Part shown: positions 1 through 64,000 of the stretch, one piece after another
Position numbering within the stretch: position 1 is the stretch's first letter
Layout of the letters: each line of letters begins with the position of its first letter
Assembly: GCA_035578175.1 (NCBI GenBank)
Contig: JAQMRL010000003.1
Coordinates: 60,930,672 to 60,994,671 of the forward strand
Direction: 5' to 3'
DNA from: Catonia carolina
Lineage: Eukaryota; Arthropoda; Insecta; Hemiptera; Achilidae
DNA: 64,000 nt
Translations under genes and position numbers: made by a program
The notes under the pieces: model-generated
The model's input: the letters and a program-made list of their open reading frames with translations, nothing else
Told to the model about the DNA's origin: nothing
Databases searched by the model: none

Positions 1-3000
1 TTGTTCATTAAAAAACAGTCCCAAAAAACCGGCTGCCCCAATTAACCAGAGGACCAATTATCTGGAATAGACTGTATACGTATGGTACTAAGGAAATTTA
101 ATTCTATTACTTTTCCTCTTTTTCAATTTATAATTTAATCCCAGAGGGTAACCTCCAGGTTTTTCCTGTTGGGCAACTTCCTGTATAATGATAGTAATGA
201 AAGTAGATAAATCTAACTTGAAGTGTTCACTTATATTCATAATTACATACATAAATACAATTTATGTAATTTATTATGTAAAATTTACATAAAATAGGCA
301 CAAATTATAATGTGGATGAATAAACATTATATTTCTACTGAATGATGTTAATGAAAATGAATGCAATTTTTATATACACTAGGGTTCAGTGTTATTTAAG
401 TCAAGTCCTGGAATATATCAATCTTGGATACATTGAGATGGGACATACTACTAAAAAGCTTTAACAAATTAAAAATAAACCAATGTAAATAATTTGATCA
501 ATCAAACAAAATGTAACAGTTAAATACTACAAACAAACAGCATTAATAACAAAATGTTTTTTATATATATTTCAGAAAAAGACTGGTACATTATTACAGG
601 ATAATGTATCTTTCAAAAATGTCTTAACAGTTATTTTAAAAATAACATAACATGTCAACAAAATTACTAACTAGTCATTTATATATCAGTATTTATAACT
701 ACAATGAACATGTAACATACAAGAACACAATTATACAAAAAATACAAATAATTCCTACAAATAACATTTAAATTCAACACATAATTCCATTTGATTTTTT
801 AATTATTAATGGTTTTCTTTTATTATACAAAGGCAAATCTGAATAAGGCAAAATTATTGTAAAAGGAACTCACTCATTTGTGTTGTGTCACAATGTTCAT
901 TATTATTTAGCATTTTGTATTGCCATAGAAATCTTAAAGTAACGAAAAACATATTTGTCTTGTGGATAACTAACGCACTTGCTTAACAAAATTTTAAAAC
1001 AACGTACCGTACTTTAATTGTTACCTATAATGCAGTGATATCTTCACAATTTAAATTTTAATTGTTCAATAAAACAAAATTTTTAAAAATAACTGAAGAT
1101 TTTTTAATTAACTAATTTGGGATTCTGATAAATTACCCAGAAAATTGTGGTTTGAAATTCAGGTGATAAAAAACTAATATAATTTGTCAAAGTTTACAAA
1201 GCTCAGTTGATGCATACTGGGGAATGATTGCTTGGTCAATGGAATGCCAACACAAACTAATTCTACGCACATACTGTAAATGTTTCTGTACCATTTTTGG
1301 TGATTTTATGTTCTATTTTAATATTCCATATATTCAGTTAGTTGATTGTGTACATTTATCTATTTGTTTTATTCATTCTGGCTGAAAAATAACAACTTTT
1401 CACAGTTACTCTTATTCTTTTCTAATGAATATTCTTTCAATTTTTTCCTGATATCGTTTACATTCACCCCCTCTGTTTCATATTATGTTTTTAAAAATTT
1501 TTATTTTTGAATTTAAAAAAATAAGAATTAAGGTTTTTTATTTAGAGGAAATATCTCTAACAATAGTGTAATGAATGAGAAAATGAAGAATCAGTATTAC
1601 ATATACTGTTAAAAAACCTGAAATGAAGAAAGTATTGATAAATACTGTTAATAAATAACTTCCCAAATGAAAAACAACAGCCAATCAGCCCTATATTAAT
1701 TTTTACTCTATTCTCATACTAAGGAGCATTAAAGTTTTTTTAGATAAATTAATCTTTTATCTGATTGGTCTTTTAACAATTAGAAACTAACTTTTATGTA
1801 GCCAATTTGCTCATCATTGTTATATTGGACCAGAAGTGTGCAAGCTTGATTTTTTATAGCTAGAAGCCATCACAATATTATTTTATGTTGTTTTACACGC
1901 ATTATTTTTTGTACCCCACTTTAATTATTGTACTTTATTAATATTATAATTTTTGGGAAACTTGAATGAACGTTTAAATCCAGCCAAACACACTTTTAAA
2001 ACTCCAGCAGTAATGCTATTTATACAAGGACTTTAGAAACCATAGAGTTACCGACTAGTTCAGAGGTAAAATTTTTGATGTTACAATTAAAACGAAGGCG
2101 AGTCCTATGTCAGTATTATTAAATAGGGTACACCATAAATCACTTTATCCACTGTACAATTACCAGTGATAACACTCATGGTTGAACTTAAACACATCAA
2201 TTAACACTTTTTAAACTTTGACAAACTAAATTTTGAAAACAATGCATCTGTGTTTATTTTAAAAACAGCATACCATGTTCAAAAACCCTCAACTACGTAC
2301 TGTTTTATTTGTTTTAAAAGATTGGTATAAAAATTGTCAGCTCACTCATTAAAAAAATTGAAGATGCTGTACATATATTGATATGTTGCAAAAATACTAT
2401 AAACAAGTCAACAAAAATTATCACATATTAGTAATACTAAAAACAATATAAGGTATTTTCTTAGAGCGAAATAAAAATATTGTTAGTTGACCACTTAACT
2501 GAAATTCAAGCAAAATAAAAATAATGTATTGAAAAATTGGTTGTACATACCAAAAAAAATAAAAATATAACAGAGGAGGCACTATACTATAAAACTGTAC
2601 TAAAAACTACTACAGATCTTTTAAAGTTTCAAGTCTATAAAAAACAAAATCAGCACAGATTTTCAACATTTTGTATACAGTGAATTTACCAAGATTTAAA
2701 TGAATAATGCTCATAGAAATGTGTTTCTAACAATGATTCATGAAGGCATTAGGTTATCTATTAAGGACTAAAAACCATCAGATACAACTCACACTGTCTT
2801 GAGTTTTCTCAAGTCTTGATATCATTCACATCCATGTTTTTAACAACGTGAAAAGAACTTGAATACAATAGTATAGTTATGCAACAAAAATGTAGCAGAC
2901 TAAACAATTTATTAGAAAATTTGAAAAACTTAAGCAAATCATTAATTAACTTTATTTAAGATTATCTTGTGGTTTAAAATAATTTTAAATAATTTTTTTA

Positions 3001-4113
3001 ATACAATTATTGTATTTGTGCAAAACCAATTGAAGAGGTAAAAATGGATGAACGTGCTTTGTAACAAAAGTATTAATAGTTATGAGAAAAATGTAATAAA
3101 AATCCTAATGGTCACATCTTTTTGTGAATTATCTGATTTCTTTAATTTTTATACCAGTATAAATACGCCTTCACAATAATTTATTCTATGTAATTAAAAG
3201 TGCTTCAAACTTCCTTTATGAATGTAACACCTTAATCCACTTAAAATTTGTTCTGTAAACTTCGTCTGCAGAGAATTAATGTTTAAAAAATGTAAGACAA
3301 AGTTTATCATAAGAGAATTTGTTTAATAAAAGCTCAATAACACCTTTACTAACAAAGATAGATGTTTAATACCACAGTTAATTGTTATTATTTTTAAAAG
3401 GTAATGTGTCATATTTCTTTAGAAGGTGTAAAGTTATTTTAACACTTATATCCACTAAAAAAACAAAATTAAACAGTACATAGCCCCTCCATTCTCTAGT
3501 ATTTCCTTAAAATGTAGATATAGAATATTCTGTTATCTACATAACTAATTATGCACTCAACAACTTAAACTAAGTTTTTGAAAAAAGTGTCACATTACAC
3601 AGTCATCCACCCACCTCTTCAATTGTTTTATTACATTCTAATTTCATTTAGAAATTAAAGGTTTTACTGCATCAGTATTCCTTTTATGATCCAGGGAAAT
3701 ATATAAATTAAAAAATACCTTCATAACATTCTTACTGGGTAAATTAACTGAAACTCATTTTGTTTAAACAGAAGAATATAAACTTAGCTAATTATTTCTT
3801 CTAAAGTAATTACCAGTGAATAAATTTTTTATTTATTCGGGGCCCAACATGAATGGTTTTTCTATTTTTTCTGAGTTACTTCAACAAAGCCATACATTTT
3901 TAGAAGAATAATTTGTACATATAAGTTCTAAGCTGGTAGTTTTTCACGAAGTGTGCAACATATTTTTAAACATGATCAAATCAACAATGCATCAAATTAA
4001 ATTCATAGTAATGCAACACTGGCAGATGAAGAATTTTCCTAAGAAGGCCTGGAAATCTATGTTATAATACTGTATTTTGAGGTATTTTAAGTATAATATA
4101 TGACACCTTGGAT
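1..4113. other. AT-rich DNA, no gene recognised
   Basis: Frequent stops in all frames, many A/T runs, no domain, inverted terminal repeat or RNA gene seen. It lies 15 kb or more beyond the last recognised exon of the BTB gene. Confidence 0.5.
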
Positions 4114-4147
4114 AACTGCATCAAACCAGTAGAGACTGATGAAAAAA
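4114..4147 (+). repeat. LINE 3'-end remnant
   Basis: CTGCATCAAACCAGTAGAGACTGATG-like segment matches the 3' end of the LINE near 38641-38675. Only about 35 bases are recognisable. Confidence 0.4.
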
Positions 4148-5619
4148 GTATAATATGAAAATATTTCTTAAATTCTGCTGTAAGACAGTTTAGTGTAACA
4201 TTTTTTTTAGGTTATCATGTTTAAAAGGGGGTGCACCTCCCTACCCCTCTTGACACATCACCATTTACTGTATACTGTTCCAAGCCTAGAGGAACAGCGA
4301 ATGGTTAAAACAGTACATCAAGAGTAATTATATGCCGAACTTCGACTTCTACCAAATTTTGGATTAATTAATTATTTGCTTAGTCATATAGCATTTGCTA
4401 AATGGTTAAGTGTACATGATAACAGCAAATTTATGGAAAGATGTACTGACTTAAATAGTTTATTTTCAATACAGAGGAACCATCTTTTCCAAACTGAACG
4501 ATTCCTTATTAACTTTTGTGAGAAGATTAATTGACGCAATTCCTTCTAACCATTCTTTACTAACATATGCGAAAAGTAGTCTCAAAACCTATATAGTAGA
4601 CATTACAACAGTAAACTTCTATAATATTGGACAATCTGCCCAAATAATAACAGTTTTAATGGTATTGGTTGATAAATTAAAAACAAAAAAAACCATTAAA
4701 TTACTGGAAGTGAAAGAGTAGACCTCAAACATTCCCATTTTATCTAAACTAGTACTTTATTTTCAGGTACAAGAATAGACAAACAATTTTAAATAAAAAT
4801 TTAAAAAAATTAACTGAAATGCTCAGGAATTGACAGCAAAGAAAAAATGTAATATCTTAAGACTGGATAAGAAACAAGAAGAAAAAGGATAAGAATTATA
4901 AAAAAATAATAAAAATAAATAAATAAAAATGCTTAGGAAACTACTGCATTTATTTTTAACATAAATAATATAAAAAATACATTAAAATGAAAAATAACAA
5001 TAGTGTTTAAAATTATTGATAATAAACTCATCAAAGAAAACCAGAACTTACAAAACATAGAATTTAGTTGTTCTTAACATTTTATTGCAGATATCTTTCG
5101 TACAATACATGAATACTAATAACACTAAAACAAAAGCAACAAAGAAAAACAAGTACAGGAATGTGTTGCGTATGTAATTATTAATTAAATAATTTTTAGA
5201 GGATCTTTTGCCAGGTTAAAATTCCAGGTTAATTCTTTTTCAACTGGAATCATTAATATTTAATTTTTACAATGACTGATTATATCATTTCAATTTCTAC
5301 AGAATGGAAAAAATAATGATAATGTAAATTTGTTCAGCTAATAAAAAATAATTATTTTCAAAATTTAATTTTTAAACAATTGATACATTCAAATAACTGA
5401 GATCTACAAAGAAAAAGTTAAAATCTTAATATTTTGTATTATGGGGTGATCTGGATGCAAGGAAGATAAAATTTATCTTTTTATATACAAAATAAATAAT
5501 ATATGTATTATATTACATAATATAATAAAAAGGTTCAAAGAAATAGGATCTTATAAGTTGTTTAAAACAACCATAATAAATAATGTTAGAATCTGACTGA
5601 TACCATACTTTTTTTACTA
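4148..5619. other. AT-rich DNA, no gene recognised
   Basis: The 67-codon frame at 4518-4721 has no recognisable motif and composition like its surroundings. I treat it as chance. Confidence 0.45.
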
Positions 5620-6079
5620 GAGTGAAGAAAGATTTACTTCAAAAATGAAAATAAAAACGAAGATAATCTGTCAAGCAGTAGTAGTGGATTTGGAGGAATG
5701 ATTTACAGGCACAATGTTAACAAATTAGTAGGAAGAACAAAAACGGCTGAATGCAGTGGTGATGGATTATTTGAGAAAAGCTTGTAAAATCTCTCGGCTG
5801 GAACATATAAGAAATGAAAAAGTGAGGGCTCGCGCGGAGGAACGAGATACCATTATGGAAAGGATAGAGAAAAGACAATTGGTTTGGTATTGTCATGTTC
5901 ATCGAATGGAAGAAGAAAAGTGCCTGAAAAGGATCTTTAACTACCAGCCATCTGCTCGAACGAAGAGAGGTAGACCCTGCAGAACTTGGGAGGAAGGGAT
6001 TATGAGAGAGGTTATGCAGCAGGGAGGACTGGAGGAATGGTGGAACAGACTGAGGTGCGGGATGTGGCAGCAGCTGTAG
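5620..6079 (+). mobile_element. LINE C-terminal remnant (endonuclease-RT type)
   Basis: The frame at 5756-6079 reads YLRKACKISRLEHIRNEKV, then IEKRQLVWYCHVHRMEEEK, then TKRGRPCRTWEEGI. This is the characteristic tail (R..RIRNE, KRQL.WYGH..RM, RGRP.RTW..GI) of insect endonuclease-reverse-transcriptase LINEs, ending at a natural stop. Upstream to about 5620 the same coding can be followed in broken frames. No RT core remains. Confidence 0.8.
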
Positions 6080-6089
6080 ATCCCCACTT

Positions 6090-7770
6090 AAAATAAATAT
6101 GAAGATAATAATTTTTATTTATTAGGCATCAGAACTGTAAATAATGAACGCTATAAATTAAAAAAAGTTAGGATGGAATTTATTACCAGAACCATCATGG
6201 TTACAGCTATGGTAAGGTATAATATTTAAATTGTACAGCTTGAACATCAATCAGGAAGGCTTTTAATTTCAAATGTAATAAATTATAAAATAGAAAATCT
6301 TTTCCTTTAAAAATTTTATAGAAGAAATATTACTTTCCATCAAATTTTAATGCAATAACAAGTTTTTAATATTAAAAGAGAAATTTAGAGTTATCTTACA
6401 GATGTTTTAAGATTGCTGATAATATTTACAAGAAAAAACTACAGTATCATTAGAAAACTCTCAATTTTCTTGACTTATTTTCAAGTAATCGTATGAAAAC
6501 TGAGATGGCAAAGATGTTCAGATAAACAAGCATCTATGCATGGGAATGAGGTTGCTACGCATGGGTCTAATAGGGCAAAAGTAACATAATCTTTGGTATG
6601 GTATTTGTTTGATAAATTTAGAGAGAATTTATGTAAAAAAACCAAATTATAGTTTTCAAAAGCTCTTTCAATAATAAAAAAAAGTTTATGTTTAAATATA
6701 TTTAGCTGATGCAAATCTCAATAAAATCAAATTAATCTTACAAACATGGTATATTAGATTTAAGAATGATGATGAAGATAAAATTCATTTAACAAATTTC
6801 AATTATAACCTACTTTAACAAGAGTGGCACAACAAAAATCTCAATAAAAATTTTGATCATCTAAATTAAAGTAAAAAAACATAAATAAAACAATAGAGAG
6901 ACGACAAAAAAGGAAAGTATGGAATGAAAATAAAAGAAGTTGTTTTTTTGACATACAACCTTCTAGGAATTAAGATATATGTTCAAGTTACTAGTTTAAT
7001 AACAAAATAATTAAATAAAATATCTGCAATAATAGTCTTAATTTCTAAAAAAAAACAATTATTTATTAATTAAATAATAAAATTCATTACAATTTTTATA
7101 CAACTATATCTTTCTGACCGCATAAAAACTGTAAAAAAAAATTTTCAATAAATTTATTCAATTTTTGTTAAAGAAACACATGTTTTTAATATTATTGCAC
7201 ATTAAAAATAAACTATTGTAAATTAAAACAAAAAATACTGTTATTTAAATAATATGAATTTCTATAAATAAAACTTTAAAAGTTGGATGAAAGGTTATGA
7301 AAATATTATTTATTTCGTTAAATCAAACGGCGTCAATAACTAAATTTAATGATTCTGTATCTTACAGTTAATTTTTGTCCTGTTAACGTGACGTTTTAAG
7401 AAAGAAACCAAATTTTGACTGGTATGAAAATTCTCGTGAAGAAGGTTACACTAGTATTTCTAAAACAATAAACTGTTAATTAAACATTCTTTTCTAAAAC
7501 CGTGAATAATAAAAGGTTATAAACTTCACTCCTTTTCACACTGACAAACAATTTAATAATATTGCACATAAAAATATACTGTAAGTTAGAATATGAATAC
7601 TGTTTCCAACATTTCAAAATTTATCAACATATTAAAATAAAATAAAAAATCTAATACTGTTATTTATTAATTTTATAGATGAGTTGGATTGCAACAATGG
7701 TTTTTAAGAAAAAAAACACGCTAACAGTTTTAAAAACAAAACATGAGTATGTTTTGCTGTTGAAGTAGAT
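6090..7770. other. AT-rich DNA, no gene recognised
   Basis: Poly(A/T)-rich spacer. The minus frame at 6481-6714 lacks any motif. Confidence 0.45.
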
Positions 7771-7775
7771 GATAA

Positions 7776-7925
7776 GAGACGTACACGAGGGGAATTATCA
7801 AAATGTCGTTTTGTGTGTGTGTACTATTACTAAAGTACCGTACATATGTATATGAGAGACATACACGGGGGGGGGGGGATTAATCAAACCGTTGTATACT
7901 AGTGTGTGTGTGTACGTTGGAATAT
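7776..7925. repeat. Imperfect tandem repeat, about 80 bp, with G12 run
   Basis: Two units starting GAGAC(G/A)TACACG near 7776 and 7856, each followed by a G-rich stretch and (GT)n. The second contains twelve consecutive G at 7867-7878. Confidence 0.65.
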
Positions 7926-7994
7926 ACAGTTGATCTAGCAGGTACACAACTTCTGTTACATATTTATTTAAAAACAAAATTGATCACACATGTT

Positions 7995-8025
7995 TTGCGC
8001 GCGAAGCCATGTGGGGTATGCTAGT
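7995..8025 (+). mobile_element. Helitron-type 3' terminus
   Basis: GCGCGCGAAGCCATG, then GTATG and CTAG followed by T at 8021-8025. A GC-rich segment with CGAAGCC close to a terminal CTAG/T is typical of insect Helitron 3' ends. The 5' TC end was not located. Confidence 0.45.
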
Positions 8026-8203
8026 TTAAAATAATTTAACACAAAACTAAAATGTTGTTAGTTAAACTGATATAATTCATAATAAACTGGGAGTTTACAA
8101 ACTGATAAATTTAAACAATTACAAATAAAAATTTTCTTTTACAACTCTAGCTGTCTCCCGCATCTCACCCCACTACTCACTTAATTCACCTCACTCAAAT
8201 TCC

Positions 8204-8347
8204 GTAAATGGCTTCTACACCGGGGTCGTGGGTTCAATTCCTGGTCAGGTCTGGCAGTTTTTCATCACTCATTTTCGTCTAACATCTTTCTCACCGTCTG
8301 CATTAGCAGTAATTGTAAAACAGTTGGACGTTAAACAAAAAAAAAAC
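8204..8347 (+). mobile_element. tRNA-derived SINE (family A), 5'-truncated, 12-bp target duplication
   Basis: Flanked by perfect direct repeats CACTCAAATTCC (8192-8203 and 8348-8359). Contains box-B-like GGGTTCAATTCCTGGTCAGG, the family body GTCTGCATTAGCAGTAATTG and CAGTTGGACGTTAAAC, and an A-run tail. Confidence 0.9.
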
Positions 8348-8871
8348 CACTCAAATTCCTGACAGGTTCTAATTAATTTATTACAGCAATAAATAAAAAA
8401 AACTTTATACTAAAAATTATACAGCCAGTTTTAATCAAATAAAGCCAGTGAAAAAATTACTAAAATAAACCTGCTCCCATAGTATTTCTAGAAGCTATTA
8501 AAATCATGCACTTAAAAGGTTAACAGGGACATTAATTCCACTGCTGATGACCTCCCTACTAAATATACCTTCTTTTATACATACATTAACATTGCTTTTC
8601 TTTCACATGTGACTTATTTTTTCAATTAATATTACGAGTGGGGGAATTAATATTTAACAGATAAAATAGAAAAATACCTACAGTTAGTGTACTGACTTAA
8701 CTGATACGCACCAAGAAACTGTGAATAAGCATTTTAATTTACAGCAACAAAATGGTTAAATCTAGGCTAATAACTAACTTCTAATCCTGTCATTGGTGCA
8801 AGAAATAAAAAATTGCTACCAAAGCTCCAAGGGAAATATAATTACAAAACATCAAAAATAAAAATTGTGTC

Positions 8872-9220
8872 GGCTGCCATCGTGGCACAAGCGGTTTAGA
8901 GCGTAATATTAAGCTGAATTGCAAAGCAGCAACACTGAATCAGATTCCCAACCATTTTTTTCTTTTTTTTGTTTAACGTTCGACTTCTGCAATTACTGCT
9001 AATGCAGACGGTGAAGGATGAAATGAATTTTTGTAACGTGTGAAAATATGCCGTGCCTGAATGGGATTCGAACCCAAGACCCCACGATGAGAGGCAAGCA
9101 CATTACCAACTACGCCAATGCAGCCGGCTTCTGGATTCCCAACCAGGGTCTTAAAAAATGTTACATATTTAAACTACAATATAGTTCCATAACCCATTAT
9201 AGTTGTTAATGACCACACTA
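8872..9220 (+). mobile_element. Outer tRNA-derived SINE, interrupted by a second SINE
   Basis: A tRNA-like head (GTGGCACAAGCGGTTTAGAG) and box B GATTCCCAACCAGGGTC are split by the SINE at 8955-9133. The body continues to about 9220 with a layout like the family B copy at 20852. Confidence 0.6.
8955..9133 (-). mobile_element. tRNA-derived SINE (family A), full-length-looking, nested
   Basis: Antisense copy flanked by the 12-bp duplication GATTCCCAACCA (8943-8954, 9134-9145). Box A-like TGGCGTAGTTGGTAATGTGC, box B GGGTTCGAATCCCATT, the shared body with GTCTGCATTAGCAGTAATTG, and an A-tail (T-run on this strand). Confidence 0.9.
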
Positions 9221-10205
9221 TTGAAGCGAATTGAAATGAAAAAAATTTATTAAACATGTTTTGCAGAAAAGAGTTTACTGAATAAATATATATTTTTCAT
9301 TTAAATTTCTGTAAATATTTAACAAAGTTACAGAATGTTCAAAATGAGTCCATTTTGGAAGGTGAAGAGACTGTATTTTACATTCTTTACGGTGACATCA
9401 CAAACCCATTATTACATGTCGGTTGCAGCTGTAAGCAAATAAATGTAGGAAATTTTTTTCTGTACAACGACGGTTTTTGAACAATTCTGTATGTGCAGTA
9501 AGAGGGAAGCCGTTACAAATCCTGCGCAACCTTGTAAAGTGATGAATCTTTGACTCTGTGATGTAAACCCCCTCCTGATCAGTAAAATGAACTCGTCTTT
9601 CACGATCAGGGCAAATTCCGTAACAGAATCGTCATAGCTTCAACACAAACTAAAGAACATGCATGTACGTTGACTTACACACGAGCTGCACGGACTTCTA
9701 TTCAAAACAAACAATTCATAAAAATCAATGCTACCTACACACTATAGAGAGAATAAAATACTCCCTACTAGAAAAGTGTAATATTTACCGATCTCAGATT
9801 TATACTGACCTTGCAGAAGCACGTCTTATCCCCCCACTCACAATCCATTCAGCATCACCTAAAATTAGATCAACAGTGTGAACAGGGTTCAGTTGGTTCG
9901 TGCATACGGACACTACACAATTAAGAATTATTCATCTGTATGAAACTTTTGATTATCATTATATAATATATACAATTTTACATGACAATCTATTTATTTA
10001 ACCAAAAAAGCTTGAGTCAAATTTTCTTATATTTTATCCTGCAAGGTAATTTGGAGGAAATAATTTAAAATTGTGATTCAAACAATTAACTAAACAGTAA
10101 ATTTAATTAAACTACAAAATTTCAACTAATCAAGTTGCAAAACTACGTAAATAATATTATGTTTAAATGCTGTGCTTATTAGCAACTGGATGGCAATCGC
10201 ATGTA

Positions 10206-10221
10206 TCGACGCATGCGTCGA
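10206..10221. other. Perfect 16-bp palindrome TCGACGCATGCGTCGA
   Basis: The sequence is its own reverse complement and sits in a local CpG-containing patch within very AT-rich DNA. Confidence 0.7.
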
Positions 10222-11659
10222 ATGACTCGAGCTCACTTATGACAAGACAAACATCTTCCTTATTTTGCTGCTTGAAGCAAATTACCGCCCAGTATATGGT
10301 AGATGCATAACAACCCATGTCTACTTAGCCCTAGAGTCGGTCTCTGGCGAAAATGACTCGTCTCTTCCAATGTGCAGCTAGCCTAACTGATTTATAATTA
10401 ATTTTATCAATTTGTAATTGAACCATTTCAATTTTTTTACTCTAATAAATCCAATACATTTGTTAAAGTTCAATACGATGATAAATATTTAACAAAATAA
10501 TTATGATAAACTCCATGAATGATTCAACGAAATACATTTTTCGTTAATACAATTATTTTCAAACCTTTCAACAAAGATAACAAATGTTAAACATCTATTT
10601 TAAACTTTGAAACCTACTGTATATTTAATATAATATATAAATATATAATTTTAAAATAACAGAATTTAAATAAAATATATCCAATCAACTAGCAAAATAT
10701 TTACAAAAGCATTAAAGCAAAAGTTTACCATACAAAAAAAATCTTTTTTAAAAAAATTATGTATAAAAATACGGAAAGTAAATAGTTTGACTTATACATA
10801 AAAAACCACATAATGTAAAATTATATTTATGCAAATTATAAATACTTACTACTATAAAAAAAAATCACAAAAATTTACTACTACATAAAAACCGATACTA
10901 TATATATATATATGTATATTAACATGCTATGATAAGATGACGTTCCTTTTATGTAATCTATAATAATGAATCACATAAGGGTCATCAGATTTCTGGATTG
11001 TCATACATGTATATTATATTTTAATCTAATTACTGTAATAATAAATTATAACAAATAATAATTATTATAATAAATGGACAAATTCTACTACTGAAGTAAA
11101 ATCTAAACTAACTTTATGCATATCTTATTTCAGAACAAATAAAAAAAACATTCACTACCTAATTAATAACATTTCCTCATGTTAAAAAAAGCAATAAATA
11201 CGAGTATAAATAGCAAAATGTTAAAATAATAATAATAATAATGTGAATCTATTAATACCATTTAAATGTAATTATTAATAGGCCTACGTAATTATATATT
11301 TTATACACCATTACTCCAGTAAAATATGTATGTACATATACAAATAAAGGACGAGTAAAATTTTAACACAAGTGAAAATTAACCTAAACTAAAAAGATCA
11401 GTGTAAAATTTCAACTTCTAAAATTCACTACTCAAGAATTAAAAAAAAATATATATTAAAAATATTGTCTGTTTTATTTAATATACTAAAGTATGTTCAA
11501 AATGGTTTTTTAAGGCTTGTTATTGGAGTACTTATCTAAAACTTAAATAATGTTTAAAAATCCGAACGAAAGGAACATTGTAGTATATATGAAGACAAAC
11601 AACTATTATTATTAACGTAATCATTAATACATAATAAGTCAATTTAAAATGTTTATTAA

Positions 11660-11663
<4 letters not shown>

Positions 11664-11709
<46 letters not shown>
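11664..11709. repeat. (TA)n microsatellite, about 46 bp
   Basis: Uninterrupted TA dinucleotides. Confidence 0.97.
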
Positions 11710-11714
<5 letters not shown>

Positions 11715-12909
11715 CAAGTAAAAAGAAAGCCAAAGCATGTTTACATTTAATCGAGACATATAACACCATACTAATCATTATTTAGGACCTTTATATATAA
11801 TAGACTTTGCTGTACAGAGACAAATTTGACAAACCATGGAAGACGTTCCTGTGACAAAGTCTACTAAACCATATAAAAAATTACTTCTTAATATTAGATG
11901 TTCCAGGAGACTTTTTTGTTCGAGGAAACTTGATTAAACATGTTAATTACACGGCAAAAAATTATTATTTTCGGTTTTTATTGTGAATAATACAAACGAG
12001 ACGTAAAATATATTGTTAAATGTGTAACCAAACCAGGTTAAAAAAATCTTTTCAATATAATATATTCATCATAATTTATTATCTATCGTTGGAATCATCA
12101 CAAAGTTTAGAACTCAAAACAGAGCGTAAAAGTTCCTAATAAAAGTACTTATCGATAGGATTTACCAATCAAGATAAAATACAACAACACTAAAAAATTA
12201 ACTAACTGATAAAACTATTAAAAACCTTTTGAACATACAAATATGCACTACAAAAGCGAATTGATATAAAAATGAATTTTAAATTATATAAATTACTAAT
12301 ACTAAAATATAATTAACCTAAATTACAAATAACATTATAGTAAAAACATAAAAAAACGACTTAGAAAACCAAAAATACATTAAGGTGTAATAATGAAGAA
12401 ATGATAATAATTATCAAAAACATGTATCAGGGAGGAAATTGAATACCTATGTAATACAACCACCTTACAAATTTTGTTAACTAAAATTTGTTATTTTAAT
12501 TTATAAATGACAAATTAAAAAAGAAATCAGTCAATACAAAATAATGATTACAATAAATAACAAAGTAAAAAATAAATAATAATAATTTAAAGGCTATATA
12601 CGCATCGATAAATTTAATTATATTAATTTAAATTAAATAATTTACTAAAAAATAACACTAGATTTGTATACATATATACCTTTGGCAAAACAGTCTACTT
12701 CAAATAAATATATAACATACAAAGAAAATACTGTACTGAATTAAATACATAAATATTTTTAAATCTTTTTTTAAATATTTTTATCCCTATAGTTCAATTA
12801 CATTCACATACTTGAAAAAATTTAATCATAGAAAATAAAAAAACAAAATTTATGGTTGTTATACTTATGTTACTATTATACCAGTACGAAAAGATATATG
12901 AATGTCTTA

Positions 12910-13543
12910 GGACTGTATTACACTACAAAAGATATTTTACAAAGATAGTTTGTAAAAGATGTTTTATAAAATATTTTATGGTGTAATAGGATATATTTTA
13001 TAAAAGATTTCTTTGATAAAATGAAATAGGTTGGTATTACATTTTATAAAAGATTTCACGTAAACAAATAAAATGGCCGACTGTAAGAACAGTAAATATT
13101 GTTGGACTGTAGAAACAACTAAATTGAGACTGAAACGATCTTTAACACTTATACTGTTTCTTAAATGTGTATCTTCTTTTTTAATAAAAGGTGACACTTC
13201 TAAAGAAACAAATTGAAAAAGGTCATCGCCCATTCTCAGATATTTTTCATAATGTTTTACATCTTCAAACTGAAGCTCTTTTAATAAATTCTCATGGATT
13301 CTTTTAATATCGCGTCTTCCTATCCATGGTTTAACCCAAACAAGTTTATTTTTCTTCTTTTTCAATAATAAACTTATTGTAACAGCTCCACATATTGCTG
13401 CTGCACAAGCATACAACTGCTCATCATCCGTTTTTAAAGAACTTTGATAAAAACTTTTAAGTAGTGTAATATGAGTAGTAAAGTTCCATCAAATATTTTA
13501 TAAAAGACCTTTATCAAATATCTTTTATAGTGTAATACAGGCC
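12910..13543 (-). mobile_element. PIF/Harbinger deletion derivative, 634 bp
   Basis: Inverted ends of about 28 bp (GG(A/C)CTGTATTACACTA(C/T)AAAAGATATTT) bordered by TTA on both sides (12907-12909, 13544-13546), the Harbinger-type 3-bp duplication. The minus strand encodes the N-terminal part of a HARBI1-like nuclease: VWVKPWIGRRDIKRIHENLL, ELQFEDVKHYEKYLRM, then F..L...PFIKKEDTHLRN.IS. The frame then runs into the inverted end and stops; the DDE catalytic part is deleted. It is a step between a full element and a MITE. Confidence 0.9.
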
Positions 13544-13546
13544 TTA

Positions 13547-15118
13547 TATTTATATACAATTTCAAATATATTTTTAAAAATACCAGTAAATATTTGTTAG
13601 ATAAAAATACAATATGATATACTGTAATAATGCTACAGGATATAATGAAAAATTTAACACCTCCACAAATAAAATAAAAAAAAACAATCAGTTCATCGGA
13701 GAGATTATTTATAAAAACCTAATGAAAAATTTATCATTAAAATAAAATTTACAATTTATAAGATCTATAAAAACTTTTAAACAAATCCACGAAAAAAGAT
13801 CATGTTTTAAAATGACTAAAATTACGCAATATCAACTTTAAATTACGAGAATTTTATATTTTGTTCGCATATAATTCAACTAATAGTACCAACGAATATA
13901 AAAATTTAAAACTCATTTTCCTAACTTTTATTTCTAACATTTTAACACAATCAAAATTTAAACTGATAATAATAAAACATAATACGAAAAAGAAATCCGA
14001 TAAATAATTTCAACGTTTTATTATTAACAAAACTAAAATATATTAATTTTTTTGTTTTAAAAATTAAACCAATCAAAAAACTGTAATGTAATTACAAATA
14101 TCCTACTTTAGGAAAACCTACTGTTTGTGTATTCATAATAACTGTAGACTAATCAAACAATTAAAAACCATTATATACAAGGCACTAGCAAGTTAATGAA
14201 ATACATAAAACCTACTTTTTTATTATTATATGATTATTTTGAACAAAACCAATAAAAAAAAATGAATGATGCTACCTTAATTTTTACACAACATTACAGA
14301 ATAAATAATACAATACCCTTTACAATAAAAATAAGAAACAACTTATTAAAAATTAATTGTTTTTTCAAGTTCAATTTGAAGACAACACAAAACTAATATT
14401 AAAATAGTTAAACAACTAATACGATTTTACAAACAGACTAATTATGTTGTTTATTATTAGACATATTTTCATTTTAAAAATCAGTAATAAAATACTTGTG
14501 ATTGCATATTGATATATATATAATATATACTTTGTTTATGTATTTACATTTTATAATATTAATATGTTTATTTTTACGTGATAAATGTTTATGAATACAT
14601 ATCTTTAAATAAAATAGTCTAAAACAATAACAAAACATACACAAATTTGTAGAAATTTACAAATAAATAATAATCAATCCTATAGGAATAAATTTATTTA
14701 CTTTTTTTTAAAGAATAGTTAAAATAACTTGACTATTCAGAATTGAAAATACAGTTGTACTTTTTTAAAAATATAAATTTCATTAACTATTTAAATTTCT
14801 TTAAACATATCCACTTGTGTGTCATGTGTACAACATTGTGATCACCGCTACTTTTCAAACATTTATTGTGTATTACTTTATGTATGAAGAAATATAAACC
14901 TTTCAGAGAGTTCAGAAAAGTAACATGTCTAATGTTTGTTTTCTTTCTTTATATGTAAATATGTTGGCTCACATTATGAAAGCATCCAAATTGTCAGCCA
15001 TTTTGCTTGCAAGAAGATCTATCCTTTAATTTGTTAACACTTTGAGTGTTAATTACGACATATGACGACGTGATGAAATGTTACAGGTTGTGGATCATGA
15101 CAGAATTTGTATTTACGC
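13547..15118. other. AT-rich DNA, no gene recognised
   Basis: Very A/T-rich, no motif or repeat boundary recognised. Confidence 0.45.
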
Positions 15119-15545
15119 AGTTATACTATCTAATTTGCCCATAACGGGTAGGTGGAGCGTTAAATTAAAATTGCACTTGATCTGTGTTGATCTGTTGTTC
15201 CAGGGCTAAAAAAAATGGTTCTGTTTCTTATCATATAGTGAGCCAATTATGACTGAACTATTTAAGAAAAGAGGCAGAGGTGTAAAAGACAAGGTAGAGG
15301 TATGAAAGTCACAGTTATCTCCTCTGAGAGTAATGAATTTTACTATACAGCCAAGACCCTCTGGTGAATGAAGCGAAAGTCATTGGCAGGGTTGGAAATG
15401 GAAGCTTTTCAGAGGACCTGGCATGCTGGTAAGCATACTCTTTCAACTAAGTGAAGAAGGCAATAGTAAACCACCTCACTCTTCGTTTTCACTTAGTAAA
15501 ACCTCCACAGGTTCAAACCAGCCTATCTGCTGTTGACCTAAACAA
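15119..15545 (+). repeat. Interspersed repeat C, copy 1
   Basis: Shares an extended similar sequence with 44835-45240: GGTGGAG(C/T)GTTAAATTAA, TTCCAGGGCTA, AGTTATCTCCTCTGAGAG, GGCAATAGTAAACCACC and TAGTAAAACCTC in the same order. The GGCAATAGTAAACCACC block resembles 3' ends of insect LINEs; class not settled. Confidence 0.75.
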
Positions 15546-17639
15546 CAAAACTATCTAATATCATGTTATTTAATGGAGTCCAATCGTTTATTTTGAATCT
15601 AGTATCATTTCAGTACATAAGTACATCGTTAGAGTAGATTAATGTTCTATTGACTTATAATGAAAAGTAAAGATTGAGGTTACATGTGCATTTTAATGTT
15701 AATCATGACGGATTCGCAACCGAAGTGTTTAGTATAGTTCAGTTTTTTTTTAAATTTTAATATTATAGTTTTGATTATAAAGTATTATTATGTATAAAAG
15801 AGTAAATAAATTACGTGAACAATATAAGAATCTAGTGCAAATTCTTGTATTTTCTTATAAATATGCTAAGAAAAGGTGATAGTATTTTTTTTTTTAATGA
15901 AATATTTAACAACTAACAATATCCCATTGAAAACTAGAAGATTTGATGTTTCCAGCCATGAAGTACCTTTTTAATAGTCCTTATAGTTTTTATAACATTT
16001 CAAATATAGACAAAAATGGCCAGCATTCTATAAACAACCACATTTTTAACCCAAGCACTCAAAGTGTTAATCCTAAGATGAGAATAATGCACATAGGTTT
16101 ACAACAGGAGTATGGGTACACATGCGTCTTGTGTTTAATTCACTATCTGTTTGTAGCACAACTTTATACACATCCTATATCAACTAAATACGGGGAATGA
16201 ATTCCGCATATAAAGTAGTATGTTGGCAGTCTATCACGTGAACAATAAATGATCAATGACATGGTTACAATCAATCAGTGAAACAGTTGTTCACATGAAC
16301 TGCTTACTCTGAACATTCAATAACACTCAGTATAAATGAGTTTTTATCTTCGTTTACAAGTGGGTGCTGGTATAAATCAGTGTCTTAAATAAGGTAATTC
16401 GAGGAAACAAGAGGTAGACCCAAACAGATACATATTTTATAAATTCACACACATCTGTGCTTAACCCACCTATGAATTTTTATACTGTTGGTGGCCTTAC
16501 AGTTGGATTTAATTTTGCATAAAATGACACTATATTGTAAATAGACAATAACTTTTTTTTCTTTTAACCAATTCTCTTAATTTGTTTTCATTTTTTCAGA
16601 ATTTAGTAACCATTTATACCAAAGAATTACTTTTATTGTCTTTGAGATACTTTTTTTCTACAAATATTTAAACAATTGTTTTTCTTGTAAATGAAATTTT
16701 TTTAATTTTTTTCAATAGTAACTTAGAAATTTATAAATTTTCTATAAAAATTATATAACGATCATCTAGAATATTCTTTTTTCTACAAAACTAATTCAAA
16801 TTTTTAAAAAATAGGTTAACATAAAAAAAAAGTTATGCCCTATTTTCTAATCTCCGGTCATTGCCACTTTCACTTATTTACTCATCAATATCCTATCGGT
16901 AATGAAATTAATATGTTAGCATGCAGACAATTTATTTAATAGTTAAAAATTATTGAATTAATAATATTGAATATTATGACTTGATTAAAAACACCAAAAA
17001 ATACGAAAAAAGACTAAAAAACTCTTAACAAACACGCGCCTTACAGAACGTAAACAAACGCCATTTTTCAACCCATGGTATAGGTTATTTTGATCATGAA
17101 ATTATAACTGAACGCTTGCATGCACTCTATTGGTAGATATATGTAAACAAAGCAAAAGTTATGTAGTTTTCATTGGTGCTGCTACATCAAGAAATTTTTA
17201 GAAACTACGTAGATAGGACTAGATAAAGTACGAGGACGTTAAATCGCCATCATTATATACAGCGACACAAATATGGTGGACGGTGTTTCGCTGTCATTAC
17301 ATGCCAATGGGTTAAGTTAAAGATAAATCACACTAACCGCAATAGCTATATCATCTTTACAATGGATATAAAACATCAGAACAAACATTAACGTTGATCT
17401 CACAGTAAATGAGCGCAAAACAAGACACACGGTAGTACATGATTTTGCCTGGTGATTACCAACTGAGATCCTTGTAAGTACATTGTTGGACAGAAAATTT
17501 TTTATGAAGGAATCTTAGTACTTAGGAAATACATTAAACCACAAAAATCTACCGAGTAACTCGATATGAGAACAAATTTAATGGAGAAATAGAAAGTAAT
17601 TTATCAATGTAAAATTATTTAAGAAAAAATTAATAACAC
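15546..17639. other. AT-rich DNA, no gene recognised
   Basis: The frame at 15943-16200 has no domain. Nothing else supported. Confidence 0.45.
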
Positions 17640-18085
17640 TAAAATTTACGTGTAGAGGTATTTGGTGTGCCCCAGTTGCCACTTAAGGCTGTGAAACGTA
17701 GACTTTGTCACAACTAGATTAAAACATGTTTTGAAAAAAAGATGTGATTGGACAAGATAGAGGATTTTTGGACCAGTCAGGAATGGAGATGACTCGAGAT
17801 TACATAAAAATGAAAAACTGAATACTCCCATTTAAGGTAGAGATATGGTCAGTTTCACAGAGGTTGAAAGACTGACATGATTGGGGCAGATTGAGAGAAT
17901 AGAGTCAATGGAAATTGTTAAGGTGATAGCGAGGAAGACTGTATTAAAGAAGGAAGGACTATCCTAGGAAGAGGTGGATGAGGCATTAATGATTCAATTT
18001 ATGGGTATGAAAAGAAAAGAAGACACTAGCAATTAGCAGAGGGGATTAAGGAGGAAGCCAAAGCCCACCAATGGTTGTAGACGAA
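17640..18085 (+). mobile_element. LINE C-terminal remnant, heavily mutated
   Basis: Read across several frame breaks it follows the LINE tail with LKAVKRRLC, a DWEWR-like stretch, R.GQIERI, and ends EEAKAHQWL. This order (..RL.WLGH.ER..., ...EEAKAHQGL) is that of endonuclease-RT LINEs. Confidence 0.65.
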
Positions 18086-18089
18086 AGAA

Positions 18090-19160
18090 AAAAATGGATA
18101 CAAACTGAATTTACAGAATTGTTTAAATGTATTTTAATTCTTGTTTTGATATATATTTTAAGTAAATGCAGTGCAGCACAACTATGTCAGTGTCAGTCTC
18201 AAGTCTACAACCCATCTTTTTGAAAGACAAAAGAGTATTTTGAGGGAAGAGGCATAAACTTTTTACAAACTAAGACTTCATCTGTCTCTGGACTGATGTA
18301 CCCAGTAAAGGACCTTTCCCTGTTGTTAACTACTGAGTTAAGGAAACAACTGAACAATGGTCCTTTGGTCAGATGGGGACAAGTCTAAGTGGTTAGAACC
18401 TGAATAAGACAACCAAGCCCTTAAGCCTCAAGGAACCATTATTAAGTATAAGAACCAGAGCAGACGGATCATTAAAACCAAATGAATCTTTTAATGTTGG
18501 GTGAACAAAAAGTAAGCTGGACGAATTAACAGCAAAAAAGGATGCAAATGAAAATATTAAAAACTGGGTATAGTCTAAAGATGCTGAGAGCCATAAGGAA
18601 TAGTCAAAGATTATATGCTGAAACTTAGCAAAAAATAAATTTCACACACAAATGTTACAGGTGTTTGAATAAAATATGATTTACATTTTAAACACCGTTA
18701 CTATATAATTCAGTTTTTAAAATATTTTAATATTAGAAACACGAAATTTTTGCTAGTTTTGTACACTGATTAAGCAATTGTAAACAAATTAAAGACAACG
18801 TATTTTTTTCTGGATAGTCGAATTATGAAATAAATTAACATTTATAAAAAATTATTACTATAGTGTAATTGACTCATAAATAAATAATGAGATTTTAGTG
18901 TTTAAAGTGAACATTACAAAAAACCACTTAATTTAGTTTAAGTGGCATTTAAAAGTAATATTAAAATCATAAACTAAACAATAAATAAATAAATAAATTA
19001 GTTGTCATTTAATACTAATACTAATTAAAAAAAATAATCTTACATAATATATCATATCTTTTACTTATCTTAAACTAAATATATAATAATGTATTTTTAG
19101 AGTGTGTAGCAAACTCGTTTACATAACTTGTGTATTAATAACTACCGTGATCACATAACG
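18090..19160. other. Unassigned sequence just 3' of the BTB gene
   Basis: 18170-18500 is less AT-rich than its surroundings but has stops in all frames and no motif. The rest is AT-rich. Part may be 3' UTR. Confidence 0.35.
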
Positions 19161-19161
19161 T

Positions 19162-19167
19162 TTTATT
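19162..19167 (-). terminator. Candidate poly(A) signal AATAAA
   Basis: AATAAA on the minus strand about 40 nt after the stop codon of exon 8. In such AT-rich DNA this hexamer is frequent, so it may not be the used site. BTB gene 3' UTRs are often long. Confidence 0.3.
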
Positions 19168-19207
19168 TTTTGGAGTTGTGCTAAAAAGTTTGGTGACCGA
19201 AGTAGTT

Positions 19208-19499
19208 TCATTTACTACCATTAAGGCTTGGTCCATCGCGTTCACGTTTTACTATTGTGATGTCTGGATTGTTGCTTAAAACATGGCGGGCAGTCGCAAG
19301 GCGATCTGTACCGTCTATTTCGTCGTCATCTTCACCGTCCGATGAGACCGGATCACCTTGCCGTAAAGTCGATAAATAATTCGCCAGTGTTGTTACTGTT
19401 ACATTTAACATTTCTGCTGCACGGAATAACGTTAGCTCTTTGCGCTGAAGTTTCGATAACACCTCCGCAGGCCCTTGTTCTAACCAGAAGTCACGCACC
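19208..19499 (-). CDS. Exon 8 (terminal): second Psq-like HTH and acidic tail
   Basis: Acceptor ATTTCCAG before 19499. Its first G completes the Arg codon, followed by 96 codons and stop at 19208-19210. VRDFWLEQGPAEVLSKLQRK continues into ELTLFRAAEMLNVTVTTLANYL (about 520-566), a second helix-turn-helix of the same kind as exon 7. After it come a DGEDDDEID acidic run and IVKRERDG, which fits a SUMO consensus (hydrophobic-K-x-E) around V-K-R-E. GTG at 19498 is an internal codon, not a start. Confidence 0.92.
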
Positions 19500-20439
19500 C
19501 TGGAAATTAATAATGAAATACTTAAGGTTCGACGTATTTTTCTATATAGTGATAATATTAAAAAAAACCATCTTGTTAGAATAGAATAGAAATTCTGTTC
19601 TCACAGAACTAATACAACATGCAGCAATGCTGCTTACATTGGTGATTTGTCCAATACACATCTTACTTATATTACACAATTTATGATTAAACCAAAAACA
19701 TAAAAACAAAACAAAGCACATAAATATAGGTTTTTTTACTCACACAGAGTGAAAGGCATTGATTTACATTACAGTAGTACAATTATAGGGGGTAATGATG
19801 GGGAGGAAGGCCACGGATAACCGAAATCCACGGTTGAAATGGTGGGAGTACTGACTAAAGCTATTTATCATAGTACTGGATGCTACATTATGTAAAATAA
19901 TTTACTAGGCTTAACGGTTCAAAGTGGATATTCTGCACATGTTTATATTAGGAAATGAATACTTAAAATCCATTGTGAATGTTAGTAATCACAAAAAAAC
20001 CAATTTAACAAAACATCAGTTCAACACATATATTTACTAATGCTACTTATTTAAAGACACACCACAAATAAAACAAAGAAATAAAATTATTTTATAGATA
20101 CTGAAGTCACGAGATTGCCTTTGCGTATGTATGTTTGGGCTGTGAGGAAGGGCAGTGAAATATTTGCAGTGCTGCCAAACTCAACACTGAGACACTACTC
20201 GCACATTTCACTACCATGCAGTTTCTAGATACATTTTGTAAGCTGTGGTTTATTCTGAGAAAATGTTTTCTTCATAAACCTTATAAAAAATAAATATGAC
20301 CTGTAATATTGCTTATAGCATAATTACACGACTAGAAATGTTTGATTTACTGTAATTACGAATGAATCGCCTTTTTTACTATTGCTGTCATCGGCGTTTT
20401 CATTATCAGTCTCTAGTATCTACCTAACCGTTTTCTTTT

Positions 20440-20650
20440 TTTACCAGGTTTCAACAAAACTCTTAAAGAATAGCTTCTTCACGTCCTTAATTTCCTTCTT
20501 TATTTTTTGAATTGTGGAAAAAGAAACATCACAGTAGTTAGCCGCTCGCTCACGATTTTTGTTAAGAGGCACACTTCACAACATTTTATTACATTGCATT
20601 CAGCACTGTGAATAGTTCGACCACGTTTTCGAGAAACCGACATTTGTGTT
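20440..20650 (-). pseudogene. N-terminal fragment of IS630/Tc1-like transposase
   Basis: Minus strand begins MSVSRKRGRTIHSAECNVIK, then after frame breaks ERAAN-C-DVSF-TIQKI-KEIKDVKKLFF and TW..KKK. An N-terminal SRKRGR followed by HTH-like text is how animal IS630/Tc1-like transposases of the type at 30361 begin. Degenerate. Confidence 0.45.
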
Positions 20651-20851
20651 TACGGTAACAAACAGTTATATTCGTACAGTTAACCTACAAAAGGTTCCTC
20701 AATATACTGTATATGCTCTGGGTATAGTATAAGTTGTTATGTTTGTCGTACTGAAATTAAAGCAGTCACGCTAGCGTACTGATGCTTTTCCCCCTTTACC
20801 CCTCGTTGCAAACAAGGGCAAACACGTGACTCAAGTGACTACATATGCCAT

Positions 20852-20997
20852 CTCTGTAGCGTAGTGGTAGGGTGCTAGTCTACAACGCGGAGGTCCCGGG
20901 TTCAATTCCCGGCTAGGGTCTGGAAACCTTCACAAGTTAAAATCCACCATAGTCACTAATAACCGAGCTATTGATGCAACTTTAAATAACCTAAAAA
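20852..20997 (+). mobile_element. tRNA-derived SINE (family B)
   Basis: Box A-like TAGCGTAGTGGTAGGGTGC and box B GGGTTCAATTCCCGGCTAGG in tRNA spacing, then body GGTCTGGAAACC, CAAGTTAAAATCCACC and an A-rich tail. The same body occurs within the pogo element at 52730. A real tRNA is unlikely, because the sequence continues into the shared body. Confidence 0.8.
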
Positions 20998-21743
20998 AAT
21001 AATTATTTTATAGACCACTGAAATAGTCAGTCATTGTTTTCTGCTTCATTGTTTCTTTTTCCTCCTCCTTAAAATAATTGAAGATCGGAGTTTGTGTAGC
21101 ACTAATTAGTCACACAACAGGCTGTTGATATGCACACCATAATACACACACGTCACAAGAAACAGTGTCATTACTACTGTACTACTAAACTAAAGGAGTT
21201 GCAATTTATAAAAAATCATAACACATAATTTTAGAAAGGAATGTACAAGTTGTGAAATAGGGGTTGACGACCTAATAAAATAGACTATGGTTTTCAGTCG
21301 TGAGCCTAATTGCCACTCCTGACCAACCCTCTTTTTTCACCTTCACAAACATGCACTACGTATCTGATGTGCGTGCTTCAATTTTAAAAATGTTTGGTTT
21401 GGCAAAATATTACCCATTAGATCTAAGAGGCTGAATGCGTTGCCTGTTATTTTTAATTACAAATTTAAAATTGAATAAATAGCAACAAAAGTGAACTTCC
21501 TTAGTAATTTTTACTGGTTTTGTACGGTAAATCTTTATGAATTCATTTTTTTACCACCCTGGTTAATCCGCCCCAGGATAATCGATGTACAACTGTATCT
21601 TTTATGGAGAGGGTCCACCATACGATATAGCCGGAAAATTTCTTTATCCTCCAAGTACTCCTTTTCAGAGTAATACACTCTTTCTACTAGAAGATCCCCG
21701 GGAAATATTATTTAGGAAATGAAAATAAAACAAACAAACAAAC

Positions 21744-21963
21744 CTATAAGGATGCTTTAAACATCCATAAGCATCTCTATAACGTCCATAAAGTGTTCCA
21801 TAAGATACTCCCATTAGTTCAGCAGCAACTTTCATTTCTAATTCTTTGTTCTTAATGGCTTCCATTACTCGTTTCGTAAAAGGCTCTTCCCAAAACTGAG
21901 GTCTACGACCACCTTGTGCCATGTAATCATTCATTTTGACAACATCCGAGTATTGACTTAAAT
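21744..21963 (-). CDS. Exon 7: first Psq-type helix-turn-helix
   Basis: Acceptor GTCGTTTCAG before 21963 and donor GTTTGT after 21744. 220 nt, entered with 2 nt of a split Asp codon and left with AG of a split Arg codon. After LSQYSDVVKMNDYMAQGGRR comes the helix-turn-helix: FWEEPFTKRVMEAIKNKELE, then MKVAAELMGVSYGTLYGRYR (about 466-512). The pattern of an acidic or amphipathic helix, AA.. in the turn region, then a V.Y.TL recognition helix matches the Pipsqueak DNA-binding fold. The donor GTTTGT is weaker than those of the other exons. Confidence 0.93.
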
Positions 21964-21999
21964 CTGAAACGACAAAAACAATTTCAAGTTAAACTAAAA

Positions 22000-24018
22000 G
22001 AGAGAAACTAAATCATTTTAAGAGGAGCACACCAATGAACTTGGAATTAATGTAATGAGCAGTAATTTCATACAAAAAAACTGATTTTATCAGAAATACT
22101 CATAATAAAATAAAAAAATATTAACCAAGATAAAGATTAATGTCAATATGCAAATGTCTTCTAACATGGAAACAATATTAATTTACTGTTTACTTCAACT
22201 GAAGCTGTGAAAGCCTAAAAATAATTTTTATTAACTACATCCATGATAAATTAGTTTTTGTGTTCAACTAAAAAAATAATACAAACATTTTTATAATTTT
22301 TTTTAATCCTTCAGCTATGGGTGAATCAAAGTATGAGTTGTTAGTTGTTGCCAGACAGCCATAGCAGTTTTATTTATAAGGCTTTTACACAAACTTGAGT
22401 CATGTTTGTATATTGACTTATGGATGACCTGCATGCGATATCTGTTTACATAAAAATTCAACAATTTAGCCTACCCACCACACTAAAACTATAATAAAAT
22501 ATTTCCCAGTCAATGTATTCTATTTCTGTAAATGCTATTAGTTGTGCTGAAGAATTCTCTACAAAATAAATATAATAATTATCAGTTTCGGACTTACAAT
22601 GACCTCACTGCAATAAGTTTTATCCCATACTGAACTATCCATTACTGTAGCCACTGAAGTGGCTTCGCGCAGCACATGGTTAAAAATGATTATGTCTTTG
22701 CTTGGTCATCTTAAAATTATCACAATAAGTTACAATACAAGTAAAATCAAAAACTGCTATCACTTGATAAGAATCAATAGGCTATTCCAATAAGACTCTT
22801 GTATTTCATGACCCATTTTAAATTAATAAAACTTTTCTTATGAAGGAAAATTACTTTAGTAAAAAATTATTATTATTCCTTTTGACAAGCAACCATACAT
22901 AGCAAACAGAAAGTGTTGGATGAAACAAACTAGTAAAACTTAACCCTTGCTAACCGGGAGGCCCAATATCACTCATTCATCATAATCTTTCTTTACACTC
23001 AATTATCTCCGCAACTATTCATCATTTTCTAACAGGTTTAGTTTTATTAAATAGAAACTTTTTTCTTCTTTCATTTGATGTATCTTGCATATTTGTACAA
23101 TGAAAATTGACGACGTGGTGTTACGCGAAATAAAGAGATTTTTTTTGAAGAGCTAAAATTTGAACACTTTTATCCACAACTTTTCAACAAAAAAAAGATA
23201 TTTAATTGGGAAAGACATCATCAGTTAGCTTTAAATGTAACAATCAAAATCAATAAATTAGAAGGGCCAGTGACAAATTTTAGGACTCTAAAATCGAACA
23301 AAGAAGGTTAATACTACCCATCTCGCCTATTCCTTGGTTAAACCTTACAATTAGCGTCAAAATAAATGATAACAAACATACTTTAATTTATGCTATCCTA
23401 TTTAGAAAAGGATAATACACAAAACAACATGCAGAAAAGAGATAGAACTTTCATAAAAGAGTAAATAAAAATTGAAAAGACACCACATTAATTTGAGGCG
23501 ATTTTTTCCCCATTTTTTTCATCCAGCATGTTACTTTGTTGAACAAAAAAGTGTTATATCTTCTGAATGCATCACATCAATTTACAAAATCTAAATCTAG
23601 TTACTTTTCCAATGAATTGCTTTATTTATGTATATAGCTAAACATATGTTTTTGTATTATTTTAGTGATTTAGTGACACTTTTTCGTACGTATTTTTTGA
23701 GGATACTAAAAGAAAATATTTTTTCTTAATTTTCAATTTGTATTCTGGTCGTAAATGAAAACAGAAAAATTTGGTTCAAATGTTGTTCTAATAACAAATT
23801 CCTTATAAATAAATGGTAATTTTTTGAAATTTTTAGGAATGAAACTAAATGAATGAAATAAAAGAGTTTTTATTAGGCGTAAAATGACAGTCCGCACGAT
23901 CGTTAAAATCTCCATTCTTGTAGAGTTAAAATGTATTATCTATGTAAAAGAGCAATCATAACATTACAATGAACACCTAATTTTTGTGGGAAAACAAATC
24001 ACTGTAATTCAACTTATC
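22000..24018. other. Intron 6 sequence, nothing recognised
   Basis: AT-rich; frames lack motifs. Part of the intron between exons 7 and 6. Confidence 0.45.
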
Positions 24019-24242
24019 TACGGCACACGAAAATAAGCTTCAAGGTCACAGCAGCCAGCTGCAATATTGCCAGATCCCACACTTCACCCCCGCGCACTGC
24101 ACAAAAAGGCAGACGTTCGGTATTCCCTCATCCATCGCATGACAAGGCGTAATATCTGACAACATTGGTAGATGACAATCTTATCAGCAAGGAGGAGCTG
24201 TTAATAGTAAATGACCTTGAAGCTCATTTTTGTGCGACAGAG
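24019..24242. mobile_element. MITE-like element with about 28-bp inverted ends
   Basis: Left end CGGCACACGAAAATAAGC then TTCAAGGTCA; right end is its imperfect reverse complement (TGACCTTGAAGC, then TCATTTTTGTGCGACAG). About 220 bp, no coding, TA close to both ends. Higher GC than surroundings. Confidence 0.7.
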
Positions 24243-24826
24243 GTAATAACATTTTACCAAGTAACACCATTTATACAAGTAAACTGCACTTTTAAACAGT
24301 TATCAATCTTTAATATCAGCTTTAATATCACACATTATTAAAACTCAAACAGAAAATATGTTGAAAACAGAAACCCACATCTAGTAAATATTAGTACCTT
24401 AAGCAGGAATCAAACTTGATGCTTCTGAAAACTACTTTTGGTAGTAAACTGAAAAAACAAAATAAATACTAAGTTCAAAAATAAATCGTTAAAATGCATC
24501 CTCCAGCTTGGACTCAATTCCATTATATAATTTAACGAACCTTTTCAGCTGCCTTGATCCTTACAATCAACCAACAATGCAAGTGAGCATGTATATTAAG
24601 TAAAAATATGCACAGAATGATCAAAAACAAAATTCCGTACACCATGACTAACTCGCACTAAGCTTAAGATAATAAACAATAAACACAATCAATTTATTTG
24701 TTAGAAAATGTTTCACAAATCGAACAATAGTTCACCATTAATAAATGAAACTTTTATATTTTTTTATTCTTTATATTTTACTGTTATTTTTCCATTGTTA
24801 CGGTTATATTGTAATTTTTTGTGACA

Positions 24827-24862
<36 letters not shown>

Positions 24863-26069
24863 GTTTTTATTATAGACTTAGTTTTTTTTTGCTTGGAAGT
24901 AATATAACAGACGAATGCGCTTGAATTATAACAGGACAGTAAACAATTCCAGTAATTTGTTGTTTATCATTGTTTCAGATTGTTTATTTCATATCATTAA
25001 AATTAATGTCTGTGACTAGTTTAATACAACTGTTTGTACTTGCACATGTTTAACTCATCTTCAGTTTCATCCGTTAGCTTTTGGTATAGTATTGGTAATT
25101 TCAATTTTCTTCGTAGACTTAAGTTGAAAATTTTTGTAAACTGTGTTTTGTTAACATGTGTGATAGTGAACGTGTTGAGTTTTTTAAACAAAAAAGCGGT
25201 AAACCATTAAAAGTGGTGTAAAAAGAATTAATTGTTCTAAATGTCTTTAATTTCCTAAGGAAGAATCAAAATTATTTGTTAAATATAATGGTTAAAAAAA
25301 TTAATTAAGGAGTCGCTTTATAAAACAACAATAATTACAAGTAATCTGAACGATATAATTGAAAACGTTTAAAGGATAATGTTTATTTTAGCTGGAAGTA
25401 GATATTTTTATGACGCAATGTAGCATAAAATAATTTTTTTTTTTTTTTGGTTTTAAGTCTGACTATTTAAAATAATTAATTGTAAAATAATTGTCAGGCG
25501 AAGATGTAGATACATGCCAACTTGTGTAAAACTTTCATTTACAATCTATAGGCACTTGCCTCGGGTGGATCAACAGTAGATCAACTTTACTTCAGTGTTT
25601 CGGTGGATACACCAACACCAAGTGTATAAAATTATATGAAACTTTAAGACTTACAGAAGATTTATAGAATCTTCAATCAATGGAAAACTGTTTTATACGA
25701 TAAAGTTTCTTATATTTTAGAAACTTTGATGATGATAGTGGATCCAACGAAACACGTGTCAGATCGTAAGAATCAAGCCAGCTAAAGAGGTTAGTGAAAT
25801 TAAAATACTGAGTTATAAAATTATATTAAACATTAACAAATTCTGGTGTCCTAGGACAACTTATGACTGAAAATACACTTCACAGAAATTATCATTTATC
25901 AGGTTTGTTACAAGTTATCAACAGGGATCAATAGAAATCTTAATGATTTTTAGAAAAGAAGTTCAAATTATTTTACTGGTACATGGCAATCTATTAAAAA
26001 ATTTAAAATTACAAAAATTCTCACTGTTGATGGAAAGCTTCTAAATATTGGTAATAATTGATATCTTAC
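24243..26069. other. Intron 6 sequence, nothing recognised
   Basis: AT-rich. Includes an (ATT)n tract at 24831-24860. No coding signal. Confidence 0.45.
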
Positions 26070-26142
26070 CAGGTAGATGAGCTGGTTGTTCTTGGAAAGC
26101 ACTTCTGTCTTCATCAGCAGCAGGTGGAATATTAAAGCCACT
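26070..26142 (-). CDS. Exon 6: short linker exon (73 nt)
   Basis: Acceptor TTCATTTTTAG before 26142 and donor GTAAGA after 26070. It is open in the needed frame for 24 codons (SGFNIPPAADEDRSAF and on to HLP) plus one G. That G joins AT from exon 7 to make an Asp codon. It is too short to stand out alone. The call rests on good splice sites, correct phase on both sides and composition like the neighbouring linker. Confidence 0.83.
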
Positions 26143-26566
26143 CTAAAAATGAAAAATTTCCGTTAGTTAGTAACTTTTAACAACTAGTTAGTTAACTCCA
26201 CCATGAGAATAATAAATTATAATACAAATAGTTTTTAGTTCACTAAAAAATTCACTTAAATTTATTTCTAAATATGATTGCATACAGAACTGTAAAAAAA
26301 TGGATTTTGTTTATTAAAAACACAATTCTAATGCATCTGATTAACCTGGCCGACTGAACCATGTAATAGTGTTCTTTTTCTATTCCTATACACCCAAGCT
26401 TTTAAAAATTTTGCACATTTTCTAATTAGTTTTTCTCAACACTATTGAAGATATTTTATTAGCAAATATGTTACTTATATGAAATTTTTCTTCAATTTTT
26501 TTTTAATTATGTACAAGTTCAGCCTAATAGATTTTTTACTTAAAAAATTAATGCACTCATTTAATA

Positions 26567-27516
26567 CGAGGTTCGGCTAAAAAAATAACCTGATTAATGC
26601 TATAAATATTTTTTTATTTTATTCCTTCACAACTTTGTCATTATCCCCTTCAATATACTCCTCTCCCCTATCCCTACACCATTCCATAAGGATTTTCCAC
26701 AGATCGAAGCAGTGTTGAAAGTCATTTTCTGTAAGCATGTTCATTAACAGTCGCTTTCTGTTTCACTGCACAACCGATTCAAATCTGGTTCCTTTAAGCA
26801 CCAGCTTTCACCTTCGGGAACAAAAAAATGTCACATGGAGCAAGGTCTGGTAGGGTGGATGCTCCAACAGAGCGATCCCAAGAGGGTGCTTGGCCAAATA
26901 CGTCTTGACATCCAGTGCAGTGTGGGGTGAAGCATTGTCATGACCACATTTTTTGGGACCACTTTAAAGCAAACTTTTTGCATGTTCAAATGCTCATGTA
27001 AAATCTGCCAAACCGATTCCTACAATCTTTGTAACTGCACGAATACTTAATCGACGGTCTTTTCTGATCACAAAGTGCCAGTTTTTTTCAATGTTTTCAT
27101 CTGTTGTCGACATTCAAGGTCGTCCTGGACGTGGGTCATCTTCAATCTCTTCTTGCCCCTCCTAAAACCGTTAAAACCATTCAAAATCCTGAGTAGGTAA
27201 AAAACATTCATCGCTGTTAACTTGTTTCAACAAAGTATGGGCTTCTGTAGCGGTCTTCCCAAATTCACCAAGAATTTTAAATGCCATGTTGTTCTTTCAA
27301 AACACTCAGCATTTTTTCAATGGATGGCAAATACACAATCAGACAAGCATGGCGACTAACGCCCAACTGAGCGACCACACGATTATACTATTGACAATTG
27401 ACTGGCAGACAATTACATGGCTGAAATGGAGAGGGAGGACGTCACTTGACTCAGCAATGTGGCACGCGTTGATTGTCCGTTATACATTCAGTCGTTATTT
27501 TTTTCGCCGCACCTCA
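26567..27516 (-). mobile_element. Mariner with internally deleted transposase, 950 bp
   Basis: Inverted ends (C/T)GAGGT(T/G)CGGC(T/G)AAAAAAATAAC, TA on each side (26565-26566, 27517-27518). Minus strand encodes the N-terminus (MAFKILGEFGKTATEAHTLL, FEWF, EIEDDPRPGRP, LSIRAVTKIVGIGLADF) and, after a deletion, the C-terminus (HDNASPHTALDVKTYL, HPPYQTLLHVTFF) with stops and frameshifts. The catalytic first Asp region is missing. Confidence 0.9.
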
Positions 27517-27812
27517 TACAACTCAAGTCTTGTCATAAAAACAATTCAAAATTCACAATGCCTTTTCTATTCACATATTCTCAAATTCCAAATTAAGTTA
27601 TACGTTCCATACTTTTATTAATTAATTTACACTGAAAATTTTAAATCAGTCACGAGTAAATCACATGACTAAATAAACTAACCTCACCAAATGTTGTTCT
27701 GATGTTGCTACAAATAAAAACCACACTCATTTTTAAAAAAATGCAATCTATTGGCAGAAAAATACATTAAAATACATTCAGCATCTGTTCCAGTTCAGAA
27801 ACATTACTAATA

Positions 27813-28207
27813 CGAGGTGGGGGTCCCCAAAAGAAACCGGAATTACTTTTCAAAAGTTATTTCTTTTCACTTTTATTACAAAACAACCTTATCCCCTTCA
27901 AAATGCTCTCCATTACAACTAATATATTTATCCCGCCGGTAATTCCACTGTTCGAAACAGTTTTCGTAGTCATCTTAAGAAATGGCTGACAGCTTTTCCC
28001 TCGTTTTTTTTCTTGACCACTTTAATGTTGTCAAATTAGTGTCCTTTAATGTCCCTTTTCATGCGTGGAAATAAGAAAAAGTCGCACAGAGCCAGGTCAG
28101 GCGAGTAGGTGCGTGGGGCAGCTGAGCCATGCCATTTTTAGTCAATTTAGTGAATAGCATTGCCGCCCACGGCAATGCTATTCCGGTTACTTCTGGGTAC
28201 CCCCTCA
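27813..28207 (-). mobile_element. Mariner-derived MITE, 395 bp
   Basis: Inverted ends CGAGGTGGGGGTCCCCAAAA / TGAGGGGGTACCCAGAAG, both running into (G)AAACCGGAAT or GTAACCGGAAT, with TA flanks (27811-27812, 28208-28209). Minus strand retains a transposase tail (LPHAPTRLTWLCATF, KGTLKDTN, FEQWNYRRDKYISCNGEHFE). A different mariner family from the element at 26567. Confidence 0.88.
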
Positions 28208-28674
28208 TATTATGACATTAAGTAACGCCATATAAAATGTAATATGCCATAAATAAAGTTCTCAGGAGTGAATCTTTCTCAAGAGTGTAATAACTTTTGA
28301 AATTGATTGGGTAGTGTCCGAGATTACATCAAACAAAGAAGCATTACTTCTTTTTAATATTAGCAGCGATATTCTATTTAAACCATAGTAAATTAGCCAT
28401 AGTAATATTACTAAAACTGTAGAAATCTTAAGTCTGCATCCATAGAAATTTTACAACGGACTTTGAATTTGAATGTACGGTACAAATGTTAAATATATGC
28501 TCTTAATATTAAAAAATTCATTAAATTTATTTGTGCGCAACACCCTTATTGCTGGTATTCAGGGTTACATTATAAAACTGTTTACTAATGATTTATTGAA
28601 ATAAAAACCCCAATAAAGAAAAAGTTATTTTCCTTGTTGGTCATTAACTTTTACCACAGCAACGATACGTGAAA

Positions 28675-28765
28675 TTTAGTGTGAAACACTCAGATAACTT
28701 TCTCTTGACAATGTAAATAATGAAGAACATAACGTAATTAGGCTATCTTTTTTCCTACATTTATA
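28675..28765 (-). repeat. Hairpin-ended repeat H, diverged end fragment
   Basis: GTGTGAAACACTCAGATAAC then TTTCTCTTGACAATG matches the terminal block of the repeat H copies at 50110 and 56231. Confidence 0.5.
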
Positions 28766-28931
28766 ACACAATATTCAGTTATTATCAGGTTATATTTTTC
28801 TCCTTCCACTGGTAATTCATACTAATATCAACAAAACTCCTGTTTCTACTACAAATTAATTTTATTTGCACAGTTGCAATTTGCATGTCAATGTGTAAGC
28901 TAGCATGAGAAGTTAAACGCTTAAAGTTTCA

Positions 28932-28964
28932 TTTGCCGTGAAGCGCAGCGAGTAGGTTGCTAGT
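28932..28964 (+). mobile_element. Helitron-type 3' terminus
   Basis: GCCGTGAAGCGCAGCGAG, then TAGGTTG and CTAG followed by T (28960-28964), like the end at 7995-8025. The 5' end was not found. Confidence 0.4.
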
Positions 28965-29029
28965 GTAATTTATACGTATTACATGTTTTACATAAAATAA
29001 TTTAATTCAGTTTTAAAAGTAAAACTTAC

Positions 29030-29179
29030 AACCGATCCAGGAACATTAACGGGTGTCGAAGTTGCACTATTATGAATAGGCGTACTGTCTGCATCCTCAC
29101 CATACATATCAGCCTGACCTGAAGGCGTATCCCAAACCTGCGAGTCTGAGGCACCACTGTCATCAGTTCCAGTTTGGTC
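29030..29179 (-). CDS. Exon 5: acidic Ser/Thr-rich linker
   Basis: 50 codons, phase 0 both ends, acceptor TTCTTACAG before 29179 and donor GTAAGT after 29030. The peptide is rich in D, S, T and G and has no domain I recognise. It joins the BTB part to the DNA-binding part. Because its length is a multiple of three and both ends are phase 0, it can be skipped without frame change. Confidence 0.88.
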
Positions 29180-30339
29180 CTGTAAGAATATAATGAAATC
29201 GAAAACTAAATCACAATAAAATTCAAGCATTAAGTATGCTATAAGAAAAACTGTTTTAAGTAACAGATTTTTGTTAAAAAATACAAGTTATCTTGGATAA
29301 TTATTTTACAGATTTTATCCATTTATTCTAAATATAACAAAAATACAGTAAACTTCACTAATTCACAATTTCTAAAATAATTCGGACTGTGGTTCTCAGT
29401 ACTGTAATTTACTGTTATATATTTTACAACCAAATAGGATCACTTAAGTTATTCTATTATACAAATCTCTTCGAAGGGATTGTTCTGGCCTTGCAGTCCT
29501 CTCAGTACTTCCTCATACATTCTGATCTTCATGCCCTTTCTGGTGTTAAAAAGCAGTTTCCTTCATTTTACCTTCTGTCAATAGCACAAATAAATTTCTG
29601 ATATCTGTGACTGCATAAAACTAAACATTTGAGCGTTTATCAAAACAAAACATGAAAAACAAGGACAGTATAATAAATAAATGGCATTTTAAACTTCCAA
29701 AAGGTAGTGCTACAAAAATTATCTGATATAAAAAAAGTTCAAGCAATAACTAAATATTTTCTGCCAACTTATAATGAATTGACCCTACATAAATACTGAA
29801 TACAGTTCAAAACATCTGATTACAGATTGAAAATAAACTCCTTTTCACAAACAAACTTTAAGATGTTAGGTTTTTCTTAAAAAAATAAATTATTCCACAG
29901 CTTCATCATTAAGGAATTGTGTATGGTTAACTATACTCTATTTCTTTTAAGATGAGAACTACTGTAAACAACATTTTACCAAGTAAGGTTGAATCTGTTG
30001 TGTCTATGCTATGTGTAACCGGATGGCTGGTGCCCATTGTCCGCTTTCATTTCTATATACTGTAAAACAATTCCAGTACTGTATATAGTAAATGCTGTTC
30101 TAGCAATCGAATCAGTCCATTGTTTAAATTTATTTATTTATTCCAATCTAATTGTTATGGACAATGCTACCATTCCGTAAGAAAGGAAAAGATTTCTAAT
30201 CGATCTTCTAAAAAAATTAAGATAATTGACAGGTTAAAAAGTAAAGGGGTACAGTGCAACAATGTTGAAAGTTGAACTTTTAAGCAAATTGAAATTAATT
30301 AAAACAAAATTTAATTTGTAAAAAGTAGATGAACTGACA

Positions 30340-30690
30340 GGCAAGCAACTGTACTGTACAGTGCTACGATTATCGCCGTATCACTGTAACCTGAATCATA
30401 TTGAGTTAGTGTGGCCTCAGGGTAAAGATTGCGTGGCTTCAAATAATAAGACATTTAAGCTCCAAGAAGTAAGGAAACTTTTGGAAATTGGGATTTCTAA
30501 AGTATCAGTGGATACGTGGAAAAACTGGGTAGCTCATGTGGAAAAGGAGGAGAAATGCATGTGAAATTTAGATTCTGTGAGCAAAGTTCAGGTAAAAAAA
30601 CTTGTAAATTTGGAATATGATTAAAGTAGTGACAATGAGAATGATGTGTCATCTGATGAAGTTTTATCGGGTATAGAAGAATTAAAATAA
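30340..30690 (+). pseudogene. IS630/Tc1-like transposase C-terminal remnant
   Basis: From 30361 it reads VLRLSPYHCNLNHIELVWPQ, then KDCVASNNKTFKLQEVRKLL, W.NWVAHVEKEE, ending (after stops) SSDNENDVSSDEVLSGIEEL. L.PYHC.LNPIELVW is the C-terminal DDE segment of a transposase family common in aphids and other insects, and the Ser/Asp-rich tail ending GIEEL also fits. The N-terminus is absent here. No inverted ends identified. Confidence 0.75.
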
Positions 30691-30956
30691 AGTAACCTGT
30701 TACAGTACTTCGGTAACAATTAACAACCTAAGCCTATTTACAAATAAATTTTTATAATAATAATATAATTTTAGTAATAAGAATGTAAATTAATTATTAC
30801 AAAATCAACAATTGTAAATTTCCTATAGAACAAACGTGAACTTTTTCGGAGTGATTCCACTACGTAATATTTTTCTATAAAAACTGTTTTGACCCGGTCT
30901 CAACTTAGCTGACATGAGGTATAGTAAGGTAGTAAATAAAGGAAAAATTTACTTAC

Positions 30957-31319
30957 ATTGTAATCACTTCTAGAAGAAACATTTCCGACAACATTCGTTA
31001 CTTTTGGAGAGAAATGTTGTTCGTTCTGAAGAGACTTTGGAGTATTGTAATGTGATTCAGCAGCAGGATGAGGTTTCGTACTATAATGTTCAAGCGTATG
31101 TTGATTACTGTGTGGCGTAGAATGCTGTGAATGTGGAGTGGGTGGTTTTAATTTTTTTGGAGGGGGTGGTTCAGAATCAGAGTCCATATCATCAGTCATA
31201 GCACCGCCACCGCCTTCTACACTTCTCCAACTACCTTCACCTTCCGATCTCCAAGAGACTTCAGCCAGACCTTTAATTCGTAATTCTTCTGCAGTTTTCA
31301 ACAACGATGATAAGTGCGA
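30957..31319 (-). CDS. Exon 4: end of BTB domain and Pro/Ser/His-rich linker
   Basis: 121 codons, phase 0 both ends. The acceptor reads TACTTTCAG just before TCG at 31319, and the donor is GTAAGTAA after 30957. The first 21 residues (SHLSSLLKTAEELRIKGLAE, then V) are the final BTB helices. Then come a Gly/Glu stretch, an acidic run (DDMDSDSE), a PPPPKKLKPP patch near residues 299-308 that could act in nuclear import, and a His/Ser/Pro/Gln-rich region without recognisable fold. Confidence 0.94.
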
Positions 31320-31929
31320 CTGAAAGTAAAACATGTTTTAAGATCATCAGAATATTCGGTCCAATGAACAGATTTTTATATCTATAAATTACCCAACTTT
31401 ATCGCAACAGTAAATATTCAGGCAGTGTCAAAATATTTTACCCACAACAGCCGATTTTAAAGTTCAGAGAAGTATAAAATTAAAAGTATGGTCCCAGGTT
31501 AGATTCCCAGACAAGTATGACATTTTTTAATCTGAATATCACCTCATATCACTAGCAAACAACCCAAGACTTATGAAGGCATGCATCATCACTCAAGATA
31601 AGCCAATATAATAAGCAGGGAAAGAGAAATCTCAAAAATTTGTTTTAAACTAATCAGAACACTAACACAGATTGGAAAACGATTAAAAATTATTTACAGT
31701 GAAAGAAGAGAGTTTATTAACAATAATTTATAAAAATTTTGGCAGATTCTGATAATGACAGTACAAGTACAAGTACTTTTCAGATTCAGGTATTATTCTA
31801 CGTAATCTTCAGCGGCTTTTGAAAGTAACAAAAACCAATAAAATTGTAGGTCAGCGTTTATCTACACCCTGAGAAATGAGTGGAGTGGAGTGTCTATTAA
31901 GAAAGTTAAGAATTTTGTTGAACAGTACT

Positions 31930-32035
31930 AGCATACTCGCTCCCTTTAGGAAATCGACTGCAGTCTCCACTCAGCCACACCATGCTTTCCCTGCTAACTT
32001 CAAAAAGTTTTCCATGTACTACGCTGGCACTTGAA
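31930..32035. repeat. Repeat D, copy 1
   Basis: GACTGCAGTCTCCACTC followed by a CA(C/T)-rich stretch, TTTC and CTTCA blocks matches 42815-42915. Class unknown. Confidence 0.5.
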
Positions 32036-32415
32036 TTTATTTATCAGACTCATAAGTCGGGGTTAATGAAGTGAAGGAAAAATTTGAAGCAGGAATAAAA
32101 ATTCAAGGAGAAATAATAAAAAAGCTGATATTCATTGATATCATAGTATAAGCCAAGACAAAGAAAGATCTAGAGTATATCTTAAATGGAATAGATGAGA
32201 ACATGAGAAAGGACATAGATAGAACATGAGAATAGATGAGAACATGAGAACTTCATGAAATTAATAAGAACAAAACGAAAGTGTTGTGTAGCAGCCCGTG
32301 CGGTTTAGAAGAGATGGGAAATTTAAAAACAAGCAACAAAACATACGGGAAATTCTGGTTTCTAGGGAGTAAAATAACAAAGGTTGGTAGAAGCACAAGT
32401 AACATCAAAAGTAGG

Positions 32416-33113
32416 TGTTAAGGCACGTTTCTTGCTGTAATGTATTCAGATTCCCGCTACCTCGCATTTCAAATTTCCTAAGTAAAATAGTTCCTGTGAC
32501 CTCATTGCATACGTCATTCTTCCTACCCCTACCACTGCTCTATTACTTCCGTCTTCCCCAAACTCTGCACTTGTAACTTAACAGTCGAAGCAACAAGTCT
32601 ATGCACTCTCGTCGTGGTCATAAATGGCGTTTTATGGCCTTTCTTTGTGATGAAAGCCAGGCGTTGGCATTCATTTCGTTTCGATCTCTGCATGAGAACT
32701 CTTATTGTGCTCTTTTCATTTGTGGATTGTGAATTTATAACTGTTTAATTTGCAAATTATGTTCAGTGAGTTTCAATCTACCAACACGTGTTATTGCAAA
32801 ACTAATCAAGGCTTAATCAAGGTAAGTGCAGATATTTGTTGTATTTTCTGTTATTTATAAGTGCAATTCCTGTAATTTCATGTCCCCAATTTCATTCTAT
32901 TGTTCATTATGCAAGTCGTTCTTAATCGCCTTAAACTGCCAATTACAACCAATCAATCGTTTAGTTGTGATTGCCAACTATCTTATCAAGGCAATCTGGT
33001 TCTCCGGAAACAATCGTTTTATTTGCCATTTCGCTAAATTCAATAATCATTCGTCGTGGGTAATTTTTCATTGTCTTAAAATCCAAGGTATCCCTCGCAT
33101 AGGAACCTTAACA
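32416..33113 (+). repeat. 5' LTR of BEL/Pao element
   Basis: 698 bp, begins TGTTAAGGCACG and ends GGAACCTTAACA, so the termini are short inverted repeats (TGTTAAGG/CCTTAACA). Matches 37294-37991 except for one base seen. Internal open frames are incidental. Confidence 0.96.
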
Positions 33114-33115
33114 TT

Positions 33116-33133
33116 TGGTCCATCGCGGGCAGG
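33116..33133 (+). other. Candidate primer binding site
   Basis: TGGTCCATCGCGGGCAGG starts two bases after the 5' LTR. TGG at the start is complementary to a tRNA CCA end, as expected for a minus-strand primer site. I could not assign the tRNA. Confidence 0.6.
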
Positions 33134-33597
33134 ATATTTATCAGCATCTCGTGGATACAGTCAGCTATATTTCTTTATTATCTTGTTAAAAATCGTCATT
33201 ACATGTTATGTAATTGTTACCATTGTGCGTTATATTCTTTTGTTCGTTAACACGGCTAATTTCAACTGTTGTGCAAACCGCTAGACAGGAAGCGAGGGCG
33301 CAAACCACGCTATCTCTGTGACGTCAGACGCTTCGTTCACTCTCTCATAGTGCAGATCAGACCGCCATTGTGAATCAAATCCACTTTGGACACATTTAAA
33401 CTCAGTCTGCGCAGATTCTATTTCATAAGTTTACGCCCATTCTCTCCCAGTTCGTTTCACTCTCTCAAACTGGTTCAGCGCTGTGCATCATCGTCTGCAT
33501 TCCCTCTCTGTGTTATCGTCTGCACGTTGACCTACTCTCAGTCAGCTGATTATTGTTTACATTTTCAACTATACGTTAAATTATTATCTCTTTCAAC

Positions 33598-36500
33598 ATG
33601 GATGATTTACAATTATTGATGCGTAAACGTGAAGTTATCACCAACCACTTAACTCGTTTCGATAATTTTCTTAAAACTAATGCTGAAATTACACAAATTA
33701 AATTACGATTAGACAAATTTTCCGACGTATGGTCCGATTTTGAACAAATTCAAACCAAGATCGAACTTTAACAACCAAACGTTGATTTCGAAACCGAACG
33801 CAATGCTTTTGAAAATAAATACTTTGAATTAATCGGCAAAGCTCAAGAATTGGTTCAGTCGTTGGATTATACCGTTATCATTCCAAATCAAACTAAACAC
33901 AATACCACACCATTAGTTCAGTTACCCCGTATTCGAATCCCGACCTTCGATGGCGATATTACTAAATTTCAAAACTTTGACAGTCTGTTTCGCGACCTAA
34001 TTCATAACAATAATGAATTATCACCTGTGCAAAAATTACATTACCTGCGTTGTTCTTTAATTAACGAACCGTTGCAATTAATTGAACATTTGCCGCTATC
34101 CGCTGATAATTACGTATTAGCTTACAATTTAATAACCGATCGCTACTCTAATGCAAGGCGAATTGCTAATGTGCATTTAACACAAATCTTCAATTTCATT
34201 AAGGCTGAAAAACGTAATTATCAGTCATTAAAACATTTTTTAAACATTCACGAGTCTTCTATTGGCGCGCTACGCCTTTTAGACATCAATCTGCTTGAAT
34301 ATTTACTGTTCGAAATTACTTACTCTAACCTAGACCCGATCACCAAGCAAGCGTTTGAGGATCAAAATACCGCTTCTAAGGTGCCGTCCTATGGCGATTT
34401 AATCTGCTTCGTTACCTCTAAAATGCATTCGTACGAGTTACTTAACTCTTCTCAACCTGTAAATAAAGCACAAGACATTGGCACTACTATTTCAAATGGC
34501 GCTCAACCGAATCTCGTCAAACCGACTGTTCATAAACCGATCTTTCATATAAATAATTCGTCACCTAACTTACCTAGGCGTCAACATTCATTTTTAGTAG
34601 GCAATTCAAGTTCTAGTAATGAGGCTGTAAATAAATGTCATTTTTGTAGTTCATCTGAACACAATGTATTCAATTGTACAGAGTTTCTCGATATGCCCGT
34701 TAATACGCGACAGGAGGCAATTTTTCAAATGCATAAATGCTTCGACTGTTTGGGTAAACATGCAAGGCGTGACTGCAAATCTAATAAAACTTGTCGTGTG
34801 TGTAACTCAGCTAACCACCACACGCTGTTACATTCATCAGATAATAATCAGAATTCAATTTCGCCATCCACCAACTCTGACAGTGTGCATTCATTTTTTG
34901 TTAAATCGAACTCGCTTAAATGTCTTTCGTGCGAATCCAACTTTCACTCAATTCAAAACTGCAGTGAATTTCTTTCACAAACCGTCGATAACCGCTACAA
35001 AATTATTTCTCGGCTTAAACTGTGTTTCGCTTGCTTCGGCAGTCACGACCGTCGTAACTGCAAATCGACTAAACATTGTCGTATCTGTCAGGCAAGATCT
35101 CATAATACGTTATTACATTTTGACCGTAACACTCAACAATCGAATTCGTCTAATGCTTCCGTTGTTAACCCGCATAATTCGCAAACCGCTACTTTGTCTC
35201 ATCTCGTCGAACACCCGGTCAACAATTCACAGTCTACCGGGTGTCTGCTTGCTAATTCTTTGCCGTCGATTCAGGCTACTACTCTCGCAACTCCGCCAAT
35301 TGATTCCTGCGCTACCTGCTCTACTAATATGCCGGTAACTACTAAAAATTCGTCTTCGTCAATTATTGCTGAAAAACCTACCGATTATGCTCTTTCTTGT
35401 CGCCTTGATGGACAAACCGCGCTGTTAGGCACCGCGATTGTTCATGCTGTTAATTCTTCCGGTAAAGCTGTTCAACTTCGCGCTGTGATTGACAATGGTG
35501 CTCAATCCAGCATTCTAACCTATAACGCCGCTCGTAATCTTCAACTCGACATAGCACCCACTACTAAGCGCTTACAAGGCATTTCATCTGAAGTTACATC
35601 CGTCAAAGGCACCACTAACGTTACAATTCTGTCGCCGAAAAATTCAGATTTTCGTTTACCGCTTCAGGCTACAGTTATTCAAAAAATAACAGACCGGCTT
35701 CCTGCTACTCGAATTCATAAATCCGTTGGTGAACAGTTTCCTAAACATCTGCTAGCCGACTTTCGTTTTCGTAGCCCCAATCCAGTAGATCTACTGCTTG
35801 GCGCTGATTGCTTTTCAGAAATACTAGATTTCAGTAAAACTCCTTCAATAAGAGGCGCTCCATCCGCTTTGTTGACTGCATTTGGTTATGTGGTGTTAGG
35901 CAAATTACCCGACATCCAACCACTTAATCCTTTAATAAATAACGCTTCGTTTTTAACAACTGCTCTCTCGAATAATGCTAAATTCTCGTCGCTTGCTACT
36001 GCTGTTGATGCCTCACCGCCTATTGTTGAAAACCGAATGTCAAACACAAATTCGATTTCGCCTCAAACTCTCGCCGTTAATCATCAAACTCTTGTTCCTG
36101 CTAATTCAAAAATTGAGCTCGATGTTACTTTAAACCCCGAGATCAATAAATCTATCGTTTCTACTGTTCACTCGCCTACTTGCTTATTCGTTTCGCCCAA
36201 ATCCGACAACAATTTGGATCACGCTACTGTTTTAACTAATCACGTTTCTTCGGCTTCAAATCGATTCGCTGCTCCATCCGAAATCACCGCTGTTGATTCT
36301 CGTCTCGCTTCGTCTTCCGACTGCGCCAGTCTCTCGACCGATCTTGCTGCTGTTACTCCGTCAAGTCGTCGCTTCAATTCTACGTTGAAGGCTTCCACTG
36401 AGTTATCTCCAATTAATTCTTCGCCAAACTGCTTCGAGTCTTCAGGCATCGCAGACACTTCGCCAATAAAACCTGCTACTCTCGTCTTAGCCGATTCTAC

Positions 36501-36909
36501 GGCTAACCAACCGACTTCGGATCATAACTTCTGGTCGTCTCCCGCACACTCTGTTGATAAACCGCTGCAAATTGATTCGCTGGAAGGTCATCGGCCCTCC
36601 TTAGTAGCTTCACGCTCTGCTAACGCTCTTCGCGCGCCTTATGTCCCTAATGGCGGGCGGCGCCCCAATCGTCGTAAACAGTATTCACAACCGGTGAATA
36701 ATTGTAATTCCAATTCTCGTCTTTCGTTTAACTCTTGGTGTAACCTTCGTACATCTCGCTCAGCACTCCAGCTTCAATCACGGATTCACTCTCAACAAGT
36801 TTGTGAATTTCGCCGTACCGCAATTCAAGATTCTCGTCATAATTGTTCGCCTACTCGTCACTTTGCTTCGCAACCCGCGTACCAGTTAGCTTTGCCTTTG
36901 GGCAACTAA
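33598..36909 (+). pseudogene. Gag-protease frame of BEL/Pao element, one internal stop
   Basis: An ATG at 33598 opens a frame that meets TAA at 33769-33771 (codon 58), then runs open to 36909, about 1,103 codons in all. Seen in order (numbering from 33850): BEL-type Gag core with PRIRIPTFDGD near residue 26; two copies of a Cys/His module near 262-330 and 358-425; retropepsin-like motif VIDNGAQSSILT around D548; DLLLGADCFSEIL and AFGYVVLGKL, typical of BEL protease ends; then roughly 300 residues rich in Ser/Thr/Asn/Pro. Reverse transcriptase should follow and does not. The protease reads DNG where DSG/DTG is usual. The stop looks like a single base change; programmed readthrough is an alternative. 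Confidence 0.9.
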
Positions 36910-37293
36910 CTCTTCTGTTTCACTTCGTTTCCCGCTTACTTCATCTACATTCGTTTTTCGTTTCTTCGTTTGTTTTCTTCGTATCTTCTTCTTCGCATCT
37001 GGTTGTCAGCCCTTGCTGTCAATCACATCAAGATCATTCCGTTTAATCGTTGGCTTCCGCGCAAGCCGTGGAAGATGTTCCGTTCGTCGATTGGCCGGTC
37101 AAACCCGCGCGTTTGTCACGCCACCTCAAGATGTGTCCGTTTCCTCGTTTCTTTCGCTTCTTCTACCTCTGGCTTCGATTCGTCGTTCTTCGTTTTCATG
37201 CTACGTTTTCCGCTCCCTGGTTGCTTCAGGGCGGGCGGCTTCGTTCTTCGCTGCGATACCTTAAATCGCTTACTTCGATTTAGGCAGGCGGTA
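36910..37293 (+). other. Non-coding tail of BEL element before 3' LTR
   Basis: Pyrimidine-rich, more GC-rich than the flanks, with several short overlapping frames but no RT, RNase H or integrase motif. A modest purine-rich stretch (AGGCAGGCGG) abuts the 3' LTR and may be the polypurine tract. Confidence 0.5.
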
Positions 37294-37991
37294 TGTTAAG
37301 GCACGTTTCTTGCTGTAATGTATTCAGATTCCCGCTACCTCGCATTTCAAATTTCCTAAGTAAAATAGTTCCTGTGACCTCATTGCATACGTCATTCTTC
37401 CTACCCCTACCACTGCTCTATTACTTCCGTCTTCCCCAAACTCTGCACTTGTAACTTAACAGTCGAAGCAACAAGTCTATGCACTCTCGTCGTGGTCATA
37501 AATGGCGTTTTATGGCCTTTCTTTGTGATGAAAGCCAGGCGTTGGCATTCATTTCGTTTCGATCTCTGCATGAGAACTCTTATTGTGCTCTTTTCATTTG
37601 TGGATTGTGAATTTATAACTGTTTAATTTGCAAATTATGTTCAGTGAGTTTCAATCTACCAACACGTGTTATTGCAAAACTAATCAAGGCTTAATCAAGG
37701 TAAGTGCAGATATTTGTTGTATTTTCTGTTATTTATAAGTGCAATTCCTGTAATTTCATGTCCCCAATTTCATTCTATTGTTCATTATGCAAGTCGTTCT
37801 TAATCGCCTTAAACTGCCCATTACAACCAATCAATCGTTTAGTTGTGATTGCCAACTATCTTATCAAGGCAATCTGGTTCTCCGGAAACAATCGTTTTAT
37901 TTGCCATTTCGCTAAATTCAATAATCATTCGTCGTGGGTAATTTTTCATTGTCTTAAAATCCAAGGTATCCCTCGCATAGGAACCTTAACA
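37294..37991 (+). repeat. 3' LTR of BEL/Pao element
   Basis: 698 bp, same ends as the 5' LTR and one base different (C at 37819). Followed directly by the GTAGG target duplication. Confidence 0.96.
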
Positions 37992-38318
37992 GTAGGACTG
38001 CTCAAAAGCTAAAAAAAAGCCTTAGAAATGAAAAATAGCTTACTGACTACAAACACTGACTTCCAGATTAGGAAAAAATTCTTAAAATAGTATATTTGGA
38101 GTGTAGTATTATACTGGAGTGAACCGTGGGTGATAGAGGCTGTAGAAAGGAAGAGGATAGAAGCTTTTGAAATCTGGTATTATAGGAAAGTGTTAAAGAT
38201 TAGGTAGATGGACAAAGTAAGTAATTTAGACGTTCAAAGATGAGTGGATGAAAAAAGAAGTATATTTAAGCATCTTACCAGAAGAAGAGATAGGCTAGTG
38301 GGGAATATCTTAAGACAT

Positions 38319-38489
38319 TTTTTTTTTTTGGTTTAATGTCTGACTGTTCTGCAATTACTGCTAATCCAGACGATGAAGGATAAAATGATTTTTTTGTAAC
38401 GTATGAAAATATGCTGTGCCTGAATGGGATTTGACCCAAGATCGCATGATGAGAGGCGAGCATGTTACCAACTACGCCAATGCGGCTGT
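38319..38489 (-). mobile_element. tRNA-derived SINE (family A), nested in LINE
   Basis: Antisense copy. A T-run at 38319-38330 is the poly(A) tail, then the body with the TTAAAC / CAGTAATTGCAGAACAGTC segment, then a box-B-like GATCTTGGGTCAAATCCCATT and a tRNA-like head near GCATTGGCGTAGTTGGTAAC. Same family as copies at 8204, 8955, 40216 and 51657. It interrupts the LINE reading. Confidence 0.8.
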
Positions 38490-38848
38490 CAAATCCAGGT
38501 ATTGGTCTATCAATAATATTGAGGGAATGAATTGTAGGATGAGGCAAAGGTTAGAATATATAAAGCAAATTACAAAAGATGTAGGGTGTTACAGGTATGT
38601 AGATACGAAACAACTTGCGAAAGATAGAACAGCTTAGAGATCTGCATCAAACCGTTCGAGAGACTGATGGCAAAAAAATAGTTGGGTTATTCTTAATGCA
38701 TGCCTACAAATAAACTTCACTATATGAAAATTAAAACATTTAAATAATTTTCTATTATCACCTATACATGATCAACTATCATATTACTGAATTGTGCATT
38801 ACCGATTACACAAATAATTTGAGTTAATGATCCATTGGTTCTACTTAC

Positions 38849-38998
38849 ATTTTCAACATTGATTTCTCCTTTATACATAAATTCAACCAGTGCTTTAATA
38901 TCAGAAAATTTGACATCCTTTAAAATAACAATTGGATTATTTTCTTCATGTTGTGAAAAAATCGCATCAAAATACGTACTGCAGGCTGACAACATCAT
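38849..38998 (-). CDS. Exon 3: second part of BTB/POZ domain
   Basis: 50 codons, phase 0 both ends, acceptor TTTATTTCAG before 38998 and donor GTAAGTAG after 38849. It encodes the central BTB helices: LSACSTYFDAIF, PIVILKDV, ALVEFMYKGEINV. Most family members have VVLSACS at the exon start. Here the first two codons are both ATG (MMLSACS), a conservative change. Joined to exon 2 it gives RAHK-MMLSACS, as expected for the fold. Confidence 0.94.
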
Positions 38999-39114
38999 CT
39001 GAAATAAAACAGTTCAAAATTAGAATAACTGGGAAGCTAAGTTATGAGAGAAGTTTAATAATCAGACAAATTAATTAAGAGAAAAATGGAGTTCATTCAA
39101 TAATGATTTTCTTT

Positions 39115-39340
39115 TTCTCTTTAGGTTCAAATCCTAGTAAAGGTCGTTACTTTTATATGGATTTAAATGCTAGACAGTGGTTACCGGTGTACTTTGATGG
39201 TTGGGGTTCAATTAACCATACTCTCTCAGGAATGGTCGACCTGAGTCTGTACAAGACTACACCTCATTTACATGCCATACACTCATCCTCATCTCATTGG
39301 GTCATGAAGTTGCTTATTGTTCTGAATTGAACAGATTGCA
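39115..39340 (+). mobile_element. tRNA-like SINE (family E), copy 1
   Basis: Starts with a box-B-like GGTTCAAATCCTAGTAAAGG, body with CAAGACTACACCTCATTTAC and CATCTCATTGGGTCATGAAG. The latter blocks recur, reversed, at 59605-59720. Confidence 0.65.
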
Positions 39341-39379
39341 ACGTACACACATTAGGGATTAAAAAAAAAAAAAAAAATT

Positions 39380-40020
39380 ATGAAACTTTTTGAGGGTCAA
39401 GTTGGCAATCTTGGGAAGACTGATAATCAGCTGTTCAAACATAATTACTACAAAAATAACCTCTTTTGTTCAATTCAAAATGTCCACTTTGCTTGAAACT
39501 CATGCCAGAACAGTAAAGTTCAGTGATACGATTTTTAAGTTGAAACTGTATAGTGAAACCATGATTCACCATTTCAAGCAAGAATCTAAAGCGTTAAGTC
39601 CTGAGCAGAAACTTCCCAATTCACTGTAAACAGTGAGTACTATTTTAACAAGTTCCAAAAGAGAATAATAAGATGAAAATGTAAAGGCGCACTCTTAAAA
39701 GGTGTGATTCTCTTGCATGACAACCAATTGATTTGCTCTGAGAAAGAGAGAAACGCTTAAAAAGTTGGGCTGGAAAGTATTGCCACATCTTTTCTATGGC
39801 CCAGACCTTATCTCATCCAATTCTTATATGTTTGGCCCACACAAGAGATTTTTTAATTAGCAGGAATCTAAAGTTCACAGAATAATGTGACAACAACAAT
39901 TGGATTAACCAGAAAAAATGGCTTTCTCTTTATGAGTGCTAGTTTATGTTGCACTGCAAATCTGTACATCCAGGGTTCGATTAAATCAATTAATCAAGAA
40001 AATTGAACAGTGATGTGTTA
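39380..40020 (+). pseudogene. Mariner transposase remnant (C-terminal)
   Basis: Around 39660-40015 the plus strand can be followed through frameshifts as LLKGVILLHDN, KVGLES or KKLGWKVLPHL, YGPDLISSNSYMFGPHKRFF, QQLD..KMAF. This is the DN and PDL.. part of a DD34D mariner. The earlier 39390-39640 segment may be more of it. Terminal repeats not found. Confidence 0.6.
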
Positions 40021-40215
40021 AAAGCTCCCAAAATACTTCAATGTTACCCATTGTAGAATTTAATGACCAAATGGTAAATACTATGTAAGGTCTTGGAAAA
40101 TGAAAAAAATTCTTTTTCCAGTTTTGCATACATTTATACAGTTTGTTCATTAAATCAGCTGTTATTTCATTGCTTCTTTTACTTAAATTCTTGCATGTTA
40201 GTGTGGGGAAACATT

Positions 40216-40335
40216 TTTTTTGTTTTATATCTGACTGTTTTGCAATTTAATACAGACGATGAGAAGGACAATATATGAAGTGATGAAAAAATTCTAGACC
40301 TGACCGGGAATCGAACCCAGGACTGTGTAGGGAAA
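40216..40335 (-). mobile_element. SINE family A fragment, diverged
   Basis: Antisense tail (T-run, GTTTTATATCTGACTGTTTT), shortened body, box-B-like GGGTTCGATTCCCGGTCAGG. The tRNA-like head is lost. Confidence 0.65.
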
Positions 40336-40388
40336 GACTATAATTTAGTGAAAAAGTGTAAGATCTGTCAGTCTACCATATTAAACCA

Positions 40389-40550
40389 GGTGTTAACTTC
40401 TTAACGTCCCATTTTTCATACTCACTTTTACACCTGGTTTAATTTTTTTTTGTTTTAGTCAGACGTAAAACAAAAAAAATTAAACCACGTGTAAAAATGT
40501 AGTCTTGAAAGTGTAAATGAAAAATGGGACTGCAAGTGGTTAACACCTTT
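40389..40550. mobile_element. Fold-back element, about 160 bp
   Basis: Left AGGTGTTAAC...CGTCCCATTTTTCAT...TTTTACACCTGGTTTAATTT is repeated inverted on the right (AAATTAAACCACGTGTAAAA...ATGAAAAATGGGAC...GTTAACACCT) with a short centre. Probably a MITE able to form a long hairpin. Confidence 0.75.
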
Positions 40551-41679
40551 TCTCTATTATTTATTAATACTAATTTTAAAAACACTATTAATTTTTATAA
40601 AAACTAACTCTTTGAAGAAAACTAAAATTAAAATAAATTAAATTTCTTATTTCTTTAAATTTAAATCAAATATTTAAGTTTCATTTCTTGATAATTTGTT
40701 TAATAATTCAACAATATTGTAGTAACTATTTCTATTTGTTTAATTTTGCAATCAGTCAGTTACTTAATTCTAGTCATAACAAATAGTTCATTTATAAACA
40801 TAATATAACATTGAATGTTAATCAATAATTTATTTCATATGAACAAAAGAAGAATTTAATTAAATTAAAATTATTAAAATAATTTAATTTTCTGATGTCA
40901 CTGAGTTTATTCTGTTTATTCTGAATACTATTTGTGATAACTTTAAGACATTTCCGAAAGGTTTTCTGGTAGCTTATTCTTTTATTGTAAGCTTTTCTTT
41001 GACCTTAACCAAAAAACGAATTAGGAATTAACAACCTCCACTTTAAACTGAACATATTAACAAGAAAGCAATGACATTATAAATGATGATTTCTACTGTT
41101 GATGTCAATATGTACAAACTATAGGGTCAAATCGGATGTCGCATATTGGAGGCCGTAAAAACGGTACAGAAACACCTTAGCCTTTTTGCAGCCACGGAGT
41201 TAATTAAAAGACGATACACAAAAATAATTTATTAAACTTGACAAACTTTGTTAAATCAAGAAATGAGGTGTTCATAAACACCAACCATGCCTTCTACATC
41301 TAAGTTAAAAATATACTCATTTCTGTTCACCACTAAATTTAAATTTTCCTAAATACACTGGTGCATTTTATGCTTTTTTTTTTAAATATTTATTGAAGGC
41401 AAAATAACAAAAAAAAAAAAAATACACAAGAAGTGATATTGCACCTATTTTTGTAAACATTAAAAGTGACTCAATCATGTAAACTGTCTGACAACATGTG
41501 TTAACCATATGCCTAGTACAAAAATGAACAATAATACATGATACTTAACTATTATATGCTCTCTTTTTGCATATATACAAAAGCTAAAACTATTACACAA
41601 CAGTTAACCATACACATTTTAATAACTTAAAAAATATCATATCCAGAAATGAATGAAATATTAGCAGAAGAAAACGCGG

Positions 41680-42535
41680 AATATCGTGGGACTTTGCCAC
41701 GCAGCTCAAAATTGAAGGGTAACTGATTTGGTGGTGGAGGGTGTAAGACTTTCTCATCCCACAAACCTTATTATCTGTTCTCGTTATGTAATTTAATGTT
41801 CATTAACTTTAATTATTTGTCTGTAAGTGATCATAGTTGAAGTGGTCGCTGACGACCCCACCATCATTGGTGCTGCATACGGTCTCAGAACCTGCCGCAG
41901 AAAGCACTAACAAAATGCAGCCAGCAGTGCCTCCTCTCCACCATGCAGTTGACTCGCCGGACAGTATTTAAGTGGCCACACTGGACTGTGAGAGACAATC
42001 ATCATCCAGCTCCTGACTAAGGAAGAAGAGCCCAGCTGAGACCAGACCCAGCATCTCTGGTCGACACTACCAATGGCGGACGCACATTCCTGCACTGGTC
42101 AGCCTTTGCCTACCCGGCTGCCGAAGGAGCCCGTGCATGCCTGATGGCACCACGATAAAGACTTGAGTTCAGCGCGGGACCGGAGAGAACCCCCTCAGCC
42201 ACGCTATCGGCCAACCCGACACTGCAGGGCTTTGGGGGCCACCACTGTCACTGCAGTGGGGACTCAACTGCTGCTGACGGAGAGCTAGCTTTTGCCACGA
42301 GGTGTCAGCCCCCAAGTATTTTTGCTATAGTTTGTATTTGTACCAGTAGTTTATTAACTGTTATAGTAATTCATAATGCAGTAAGTTAATAGTAATGCGG
42401 AAGATGTACATTGTATTTGGTTGTGCCAATAGTTCATTAGTCTATACATTTTCTGTACTTAGTGGTCTACCAGTAGATGGAGAGTGTAGTTTGTTGTAAA
42501 CTGATTAAAGTGCGCGTAAATGTTAATCAGTACAC
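41680..42535. other. GC-rich island of unknown origin
   Basis: Much richer in G+C than the rest of the window between about 41820 and 42320. No long frame with a motif. It may be an LTR or a LINE 5' region (one span runs TGTAAGTGATCA to AGTACACA), but no partner copy or target duplication is visible here. Confidence 0.45.
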
Positions 42536-42542
42536 AAACTAG

Positions 42543-42781
42543 AAATCCGCTCAAATTGGTAACAAAATAATTAGTCAAACAGGAGAACTTATCCATAATC
42601 TATTGAATTTACAAAAAGGAACTGAACAAGGAGCTGATTTGTTGACAACAGTACAAGAAAGCATAGCTTTTGCTAGAGATTTTGCTTGCGGTGATGATAA
42701 GCACGTTTTGAAAGAAAACCAATACAGATTTAGGTCAGTTTTTCTACACCTTGAAAAATACGACGTAAATAAAATGACATA
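42543..42781 (+). other. Unassigned coding-like frame, about 79 codons, no ATG at start
   Basis: Open from the codon after a TAG to TAA at about 42781. Peptide includes SQTGELIHNLLNLQ, ADLLTTVQESIAFARDF and NQYRFRSVFLHLEKYDVNKM: amphipathic, balanced composition, unlike random AT-rich frames. I do not recognise it. It could be a retrotransposon fragment, a retrocopy or an exon. Confidence 0.35.
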
Positions 42782-42814
42782 AAACTGCTTTTGACTAACA
42801 GTAGTAGTGAATCT

Positions 42815-42915
42815 GCTTCCTACCGCATCTGACTGCAGTCTCCACTCTGCATTACTACACTTTCTCTAAAAGCTTCACAACTTTACTATGCAACTTGTAT
42901 TCATCTTTAAAACAT
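42815..42915. repeat. Repeat D, copy 2
   Basis: Similar to 31930-32035 (GACTGCAGTCTCCACTC and following blocks). Confidence 0.5.
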
Positions 42916-43113
42916 TTTACCTAATTATTAAATTTTCCTTCAAACCGAAAATATTAATTAATGGATATGTTGTCAGAATTCAAGTTGCTAGAATAAATTA
43001 CCAGCCATTAACTAACCTATTTAAAACTTAAAATAAATGTTCTTTGAAACAAAATTGAACCTATTTCGACAAAATGGTGCTCATACAAACATAATTTAAA
43101 AACAATTTATTAC

Positions 43114-43392
43114 CTTATGAGCACGTAAAGTTTTCCCTTCGCAAGCCAACGTAACATCACAAAAACTTTCTCTTTCCAACAGCTGAGAGAACATTACTTG
43201 TAAATTTGAATGGTGGTACTTCCATCGCAAGCAATACTGTTGAGGAGTCTCCATTTTTCCTGGAGAAGTCATTTCTGCTTGAGGCCAACACTCCGTCTCA
43301 CTTATAGCAGAATCTAGTGTCAGCTCGTCTTCAAACGGAACTTCACGTTTTGGTTGCACCTCGTCAGTCGGGGCCACTTCAACTACATTGGC
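43114..43392 (-). CDS. Exon 2: acidic leader and first half of BTB/POZ domain
   Basis: Acceptor TTGTTTGTAG precedes 43392 and donor GTAATA follows 43114. The exon is 93 codons and phase 0 at both ends. Residues 106-155 are acidic and probably unstructured. From residue 158 the sequence YCLRWKYHHSNL is the hallmark start of the insect ttk-group BTB domain, followed by the FCDVTLACEG strand and RAHK. The reading frame stays open upstream to the acceptor, so the exon does not need its own start. Internal ATGs before YCLRW would serve as starts if an isoform lacked exon 1. Confidence 0.93.
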
Positions 43393-43483
43393 CTACAAAC
43401 AAACCACAACATAATTTATTTCATTTTTTATCCACAGTTGACTGAATAATTTTTAAAAGCTATGAAAACATGATATTAACACA

Positions 43484-44353
43484 AAAAAATCTTATGTGAA
43501 ACAATCACACAACTTTCTCTTGCCAAATGCAAATAACAAACAATATAACCTAACATTAGTAATAAAACATTAGAATAAACAAAAAACTAACCTCAATAAA
43601 CATAAACTAATTTTAATCATGAGTGAAAGATGCAAAATTAAAATCAACCTCAGTTTGGCTTATAAATACAGAAATCACTCTTTCACGCTAAACTAGGCAC
43701 TGTAGAGAAAAATGCTCTAAATAAAAGTTGTAGATCTTTTAATTTCCTATAAATTTGATTATATGCACTTATGTCGTAAAATGCATACTAAGGCTGAAAT
43801 CTTAAAAAATCAATTTTTTACAGATTTTCATAAAAAAAACGGAAAATCGCTAAACTAAGCGTTAAACAAAACAATGTTTTAAATAAAAGTTATAAGATTT
43901 TAAATTCTCTACAACTTTTATTATAATTATACATTGTTGCGCTAAAATGCATATAAAGCCGCAATCTTAAAAAAACAATTTTTTTACGAGTAAACAGCGT
44001 CCCCAAGAATTTCAGCAGACATGGTGCCTACCCTATCTTGTAGAACATAGAGGCGATTTAAAAAAAAAAAAATCAAAGGAGCTGTTTTTGAGAAAATCGC
44101 AAAAAAAGTAAAAAATGACACGAATAAACTACTACTTCTGGTTGACCGATTTTGATGAAAATGTTTGTAGCAGGTCCGGTAGTAGTATCTAACTTAAACT
44201 TCAAGTTTCAAGATTTTACGATGTTCCGTTCTTGAGAAATTCTGTTCACACACACAGACCAATCGCTAAAAACATGTTTTTTGGGTTCAGGGGGTCTGAA
44301 AACATGTAGATCCGGTGAAAACTCGATTTTGAAAAATCGACATGAAAACAATA
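43484..44353 (-). mobile_element. Hairpin-ended repeat H, copy 1 (one end truncated)
   Basis: Begins with the terminal block ATGTGAAACAATCACACAAC then TTTCTCTTGCCAA and continues through the shared interior (CCGGAAGTAG-type segment, CACCATGTCTGCTGAAATTC on the other strand) to TTTTGGGTTCAGGGGGTC and CGATTTTGAAAAATCG. The other end hairpin is cut off at about 44353. Confidence 0.8.
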
Positions 44354-44354
44354 T

Positions 44355-44515
44355 AACAGATAACTCTGACTAGTGTATTTTACACTTCTACCTCTTCTGT
44401 TCGTAAAGTTCAGTCATATAATTGACTGACCATGTGATAAGAAACAGAACTATTTTTTGTAGCCCTGGAACTAGTAGATCGAGTGCCAATAATTTAACAC
44501 TCCACCTGCCTTTTA
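44355..44515 (-). repeat. Repeat C, inverted partial copy
   Basis: Reverse complement of the 5' half of the unit at 44835-45010 (TTTTACACTTCTACCTCTTC, AGCCCTGGAACTA, TTTAACACTCCACCTGCC). Confidence 0.75.
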
Positions 44516-44789
44516 TGGACGATATATACCGTATTCTTACAAAGTTGGATCCACCAAATAATGCACGTTAAAGATAGAATAATAATATAAATACTGTAAG
44601 AAAAACGAATAATGTAGCAACTGTAAAAGGTAAGTACAAATTACCAATTTTTTCAGAATAGAATTCATTAATACTATAAAATTGTATTCTAGCAGAAACT
44701 GTTTTGAGTTCATTTTTAAAAGTGTATAGTGGAACACCTTTTAAATGTATAAGGTTGTTATAAATTTTGATGAGAGGTGAAATGCTGGA

Positions 44790-45240
44790 TTATAGAGAAG
44801 GAGAAAGGTCACAGGGCCAAAACTAAAAGAGGGTTAATATGAAAGGCGAGCAGGTGGAGTGTTAAATTAATTGCACTTGACCTGTTGGTTCCAGGGCTAC
44901 AAGAAATAGTTCTCTTTCTTATCACACAGTGTCAGCCAATTATATGTCTGAACTACTTAAAAACAGAAGAGGTAGAGGTGTAAAAGACACTAGTCAGAGT
45001 TATCTCCTCTGAGAGAAATGAATTTCACTATACAGCAAACCCTGTGGTGAAAGAAGTGAAGGTGTCATTTGCAGAGTGGAAAGTAGATGCTTTTCGGAAG
45101 GCCTGGCATGATATTAAGCATACTCTTTTTAACTCAGTGAGTAAGGCAATAGTAAACCACCCCACTCCTTGTTTTTACTTAGTAAAACCTCTAGAGGTTT
45201 AAACCAGCCTTTCGGCTGTCGACCTAAACAACAAATGAAA
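44790..45240 (+). repeat. Repeat C, copy 2
   Basis: Same unit as 15119-15545, with GGTGGAGTGTTAAATTAA, TTCCAGGGCTAC, AGTTATCTCCTCTGAGAG and GGCAATAGTAAACCACCCC. Confidence 0.8.
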
Positions 45241-46720
45241 GATATAAATAAGTTTAAAAACACAAAAAAGTCTCTGAATGAAACTTATAGTTGCAACGAT
45301 AACCTGAAGCCTTTGGAACATAGAAGAACAATTCATAACTTACAAACACATCAATGATAACACGAAGGGATATTAAGTAAAAAATTATAATAGAAAAATC
45401 AACACTGACAAACTAGATATTTTATTCCTGGTTAATAGAAAAAATTACAATACTGTTTAAAATCTGTCAATATTTATAAGAACTGTTCCTGTGAAATTTT
45501 GATTAAGTCAAAGTATGAAGGTCAAAAATAAAGTACAGAAGTATAAAGTCAAAAATATTTAAGCCCAAAAACAAAATTAAGTCTCAAAATTAATTTATCT
45601 ACTCAGCATTCATTAAAAATAAATATTTACTGATTAAAACATTCAGCTTATGATTGAAAAAATAAAATAAAAAGTAAATGTTAAGACATACTTTTAAACT
45701 ATAAAAAATAAAAGAGAAGCCTAATTAAAAGTAATTAAATAATTAAATACAGTAATAATAATTAAATGGAACAAGAAATTAAAAAAACAATTTTATACAA
45801 CATTCTAATTTTTTAATTCTGTAGGCAAAAAATTATATATTCAAAAAGATTTTACATATTTCTACGAGATTAAAAAACCATTAAAAAAAGTAGTAGTTAA
45901 TAAAAAGAGGAATAGCTTGCTAAAGAAAAACACACAGAAAGGAAGGAAGGAAGATGCAATAAAAAATAAATGTGATGATCAGAAGCCATTAGGGAAAAAA
46001 AATGAGGAAAACAGTATAATGAACGTCTAAGTGTATGTGTGTGTTTATAGGTATTTGTGTGAGAAATTATGATGGGAAGAAAGAATAACACAGAGGTCAA
46101 TGACTTTTAACAGTACCCACCATTTATAGACACTGTCAGGTTAAAATGAATTAAAAATCTTTTAAAAATTGTGATGAATTGCCAAAAAATTAAAATTAAA
46201 AAAAAATGATTATATTTTAAAACTTTTCTGCCAGTTTTTTTCACTTTTTTTTGTCTGCATTTAAATAAAAATAGTTCTATAATGTTACACATGGACAGTA
46301 GATCATAAAAAATAATTATCATAAAATATAAATTTTATTTCAAAACTATAAAATATTGTCAAGGTTTTTTTGAATATTATTAAAACTGAACGATATTTTA
46401 TTACACTGAAGAAAAACTGATAAAATATACATTAAGATTTTAATTGAGCATAACATCTGACAATCCTTTTTTATAATCTTAGTACCATTTAAACTTTAGT
46501 TGATTCAGTTCTCTTTACCCACTATTTTAATCAGCTATTTATATTTACAACAGTTTTTATAACTCTATCACAATTTTATTTACATACATTCAACTGTGGT
46601 CTTCCTTTACAGTTTTTTTCCCCACTTGGGGAGCTGTATGTACTAATGGGGTATACATCATTTTGACAAAAAGTACAAAATTCTTCTTGAAAACTTATGA
46701 GCCTATTTTGGAATTTTTTT
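45241..46720. other. Intron 1 sequence, nothing recognised
   Basis: AT-rich, stops in all frames, no repeat boundary seen. Confidence 0.4.
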
Positions 46721-47648
46721 ACTTTCTCTTACCTATATAAATACAAAATAGGAAAGAAAGTATTGTTTTCATGTCGATTTTTCAAAATCGAGTTATCATT
46801 GATCCACACATTTTCAGAACCCCTGAACCCAAAAAAACATGTTTTTAGTGATTAGTCTGTGTGTGTGCGCGCGCGCGCGCGCGCGTGTGAACAAAATATC
46901 TCAAGAACGGAACATCGTACAAACTTGAAACTTAAGTTAGATACTACTAGAGGACCAGACACGAACATTTTTATCAAAATTGGTCAACCGGAAGTAGTAG
47001 TTTATTCATATCATTTTTCACTTTTTTGCGATTTTCTCACAAACAGCTCCTACAATTTTTTATGCTCTACAAGATAGGATAGGCACCATGTCTGCTGAAA
47101 TTCTGGGAAAGGCTATTTTCTTGTATAAAAATTGTTTTTTTTTTTTAAGGTTGTGGCTTTAAAATGCATTTTAGGGCAAAAATGTATATAATAAAAATTG
47201 TAGAGAATTTAAAATCCTACAACTTTCATTTCAAACATTTTTTTTTATTAACACTTCGTTTAGCGGAAATTAGTGATTTTCTGTTTTTACTCACAAAAAC
47301 GTATAAAAAAATCGATTTTTTAAAAATATTTCAGCTTTAGTATGCATTTTACGACATAAGTGTATATAATCAAATTTGCAGGAAATTAGAAGATCTACAA
47401 CTTTTATTTAGAGCATTTTTCTCTAAAGCTTAGTTTAGCATAAAAGAGTGATTTTCCGTATTTATAACCCAAACTGAGGTTTATTTTCATTTTGCGTCTT
47501 TCACTTATGATTAAAATAAGGTTATGTTTTTCGGGGTTAGTTTTTTGTTTATTTCTAATGTTTTATTACTAATGTTAAGTTATATTGTTCATTATTTGCA
47601 TTGGTAAGAGAAAGTCATGTGAGTGTTTCACACCAGATTTTTTTTAAT
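46721..47648 (+). mobile_element. Hairpin-ended repeat H, copy 2 (most complete)
   Basis: Starts ACTTTCTCTTACCTATATAA with a pairing GGAAAGAAAGTA nearby; then CGATTTTTCAAAATCG, a (GT/GC)n tract, conserved interior, and ends TTGGTAAGAGAAAG then TGTGAGTGTTTCACACCAGA and T-run. The 5' CTTTCTCTTACC is matched inverted by GGTAAGAGAAAG placed about 25 bp inside the 3' end, followed by a terminal hairpin. About 930 bp, no coding capacity. Confidence 0.82.
46859..46889. repeat. (GT)n(GC)n microsatellite inside repeat H
   Basis: Alternating GTGTGTGCGCGC run of about 30 bp; a candidate Z-DNA tract. Confidence 0.95.
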
Positions 47649-47875
47649 TAGATTGTGATATCTATCGTGACTAGTCTAAGACTAACTAACAATTTTGTTC
47701 TAACTTAATTGATCTAAGTACTTAATCTAAGAATTTACCAACTAGTAGTTCTTAGTTTACGTTCAATATATTCTAATAGGTACACTGTTTACATTATTCA
47801 CTAATCATTGGTATTTACTAAACACTTCAAAATATATACAAATAACTAACAAATTAATAACTTTGTATTGTTCAT

Positions 47876-48175
47876 TATAACAATTCAAATGGTTTTACAC
47901 AAGAAAGCCTCCTATTCAGATCTGCGTTGTCGAGTAGCTGTATAGTTTCGACATTCACATGGTGAAGAAGTCTGTCTTCATGACTCCTGGCAAATTTCTG
48001 AATTACTTTATTTATGGAATCCACTCTTGCGTCGAGGTGCAGGTCATCGTTCCTAACATACCAGGGAGCGTTGACAATGCTTCTGAGAACTTTGTATGAT
48101 TGATTGGTTTGAAACTTTTGTACATCTCCAGAGCTGAATTCCCCAGGTCCATACGAGTTTTAATATTCGCTAGTA
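47876..48175 (-). pseudogene. Jockey-type LINE C-terminal remnant
   Basis: Minus strand: WTWGIQLW, then in the next frame YKVLRSIVNAPWYVRNDDLH, DSINKVIQKFARSHEDRLL and LLDNADLNRRL..VKPFELL with a stop. The order YGIQLWG, R.I.NAPWYVRN, then the L..H.N tail is the C-terminus of Jockey-like LINE RTs. One frameshift seen; the final 80 or so codons are open. Confidence 0.8.
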
Positions 48176-48479
48176 TATTAGAAGTTTGTTAAAAGTAGAT
48201 AATGCTGATTTCCATCCAAGTAATCAGTAAAGTTTCTTGAATTTGAGATAAGAGTTATTTTCTTTTCTTTTACATGTTCTTTATTTTGGAACATGAAGTT
48301 ATTTTTTTCATCAAAAAAATGACATGAATTTGGTAGGGAAAAACACCATGCACTAACAGGAACTGAATCTTCGGTAAAAATTTCAAAACTCTATAGTAAG
48401 CAGTTTTAGAATTGGGACATTTGTAAAGAAAAAATTGACTTTCAGAAAAAGTTCAAAACAAGATACAACTAGGTATTAG

Positions 48480-49060
48480 TTTATTGAGAATATAAAACTA
48501 ATCTTTTAATTTTAAAACATCCCAGCATCATAATCTTTTTTCATCCTCTCATCCAGCAACTTCTTTTTTACCATTCTGGAACATTTCCTGGCTTCTTTAG
48601 TTGCAGGTTGACAAGCTTTACATTAGCTATGACAACTCTCTCCTGGTCAATATTATGGAGTGTGTATAAGTGGATTCTTCCAATTTGAATGCCCCTGAGA
48701 GTCTAAGTACTTTTATTATTCCCTTGTTTCCATCAATGTATATGATAAAAAGCATACAATGCTCCATACTTTAAAGTATTAAGCCTACAAAATTATTTTT
48801 TGGCACTTGTTCATAGCGCAGAATTGAAACTAGTTTATTTTTTGGTTACGCCAATGTAAACATTTTTTGGTAGATCAGGTAGAGCTGCATGGCTGAAAGT
48901 AGGCTTTCTAGCTTCAATTACAGCAAAGTTGAAAGCATTTTTGTGATTGTAATGTTTATTTTCACACCATATTTTAAGAATTTACACCATGCCTCATCAC
49001 AGAGTTAACAAAAAATGGCATGAATTGTGAGGTAGAAACACACTTTCAATGTTTTTTTTT
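48480..49060. other. Unassigned degraded coding-like sequence
   Basis: On the minus strand pieces such as VVIANVKLVNLQLKKPGNVP and LLDERMKKDYDAGMF look coding, broken by stops. Possibly a transposon remnant; family not recognised. Confidence 0.3.
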
Positions 49061-49273
49061 GCACGGCATATTAACAAAAACTTATGTTAGGTATATATTT
49101 CAGTATTAAAAACCTTCAAAAATAAAAAAGAAATAATAAATTGTTTTACAAAAATTCATGTACATCATCCCTTATTTTAAACACAATAAAATATTTCTAA
49201 AAATGTTTGTCTGCCATATAACTGAAATTACATACACAATAAAGTCTATTCTTTAAAACCTTAATTAATACAC

Positions 49274-51015
49274 GGCCATCATAAAAGAATGGTGGGGTTG
49301 CAATAATTAAAACCAAGACAGTAGAGAAATTTTTAGATCGTTTTACTGGTAGCTCTGATCGCCTCACCCAAAAATTTGTGTAACAGCAGTTCTAACCTCA
49401 ACTTAAAGTTCTGTATTGCTCCTTGGGTCTGTTTAGACTATGTTCACTGATAAAGAAAAGGCAAAGTGTGTTTTGTTGGCTGAACTGAGGTCTGTAATTT
49501 CAGTTTAACGTTCATTTGGACGTGATTATGAAAAAAATCCACCATATGATAATAATACACGACACTGGTTCAAACAATTTGAAGAAACTGGCTCAATTAT
49601 CAAGCAGAAATCAACTGGCACACCACGAGTATCAGATGAAACGGTTGAACTACTCAGCCAATTTTCAACTAGAAGTCCTAACAAATCCACCTCTCATCAA
49701 AACTTTCAGTTAGGTATTGTGAAAACAACAATTCACAATGTTTTATACAAAAGATATGGGGAGCTGAAAATGCACATGCAATTTCTGAGAAATGACGTGA
49801 CTCGCCTACTGTTTGGTGTGGTATGATATAAAAAATCATGTAATCAAGCCTTTCTTCATTGCTAAAAAAGTATTAATGGAATTCTGTATCTCGATATGTT
49901 AGACAAATATTGCTTTCTTCAGTCAGATGAACTCAAAAATATACAACAAATTCATTTCCAACATAATGGCGGCGCACCCCCTCTTTTAATGCATTTGTCA
50001 CCCAGGCATTGAATAAAAATTCCTACATCGATGTTGGCCTCAGCAGAGTCCACACCTGACACCTTGTGATTTTTATCTGTTGAGGGTACATCAAAAACAC
50101 TGTTTATTCAAAAAATCTGGTGTGAAACACTCACACAACTTTCTCTTGCCAATGAAAATAATAAACAATATTACCTAATATTACTAATAAAACATTAGAA
50201 ATAAACAAAAAAATAAATCTCAAAAAACATAACCTCATTTTAATCACGAGTGAATGATGCAAATTGAAAATAAACCTCAGTTTGGCTTAATAATATGAAA
50301 AATCACATTTTCACTTTAACTAGGCTCTGGAGAGAAAAATGCTTAAAATAAAAGTTGTAGATAATTTAATTTCCTATTAATTTGATTATATATTCTGTAG
50401 TAGTTAATGCATACTAAGGCCGAAATCTTAAAAAATCCATTTTTTACAAATTGTTATGAAAAAAAAAACAGAAAATTACTGATTACCGCTAAACTAAGCA
50501 TTGTACAAAGAAATCTTTGAATTAACAGTTGTAGATTTTAAAATTTTCTACAATTTTAATTACATACGCTTTAGCATTAAAATGGATATTAAGGCAGCAA
50601 TTATTAAAAAACCAGTTTTTTCTACAAGAGCACAGCCTCCCCAAGAATTTCAGCAGCGATGTTTATGGGTTCAGGGGGGTCTGAAAAATTGTATATCCGG
50701 TAAAAACTCAACATGAAAAGAATACTTTCCTTCCTATATATTCATACAGGCATCAGAAAGTAAAAAAAAATTAGTGACCTAAATCACTTAAAGGAACGAA
50801 TTAATGAAGCATTAACAACCATAACAGAAGATATTAAGTAACAGTTGGACAGAAATTGAGTATCGATCAGACATTTACCGAGAGACCAATGGTGGACGTA
50901 ATGAAATTAATTAGTCATGTAATAAACTGTTTGAGACGACAAATAAACATCAACTGGAAGTATTTCTTTTTTAATTTAATTCATGTTCAAAACCCCACCA
51001 TTATTTTATGATGAC
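49274..51015 (+). mobile_element. DUF4817-type/mariner-like transposon remnant, split by repeat H
   Basis: Inverted ends CATCATAAAA(G/T)AATGGTGGGGTT near 49276 and 51014. Coding starts MFTDKEKAKCVLLAELRSV at 49441, then NPPYDNNTRHWFKQFEETGS, KSTGTPRVSDETVELL, VKTTIHNVLYKRY. A later stretch (FQHNGGAPP, a ...TPDTL.FL segment and K.LF) is the DDE end. At 50110 repeat H intervenes, and past it DLNHLKERINEALTTITEDI and a R.V.IRHLPRDQWW-like tail complete the protein. Many stops; inactive. Confidence 0.8.
50110..50762 (-). mobile_element. Hairpin-ended repeat H, copy 3 (inside transposase remnant)
   Basis: From ATCTGGTGTGAAACACTCAC to CAACATGAAAAGAATACTTT, then a GAAAGTA end. About 650 bp, internally shorter than copy 2. 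Its boundaries coincide with the break in the DUF4817 transposase reading. Confidence 0.82.
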
Positions 51016-51656
51016 AATAACGCTCTTAAGAGAATTTAAAATGTACAAATATTTAAATTGAAATGTATATCGACGGCTTTCGTTGAAACTAGGTGTTGTC
51101 AACACACATATGCATGCATTTGACAGTATAATAATAATTCTACAAACAAAATAGTAGACATTTTAAGATTTTACTAATTCCTAAACAGTAATGTGCAAAG
51201 CCATGACAAACAAGAATACTCTTAAGATAAATACTAATTTTTAATTATAATTTGTAAATTTACCTTCAACTTGTAACCAATTAACATAAAAGCGACATTA
51301 TGACTTGAATAAATAATTGAAAAATCTTCAAAAGATGTAACTATGGTCGACAACATAATCAAGAAACAGGACTTCAGGATATTAGGTTAGGAAAACTGGA
51401 AATAAAAGGATAATAAAGATTAAATGGAATGATAAAAAAAACACCTTGATAAAAAATGGATGGCTTTGATATTTAAATACATTGTAGACTTAATAATAAT
51501 CTAACATTTTAGTACAAATCTATTAGATTATATTACACTTATATAATATATAAAATGTATAAGATAACTACATACATCCGTAAGTCTTTGAAATAAAAGT
51601 ATTGTGCGGTTCCAAGCTCCGAGTAGTTGCAGGGTGAAGGGTACGGGTGAGGTATA

Positions 51657-51827
51657 TATTTTTTTTTGTTTAACGTCCGACTGTTCTGCAATTACTGCTA
51701 ATGCAGACGGTGAATGATGAAATGATGTTTTGTAACGTATGAAAAAATGCCGTGCCTGAATGGGATTCGAACCCAAGACCGCATGATGAGAGGCGAGCAC
51801 GTTACCAACTTCGCCAATGCGGCCGGC
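51657..51827 (-). mobile_element. tRNA-derived SINE (family A), full-length-looking
   Basis: Flanked by GAGGTATA (51649-51656, 51828-51835). Antisense: T-run, body CAGTAATTGCAGAACAGTC on the minus strand, box B GGGTTCGAATCCCATT, head GCCGGCCGCATTGGCGAAGT. Confidence 0.88.
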
Positions 51828-52569
51828 GAGGTATACTGAATGAGTGATGCATGCTGGGCAAACAATTGTTGTATTACTCTGATACAAAACATTCGTTTTC
51901 AAACTTTCTGTATTTAACATATTTGTTTTTATTTATTACATTTATTTATTTACATATTTTGATATAAATTAGCAAGTTAAATATTATGAATCCGAACAAG
52001 TTAATAACCCGGTAGGTATTTGTTAAATTAATGCGCTGGATGATAAGAATATTTTTTTAGTCTAGTTAGTACACGTTACCACTACAAATGCATCAGCTGT
52101 GAAACACTACTAACACTCATTCATTCTCCCACTACTATAACAACGCACTGCATTCCTTCCAACTACACGGAGCTAGGACTCAAGCAATATATAACTCTTT
52201 TTTTTAAGGTTTGCTACCGGTGAGCAAAAAAGGCTAGTGTACTAGTCATTTAAATAACATCGACCCATTAATAACTCGACACATGACAACTTAGGTTCAA
52301 TATATTTTTGTCGCACTCATTAATAATTACATTACAATAGTATGTCTGGAATGATGTCATTGACAACAGTAGTACAAGCGTTACTTTTGACTCTGCTTAT
52401 TTGGTCTCTCCTAAGCCACCCGTCTATTCAGGTCCGACACAAAGCTTAAAAAAACCATAGTATACCAATGATGTCTATCTGTGCGTGTATGAGATGATAT
52501 CGATCTGTGACTTACGTCGTTAGTACAAGGGCTTATTGAAAAGTAATACCTCCATTGCTATAACTAATA

Positions 52570-53053
52570 CAGTAGAGGTCAGTTGTCCGAACTAATTGGG
52601 ACCAGAACGGTTCTGATAATCAATTTTCGCATTTAACGCAAATGTAGAGAGAGTACTAAAGATTTATTAAAACAAACAGAAAAATACAAAATTTTTCAAA
52701 ATTGAAAAAGTTGGCAAAACAAACTACGGTTCGATTCCCAGCCAGGGTCTGGAAATTTTCGCAAGTTAAAATCTACCATTACATCTCCCACAATGATCGA
52801 TAATGACTGAGCTTTTGATCTGACTTTAAATAAAGCAAAAAAAAAAAAACGGTGAAATCTGTTAAGAAACATTTGTTGCCGTGTGTTAATAAATATTTCC
52901 TAACAGATTAAAAGCAGCACTAAATTCAGGCTGTTTTTTTGCACCAAAGCATTGCAGTTTTTAAGCCAGAGAAGGCCTCTGCTTGAGTAAATATTTATTT
53001 TTTTCCATCAACAGTGGTTCAGATGACTGATGTTTGGATAATCGACGCTCCTG
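52570..53053. mobile_element. Pogo/Tigger-type MITE, 484 bp, nested in mariner
   Basis: Ends CAGTAGAGGTCAGTTGTCCG / CAGGAGCGTCGATTATCCAA (right end read on the minus strand) are alike, TA on both sides (52568-52569, 53054-53055). The CAGT.G..C...TTATCCGAA pattern is typical of pogo/Tigger. No transposase. Confidence 0.85.
52728..52842 (+). mobile_element. SINE family B fragment, within the pogo-type element
   Basis: GGTTCGATTCCCAGCCAGGG, TCTGGAAATTTTCGCAAG, TTAAAATCTACCATT and an A-run, matching the family at 20852 without its box A head. Confidence 0.75.
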
Positions 53054-53779
53054 TATATAATCATAGGCCAGACAGTCTCAAAAGTGGTTACTCACATATT
53101 GGAACGCTTTGTAAACAAGTCACCCTAGTGGCGATACACAGCCACAACTGAAAAATTCAAAACAATGCCATCTGGCGGGAAAATCATGATTACCGTTTTC
53201 TGGGATTGTGATATGAAGTTTTTGGAATGTGGCTTTACTGTCAACTCTGAACAATATGTTGCTACCCTATCAAATCTGAAGCGACGGCTGCATAGGGTTC
53301 GTCCAGACAAAGAGCCAATTCAGCATCATGACAACGCTCGTCCTCACGAATAAAAACGCATACAGCTTTAGCAAAGCTTGGGTTACAAGACGTTCTACCT
53401 TATCCACCTTATAGCCCAGATCTTGCATCCGGTGACTTTTCCTCTTTCCAAAGTTTAAGGAACATCAGAAGCGCATGCATTTCTCTTTGGGTGAAGAGAA
53501 AATGGTGCCATATGAAATTTCACACTTCTGTGACGGACTTTTCCAAAGCGTAGTACGTTGGCATAAATGTGTCGCGGTTAACGGTGATTGTGTGGAAAAG
53601 TGATTATATTGGTGAGTAGGGGACAGTTTTATCTATCATTTCACACTAATATGTAAACAATACATTCATTATTAATAGAGTTATACTGATGGAGGCATTA
53701 CTTTTCAATACACCCTCATACTTATGTACATTATTCTGCTTATGTTGAAGGCTTACTCCTGTTCTTGAGGACTAAATAG

Positions 53780-54600
53780 ATGGGTAACTTGGAAGAGGCG
53801 AGGTGTGTAGGAACAAAAATCATCTGCTGCATTGAGAATGAGATAATGCCCTCATCAATTCAGTATACGTTAGAGAATAGAAGTCTAGGCTTGTTTAACA
53901 GGGTTTTATTAGTAGTTTTTATTTTACAGGGGTTTATTATAGTCTCTTCTAGAACTCTAATGTGAAGGAATTATTTAACAGGAATTTAAATGAATTATGC
54001 AAAAAATATAATTTCAACGTTTCCATAAAAAAGTCAAAGGTAATGGCATTTACTTGTAAATAACCTACCAGGTCTAAAATTTTGGTAGATGAGGTAGTGC
54101 TTGAATAAGTATCACAATACAATTGTTTAGGGTGTGACATCGGATTTGATCAAGATGTGGACATAGAGAAGGAAGTTGGCAAATTCCAAGTAGTGTGTGG
54201 CAATATTAGCAGAACCCTAGGCAGGAAAACTAGAAAAGTAACTCGGATAAAATTTAACAAGGTGATGGCTGCCCCAATCTTACTCTATGGAAGTGAGTTG
54301 TAGATTAGTACCAGCCCACAGAAGAGTAGAGTACAGATGGCAGATAAGTGATTCCTGTGAAGAACAAAGGGTTGCAGTTGTAAAGACCAACTAAGAAATA
54401 GGACATAAAAATGGAACTAGAAGTTTACAACTTGAATAGGAAGATTGCAGAATTTCAAAATTGATGGAGGGAGCACGTAGAGAGAATGACTGAGGGAAGG
54501 ATCCCCCTCAGTGTTTTGCAATACAGACAGGTGAGGAGGAGAGATGTTGGGAGGCCACGCAAAAGATGGCAATAATTCAATAGTTTGTCGCTGTTGTGAA
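53780..54600 (+). mobile_element. LINE RT fragment
   Basis: Over several frames: ELFNRNLNELCKKYNFNVSI, KKSKVMAFTCK, YNCLGCDIGFDQDVDIEKEV, GNISRTLGRKTRKVTRIKFN, KVMAAPILLYGSE, then L.REWLREGSPS and a RRRDVGRP.KRW-type tail. This is the palm/thumb and C-terminal part of an endonuclease-RT LINE. Stops and frameshifts throughout; inactive. Confidence 0.82.
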
Positions 54601-54822
54601 TCGGACAGATGGAAGCCTAATCCTTGACTGTGAGCAGAAGAAGACACAATTATTTTTTTCTTTCTTACCTCTGAACAAAACGGACAGGTTTACATCAAAA
54701 CTTAAGGAAGAGAAATTTCCTTTTAAGTCAAGATCAGGAAATCATATGGAATGTTCATTATGGAACATTTTTGGAAATGGAGGCCAAATGATTCCAAGTA
54801 CAGGTGGTTCCAAAAGAACAGC

Positions 54823-54911
54823 TGAAACTACACAAACAATTGGGTGGAAATAATAATATTTCCACCCAAAATAGCACACAGAGAACTGCTGCAGCTGTTT
54901 GTGTAGTTTCA
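54823..54911. other. Nested inverted repeats
   Basis: TGAAACTACACAAACA (54823-54838) and its reverse complement (54896-54911) enclose a second pair TTGGGTGGAAAT/ATTTCCACCCAA. Could form a hairpin; function unknown. Confidence 0.65.
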
Positions 54912-56230
54912 ACCAGGGCTGTTGCCCTGTTTGAACAGCATTAGAAAAGAAAACAAGAGAATATCAGAAAAAGAATGCTTGTTTGAAACCCTTAAAAACA
55001 TAACTGGGAAATAAATGTATAACTATTTTTTAATAAATCCGCTAAAACTTGTAAAATTTAAACCGAGATACAAACTATAAAAACCTAATAAAATTAAATA
55101 ATACTTTTTAAAACATTGAAAAACAAATTAAAAATTACAATTGAAGACTGAGATAAAATTATACTATTTTTCAAGGCTGATGAGCTCTGAATGTAGGCAT
55201 TGCCCTCTACCCACTTTATAGCTAGCCATTGACTTGCTCTCCTACCTCTGTTAAATATTTTGTCAGCCATTTTTTTGGTCTTTCATTAACAATTATAACC
55301 TATAAACATACAAGCAGGTGATTATATTATAAACTATTGCATGTTAACGCGCTCTGTAATCAAAGTGTTCAGTATGAGATGCAAGACGAGAGTGAACTAT
55401 TGCGGCTCTTATACGCATGCCCGCGTAATGTTTGTCAGGTCCAATCTGACAATGTTGGCAAACGTTCTGATTGGTCTAAACATGTGAAACAGCAGAGCTC
55501 ATCAACCGTGAAAAGCGTATTAGTGCAACTATTAATGAATAGCACAGACATATTATTGGATCTGAGTTGTCGCGCATCCAGAAGTTAACGGACTTAAATT
55601 ATTTGAATGGCTAATACATAAAAAAATTACAGCACACCTAGGGCAAACCAAGTCCAGAGGGACAGCTTGTCGTAATGACTGCTCCTTTGTCAAGAAGAAG
55701 TTTGTTTAGTAATTCGCTTCTTTTGGACGAAAAATAAAACAACCTCATATTTACCAAATGGAGATTTAAATGTACAGTATCATATGGTACAAAATAAATT
55801 TAAACAATTGTTATGTATCTACTACTTGAAACAAGGTAATAAAAAAATCTCTTATCTAACCGTTATTTATTCAATAAATTCTACAAAGAGAAACACTCGG
55901 CTCAAGACAAAATATCGAAATATCAGAATTACGCTAAACCATGAGCTTTATGAAATATTTTAAAAAATTGGTAATAACCAAAACATGTAAGTTAATTAAA
56001 ACTAAAAAAAATAAAATCTAATAGAGCAGCAATATGGAGAATAAAGTTAAATAAAAACTAATAATACATTGTTGAGTGATGGGACAAGTCATACCAAACT
56101 GTGCCTGACACAAATAGCACGATAATAGAAATGAAATAAAGGCGAACAGGTTCCGAGTACACAGCAAAACTACCTGGTACATTCTGTATTAGTTACAACT
56201 TCCTGATTACTCGAGAGTCACTTGCAAACC
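54912..56230. other. Intron 1 sequence, no gene assigned
   Basis: Mostly AT-rich. 55330-55600 is more GC-rich with an 83-codon plus frame (from 55337) that carries no motif I know. Confidence 0.4.
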
Positions 56231-57148
56231 AAAAAATTTGGTGTGAAACACTCACGAGTTATCTCTTGTCAAAATAAAACATAACCTATGTTTAATCATG
56301 ACTAAACAAAAATGTTTAATCATGAGTATAATAAAAAACATAACCTAATTTAACCACAAGTGAATGACGCAAAATGAAATCAACCTCTGTTCGACTTAAT
56401 AATACAAAAAAAATCACTAATTGACGCTAAACGCTCTATAGAAATAATGCTTGAAATAAAAAGTTGTAAATCTCTTTTATTTCCGATAATTTTAATTATA
56501 TACATTATTACCGTAAAATGCAAACTAAGGCTGCAATATTAAAACATTTAATTTTCTACTGAATTTTTTTAAAAAATATAGAAAATCCCTAATTGTTGCC
56601 ACATTAGGTTGTTGTACAAAAGTTTAAAATACAAGTTGTCGGTACTTTATTGTTCTACAGCTTATATTATATAATGTTTTGCTCTAGAATACATATTCTA
56701 GATAATCTTAAAACACCATATTTAACCACGAGAGCAAAGCCCCTCCCCCCCCCCAACAATTTCAGCCGACATGCCACTTACCCTATCTTGTACAGCATAA
56801 AAATGTAAGTAAATGAGGTGATTTTTTTGTAGTTTTTGAGAAAATAGCAAAAAGTGAAAAATCACACGAATTAACTACTACTTCTTCAGTTCACCAAATT
56901 TGATGGAAACGTTTGTGTCTGGTCCCGTAGTAACACCTAACTTAAGTTTCAAATTTCAACTTCATACTATATTCTGTTCTCGAGATGTTTCGTTCACACA
57001 CACACACACAAAATTTGCTAAAAACATGGTTTTTGGGTTAAGGGGCCTGAAAATGTTTATAATAACTGTTAAAAACTCAATTAGGAAAAATTAAAATGAA
57101 AACAGTATTTTCCTTCTCGATATATTCATATAGACCAAGAGAAAGTAA
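56231..57148 (-). mobile_element. Hairpin-ended repeat H, copy 4
   Basis: Terminal block TTTGGTGTGAAACACTCACG, shared interior (ACTTACCCTATCTTGTACAG, CACACACACACACA), and the other end near AAAACAGTATTTTCCTTCTC then ACCAAGAGAAAGTA. About 918 bp, non-coding. Confidence 0.82.
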
Positions 57149-57856
57149 TAATTTAACAAGGCTACGAGTTACAGGGAATCGGGTTGGTTTTTAATATTTA
57201 TAACATTACAATACAAATTACATACATAAATCAGTTTTGAAGCTAGTAGGTTAGATAGGATAAATAAACAATAGCTACCAAGGTCTGAATGTAAGAAGAG
57301 TTCTTAATGAAATTACTATCATTACTGGGTTTGTTTTTAAGTGCGTGTTTACTAAGAGGGTGAACAATAAATGATTGGGTATGCAAGTTAGCCTAAGACC
57401 ACAGTAAAAACTACTTTAAAAGCTCTGTTCCTAGTCTTCGCTTGTACGACGTCCAATTCATCTTTCTTATGACTTCCTTCATCACTACTTTGGATTGAAT
57501 GGAGTACAGCAAGAATAATAATCTTTCTTATTCTGTTGGATTTCTGTATTGGTACAATACAGTACAGATTGGTACAAAAAATATCAGGTGTTTTGTATCA
57601 ATTACCGTTCAGTAATTATACAGAATGAAAAAAAAATCCTGTTTAGACAGAAGACTATTAGCATCTAGATCTCTGAATATTGGCACGTTAATTTAAGTGA
57701 AACCTAGATAAAATAAGGTATTTTAATTTTGGTCATTTGCACCCAAGTGATTCTAGGTTCTGTCCATTCCCAAATTACTATAGTTCTAAAACTCAGTATG
57801 TACGTTTTAATACCAATAATAAATTCAATACTATATTTAAGAGGCTAAGGTTTTTT

Positions 57857-58232
57857 ACTTTCTCTTGCCTAGATATAAATATATAAGAAGGAAAGTATTG
57901 TTTTCATGTTGATTTTTCAAAATCAAGTTTTCACTCCATATACTCATTTTCAGACCCCCTGAACCCAAAAAACAATGTTTTAGCAATTGGTCTATATGTG
58001 TGAACAAAATATCTCAAAAACGAAACATCATAAGACGTTGAAACTAGAAGTTTAGCATCAAAGAGTGACTTTCCGTAATATTAAGCCAAACTAAGGTTGG
58101 TTTTCATTTTGCATCATTCACTCATGATTATAATTAGGTTGTTTTTTTTTGTTTATTTCTAATGTTAGTTATATTGGTCATTATTTGCATTGGCAAGAGA
58201 ATTTGTATGATTGTTTCACACCAGATTTTTTT
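57857..58232 (+). mobile_element. Hairpin-ended repeat H, copy 5 (internally deleted)
   Basis: Starts ACTTTCTCTTGCCTAGATAT, then GGAAAGTATTGTTTTCATG and a TTTTTCAAAATCAAG block, jumps to the late interior and ends GGCAAGAGAATTTG, TTTCACACCAGATT. About 376 bp. Confidence 0.8.
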
Positions 58233-59140
58233 GTAGAGTTCAGTCTTAGCTCCCACTGGACTAGTCAACTTTAATTTTAATGCAGCTCTCCACGTGTAAA
58301 TTTGCCATATCAAATTTTTTCCAAATTCTTCATTAAGACAGAAAATAGAAAATAACGGTTTTCTATGACCTGGTTATTTAAAAATTTATAGCACAGATTT
58401 CATGCTTCATATCCTGCAAGGACAGATAAAAGGAAAAAGAGCTCCTAGTACAAGAATTTTCTGGCTCACAAATTTAAGGGTCTGGTTGGGTAAGAGCTCC
58501 ACAGAGTTGTTTCAGGCAACAACTGAAAAGATCAGAATGCCATACTGATCACCAACATCCAAATCTCACAAGCACACCAAGAAGATGTCATGCTTAATCA
58601 AGTTATGACCTCCATAAAGATTAAGTAATGCAGTTCTATGAAAGTTACCTTTCGGATGAAATTATACAGTTTTGAAAAATTTCAGAACCATCAGCTTTTC
58701 GCTGAGCCATTCAGAGATTTCAGGGTTTTAGCATAGAAAACAAAAATTTCCCGCCAAACCTGTTTTGAAACCTTAACATAAAAAATGTGACGGCAAAATT
58801 TTCTGTATCAGTTCTCATTTTCAGATTTTGTATTTTAAAAATTCATTCAGCGATGTACAATTCATGTTTTTGTTTTCACTTGTTTAGTTACACTTATTTT
58901 ATCTATTATCGTATTTATAAAGTAGTATGTTTAATAGCTTCCAAAGTCTAAACATCTCCTTTGATATTTGCAACCACAAACTTTTTGTGCTAGCAATAAG
59001 CTTTTGCAAAGCACTGGTGCAATTTCTAATAATATGGTAAATTTTCTAGAACCAGTATATATGCGATACAAATTCCAATGAAGCTCTACTGAGGCAAGCA
59101 GTAATTTTTAAATAAATAAAAATTTCATTTTTTTGGCAAC
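58233..59140. other. Intron 1 sequence, nothing recognised
   Basis: Moderately AT-rich, no motif found. Confidence 0.4.
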
Positions 59141-59144
59141 CTTC

Positions 59145-59335
59145 ATGGTTTAGTGTCAGATTATACTGAACGGCCCAAAGGAATTGTGCTGTGTTCAATT
59201 CCTGGTCAAAATTTCGAAAAGTTAATACAATGTAACCAACCAGTATGGTTGTAGTGTATAACCACTGCAGTTATTAACAAGCAAGCAAGGACTGATCCAA
59301 CTTTTTAAAACAAACTAAAAAAAATTTGATCTATA
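59145..59335 (+). mobile_element. SINE-like element, diverged tRNA head
   Basis: CATGGTTTAGTGTCAG and GTTCAATTCCTGGTCAAAAT give degenerate A and B boxes. The body with GTTATTAACAAGC and the A-rich end resembles the family B layout. Confidence 0.5.
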
Positions 59336-59412
59336 AAAACCGTTATTTAATAGATGAATAAGAGTTTACTTACAGTTAAAAATCTATCATCAAATCTACA
59401 TGCTACAATACA

Positions 59413-59563
59413 GTGCAAAAGTTATTATTGTACTTTCAAATTGTTCACAAATTGTATTTATATTCCAGTTACCAAAGTGAAATTTAATAAACTAATACCT
59501 ACTGTTAATATTTTAATAGAAAGACTAGTGAACAATTTGAAAGTACAATAATAACTTTTGCAC
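59413..59563. other. Perfect 36-bp inverted repeat with 79-bp spacer
   Basis: 59413-59448 (GTGCAAAAGTTATTATTGTA...) is exactly the reverse complement of 59528-59563. Transcribed from either strand it would form a 36-bp stem. The 65-codon frame across it is not taken as a gene. Confidence 0.9.
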
Positions 59564-59604
59564 AATTATTTCAAAGCAATTTTTTATTCCTAATGGTGTA
59601 CATT

Positions 59605-59720
59605 GCAATCTTGTTAAGTTTAAGAACAATCAGCAACCCCATGACCCAATGAGATGATGATGATACATATAAATGTAAATGAGGTGTAGTCTTGAACTGA
59701 TTCAGGCAGACCGTACCTGA
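59605..59720 (-). mobile_element. SINE family E, copy 2 (partial)
   Basis: Reverse of the 39115 copy: CATGACCCAATGAGATGATG and AAATGAGGTGTAGTCTTGAA. Confidence 0.65.
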
Positions 59721-60109
59721 AAGGGTCTTGCTTATTGATAAAACTGGTAATAATTCACACTTTCTTTTGATGCATTCTTAAATCTTACAATAATATAAAA
59801 ACAAAAAGCAAGATAATTATCAGAAACTATCGATAATGGTTGCACCTCCATGATCAGCTGATAAACAACATACCTGGATACCATAGTAAAAGAGAATTGG
59901 AATAATACTCAAGAAATCTCAAGTGTGGAATTGGTAAAGCAAGATATATATGCCTTAATCAGACTGATTAATAAATTCAAAACCTATAACCTGCAGCAAC
60001 TTATCATGAAAATTTGTACGTTTAGATTCTATATACAGTATTCTCCATCTTCGTCTACGATGTAAAGTCCTGAACACTCAATGAAGCTATTACTAAACAA
60101 ACTAGAAAC

Positions 60110-60470
60110 TTTTCATACATGGATAATATGGAACGACCATACAACCAGTACCAAAGAATTAAAAAAAGCAAAGAGATCAAGAACACCATTAAAGACTGTA
60201 AGCTCCAATATTTCAGACATAATGAGAAATGAAAGCACAAAACATGAAAGGAAAGGGCAAACGTGGTCCAGAATGAAAAAGAATACCTTGTTTGCAGAAC
60301 CAGAATGAGTTCTATGGAAAAACTTCCAACAAATTGTTCAGAGTTACAACTACCAAAGTGAGAATAGCCAATAGCTTTCTCGATGGCTAATAGCCGATAG
60401 CTTGAATAGTTAATAGCTAACATCCGAAACGGATAAAAACCATAAGAAAAACAGTAATGTTGTCATGAAG
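60110..60470 (+). mobile_element. LINE 3' remnant
   Basis: IKNTIKDCKLQYFRHNEK, later TTTKVRIANSF. The pattern (IK.RRLQYLGHI.R ... AAVSKVRIANMIANL) is a common insect LINE C-terminus. A short internal repeat (AATAGC / GATAGC) follows. Degenerate. Confidence 0.6.
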
Positions 60471-63417
60471 TCCACCTCTAGCAATTTAATTTCATGGGTC
60501 TGCTAATAATTTATAAAGAACCAATAAGTTGAAAGTTACGAATTGGGAGTAGAAAAGCAAAACTGTATGCCTACACATGCACTTGCATGCACAAACACAC
60601 ACAATACACCAAGAAAACTCTGCTTCGATACACAAATGTTACTGTGTAAAAACTTCACATTTTACTAATGTTATTTTATGAACTTCCTCTTAAAGATGCT
60701 TTCACTGTGTGGAAGCAGCAAGGCTCATGTAATTTAACAAAACCTAGGTTTACGATTGCAGTGGCTTAGCTATAGACAGTTTAGGATATGCTGAGCGGAC
60801 ATTCCTACTTTGGAAAAAATACACTGTTCCAAAACCTAATGACCTTTAAAACCAGACAGAGGAATTGAATGAAGAATTGATTCCAACATCATGCCATTTC
60901 AGAAGATTTTGCATACAGAATATTAATTACAGAAATGAGCACCAAATCAGAATGTTTAAGTTCTAGTTTTATCGCTACATATAATTAACACCATCTTTAT
61001 TCGCATTAACCATAAAGAAACATTTCAATCTACAATTTTTGTACAACAGTTTGCCAACCGTAATTCAAATTAAGTATTTATAATTTCATACCAAGATATT
61101 GGTAATGGAATAACCAAAAACGTAAAAGAATGACATTAGACCTTAAGATTAGAAATTGATAACAGTCATATATTTAAAAATTATATTAACTGATTGTCCA
61201 TTCAACAAATGATTTTCAATTAATTTCTCAAGTTAGTTTAGTATTCTGGAATTTTCTCCAGTACATCTCGATAATCACACACACTCATTTCTGTCCTTAT
61301 TCTTCTTACAGAAGTACAAGATACTCCAAATTATACACAAAGTACAGTAAGGTATAGGACTAACTGTCAACATTACATCTAAATAAGATTCCATTTTATA
61401 AAAGTTTTATTTAAAGTAAAAATTTAAATTTTATTTTAAAGTAAAAATTTAATACAACAGATGTACCAGAAAATTATGAAAACGTTGCAAAAGTTATATA
61501 CCATTTAAAACTTTATCAACTAGAATTTAAAATCAGTAAGACAGCTTAAAAAACACCAAAATTTTTTACACAACTGGTAAAGCTATTTAAGTGCAATGTA
61601 ATCTGAAAAAAATTTCAAAATGGTGGACCTATACCCAGGTGCAGTGTAATATCACACATATTTCATTTTACAATATAGACCTGATTATAACTTTTTAACT
61701 ACTATATTGTTACAACAATACATTTAAAAAAGAGCAGAGGAATTAAAAATTTTACCTAAACTATTAGTTTAAACATGTCGTAACAATAAAAACACATTTG
61801 AGATTTAATCCTTCATAACTTTAAAGTTTTTTTTCTCGTAAATGACAGATAAAAATCCCCAACCGCGGACAAATTGTTACTATATTTAAGAAGAGAAATA
61901 CTCTTGACAAAAATACAAAATAAGGTTTAACAACGATGTAACAAAAAATGTTTAGATGCTACAAGTTGTGTAAAGAAAGTATGATGTTAACTGAAACTAA
62001 CCTAACTCTCCTATAAAATGCAGGCTGATATACAATCAGATAGGTAAATATGCCTCACACAACTAGTACAAAACACACTTCACATTATTCAAAAAAAAAT
62101 AATGAAGGACCTAACATAATACAACAAACACAAGCAGATGTAACATAAATTATATTTTATATAATTAATAAAATCATTAACAACAAAATTTTAGTTACAT
62201 ACCAACATTAGTTCAATTAAACCAATTTCATTTGATAACTGTTTAACTTTAAATACATTCAATTACATAATTATCTAGAACTTATGTTACTTATAAATAG
62301 GCAAATGTTTACTGAAAATAAATTTGACAGGACATTTTTTTACTTCATACATTTACATCTATGTAAAAGATAATTTTTACTTTTAGCAGACAGGAATAGT
62401 ATAATGTCATTAATTTCAAAACTGTTAATCTGTAAATTATAAAATTTCAGTCCTTATTAATAAATGAAAAGTTAAAAATAACCTCTTATGACAATAAAAT
62501 ATTCAGTTTAAAAATTATTGATTTGATTAGTCAGGTAAAAATTCTGAATAGTAATAAAATGTTTCTATGTGTAGTTAGGTTAACTGTACATGTTTACATA
62601 AATACCTTGTGGAATGTAACATCTGCCAGAACATTCACAAATCAGAAAACCCCAAACGTAGAACACAAAATGCATTACTAAATCAAGCTTCAAATAAACG
62701 ATCTTCATAAAAAAAACTAACACTTAACAAAATAAACTACGTACAGCACAAAAGTAAACCGACAATAAAAATAATCAATCTGTCATCTGCTAATACGATT
62801 CTACACATGTGACTGATTCATTAATACGTTAGATAGAAAACAAAATGCAGTTCAGCTAACGTAAATTCAATAAAAAAATGGAAAAAGGACAAATGAAATT
62901 TTAATACCTGAAATTTTAATACGCTATTTACTTTTTACACTTTAATCGATTTTGCAAAACAGCTCAGTTTTTAATTCATACACCCAAATAATTCAATACA
63001 CGATTCGTAAATATCTACAATTTTTTAAAAACACTAATGTCGGACGGAATTAAATTACGGTATTGATGTCGAAAAATGAGCAGACATCCTCTGGTAATTA
63101 ATTAAGAACAAACTGTAAACGTGACGAAAGCAAATTTTTTAGGTCGTACACCATCAATTTAACTTAACCCCTCCTCTAAAAAAATCCAATATGCGTTCAC
63201 TCTTTTCACTCACTACAAGTTAATATTGAAATTTTAATAATACGAATATTAAAAACAACAAAATTTAAGATTTTCATTCCAAACAACGTGAAAAGAGAGA
63301 AAGGACACGTCCTTTCTGTTTACAAGATTTCTCGTTAAACCTCAAAATACCAACAAAAATATTTTCCAAAATCAACTAATTAAGAGCATAACATAAAATA
63401 TAATTCTTTGTACTTAC
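60471..63417. other. 5' part of intron 1, nothing recognised
   Basis: AT-rich, a short (CA)n at 60590-60605, no coding motif or repeat boundary. Confidence 0.45.
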
Positions 63418-63732
63418 GCTAATGTTAAAAACCCGATTTCGATTATTCGGGTAGAGAAAATGGAAAAGTCCCTGCGTAGGCCAACCCTGCCCCGTAGACG
63501 TTTCTCTTGCTCTATTTTCCTGCTGTTCTTTAAGAAAGTTATGTCTTTTCCCCTTCCCATGAGCTTTCACATCATTAAGTCCTCCATGACTTACTGGGAA
63601 CACTTTCTCACATAATAAGCAATATGCTTTATGTTTATCTTCCTTCACTGAAACTAGCCACGATGAAAACTCATTATTTGACAACCATTCGGTAACAAAC
63701 TTGCAAAGACGGCGTTTCTCGGGGCGCGCCAT
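63418..63732 (-). CDS. Exon 1: N-terminal BED/hAT-type zinc-finger module
   Basis: 105 codons from an ATG with A at -3 and an in-frame TAA 12 nt upstream, ending at a consensus donor GTAAGTA (63417-63411). The module shows W16, W25, then C38-x2-C41 and H58-x5-H64, with basic residues around the second histidine. This layout (EW...F..W, KAYC..C, G.L..H..GK.H) resembles BED/TTF-type fingers attached to hAT transposases and to many domesticated insect genes. The exon ends in phase 0, matching the next downstream acceptor on this strand (exon 2). Alternatively it could be the first exon of a separate gene whose other exons I do not see, but nothing else compatible was found on this strand in the 20 kb between. 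Real exon: fairly sure; linkage to BTB: probable. Confidence 0.72.
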
Positions 63733-64000
63733 ATTAGTTAATTATTAAACTATTGCCCAATGGCAATTAAGCTACCATTTTGACACATCCTTTAATTCCA
63801 GTTAAACGCCAGGCGGTGATATAACTGTTATTCCAGCCTATTTTTAAATTTCGTTTGAAAATAAAATTTTAAATTATTAAAGATATTATAAGTTACTTCT
63901 AATTAATTAGATACTACGATTTTACTAATTCATGAAGATAGCTACGCCGATTGTACACAAAATCGATTAGCTTCACTTTTTGTGTAATATCTAAGATGTG
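63733..64000 (-). promoter_or_regulatory. Region upstream of exon 1; 5' UTR/promoter expected
   Basis: Located immediately 5' of the start codon on the minus strand. No TATA box or initiator stands out in the AT-rich sequence; the window ends here. Confidence 0.3.

Follow-up and report, generated by a model that had tools for sequence, protein, structure and literature searches.

How does a BTB regulator come to open with a zinc finger resembling those at the start of hAT transposases? The question is posed by a minus-strand gene of Catonia carolina, in a window that comprises the whole 64-kb stretch of DNA analysed. From 63732 to 19208, eight exons joined across GT-AG introns keep one reading frame and give a 613-aa product in the order zinc finger, BTB, two helix-turn-helix units (HTH1 and HTH2). 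An annotated Lycorma delicatula protein, P0001, aligns with this product end to end (554/613 residues identical), and the exon identities below refer to it. Exon 1 (63418..63732) begins with an ATG, encodes the finger C-x2-C-x16-H-x5-H (residues 38, 41, 58 and 64) and ends in phase 0 at the donor GTAAGT. Exon 2 (43114..43392), in phase 0 at both ends, starts at 43392 after TTTGTAG and carries a linker, internal ATGs immediately before the BTB and the start of the BTB itself, marked by YCLRWK, with no stop ahead of the domain. The middle of the BTB lies in exon 3 (38849..38998; 50/50), and its end, with a further linker, in exon 4 (30957..31319; 96/121). Exons 5 (29030..29179; 34/50) and 6 (26070..26142; 21/25, phase 1 at its end) encode linker; they were missing from the initial annotation and are required, because the phase between 30957 and 21963 would otherwise be broken. 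Exon 7 (21744..21963; 73/73) holds the first helix-turn-helix, which may be Psq-like, and exon 8 (19208..19499; 87/96) the second, the C-terminus and the stop codon. An Rfam scan of the whole window at gathering scores gave no match.

Everything depends on the joint between exons 1 and 2. The C-x2-C...H-x5-H finger, the phase-0 donor and the phase-0 acceptor of the initial annotation are confirmed on the sequence, and the finger-BTB-HTH-HTH chain assembled from them proves right: P0001 runs across the junction with 104/105 and 89/93 residues identical for the two exons, and the finger, the BTB and both helix-turn-helix units occur in the same order in all eight proteins returned by one homologue search, as had been looked for in related insects. 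These two observations mean that the junction is not a matter of chance, and from the conserved sequence it is very likely to be used in Catonia carolina. In the annotated orthologues a host domain and a transposase-related domain are thus found within one protein.

The host part is readily placed. The Pfam BTB profile (PF00651) matches the exon 2 piece with E 1.7e-4 (22.2 bits against a cut-off of 20.5) and P0001 with E 6.5e-28. Neither of the C-terminal helix-turn-helix units is recognised by the Pfam HTH_psq profile (PF05225), even with E allowed up to 1, unlike the N-terminal heads of three relatives, which do match it; hhalign pairs HTH1 and HTH2 with those heads at probabilities of 58 and 40 percent, and with one another at 97. 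The structure model of HTH1 is helical (mean pLDDT 87.7), and a Foldseek search with it found no match at E 0.001 or better, the first row being the LCoR HTH with a non-significant E of 1.7.

As for the finger, it was first labelled BED, a name that its profile matches do not support: zf-BED (PF02892) matches one of 10 ortholog fingers, with E 0.051, and zf-C2H2_12 matches eight of them, with a best E of 7.3e-5. By this measure the finger is nearer to zf-C2H2_12 than to BED. PDB sequence searches with it gave one and three matches, none convincing, and Foldseek gave no match at E 0.001 or better. Among its fold neighbours are spliceosomal, TUT and dsRNA-binding JAZ fingers.

The link to hAT transposases comes from the genome of Catonia carolina itself. 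Searched against it, the finger exon finds one perfect match, which is itself, and a further 34 of lower quality with E up to 10. Of these 34, 20 fall within open frames at least 500 aa long, including nine of 648 aa and five of 678 aa, and related fingers stand at the start of repeated transposase-like ORFs. One 678-aa copy, L015, contains Dimer_Tnp_hAT (E 4e-6, above the cut-off) and matches Hermes in the same region (E 4e-4). L015 also has 14-bp perfect inverted repeats, flanked on both sides by CCTCTACA; two bases of this sequence are shared with the left arm, and the duplication is therefore 6 to 8 bases long. Four truncated transposase-like ORFs contain no hAT domain, and a protein search with the finger alone returned no transposase. 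When the host and transposase finger profiles are compared by hhalign, the probability is 99.0 and the score 89.0, against a highest score of 23.3 in 200 column shuffles that kept the four C and H columns fixed. The genome matches, the profile comparison and the shuffles together identify the captured part as homologous to a transposase part, and the tie to hAT transposases, proposed at the outset, is upheld when profiles are compared with those of transposase ORFs from this genome. The companion proposal, that domesticated transposon sequence was captured, holds as far as this homology goes; the direction of transfer we infer, the tree having no resolved order for a passage from element to host. 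The gene as a whole is not a hAT transposase, given that the hAT dimerisation domain is absent (Pfam, E up to 0.1) from P0001, with which the product aligns over its full length.

Homologues number 294, and 19 of the best 120 of these 294 have the finger. The 19 carriers represent what we take to be four insect orders, assigned by genus name except for Lycorma. With the finger shared among four orders, the fusion is, on the homologues compared, old and widespread, and a recent capture is rejected. In each of the five species compared, the finger core has also kept more of its residues than the linker that follows it: identities are 44/61 against 23/69 in Periplaneta, 44/61 against 14/78 in Gryllus, 46/61 against 15/56 in Bemisia, 39/61 against 21/82 in Cephus and 53/61 against 44/81 in Nilaparvata. 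No fly ortholog of the finger-BTB-HTH gene was identified.

The finger is not the only head found at this position. In annotated models, the homologue from Zootermopsis has a CENP-B_N head in its place (the only such head among the matches listed, the best 120 of 294), and those from Bacillus, Diprion and Neodiprion have an HTH_psq head. Two annotated Neodiprion proteins under one gene number, P0092 with the finger and P0094 with the Psq head, have the same sequence downstream; in Cryptotermes, the finger is present in P0015, whereas P0013 begins at the BTB, and the two annotations apparently describe one gene. The suggestion that the finger forms an alternative N-terminus is accordingly sustained for these other insects, and it is on them, rather than on Catonia carolina, that it rests. 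Searches by tblastn with the Zootermopsis CENP-B_N and the Bacillus, Diprion and Neodiprion Psq heads reached a best E of 1.7 in the window, and with the Zootermopsis, Bacillus and Diprion heads a best E of 0.41 when the window was extended by 200 kb on the upstream side and 20 kb on the downstream side, so that the finger is, of the kinds of head compared, the sole one seen in the region searched. Because other heads occupy the same spot and the Neodiprion isoforms share one downstream sequence, a slot for exchangeable heads is suggested. Tentatively, the 5' end of the BTB-HTH gene could be a slot that takes in DNA-binding heads of transposase type, of which at least three kinds (the hAT-type finger, CENP-B_N and the Psq type) would have been fitted over insect evolution as alternative first coding exons onto one downstream exon, giving a single BTB body whose DNA-reading heads can be exchanged.

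The finger itself is probably a hAT-derived N-terminal exon, captured anciently by an insect BTB-HTH gene through splicing. The long form of the regulator would then open with a finger of the type with which hAT transposases begin, most likely because a hAT element, or a gene derived from one, was anciently inserted upstream of the BTB gene; the inserted DNA would have brought in a first coding exon and its phase-0 donor, which splicing could connect to exon 2. An intron of 20 kb might favour another view, that exon 1 is a transposon remnant or a separate upstream gene outside the BTB transcript. This is highly improbable and was rejected: an annotated Lycorma protein spans the junction, the order is kept in 8/8 search proteins, and the genome contains exon 1 as a perfect match only once. 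An ordinary host C2H2 finger of the U1-like or zf-C2H2_12 class, gained by exon shuffling and shared with hAT by older descent, or taken from hosts by the elements, is an unlikely source but one to be weighed; against it, 20 of the 34 non-self genome matches fall in long, often repeated ORFs, one family of which is clearly hAT, and the other heads at the same place likewise belong to transposase-related families.

If the finger is such a captured exon, it may still touch DNA, and the BTB, by joining several chains, could allow finger and helix-turn-helix units to bind cooperatively; which first exon is used (the finger, a different head or no head at all) would then alter the targets. The fold neighbours named above and the H-x5-H spacing would also fit a finger that no longer binds DNA and has become a protein- or RNA-binding module, which is rather improbable.

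Fusions of a transposase DNA-binding part with a host regulator are best surveyed in tetrapods. Here the fusion is an insect one, common to several orders, with a finger better kept than its linker, and relatives of the gene have different heads of transposase type at this joint. If the slot reading is true, one locus permits comparison of how several captured heads shift the targets of the same regulator.

The literature searched (open-licence papers) yielded no description of a finger-BTB-HTH fusion, and the known systems each resemble it in part. Tramtrack-group BTB factors with HTH/Psq (PMC11426971) likewise place DNA-binding helix-turn-helix units after a BTB; their typical motif, FxLRWN, is close to the YCLRWK found before the BTB of the Catonia carolina gene. 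Their BTBs are usually N-terminal (CG6118 and bric-a-brac2 being exceptions in the same paper), whereas the insect gene has a finger exon ahead of the BTB and a variable N-terminus. ZBED and domesticated hAT genes (PMC10027918) are also host genes with a hAT-type finger; the insect gene differs in having neither transposase nor hAT dimerisation domain, and its finger is not Pfam BED. In the vertebrate ZBTB11 family a mobile-element-like zinc finger precedes the BTB of a regulator, but this is an integrase zinc-binding domain, with a zinc finger array at the C-terminus, and the family is nearly all chordate (PMC12062965). The same paper describes F-box proteins of Caenorhabditis that carry a Mos1-type HTH, in which an invertebrate protein-interaction gene has also captured a transposase DNA-binding domain; there the partner is an F-box instead of a BTB, and the HTH is reported to be uninvolved in DNA binding. 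SETMAR and KRABINER, like the present gene, combine a transposase part with a host regulatory domain, and PMC8616336 and PMC12062965 describe tetrapod host-transposase fusions captured through alternative splicing, with hAT among the sources; unlike that survey, the present case concerns insects of several orders, and its host part is a BTB.

The studied gene is encoded on the minus strand, and comparison of the annotated Lycorma delicatula ortholog (P0001) with the window DNA gives eight exons. Exon 1 (63732-63418), which encodes a C-x2-C-x16-H-x5-H zinc finger, runs from an ATG to a phase-0 GTAAGT donor. Exon 2 starts at 43392 behind a TTTGTAG acceptor of the same phase, and its frame is open as far as the BTB domain. 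Both sites agree with the initial annotation, to whose exons two short ones are added, which together mend a phase mismatch. The joined model has 7/7 GT-AG introns and 613 codons, with the stop at 19208, and its 613-aa product is identical to P0001 at 554/613 aligned positions (exons 1 to 8: 104/105, 89/93, 50/50, 96/121, 34/50, 21/25, 73/73 and 87/96). At the sequence level, this supports the predicted chain of finger, BTB and two helix-turn-helix units (HTH1 and HTH2), and the likeness to P0001 probably places the window in a planthopper near Lycorma (Fulgoridae).

A BEL/Pao-like element sits on the opposite strand within the intron that separates exon 3 from exon 4 (32416-37593): DUF1759 is matched at E 1e-24, and aspartyl protease matches are weak. 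It is flanked by two 300-nt direct repeats, spaced by 4878 bases, whose identity points to a young insertion. A short plus-strand ORF (49509-49826) has no Pfam match and presumably resembles the HTH part of a transposase; a second such ORF, in L012 (4312-4524, minus), gives a weak HTH_32 match.

The same domain order was found in related insects, where it had been proposed to look for it. With residues 1-150 as the query, 55 candidates yielded eight proteins, from Lycorma, Laodelphax, Nilaparvata, Clastoptera, Homalodisca, Macrosteles, Bemisia and the cricket Gryllus. All eight (8/8) combine the finger with the BTB and the two HTHs. Querying with the double HTH of Gryllus returned 294 proteins. 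Among the best 120 of these, the finger precedes the BTB in 19, another extension of at least 60 aa does so in six, fewer than 60 aa lie ahead of the BTB in 84, and the BTB start is unreadable in 11. The 19 further include the cockroaches Periplaneta and Diploptera (twice), the termite Cryptotermes, two psyllids, Cephus, Athalia, Neodiprion and Belonocnema; one is unnamed, and judged by name the other 18 include no beetles, aphids, thrips, lice, bees or ants. Because the finger occurs in Blattodea, Orthoptera, Hemiptera and Hymenoptera, its distribution points to a fusion close to the root of Neoptera that was lost again in some lineages, or else to isoforms left unannotated in many species. 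Across five compared species the finger core diverges less than the linker that follows, which speaks for a functional finger. One homologue, Eretmocerus P0063, is annotated as ending in a Nanos RNA-binding domain at its C-terminus (E 7e-24); two genes may have been joined here by mistake in the annotation.

Four of the six other extensions (best 120 of 294) are HTH heads of transposase-related families in the finger's position: CENP-B_N in Zootermopsis P0010 (E 3.3e-12), and HTH_psq in Bacillus P0018 (E 8e-10), Diprion P0052 (E 6e-13) and Neodiprion P0094 (E 9e-13). Precomputed Pfam annotation agrees on all four and places neither head in any other homologue among the matches listed. Both families are presumably tied to pogo-like transposons. 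For Psq, this link is described in the available part of PMC10027918. Neodiprion P0092 (isoform X5, with the finger) and P0094 (isoform X2, with the Psq head) share a LOC number; their sequences differ immediately before ENKLVVRQ, whereas all 316 residues from that motif onward are identical, and a third, short start, in the unnamed protein P0054, joins at the same point. In Cryptotermes, P0013 begins at the BTB, P0015 has the finger, and the remainders are nearly the same. Since the evidence consists of annotated proteins, it makes a good case that Neodiprion uses alternative first exons and is no more than suggestive for other insects. In Catonia carolina, for which an alternative N-terminus was proposed, a search of the window, 200 kb upstream and 20 kb downstream revealed neither a CENP-B_N nor a Psq head.

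The finger was initially labelled BED and tied to hAT transposases, and the two labels fare differently. In Pfam, zf-BED matches 1/10 ortholog fingers (E 0.05) and zf-C2H2_12 matches 8/10 (best E 7.3e-5; the window's own finger, E 0.0018, is under the cut-off). The finger's AlphaFold model (mean pLDDT 67; block means 71 to 87 over residues 11-70) shows two strands and a helix, after which comes a long helix, and its fold appears closer to the fingers of spliceosomal and TUT proteins than to BED. On Pfam the gene is no BED protein, and it is no hAT transposase either.

The finger exon has one perfect and 34 weaker matches in the 1.47 Gb genome. Of the 34, five reach E < 0.01 and 20 fall within frames that stay open for 500 aa or more, several of which are repeated. 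Complete sequences were read for three families. L015 (111-3018, G000 C46) is a hAT element: its 667-aa ORF from ATG has a hAT dimerisation domain above the Pfam cut-off, Hermes is matched in the same region, and the ORF lies within 14-bp perfect inverted repeats, flanked on both sides by CCTCTACA, which overlaps the left arm by two bases. Frames of its length (678 aa stop to stop) occur at five finger-matching places, and its finger matches exon 1 at E 0.04 only. L014 is similar to L015 from end to end (E 1e-39); its hAT match is weak (Pfam, E 0.0024, under the cut-off), and no transposase was matched in the PDB. L016, with the best finger match to exon 1 (E about 1e-5), has no Pfam hAT match and is 22 percent identical to L015 (E 2.5e-16). 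Profiles of ten host fingers and of the fingers from these three families align over 61 columns (probability 99.0). The score is 89.0, and 200 shuffles keeping the four metal ligands reach at most 23.3, so the likeness exceeds that of shared ligands. The profile comparison supports the hAT tie, and the finger tree is compatible with transfer in either direction. A related finger also occurs in a 181-aa ORF (L006, 1327-1872, minus; G000 C1 near 421295263) in which no transposase domain was found and which is possibly another host gene.

Of the proposed double Psq, the doubling is retained: HTH1 and HTH2 are mutual repeats (hhalign, 97 percent). The Pfam family HTH_psq matches neither of them, even with E values up to 1 allowed, and they show only weak likeness to the relatives' Psq heads (58 and 40 percent). 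The model of HTH1 is confident (mean pLDDT 87.7) and helical, with only general HTH neighbours. Both units are called Psq-like here.

Tramtrack-group BTBs assemble into hexamers (available part of PMC11426971); the motif YCLRWK in the window is near their FxLRWN, not identical. By analogy, a multimer would gather several fingers along with several HTH pairs on DNA; long chains would then read DNA with both ends, short ones with their HTHs only. No description of a finger-BTB-HTH fusion was found in the searched portions of the literature. The gene works like the host-transposase fusion genes described in the accessible parts of PMC8616336 and PMC12062965, and its layout is like that of vertebrate ZBTB11, in which an integrase-type zinc finger stands ahead of the BTB (PMC12062965, same part).
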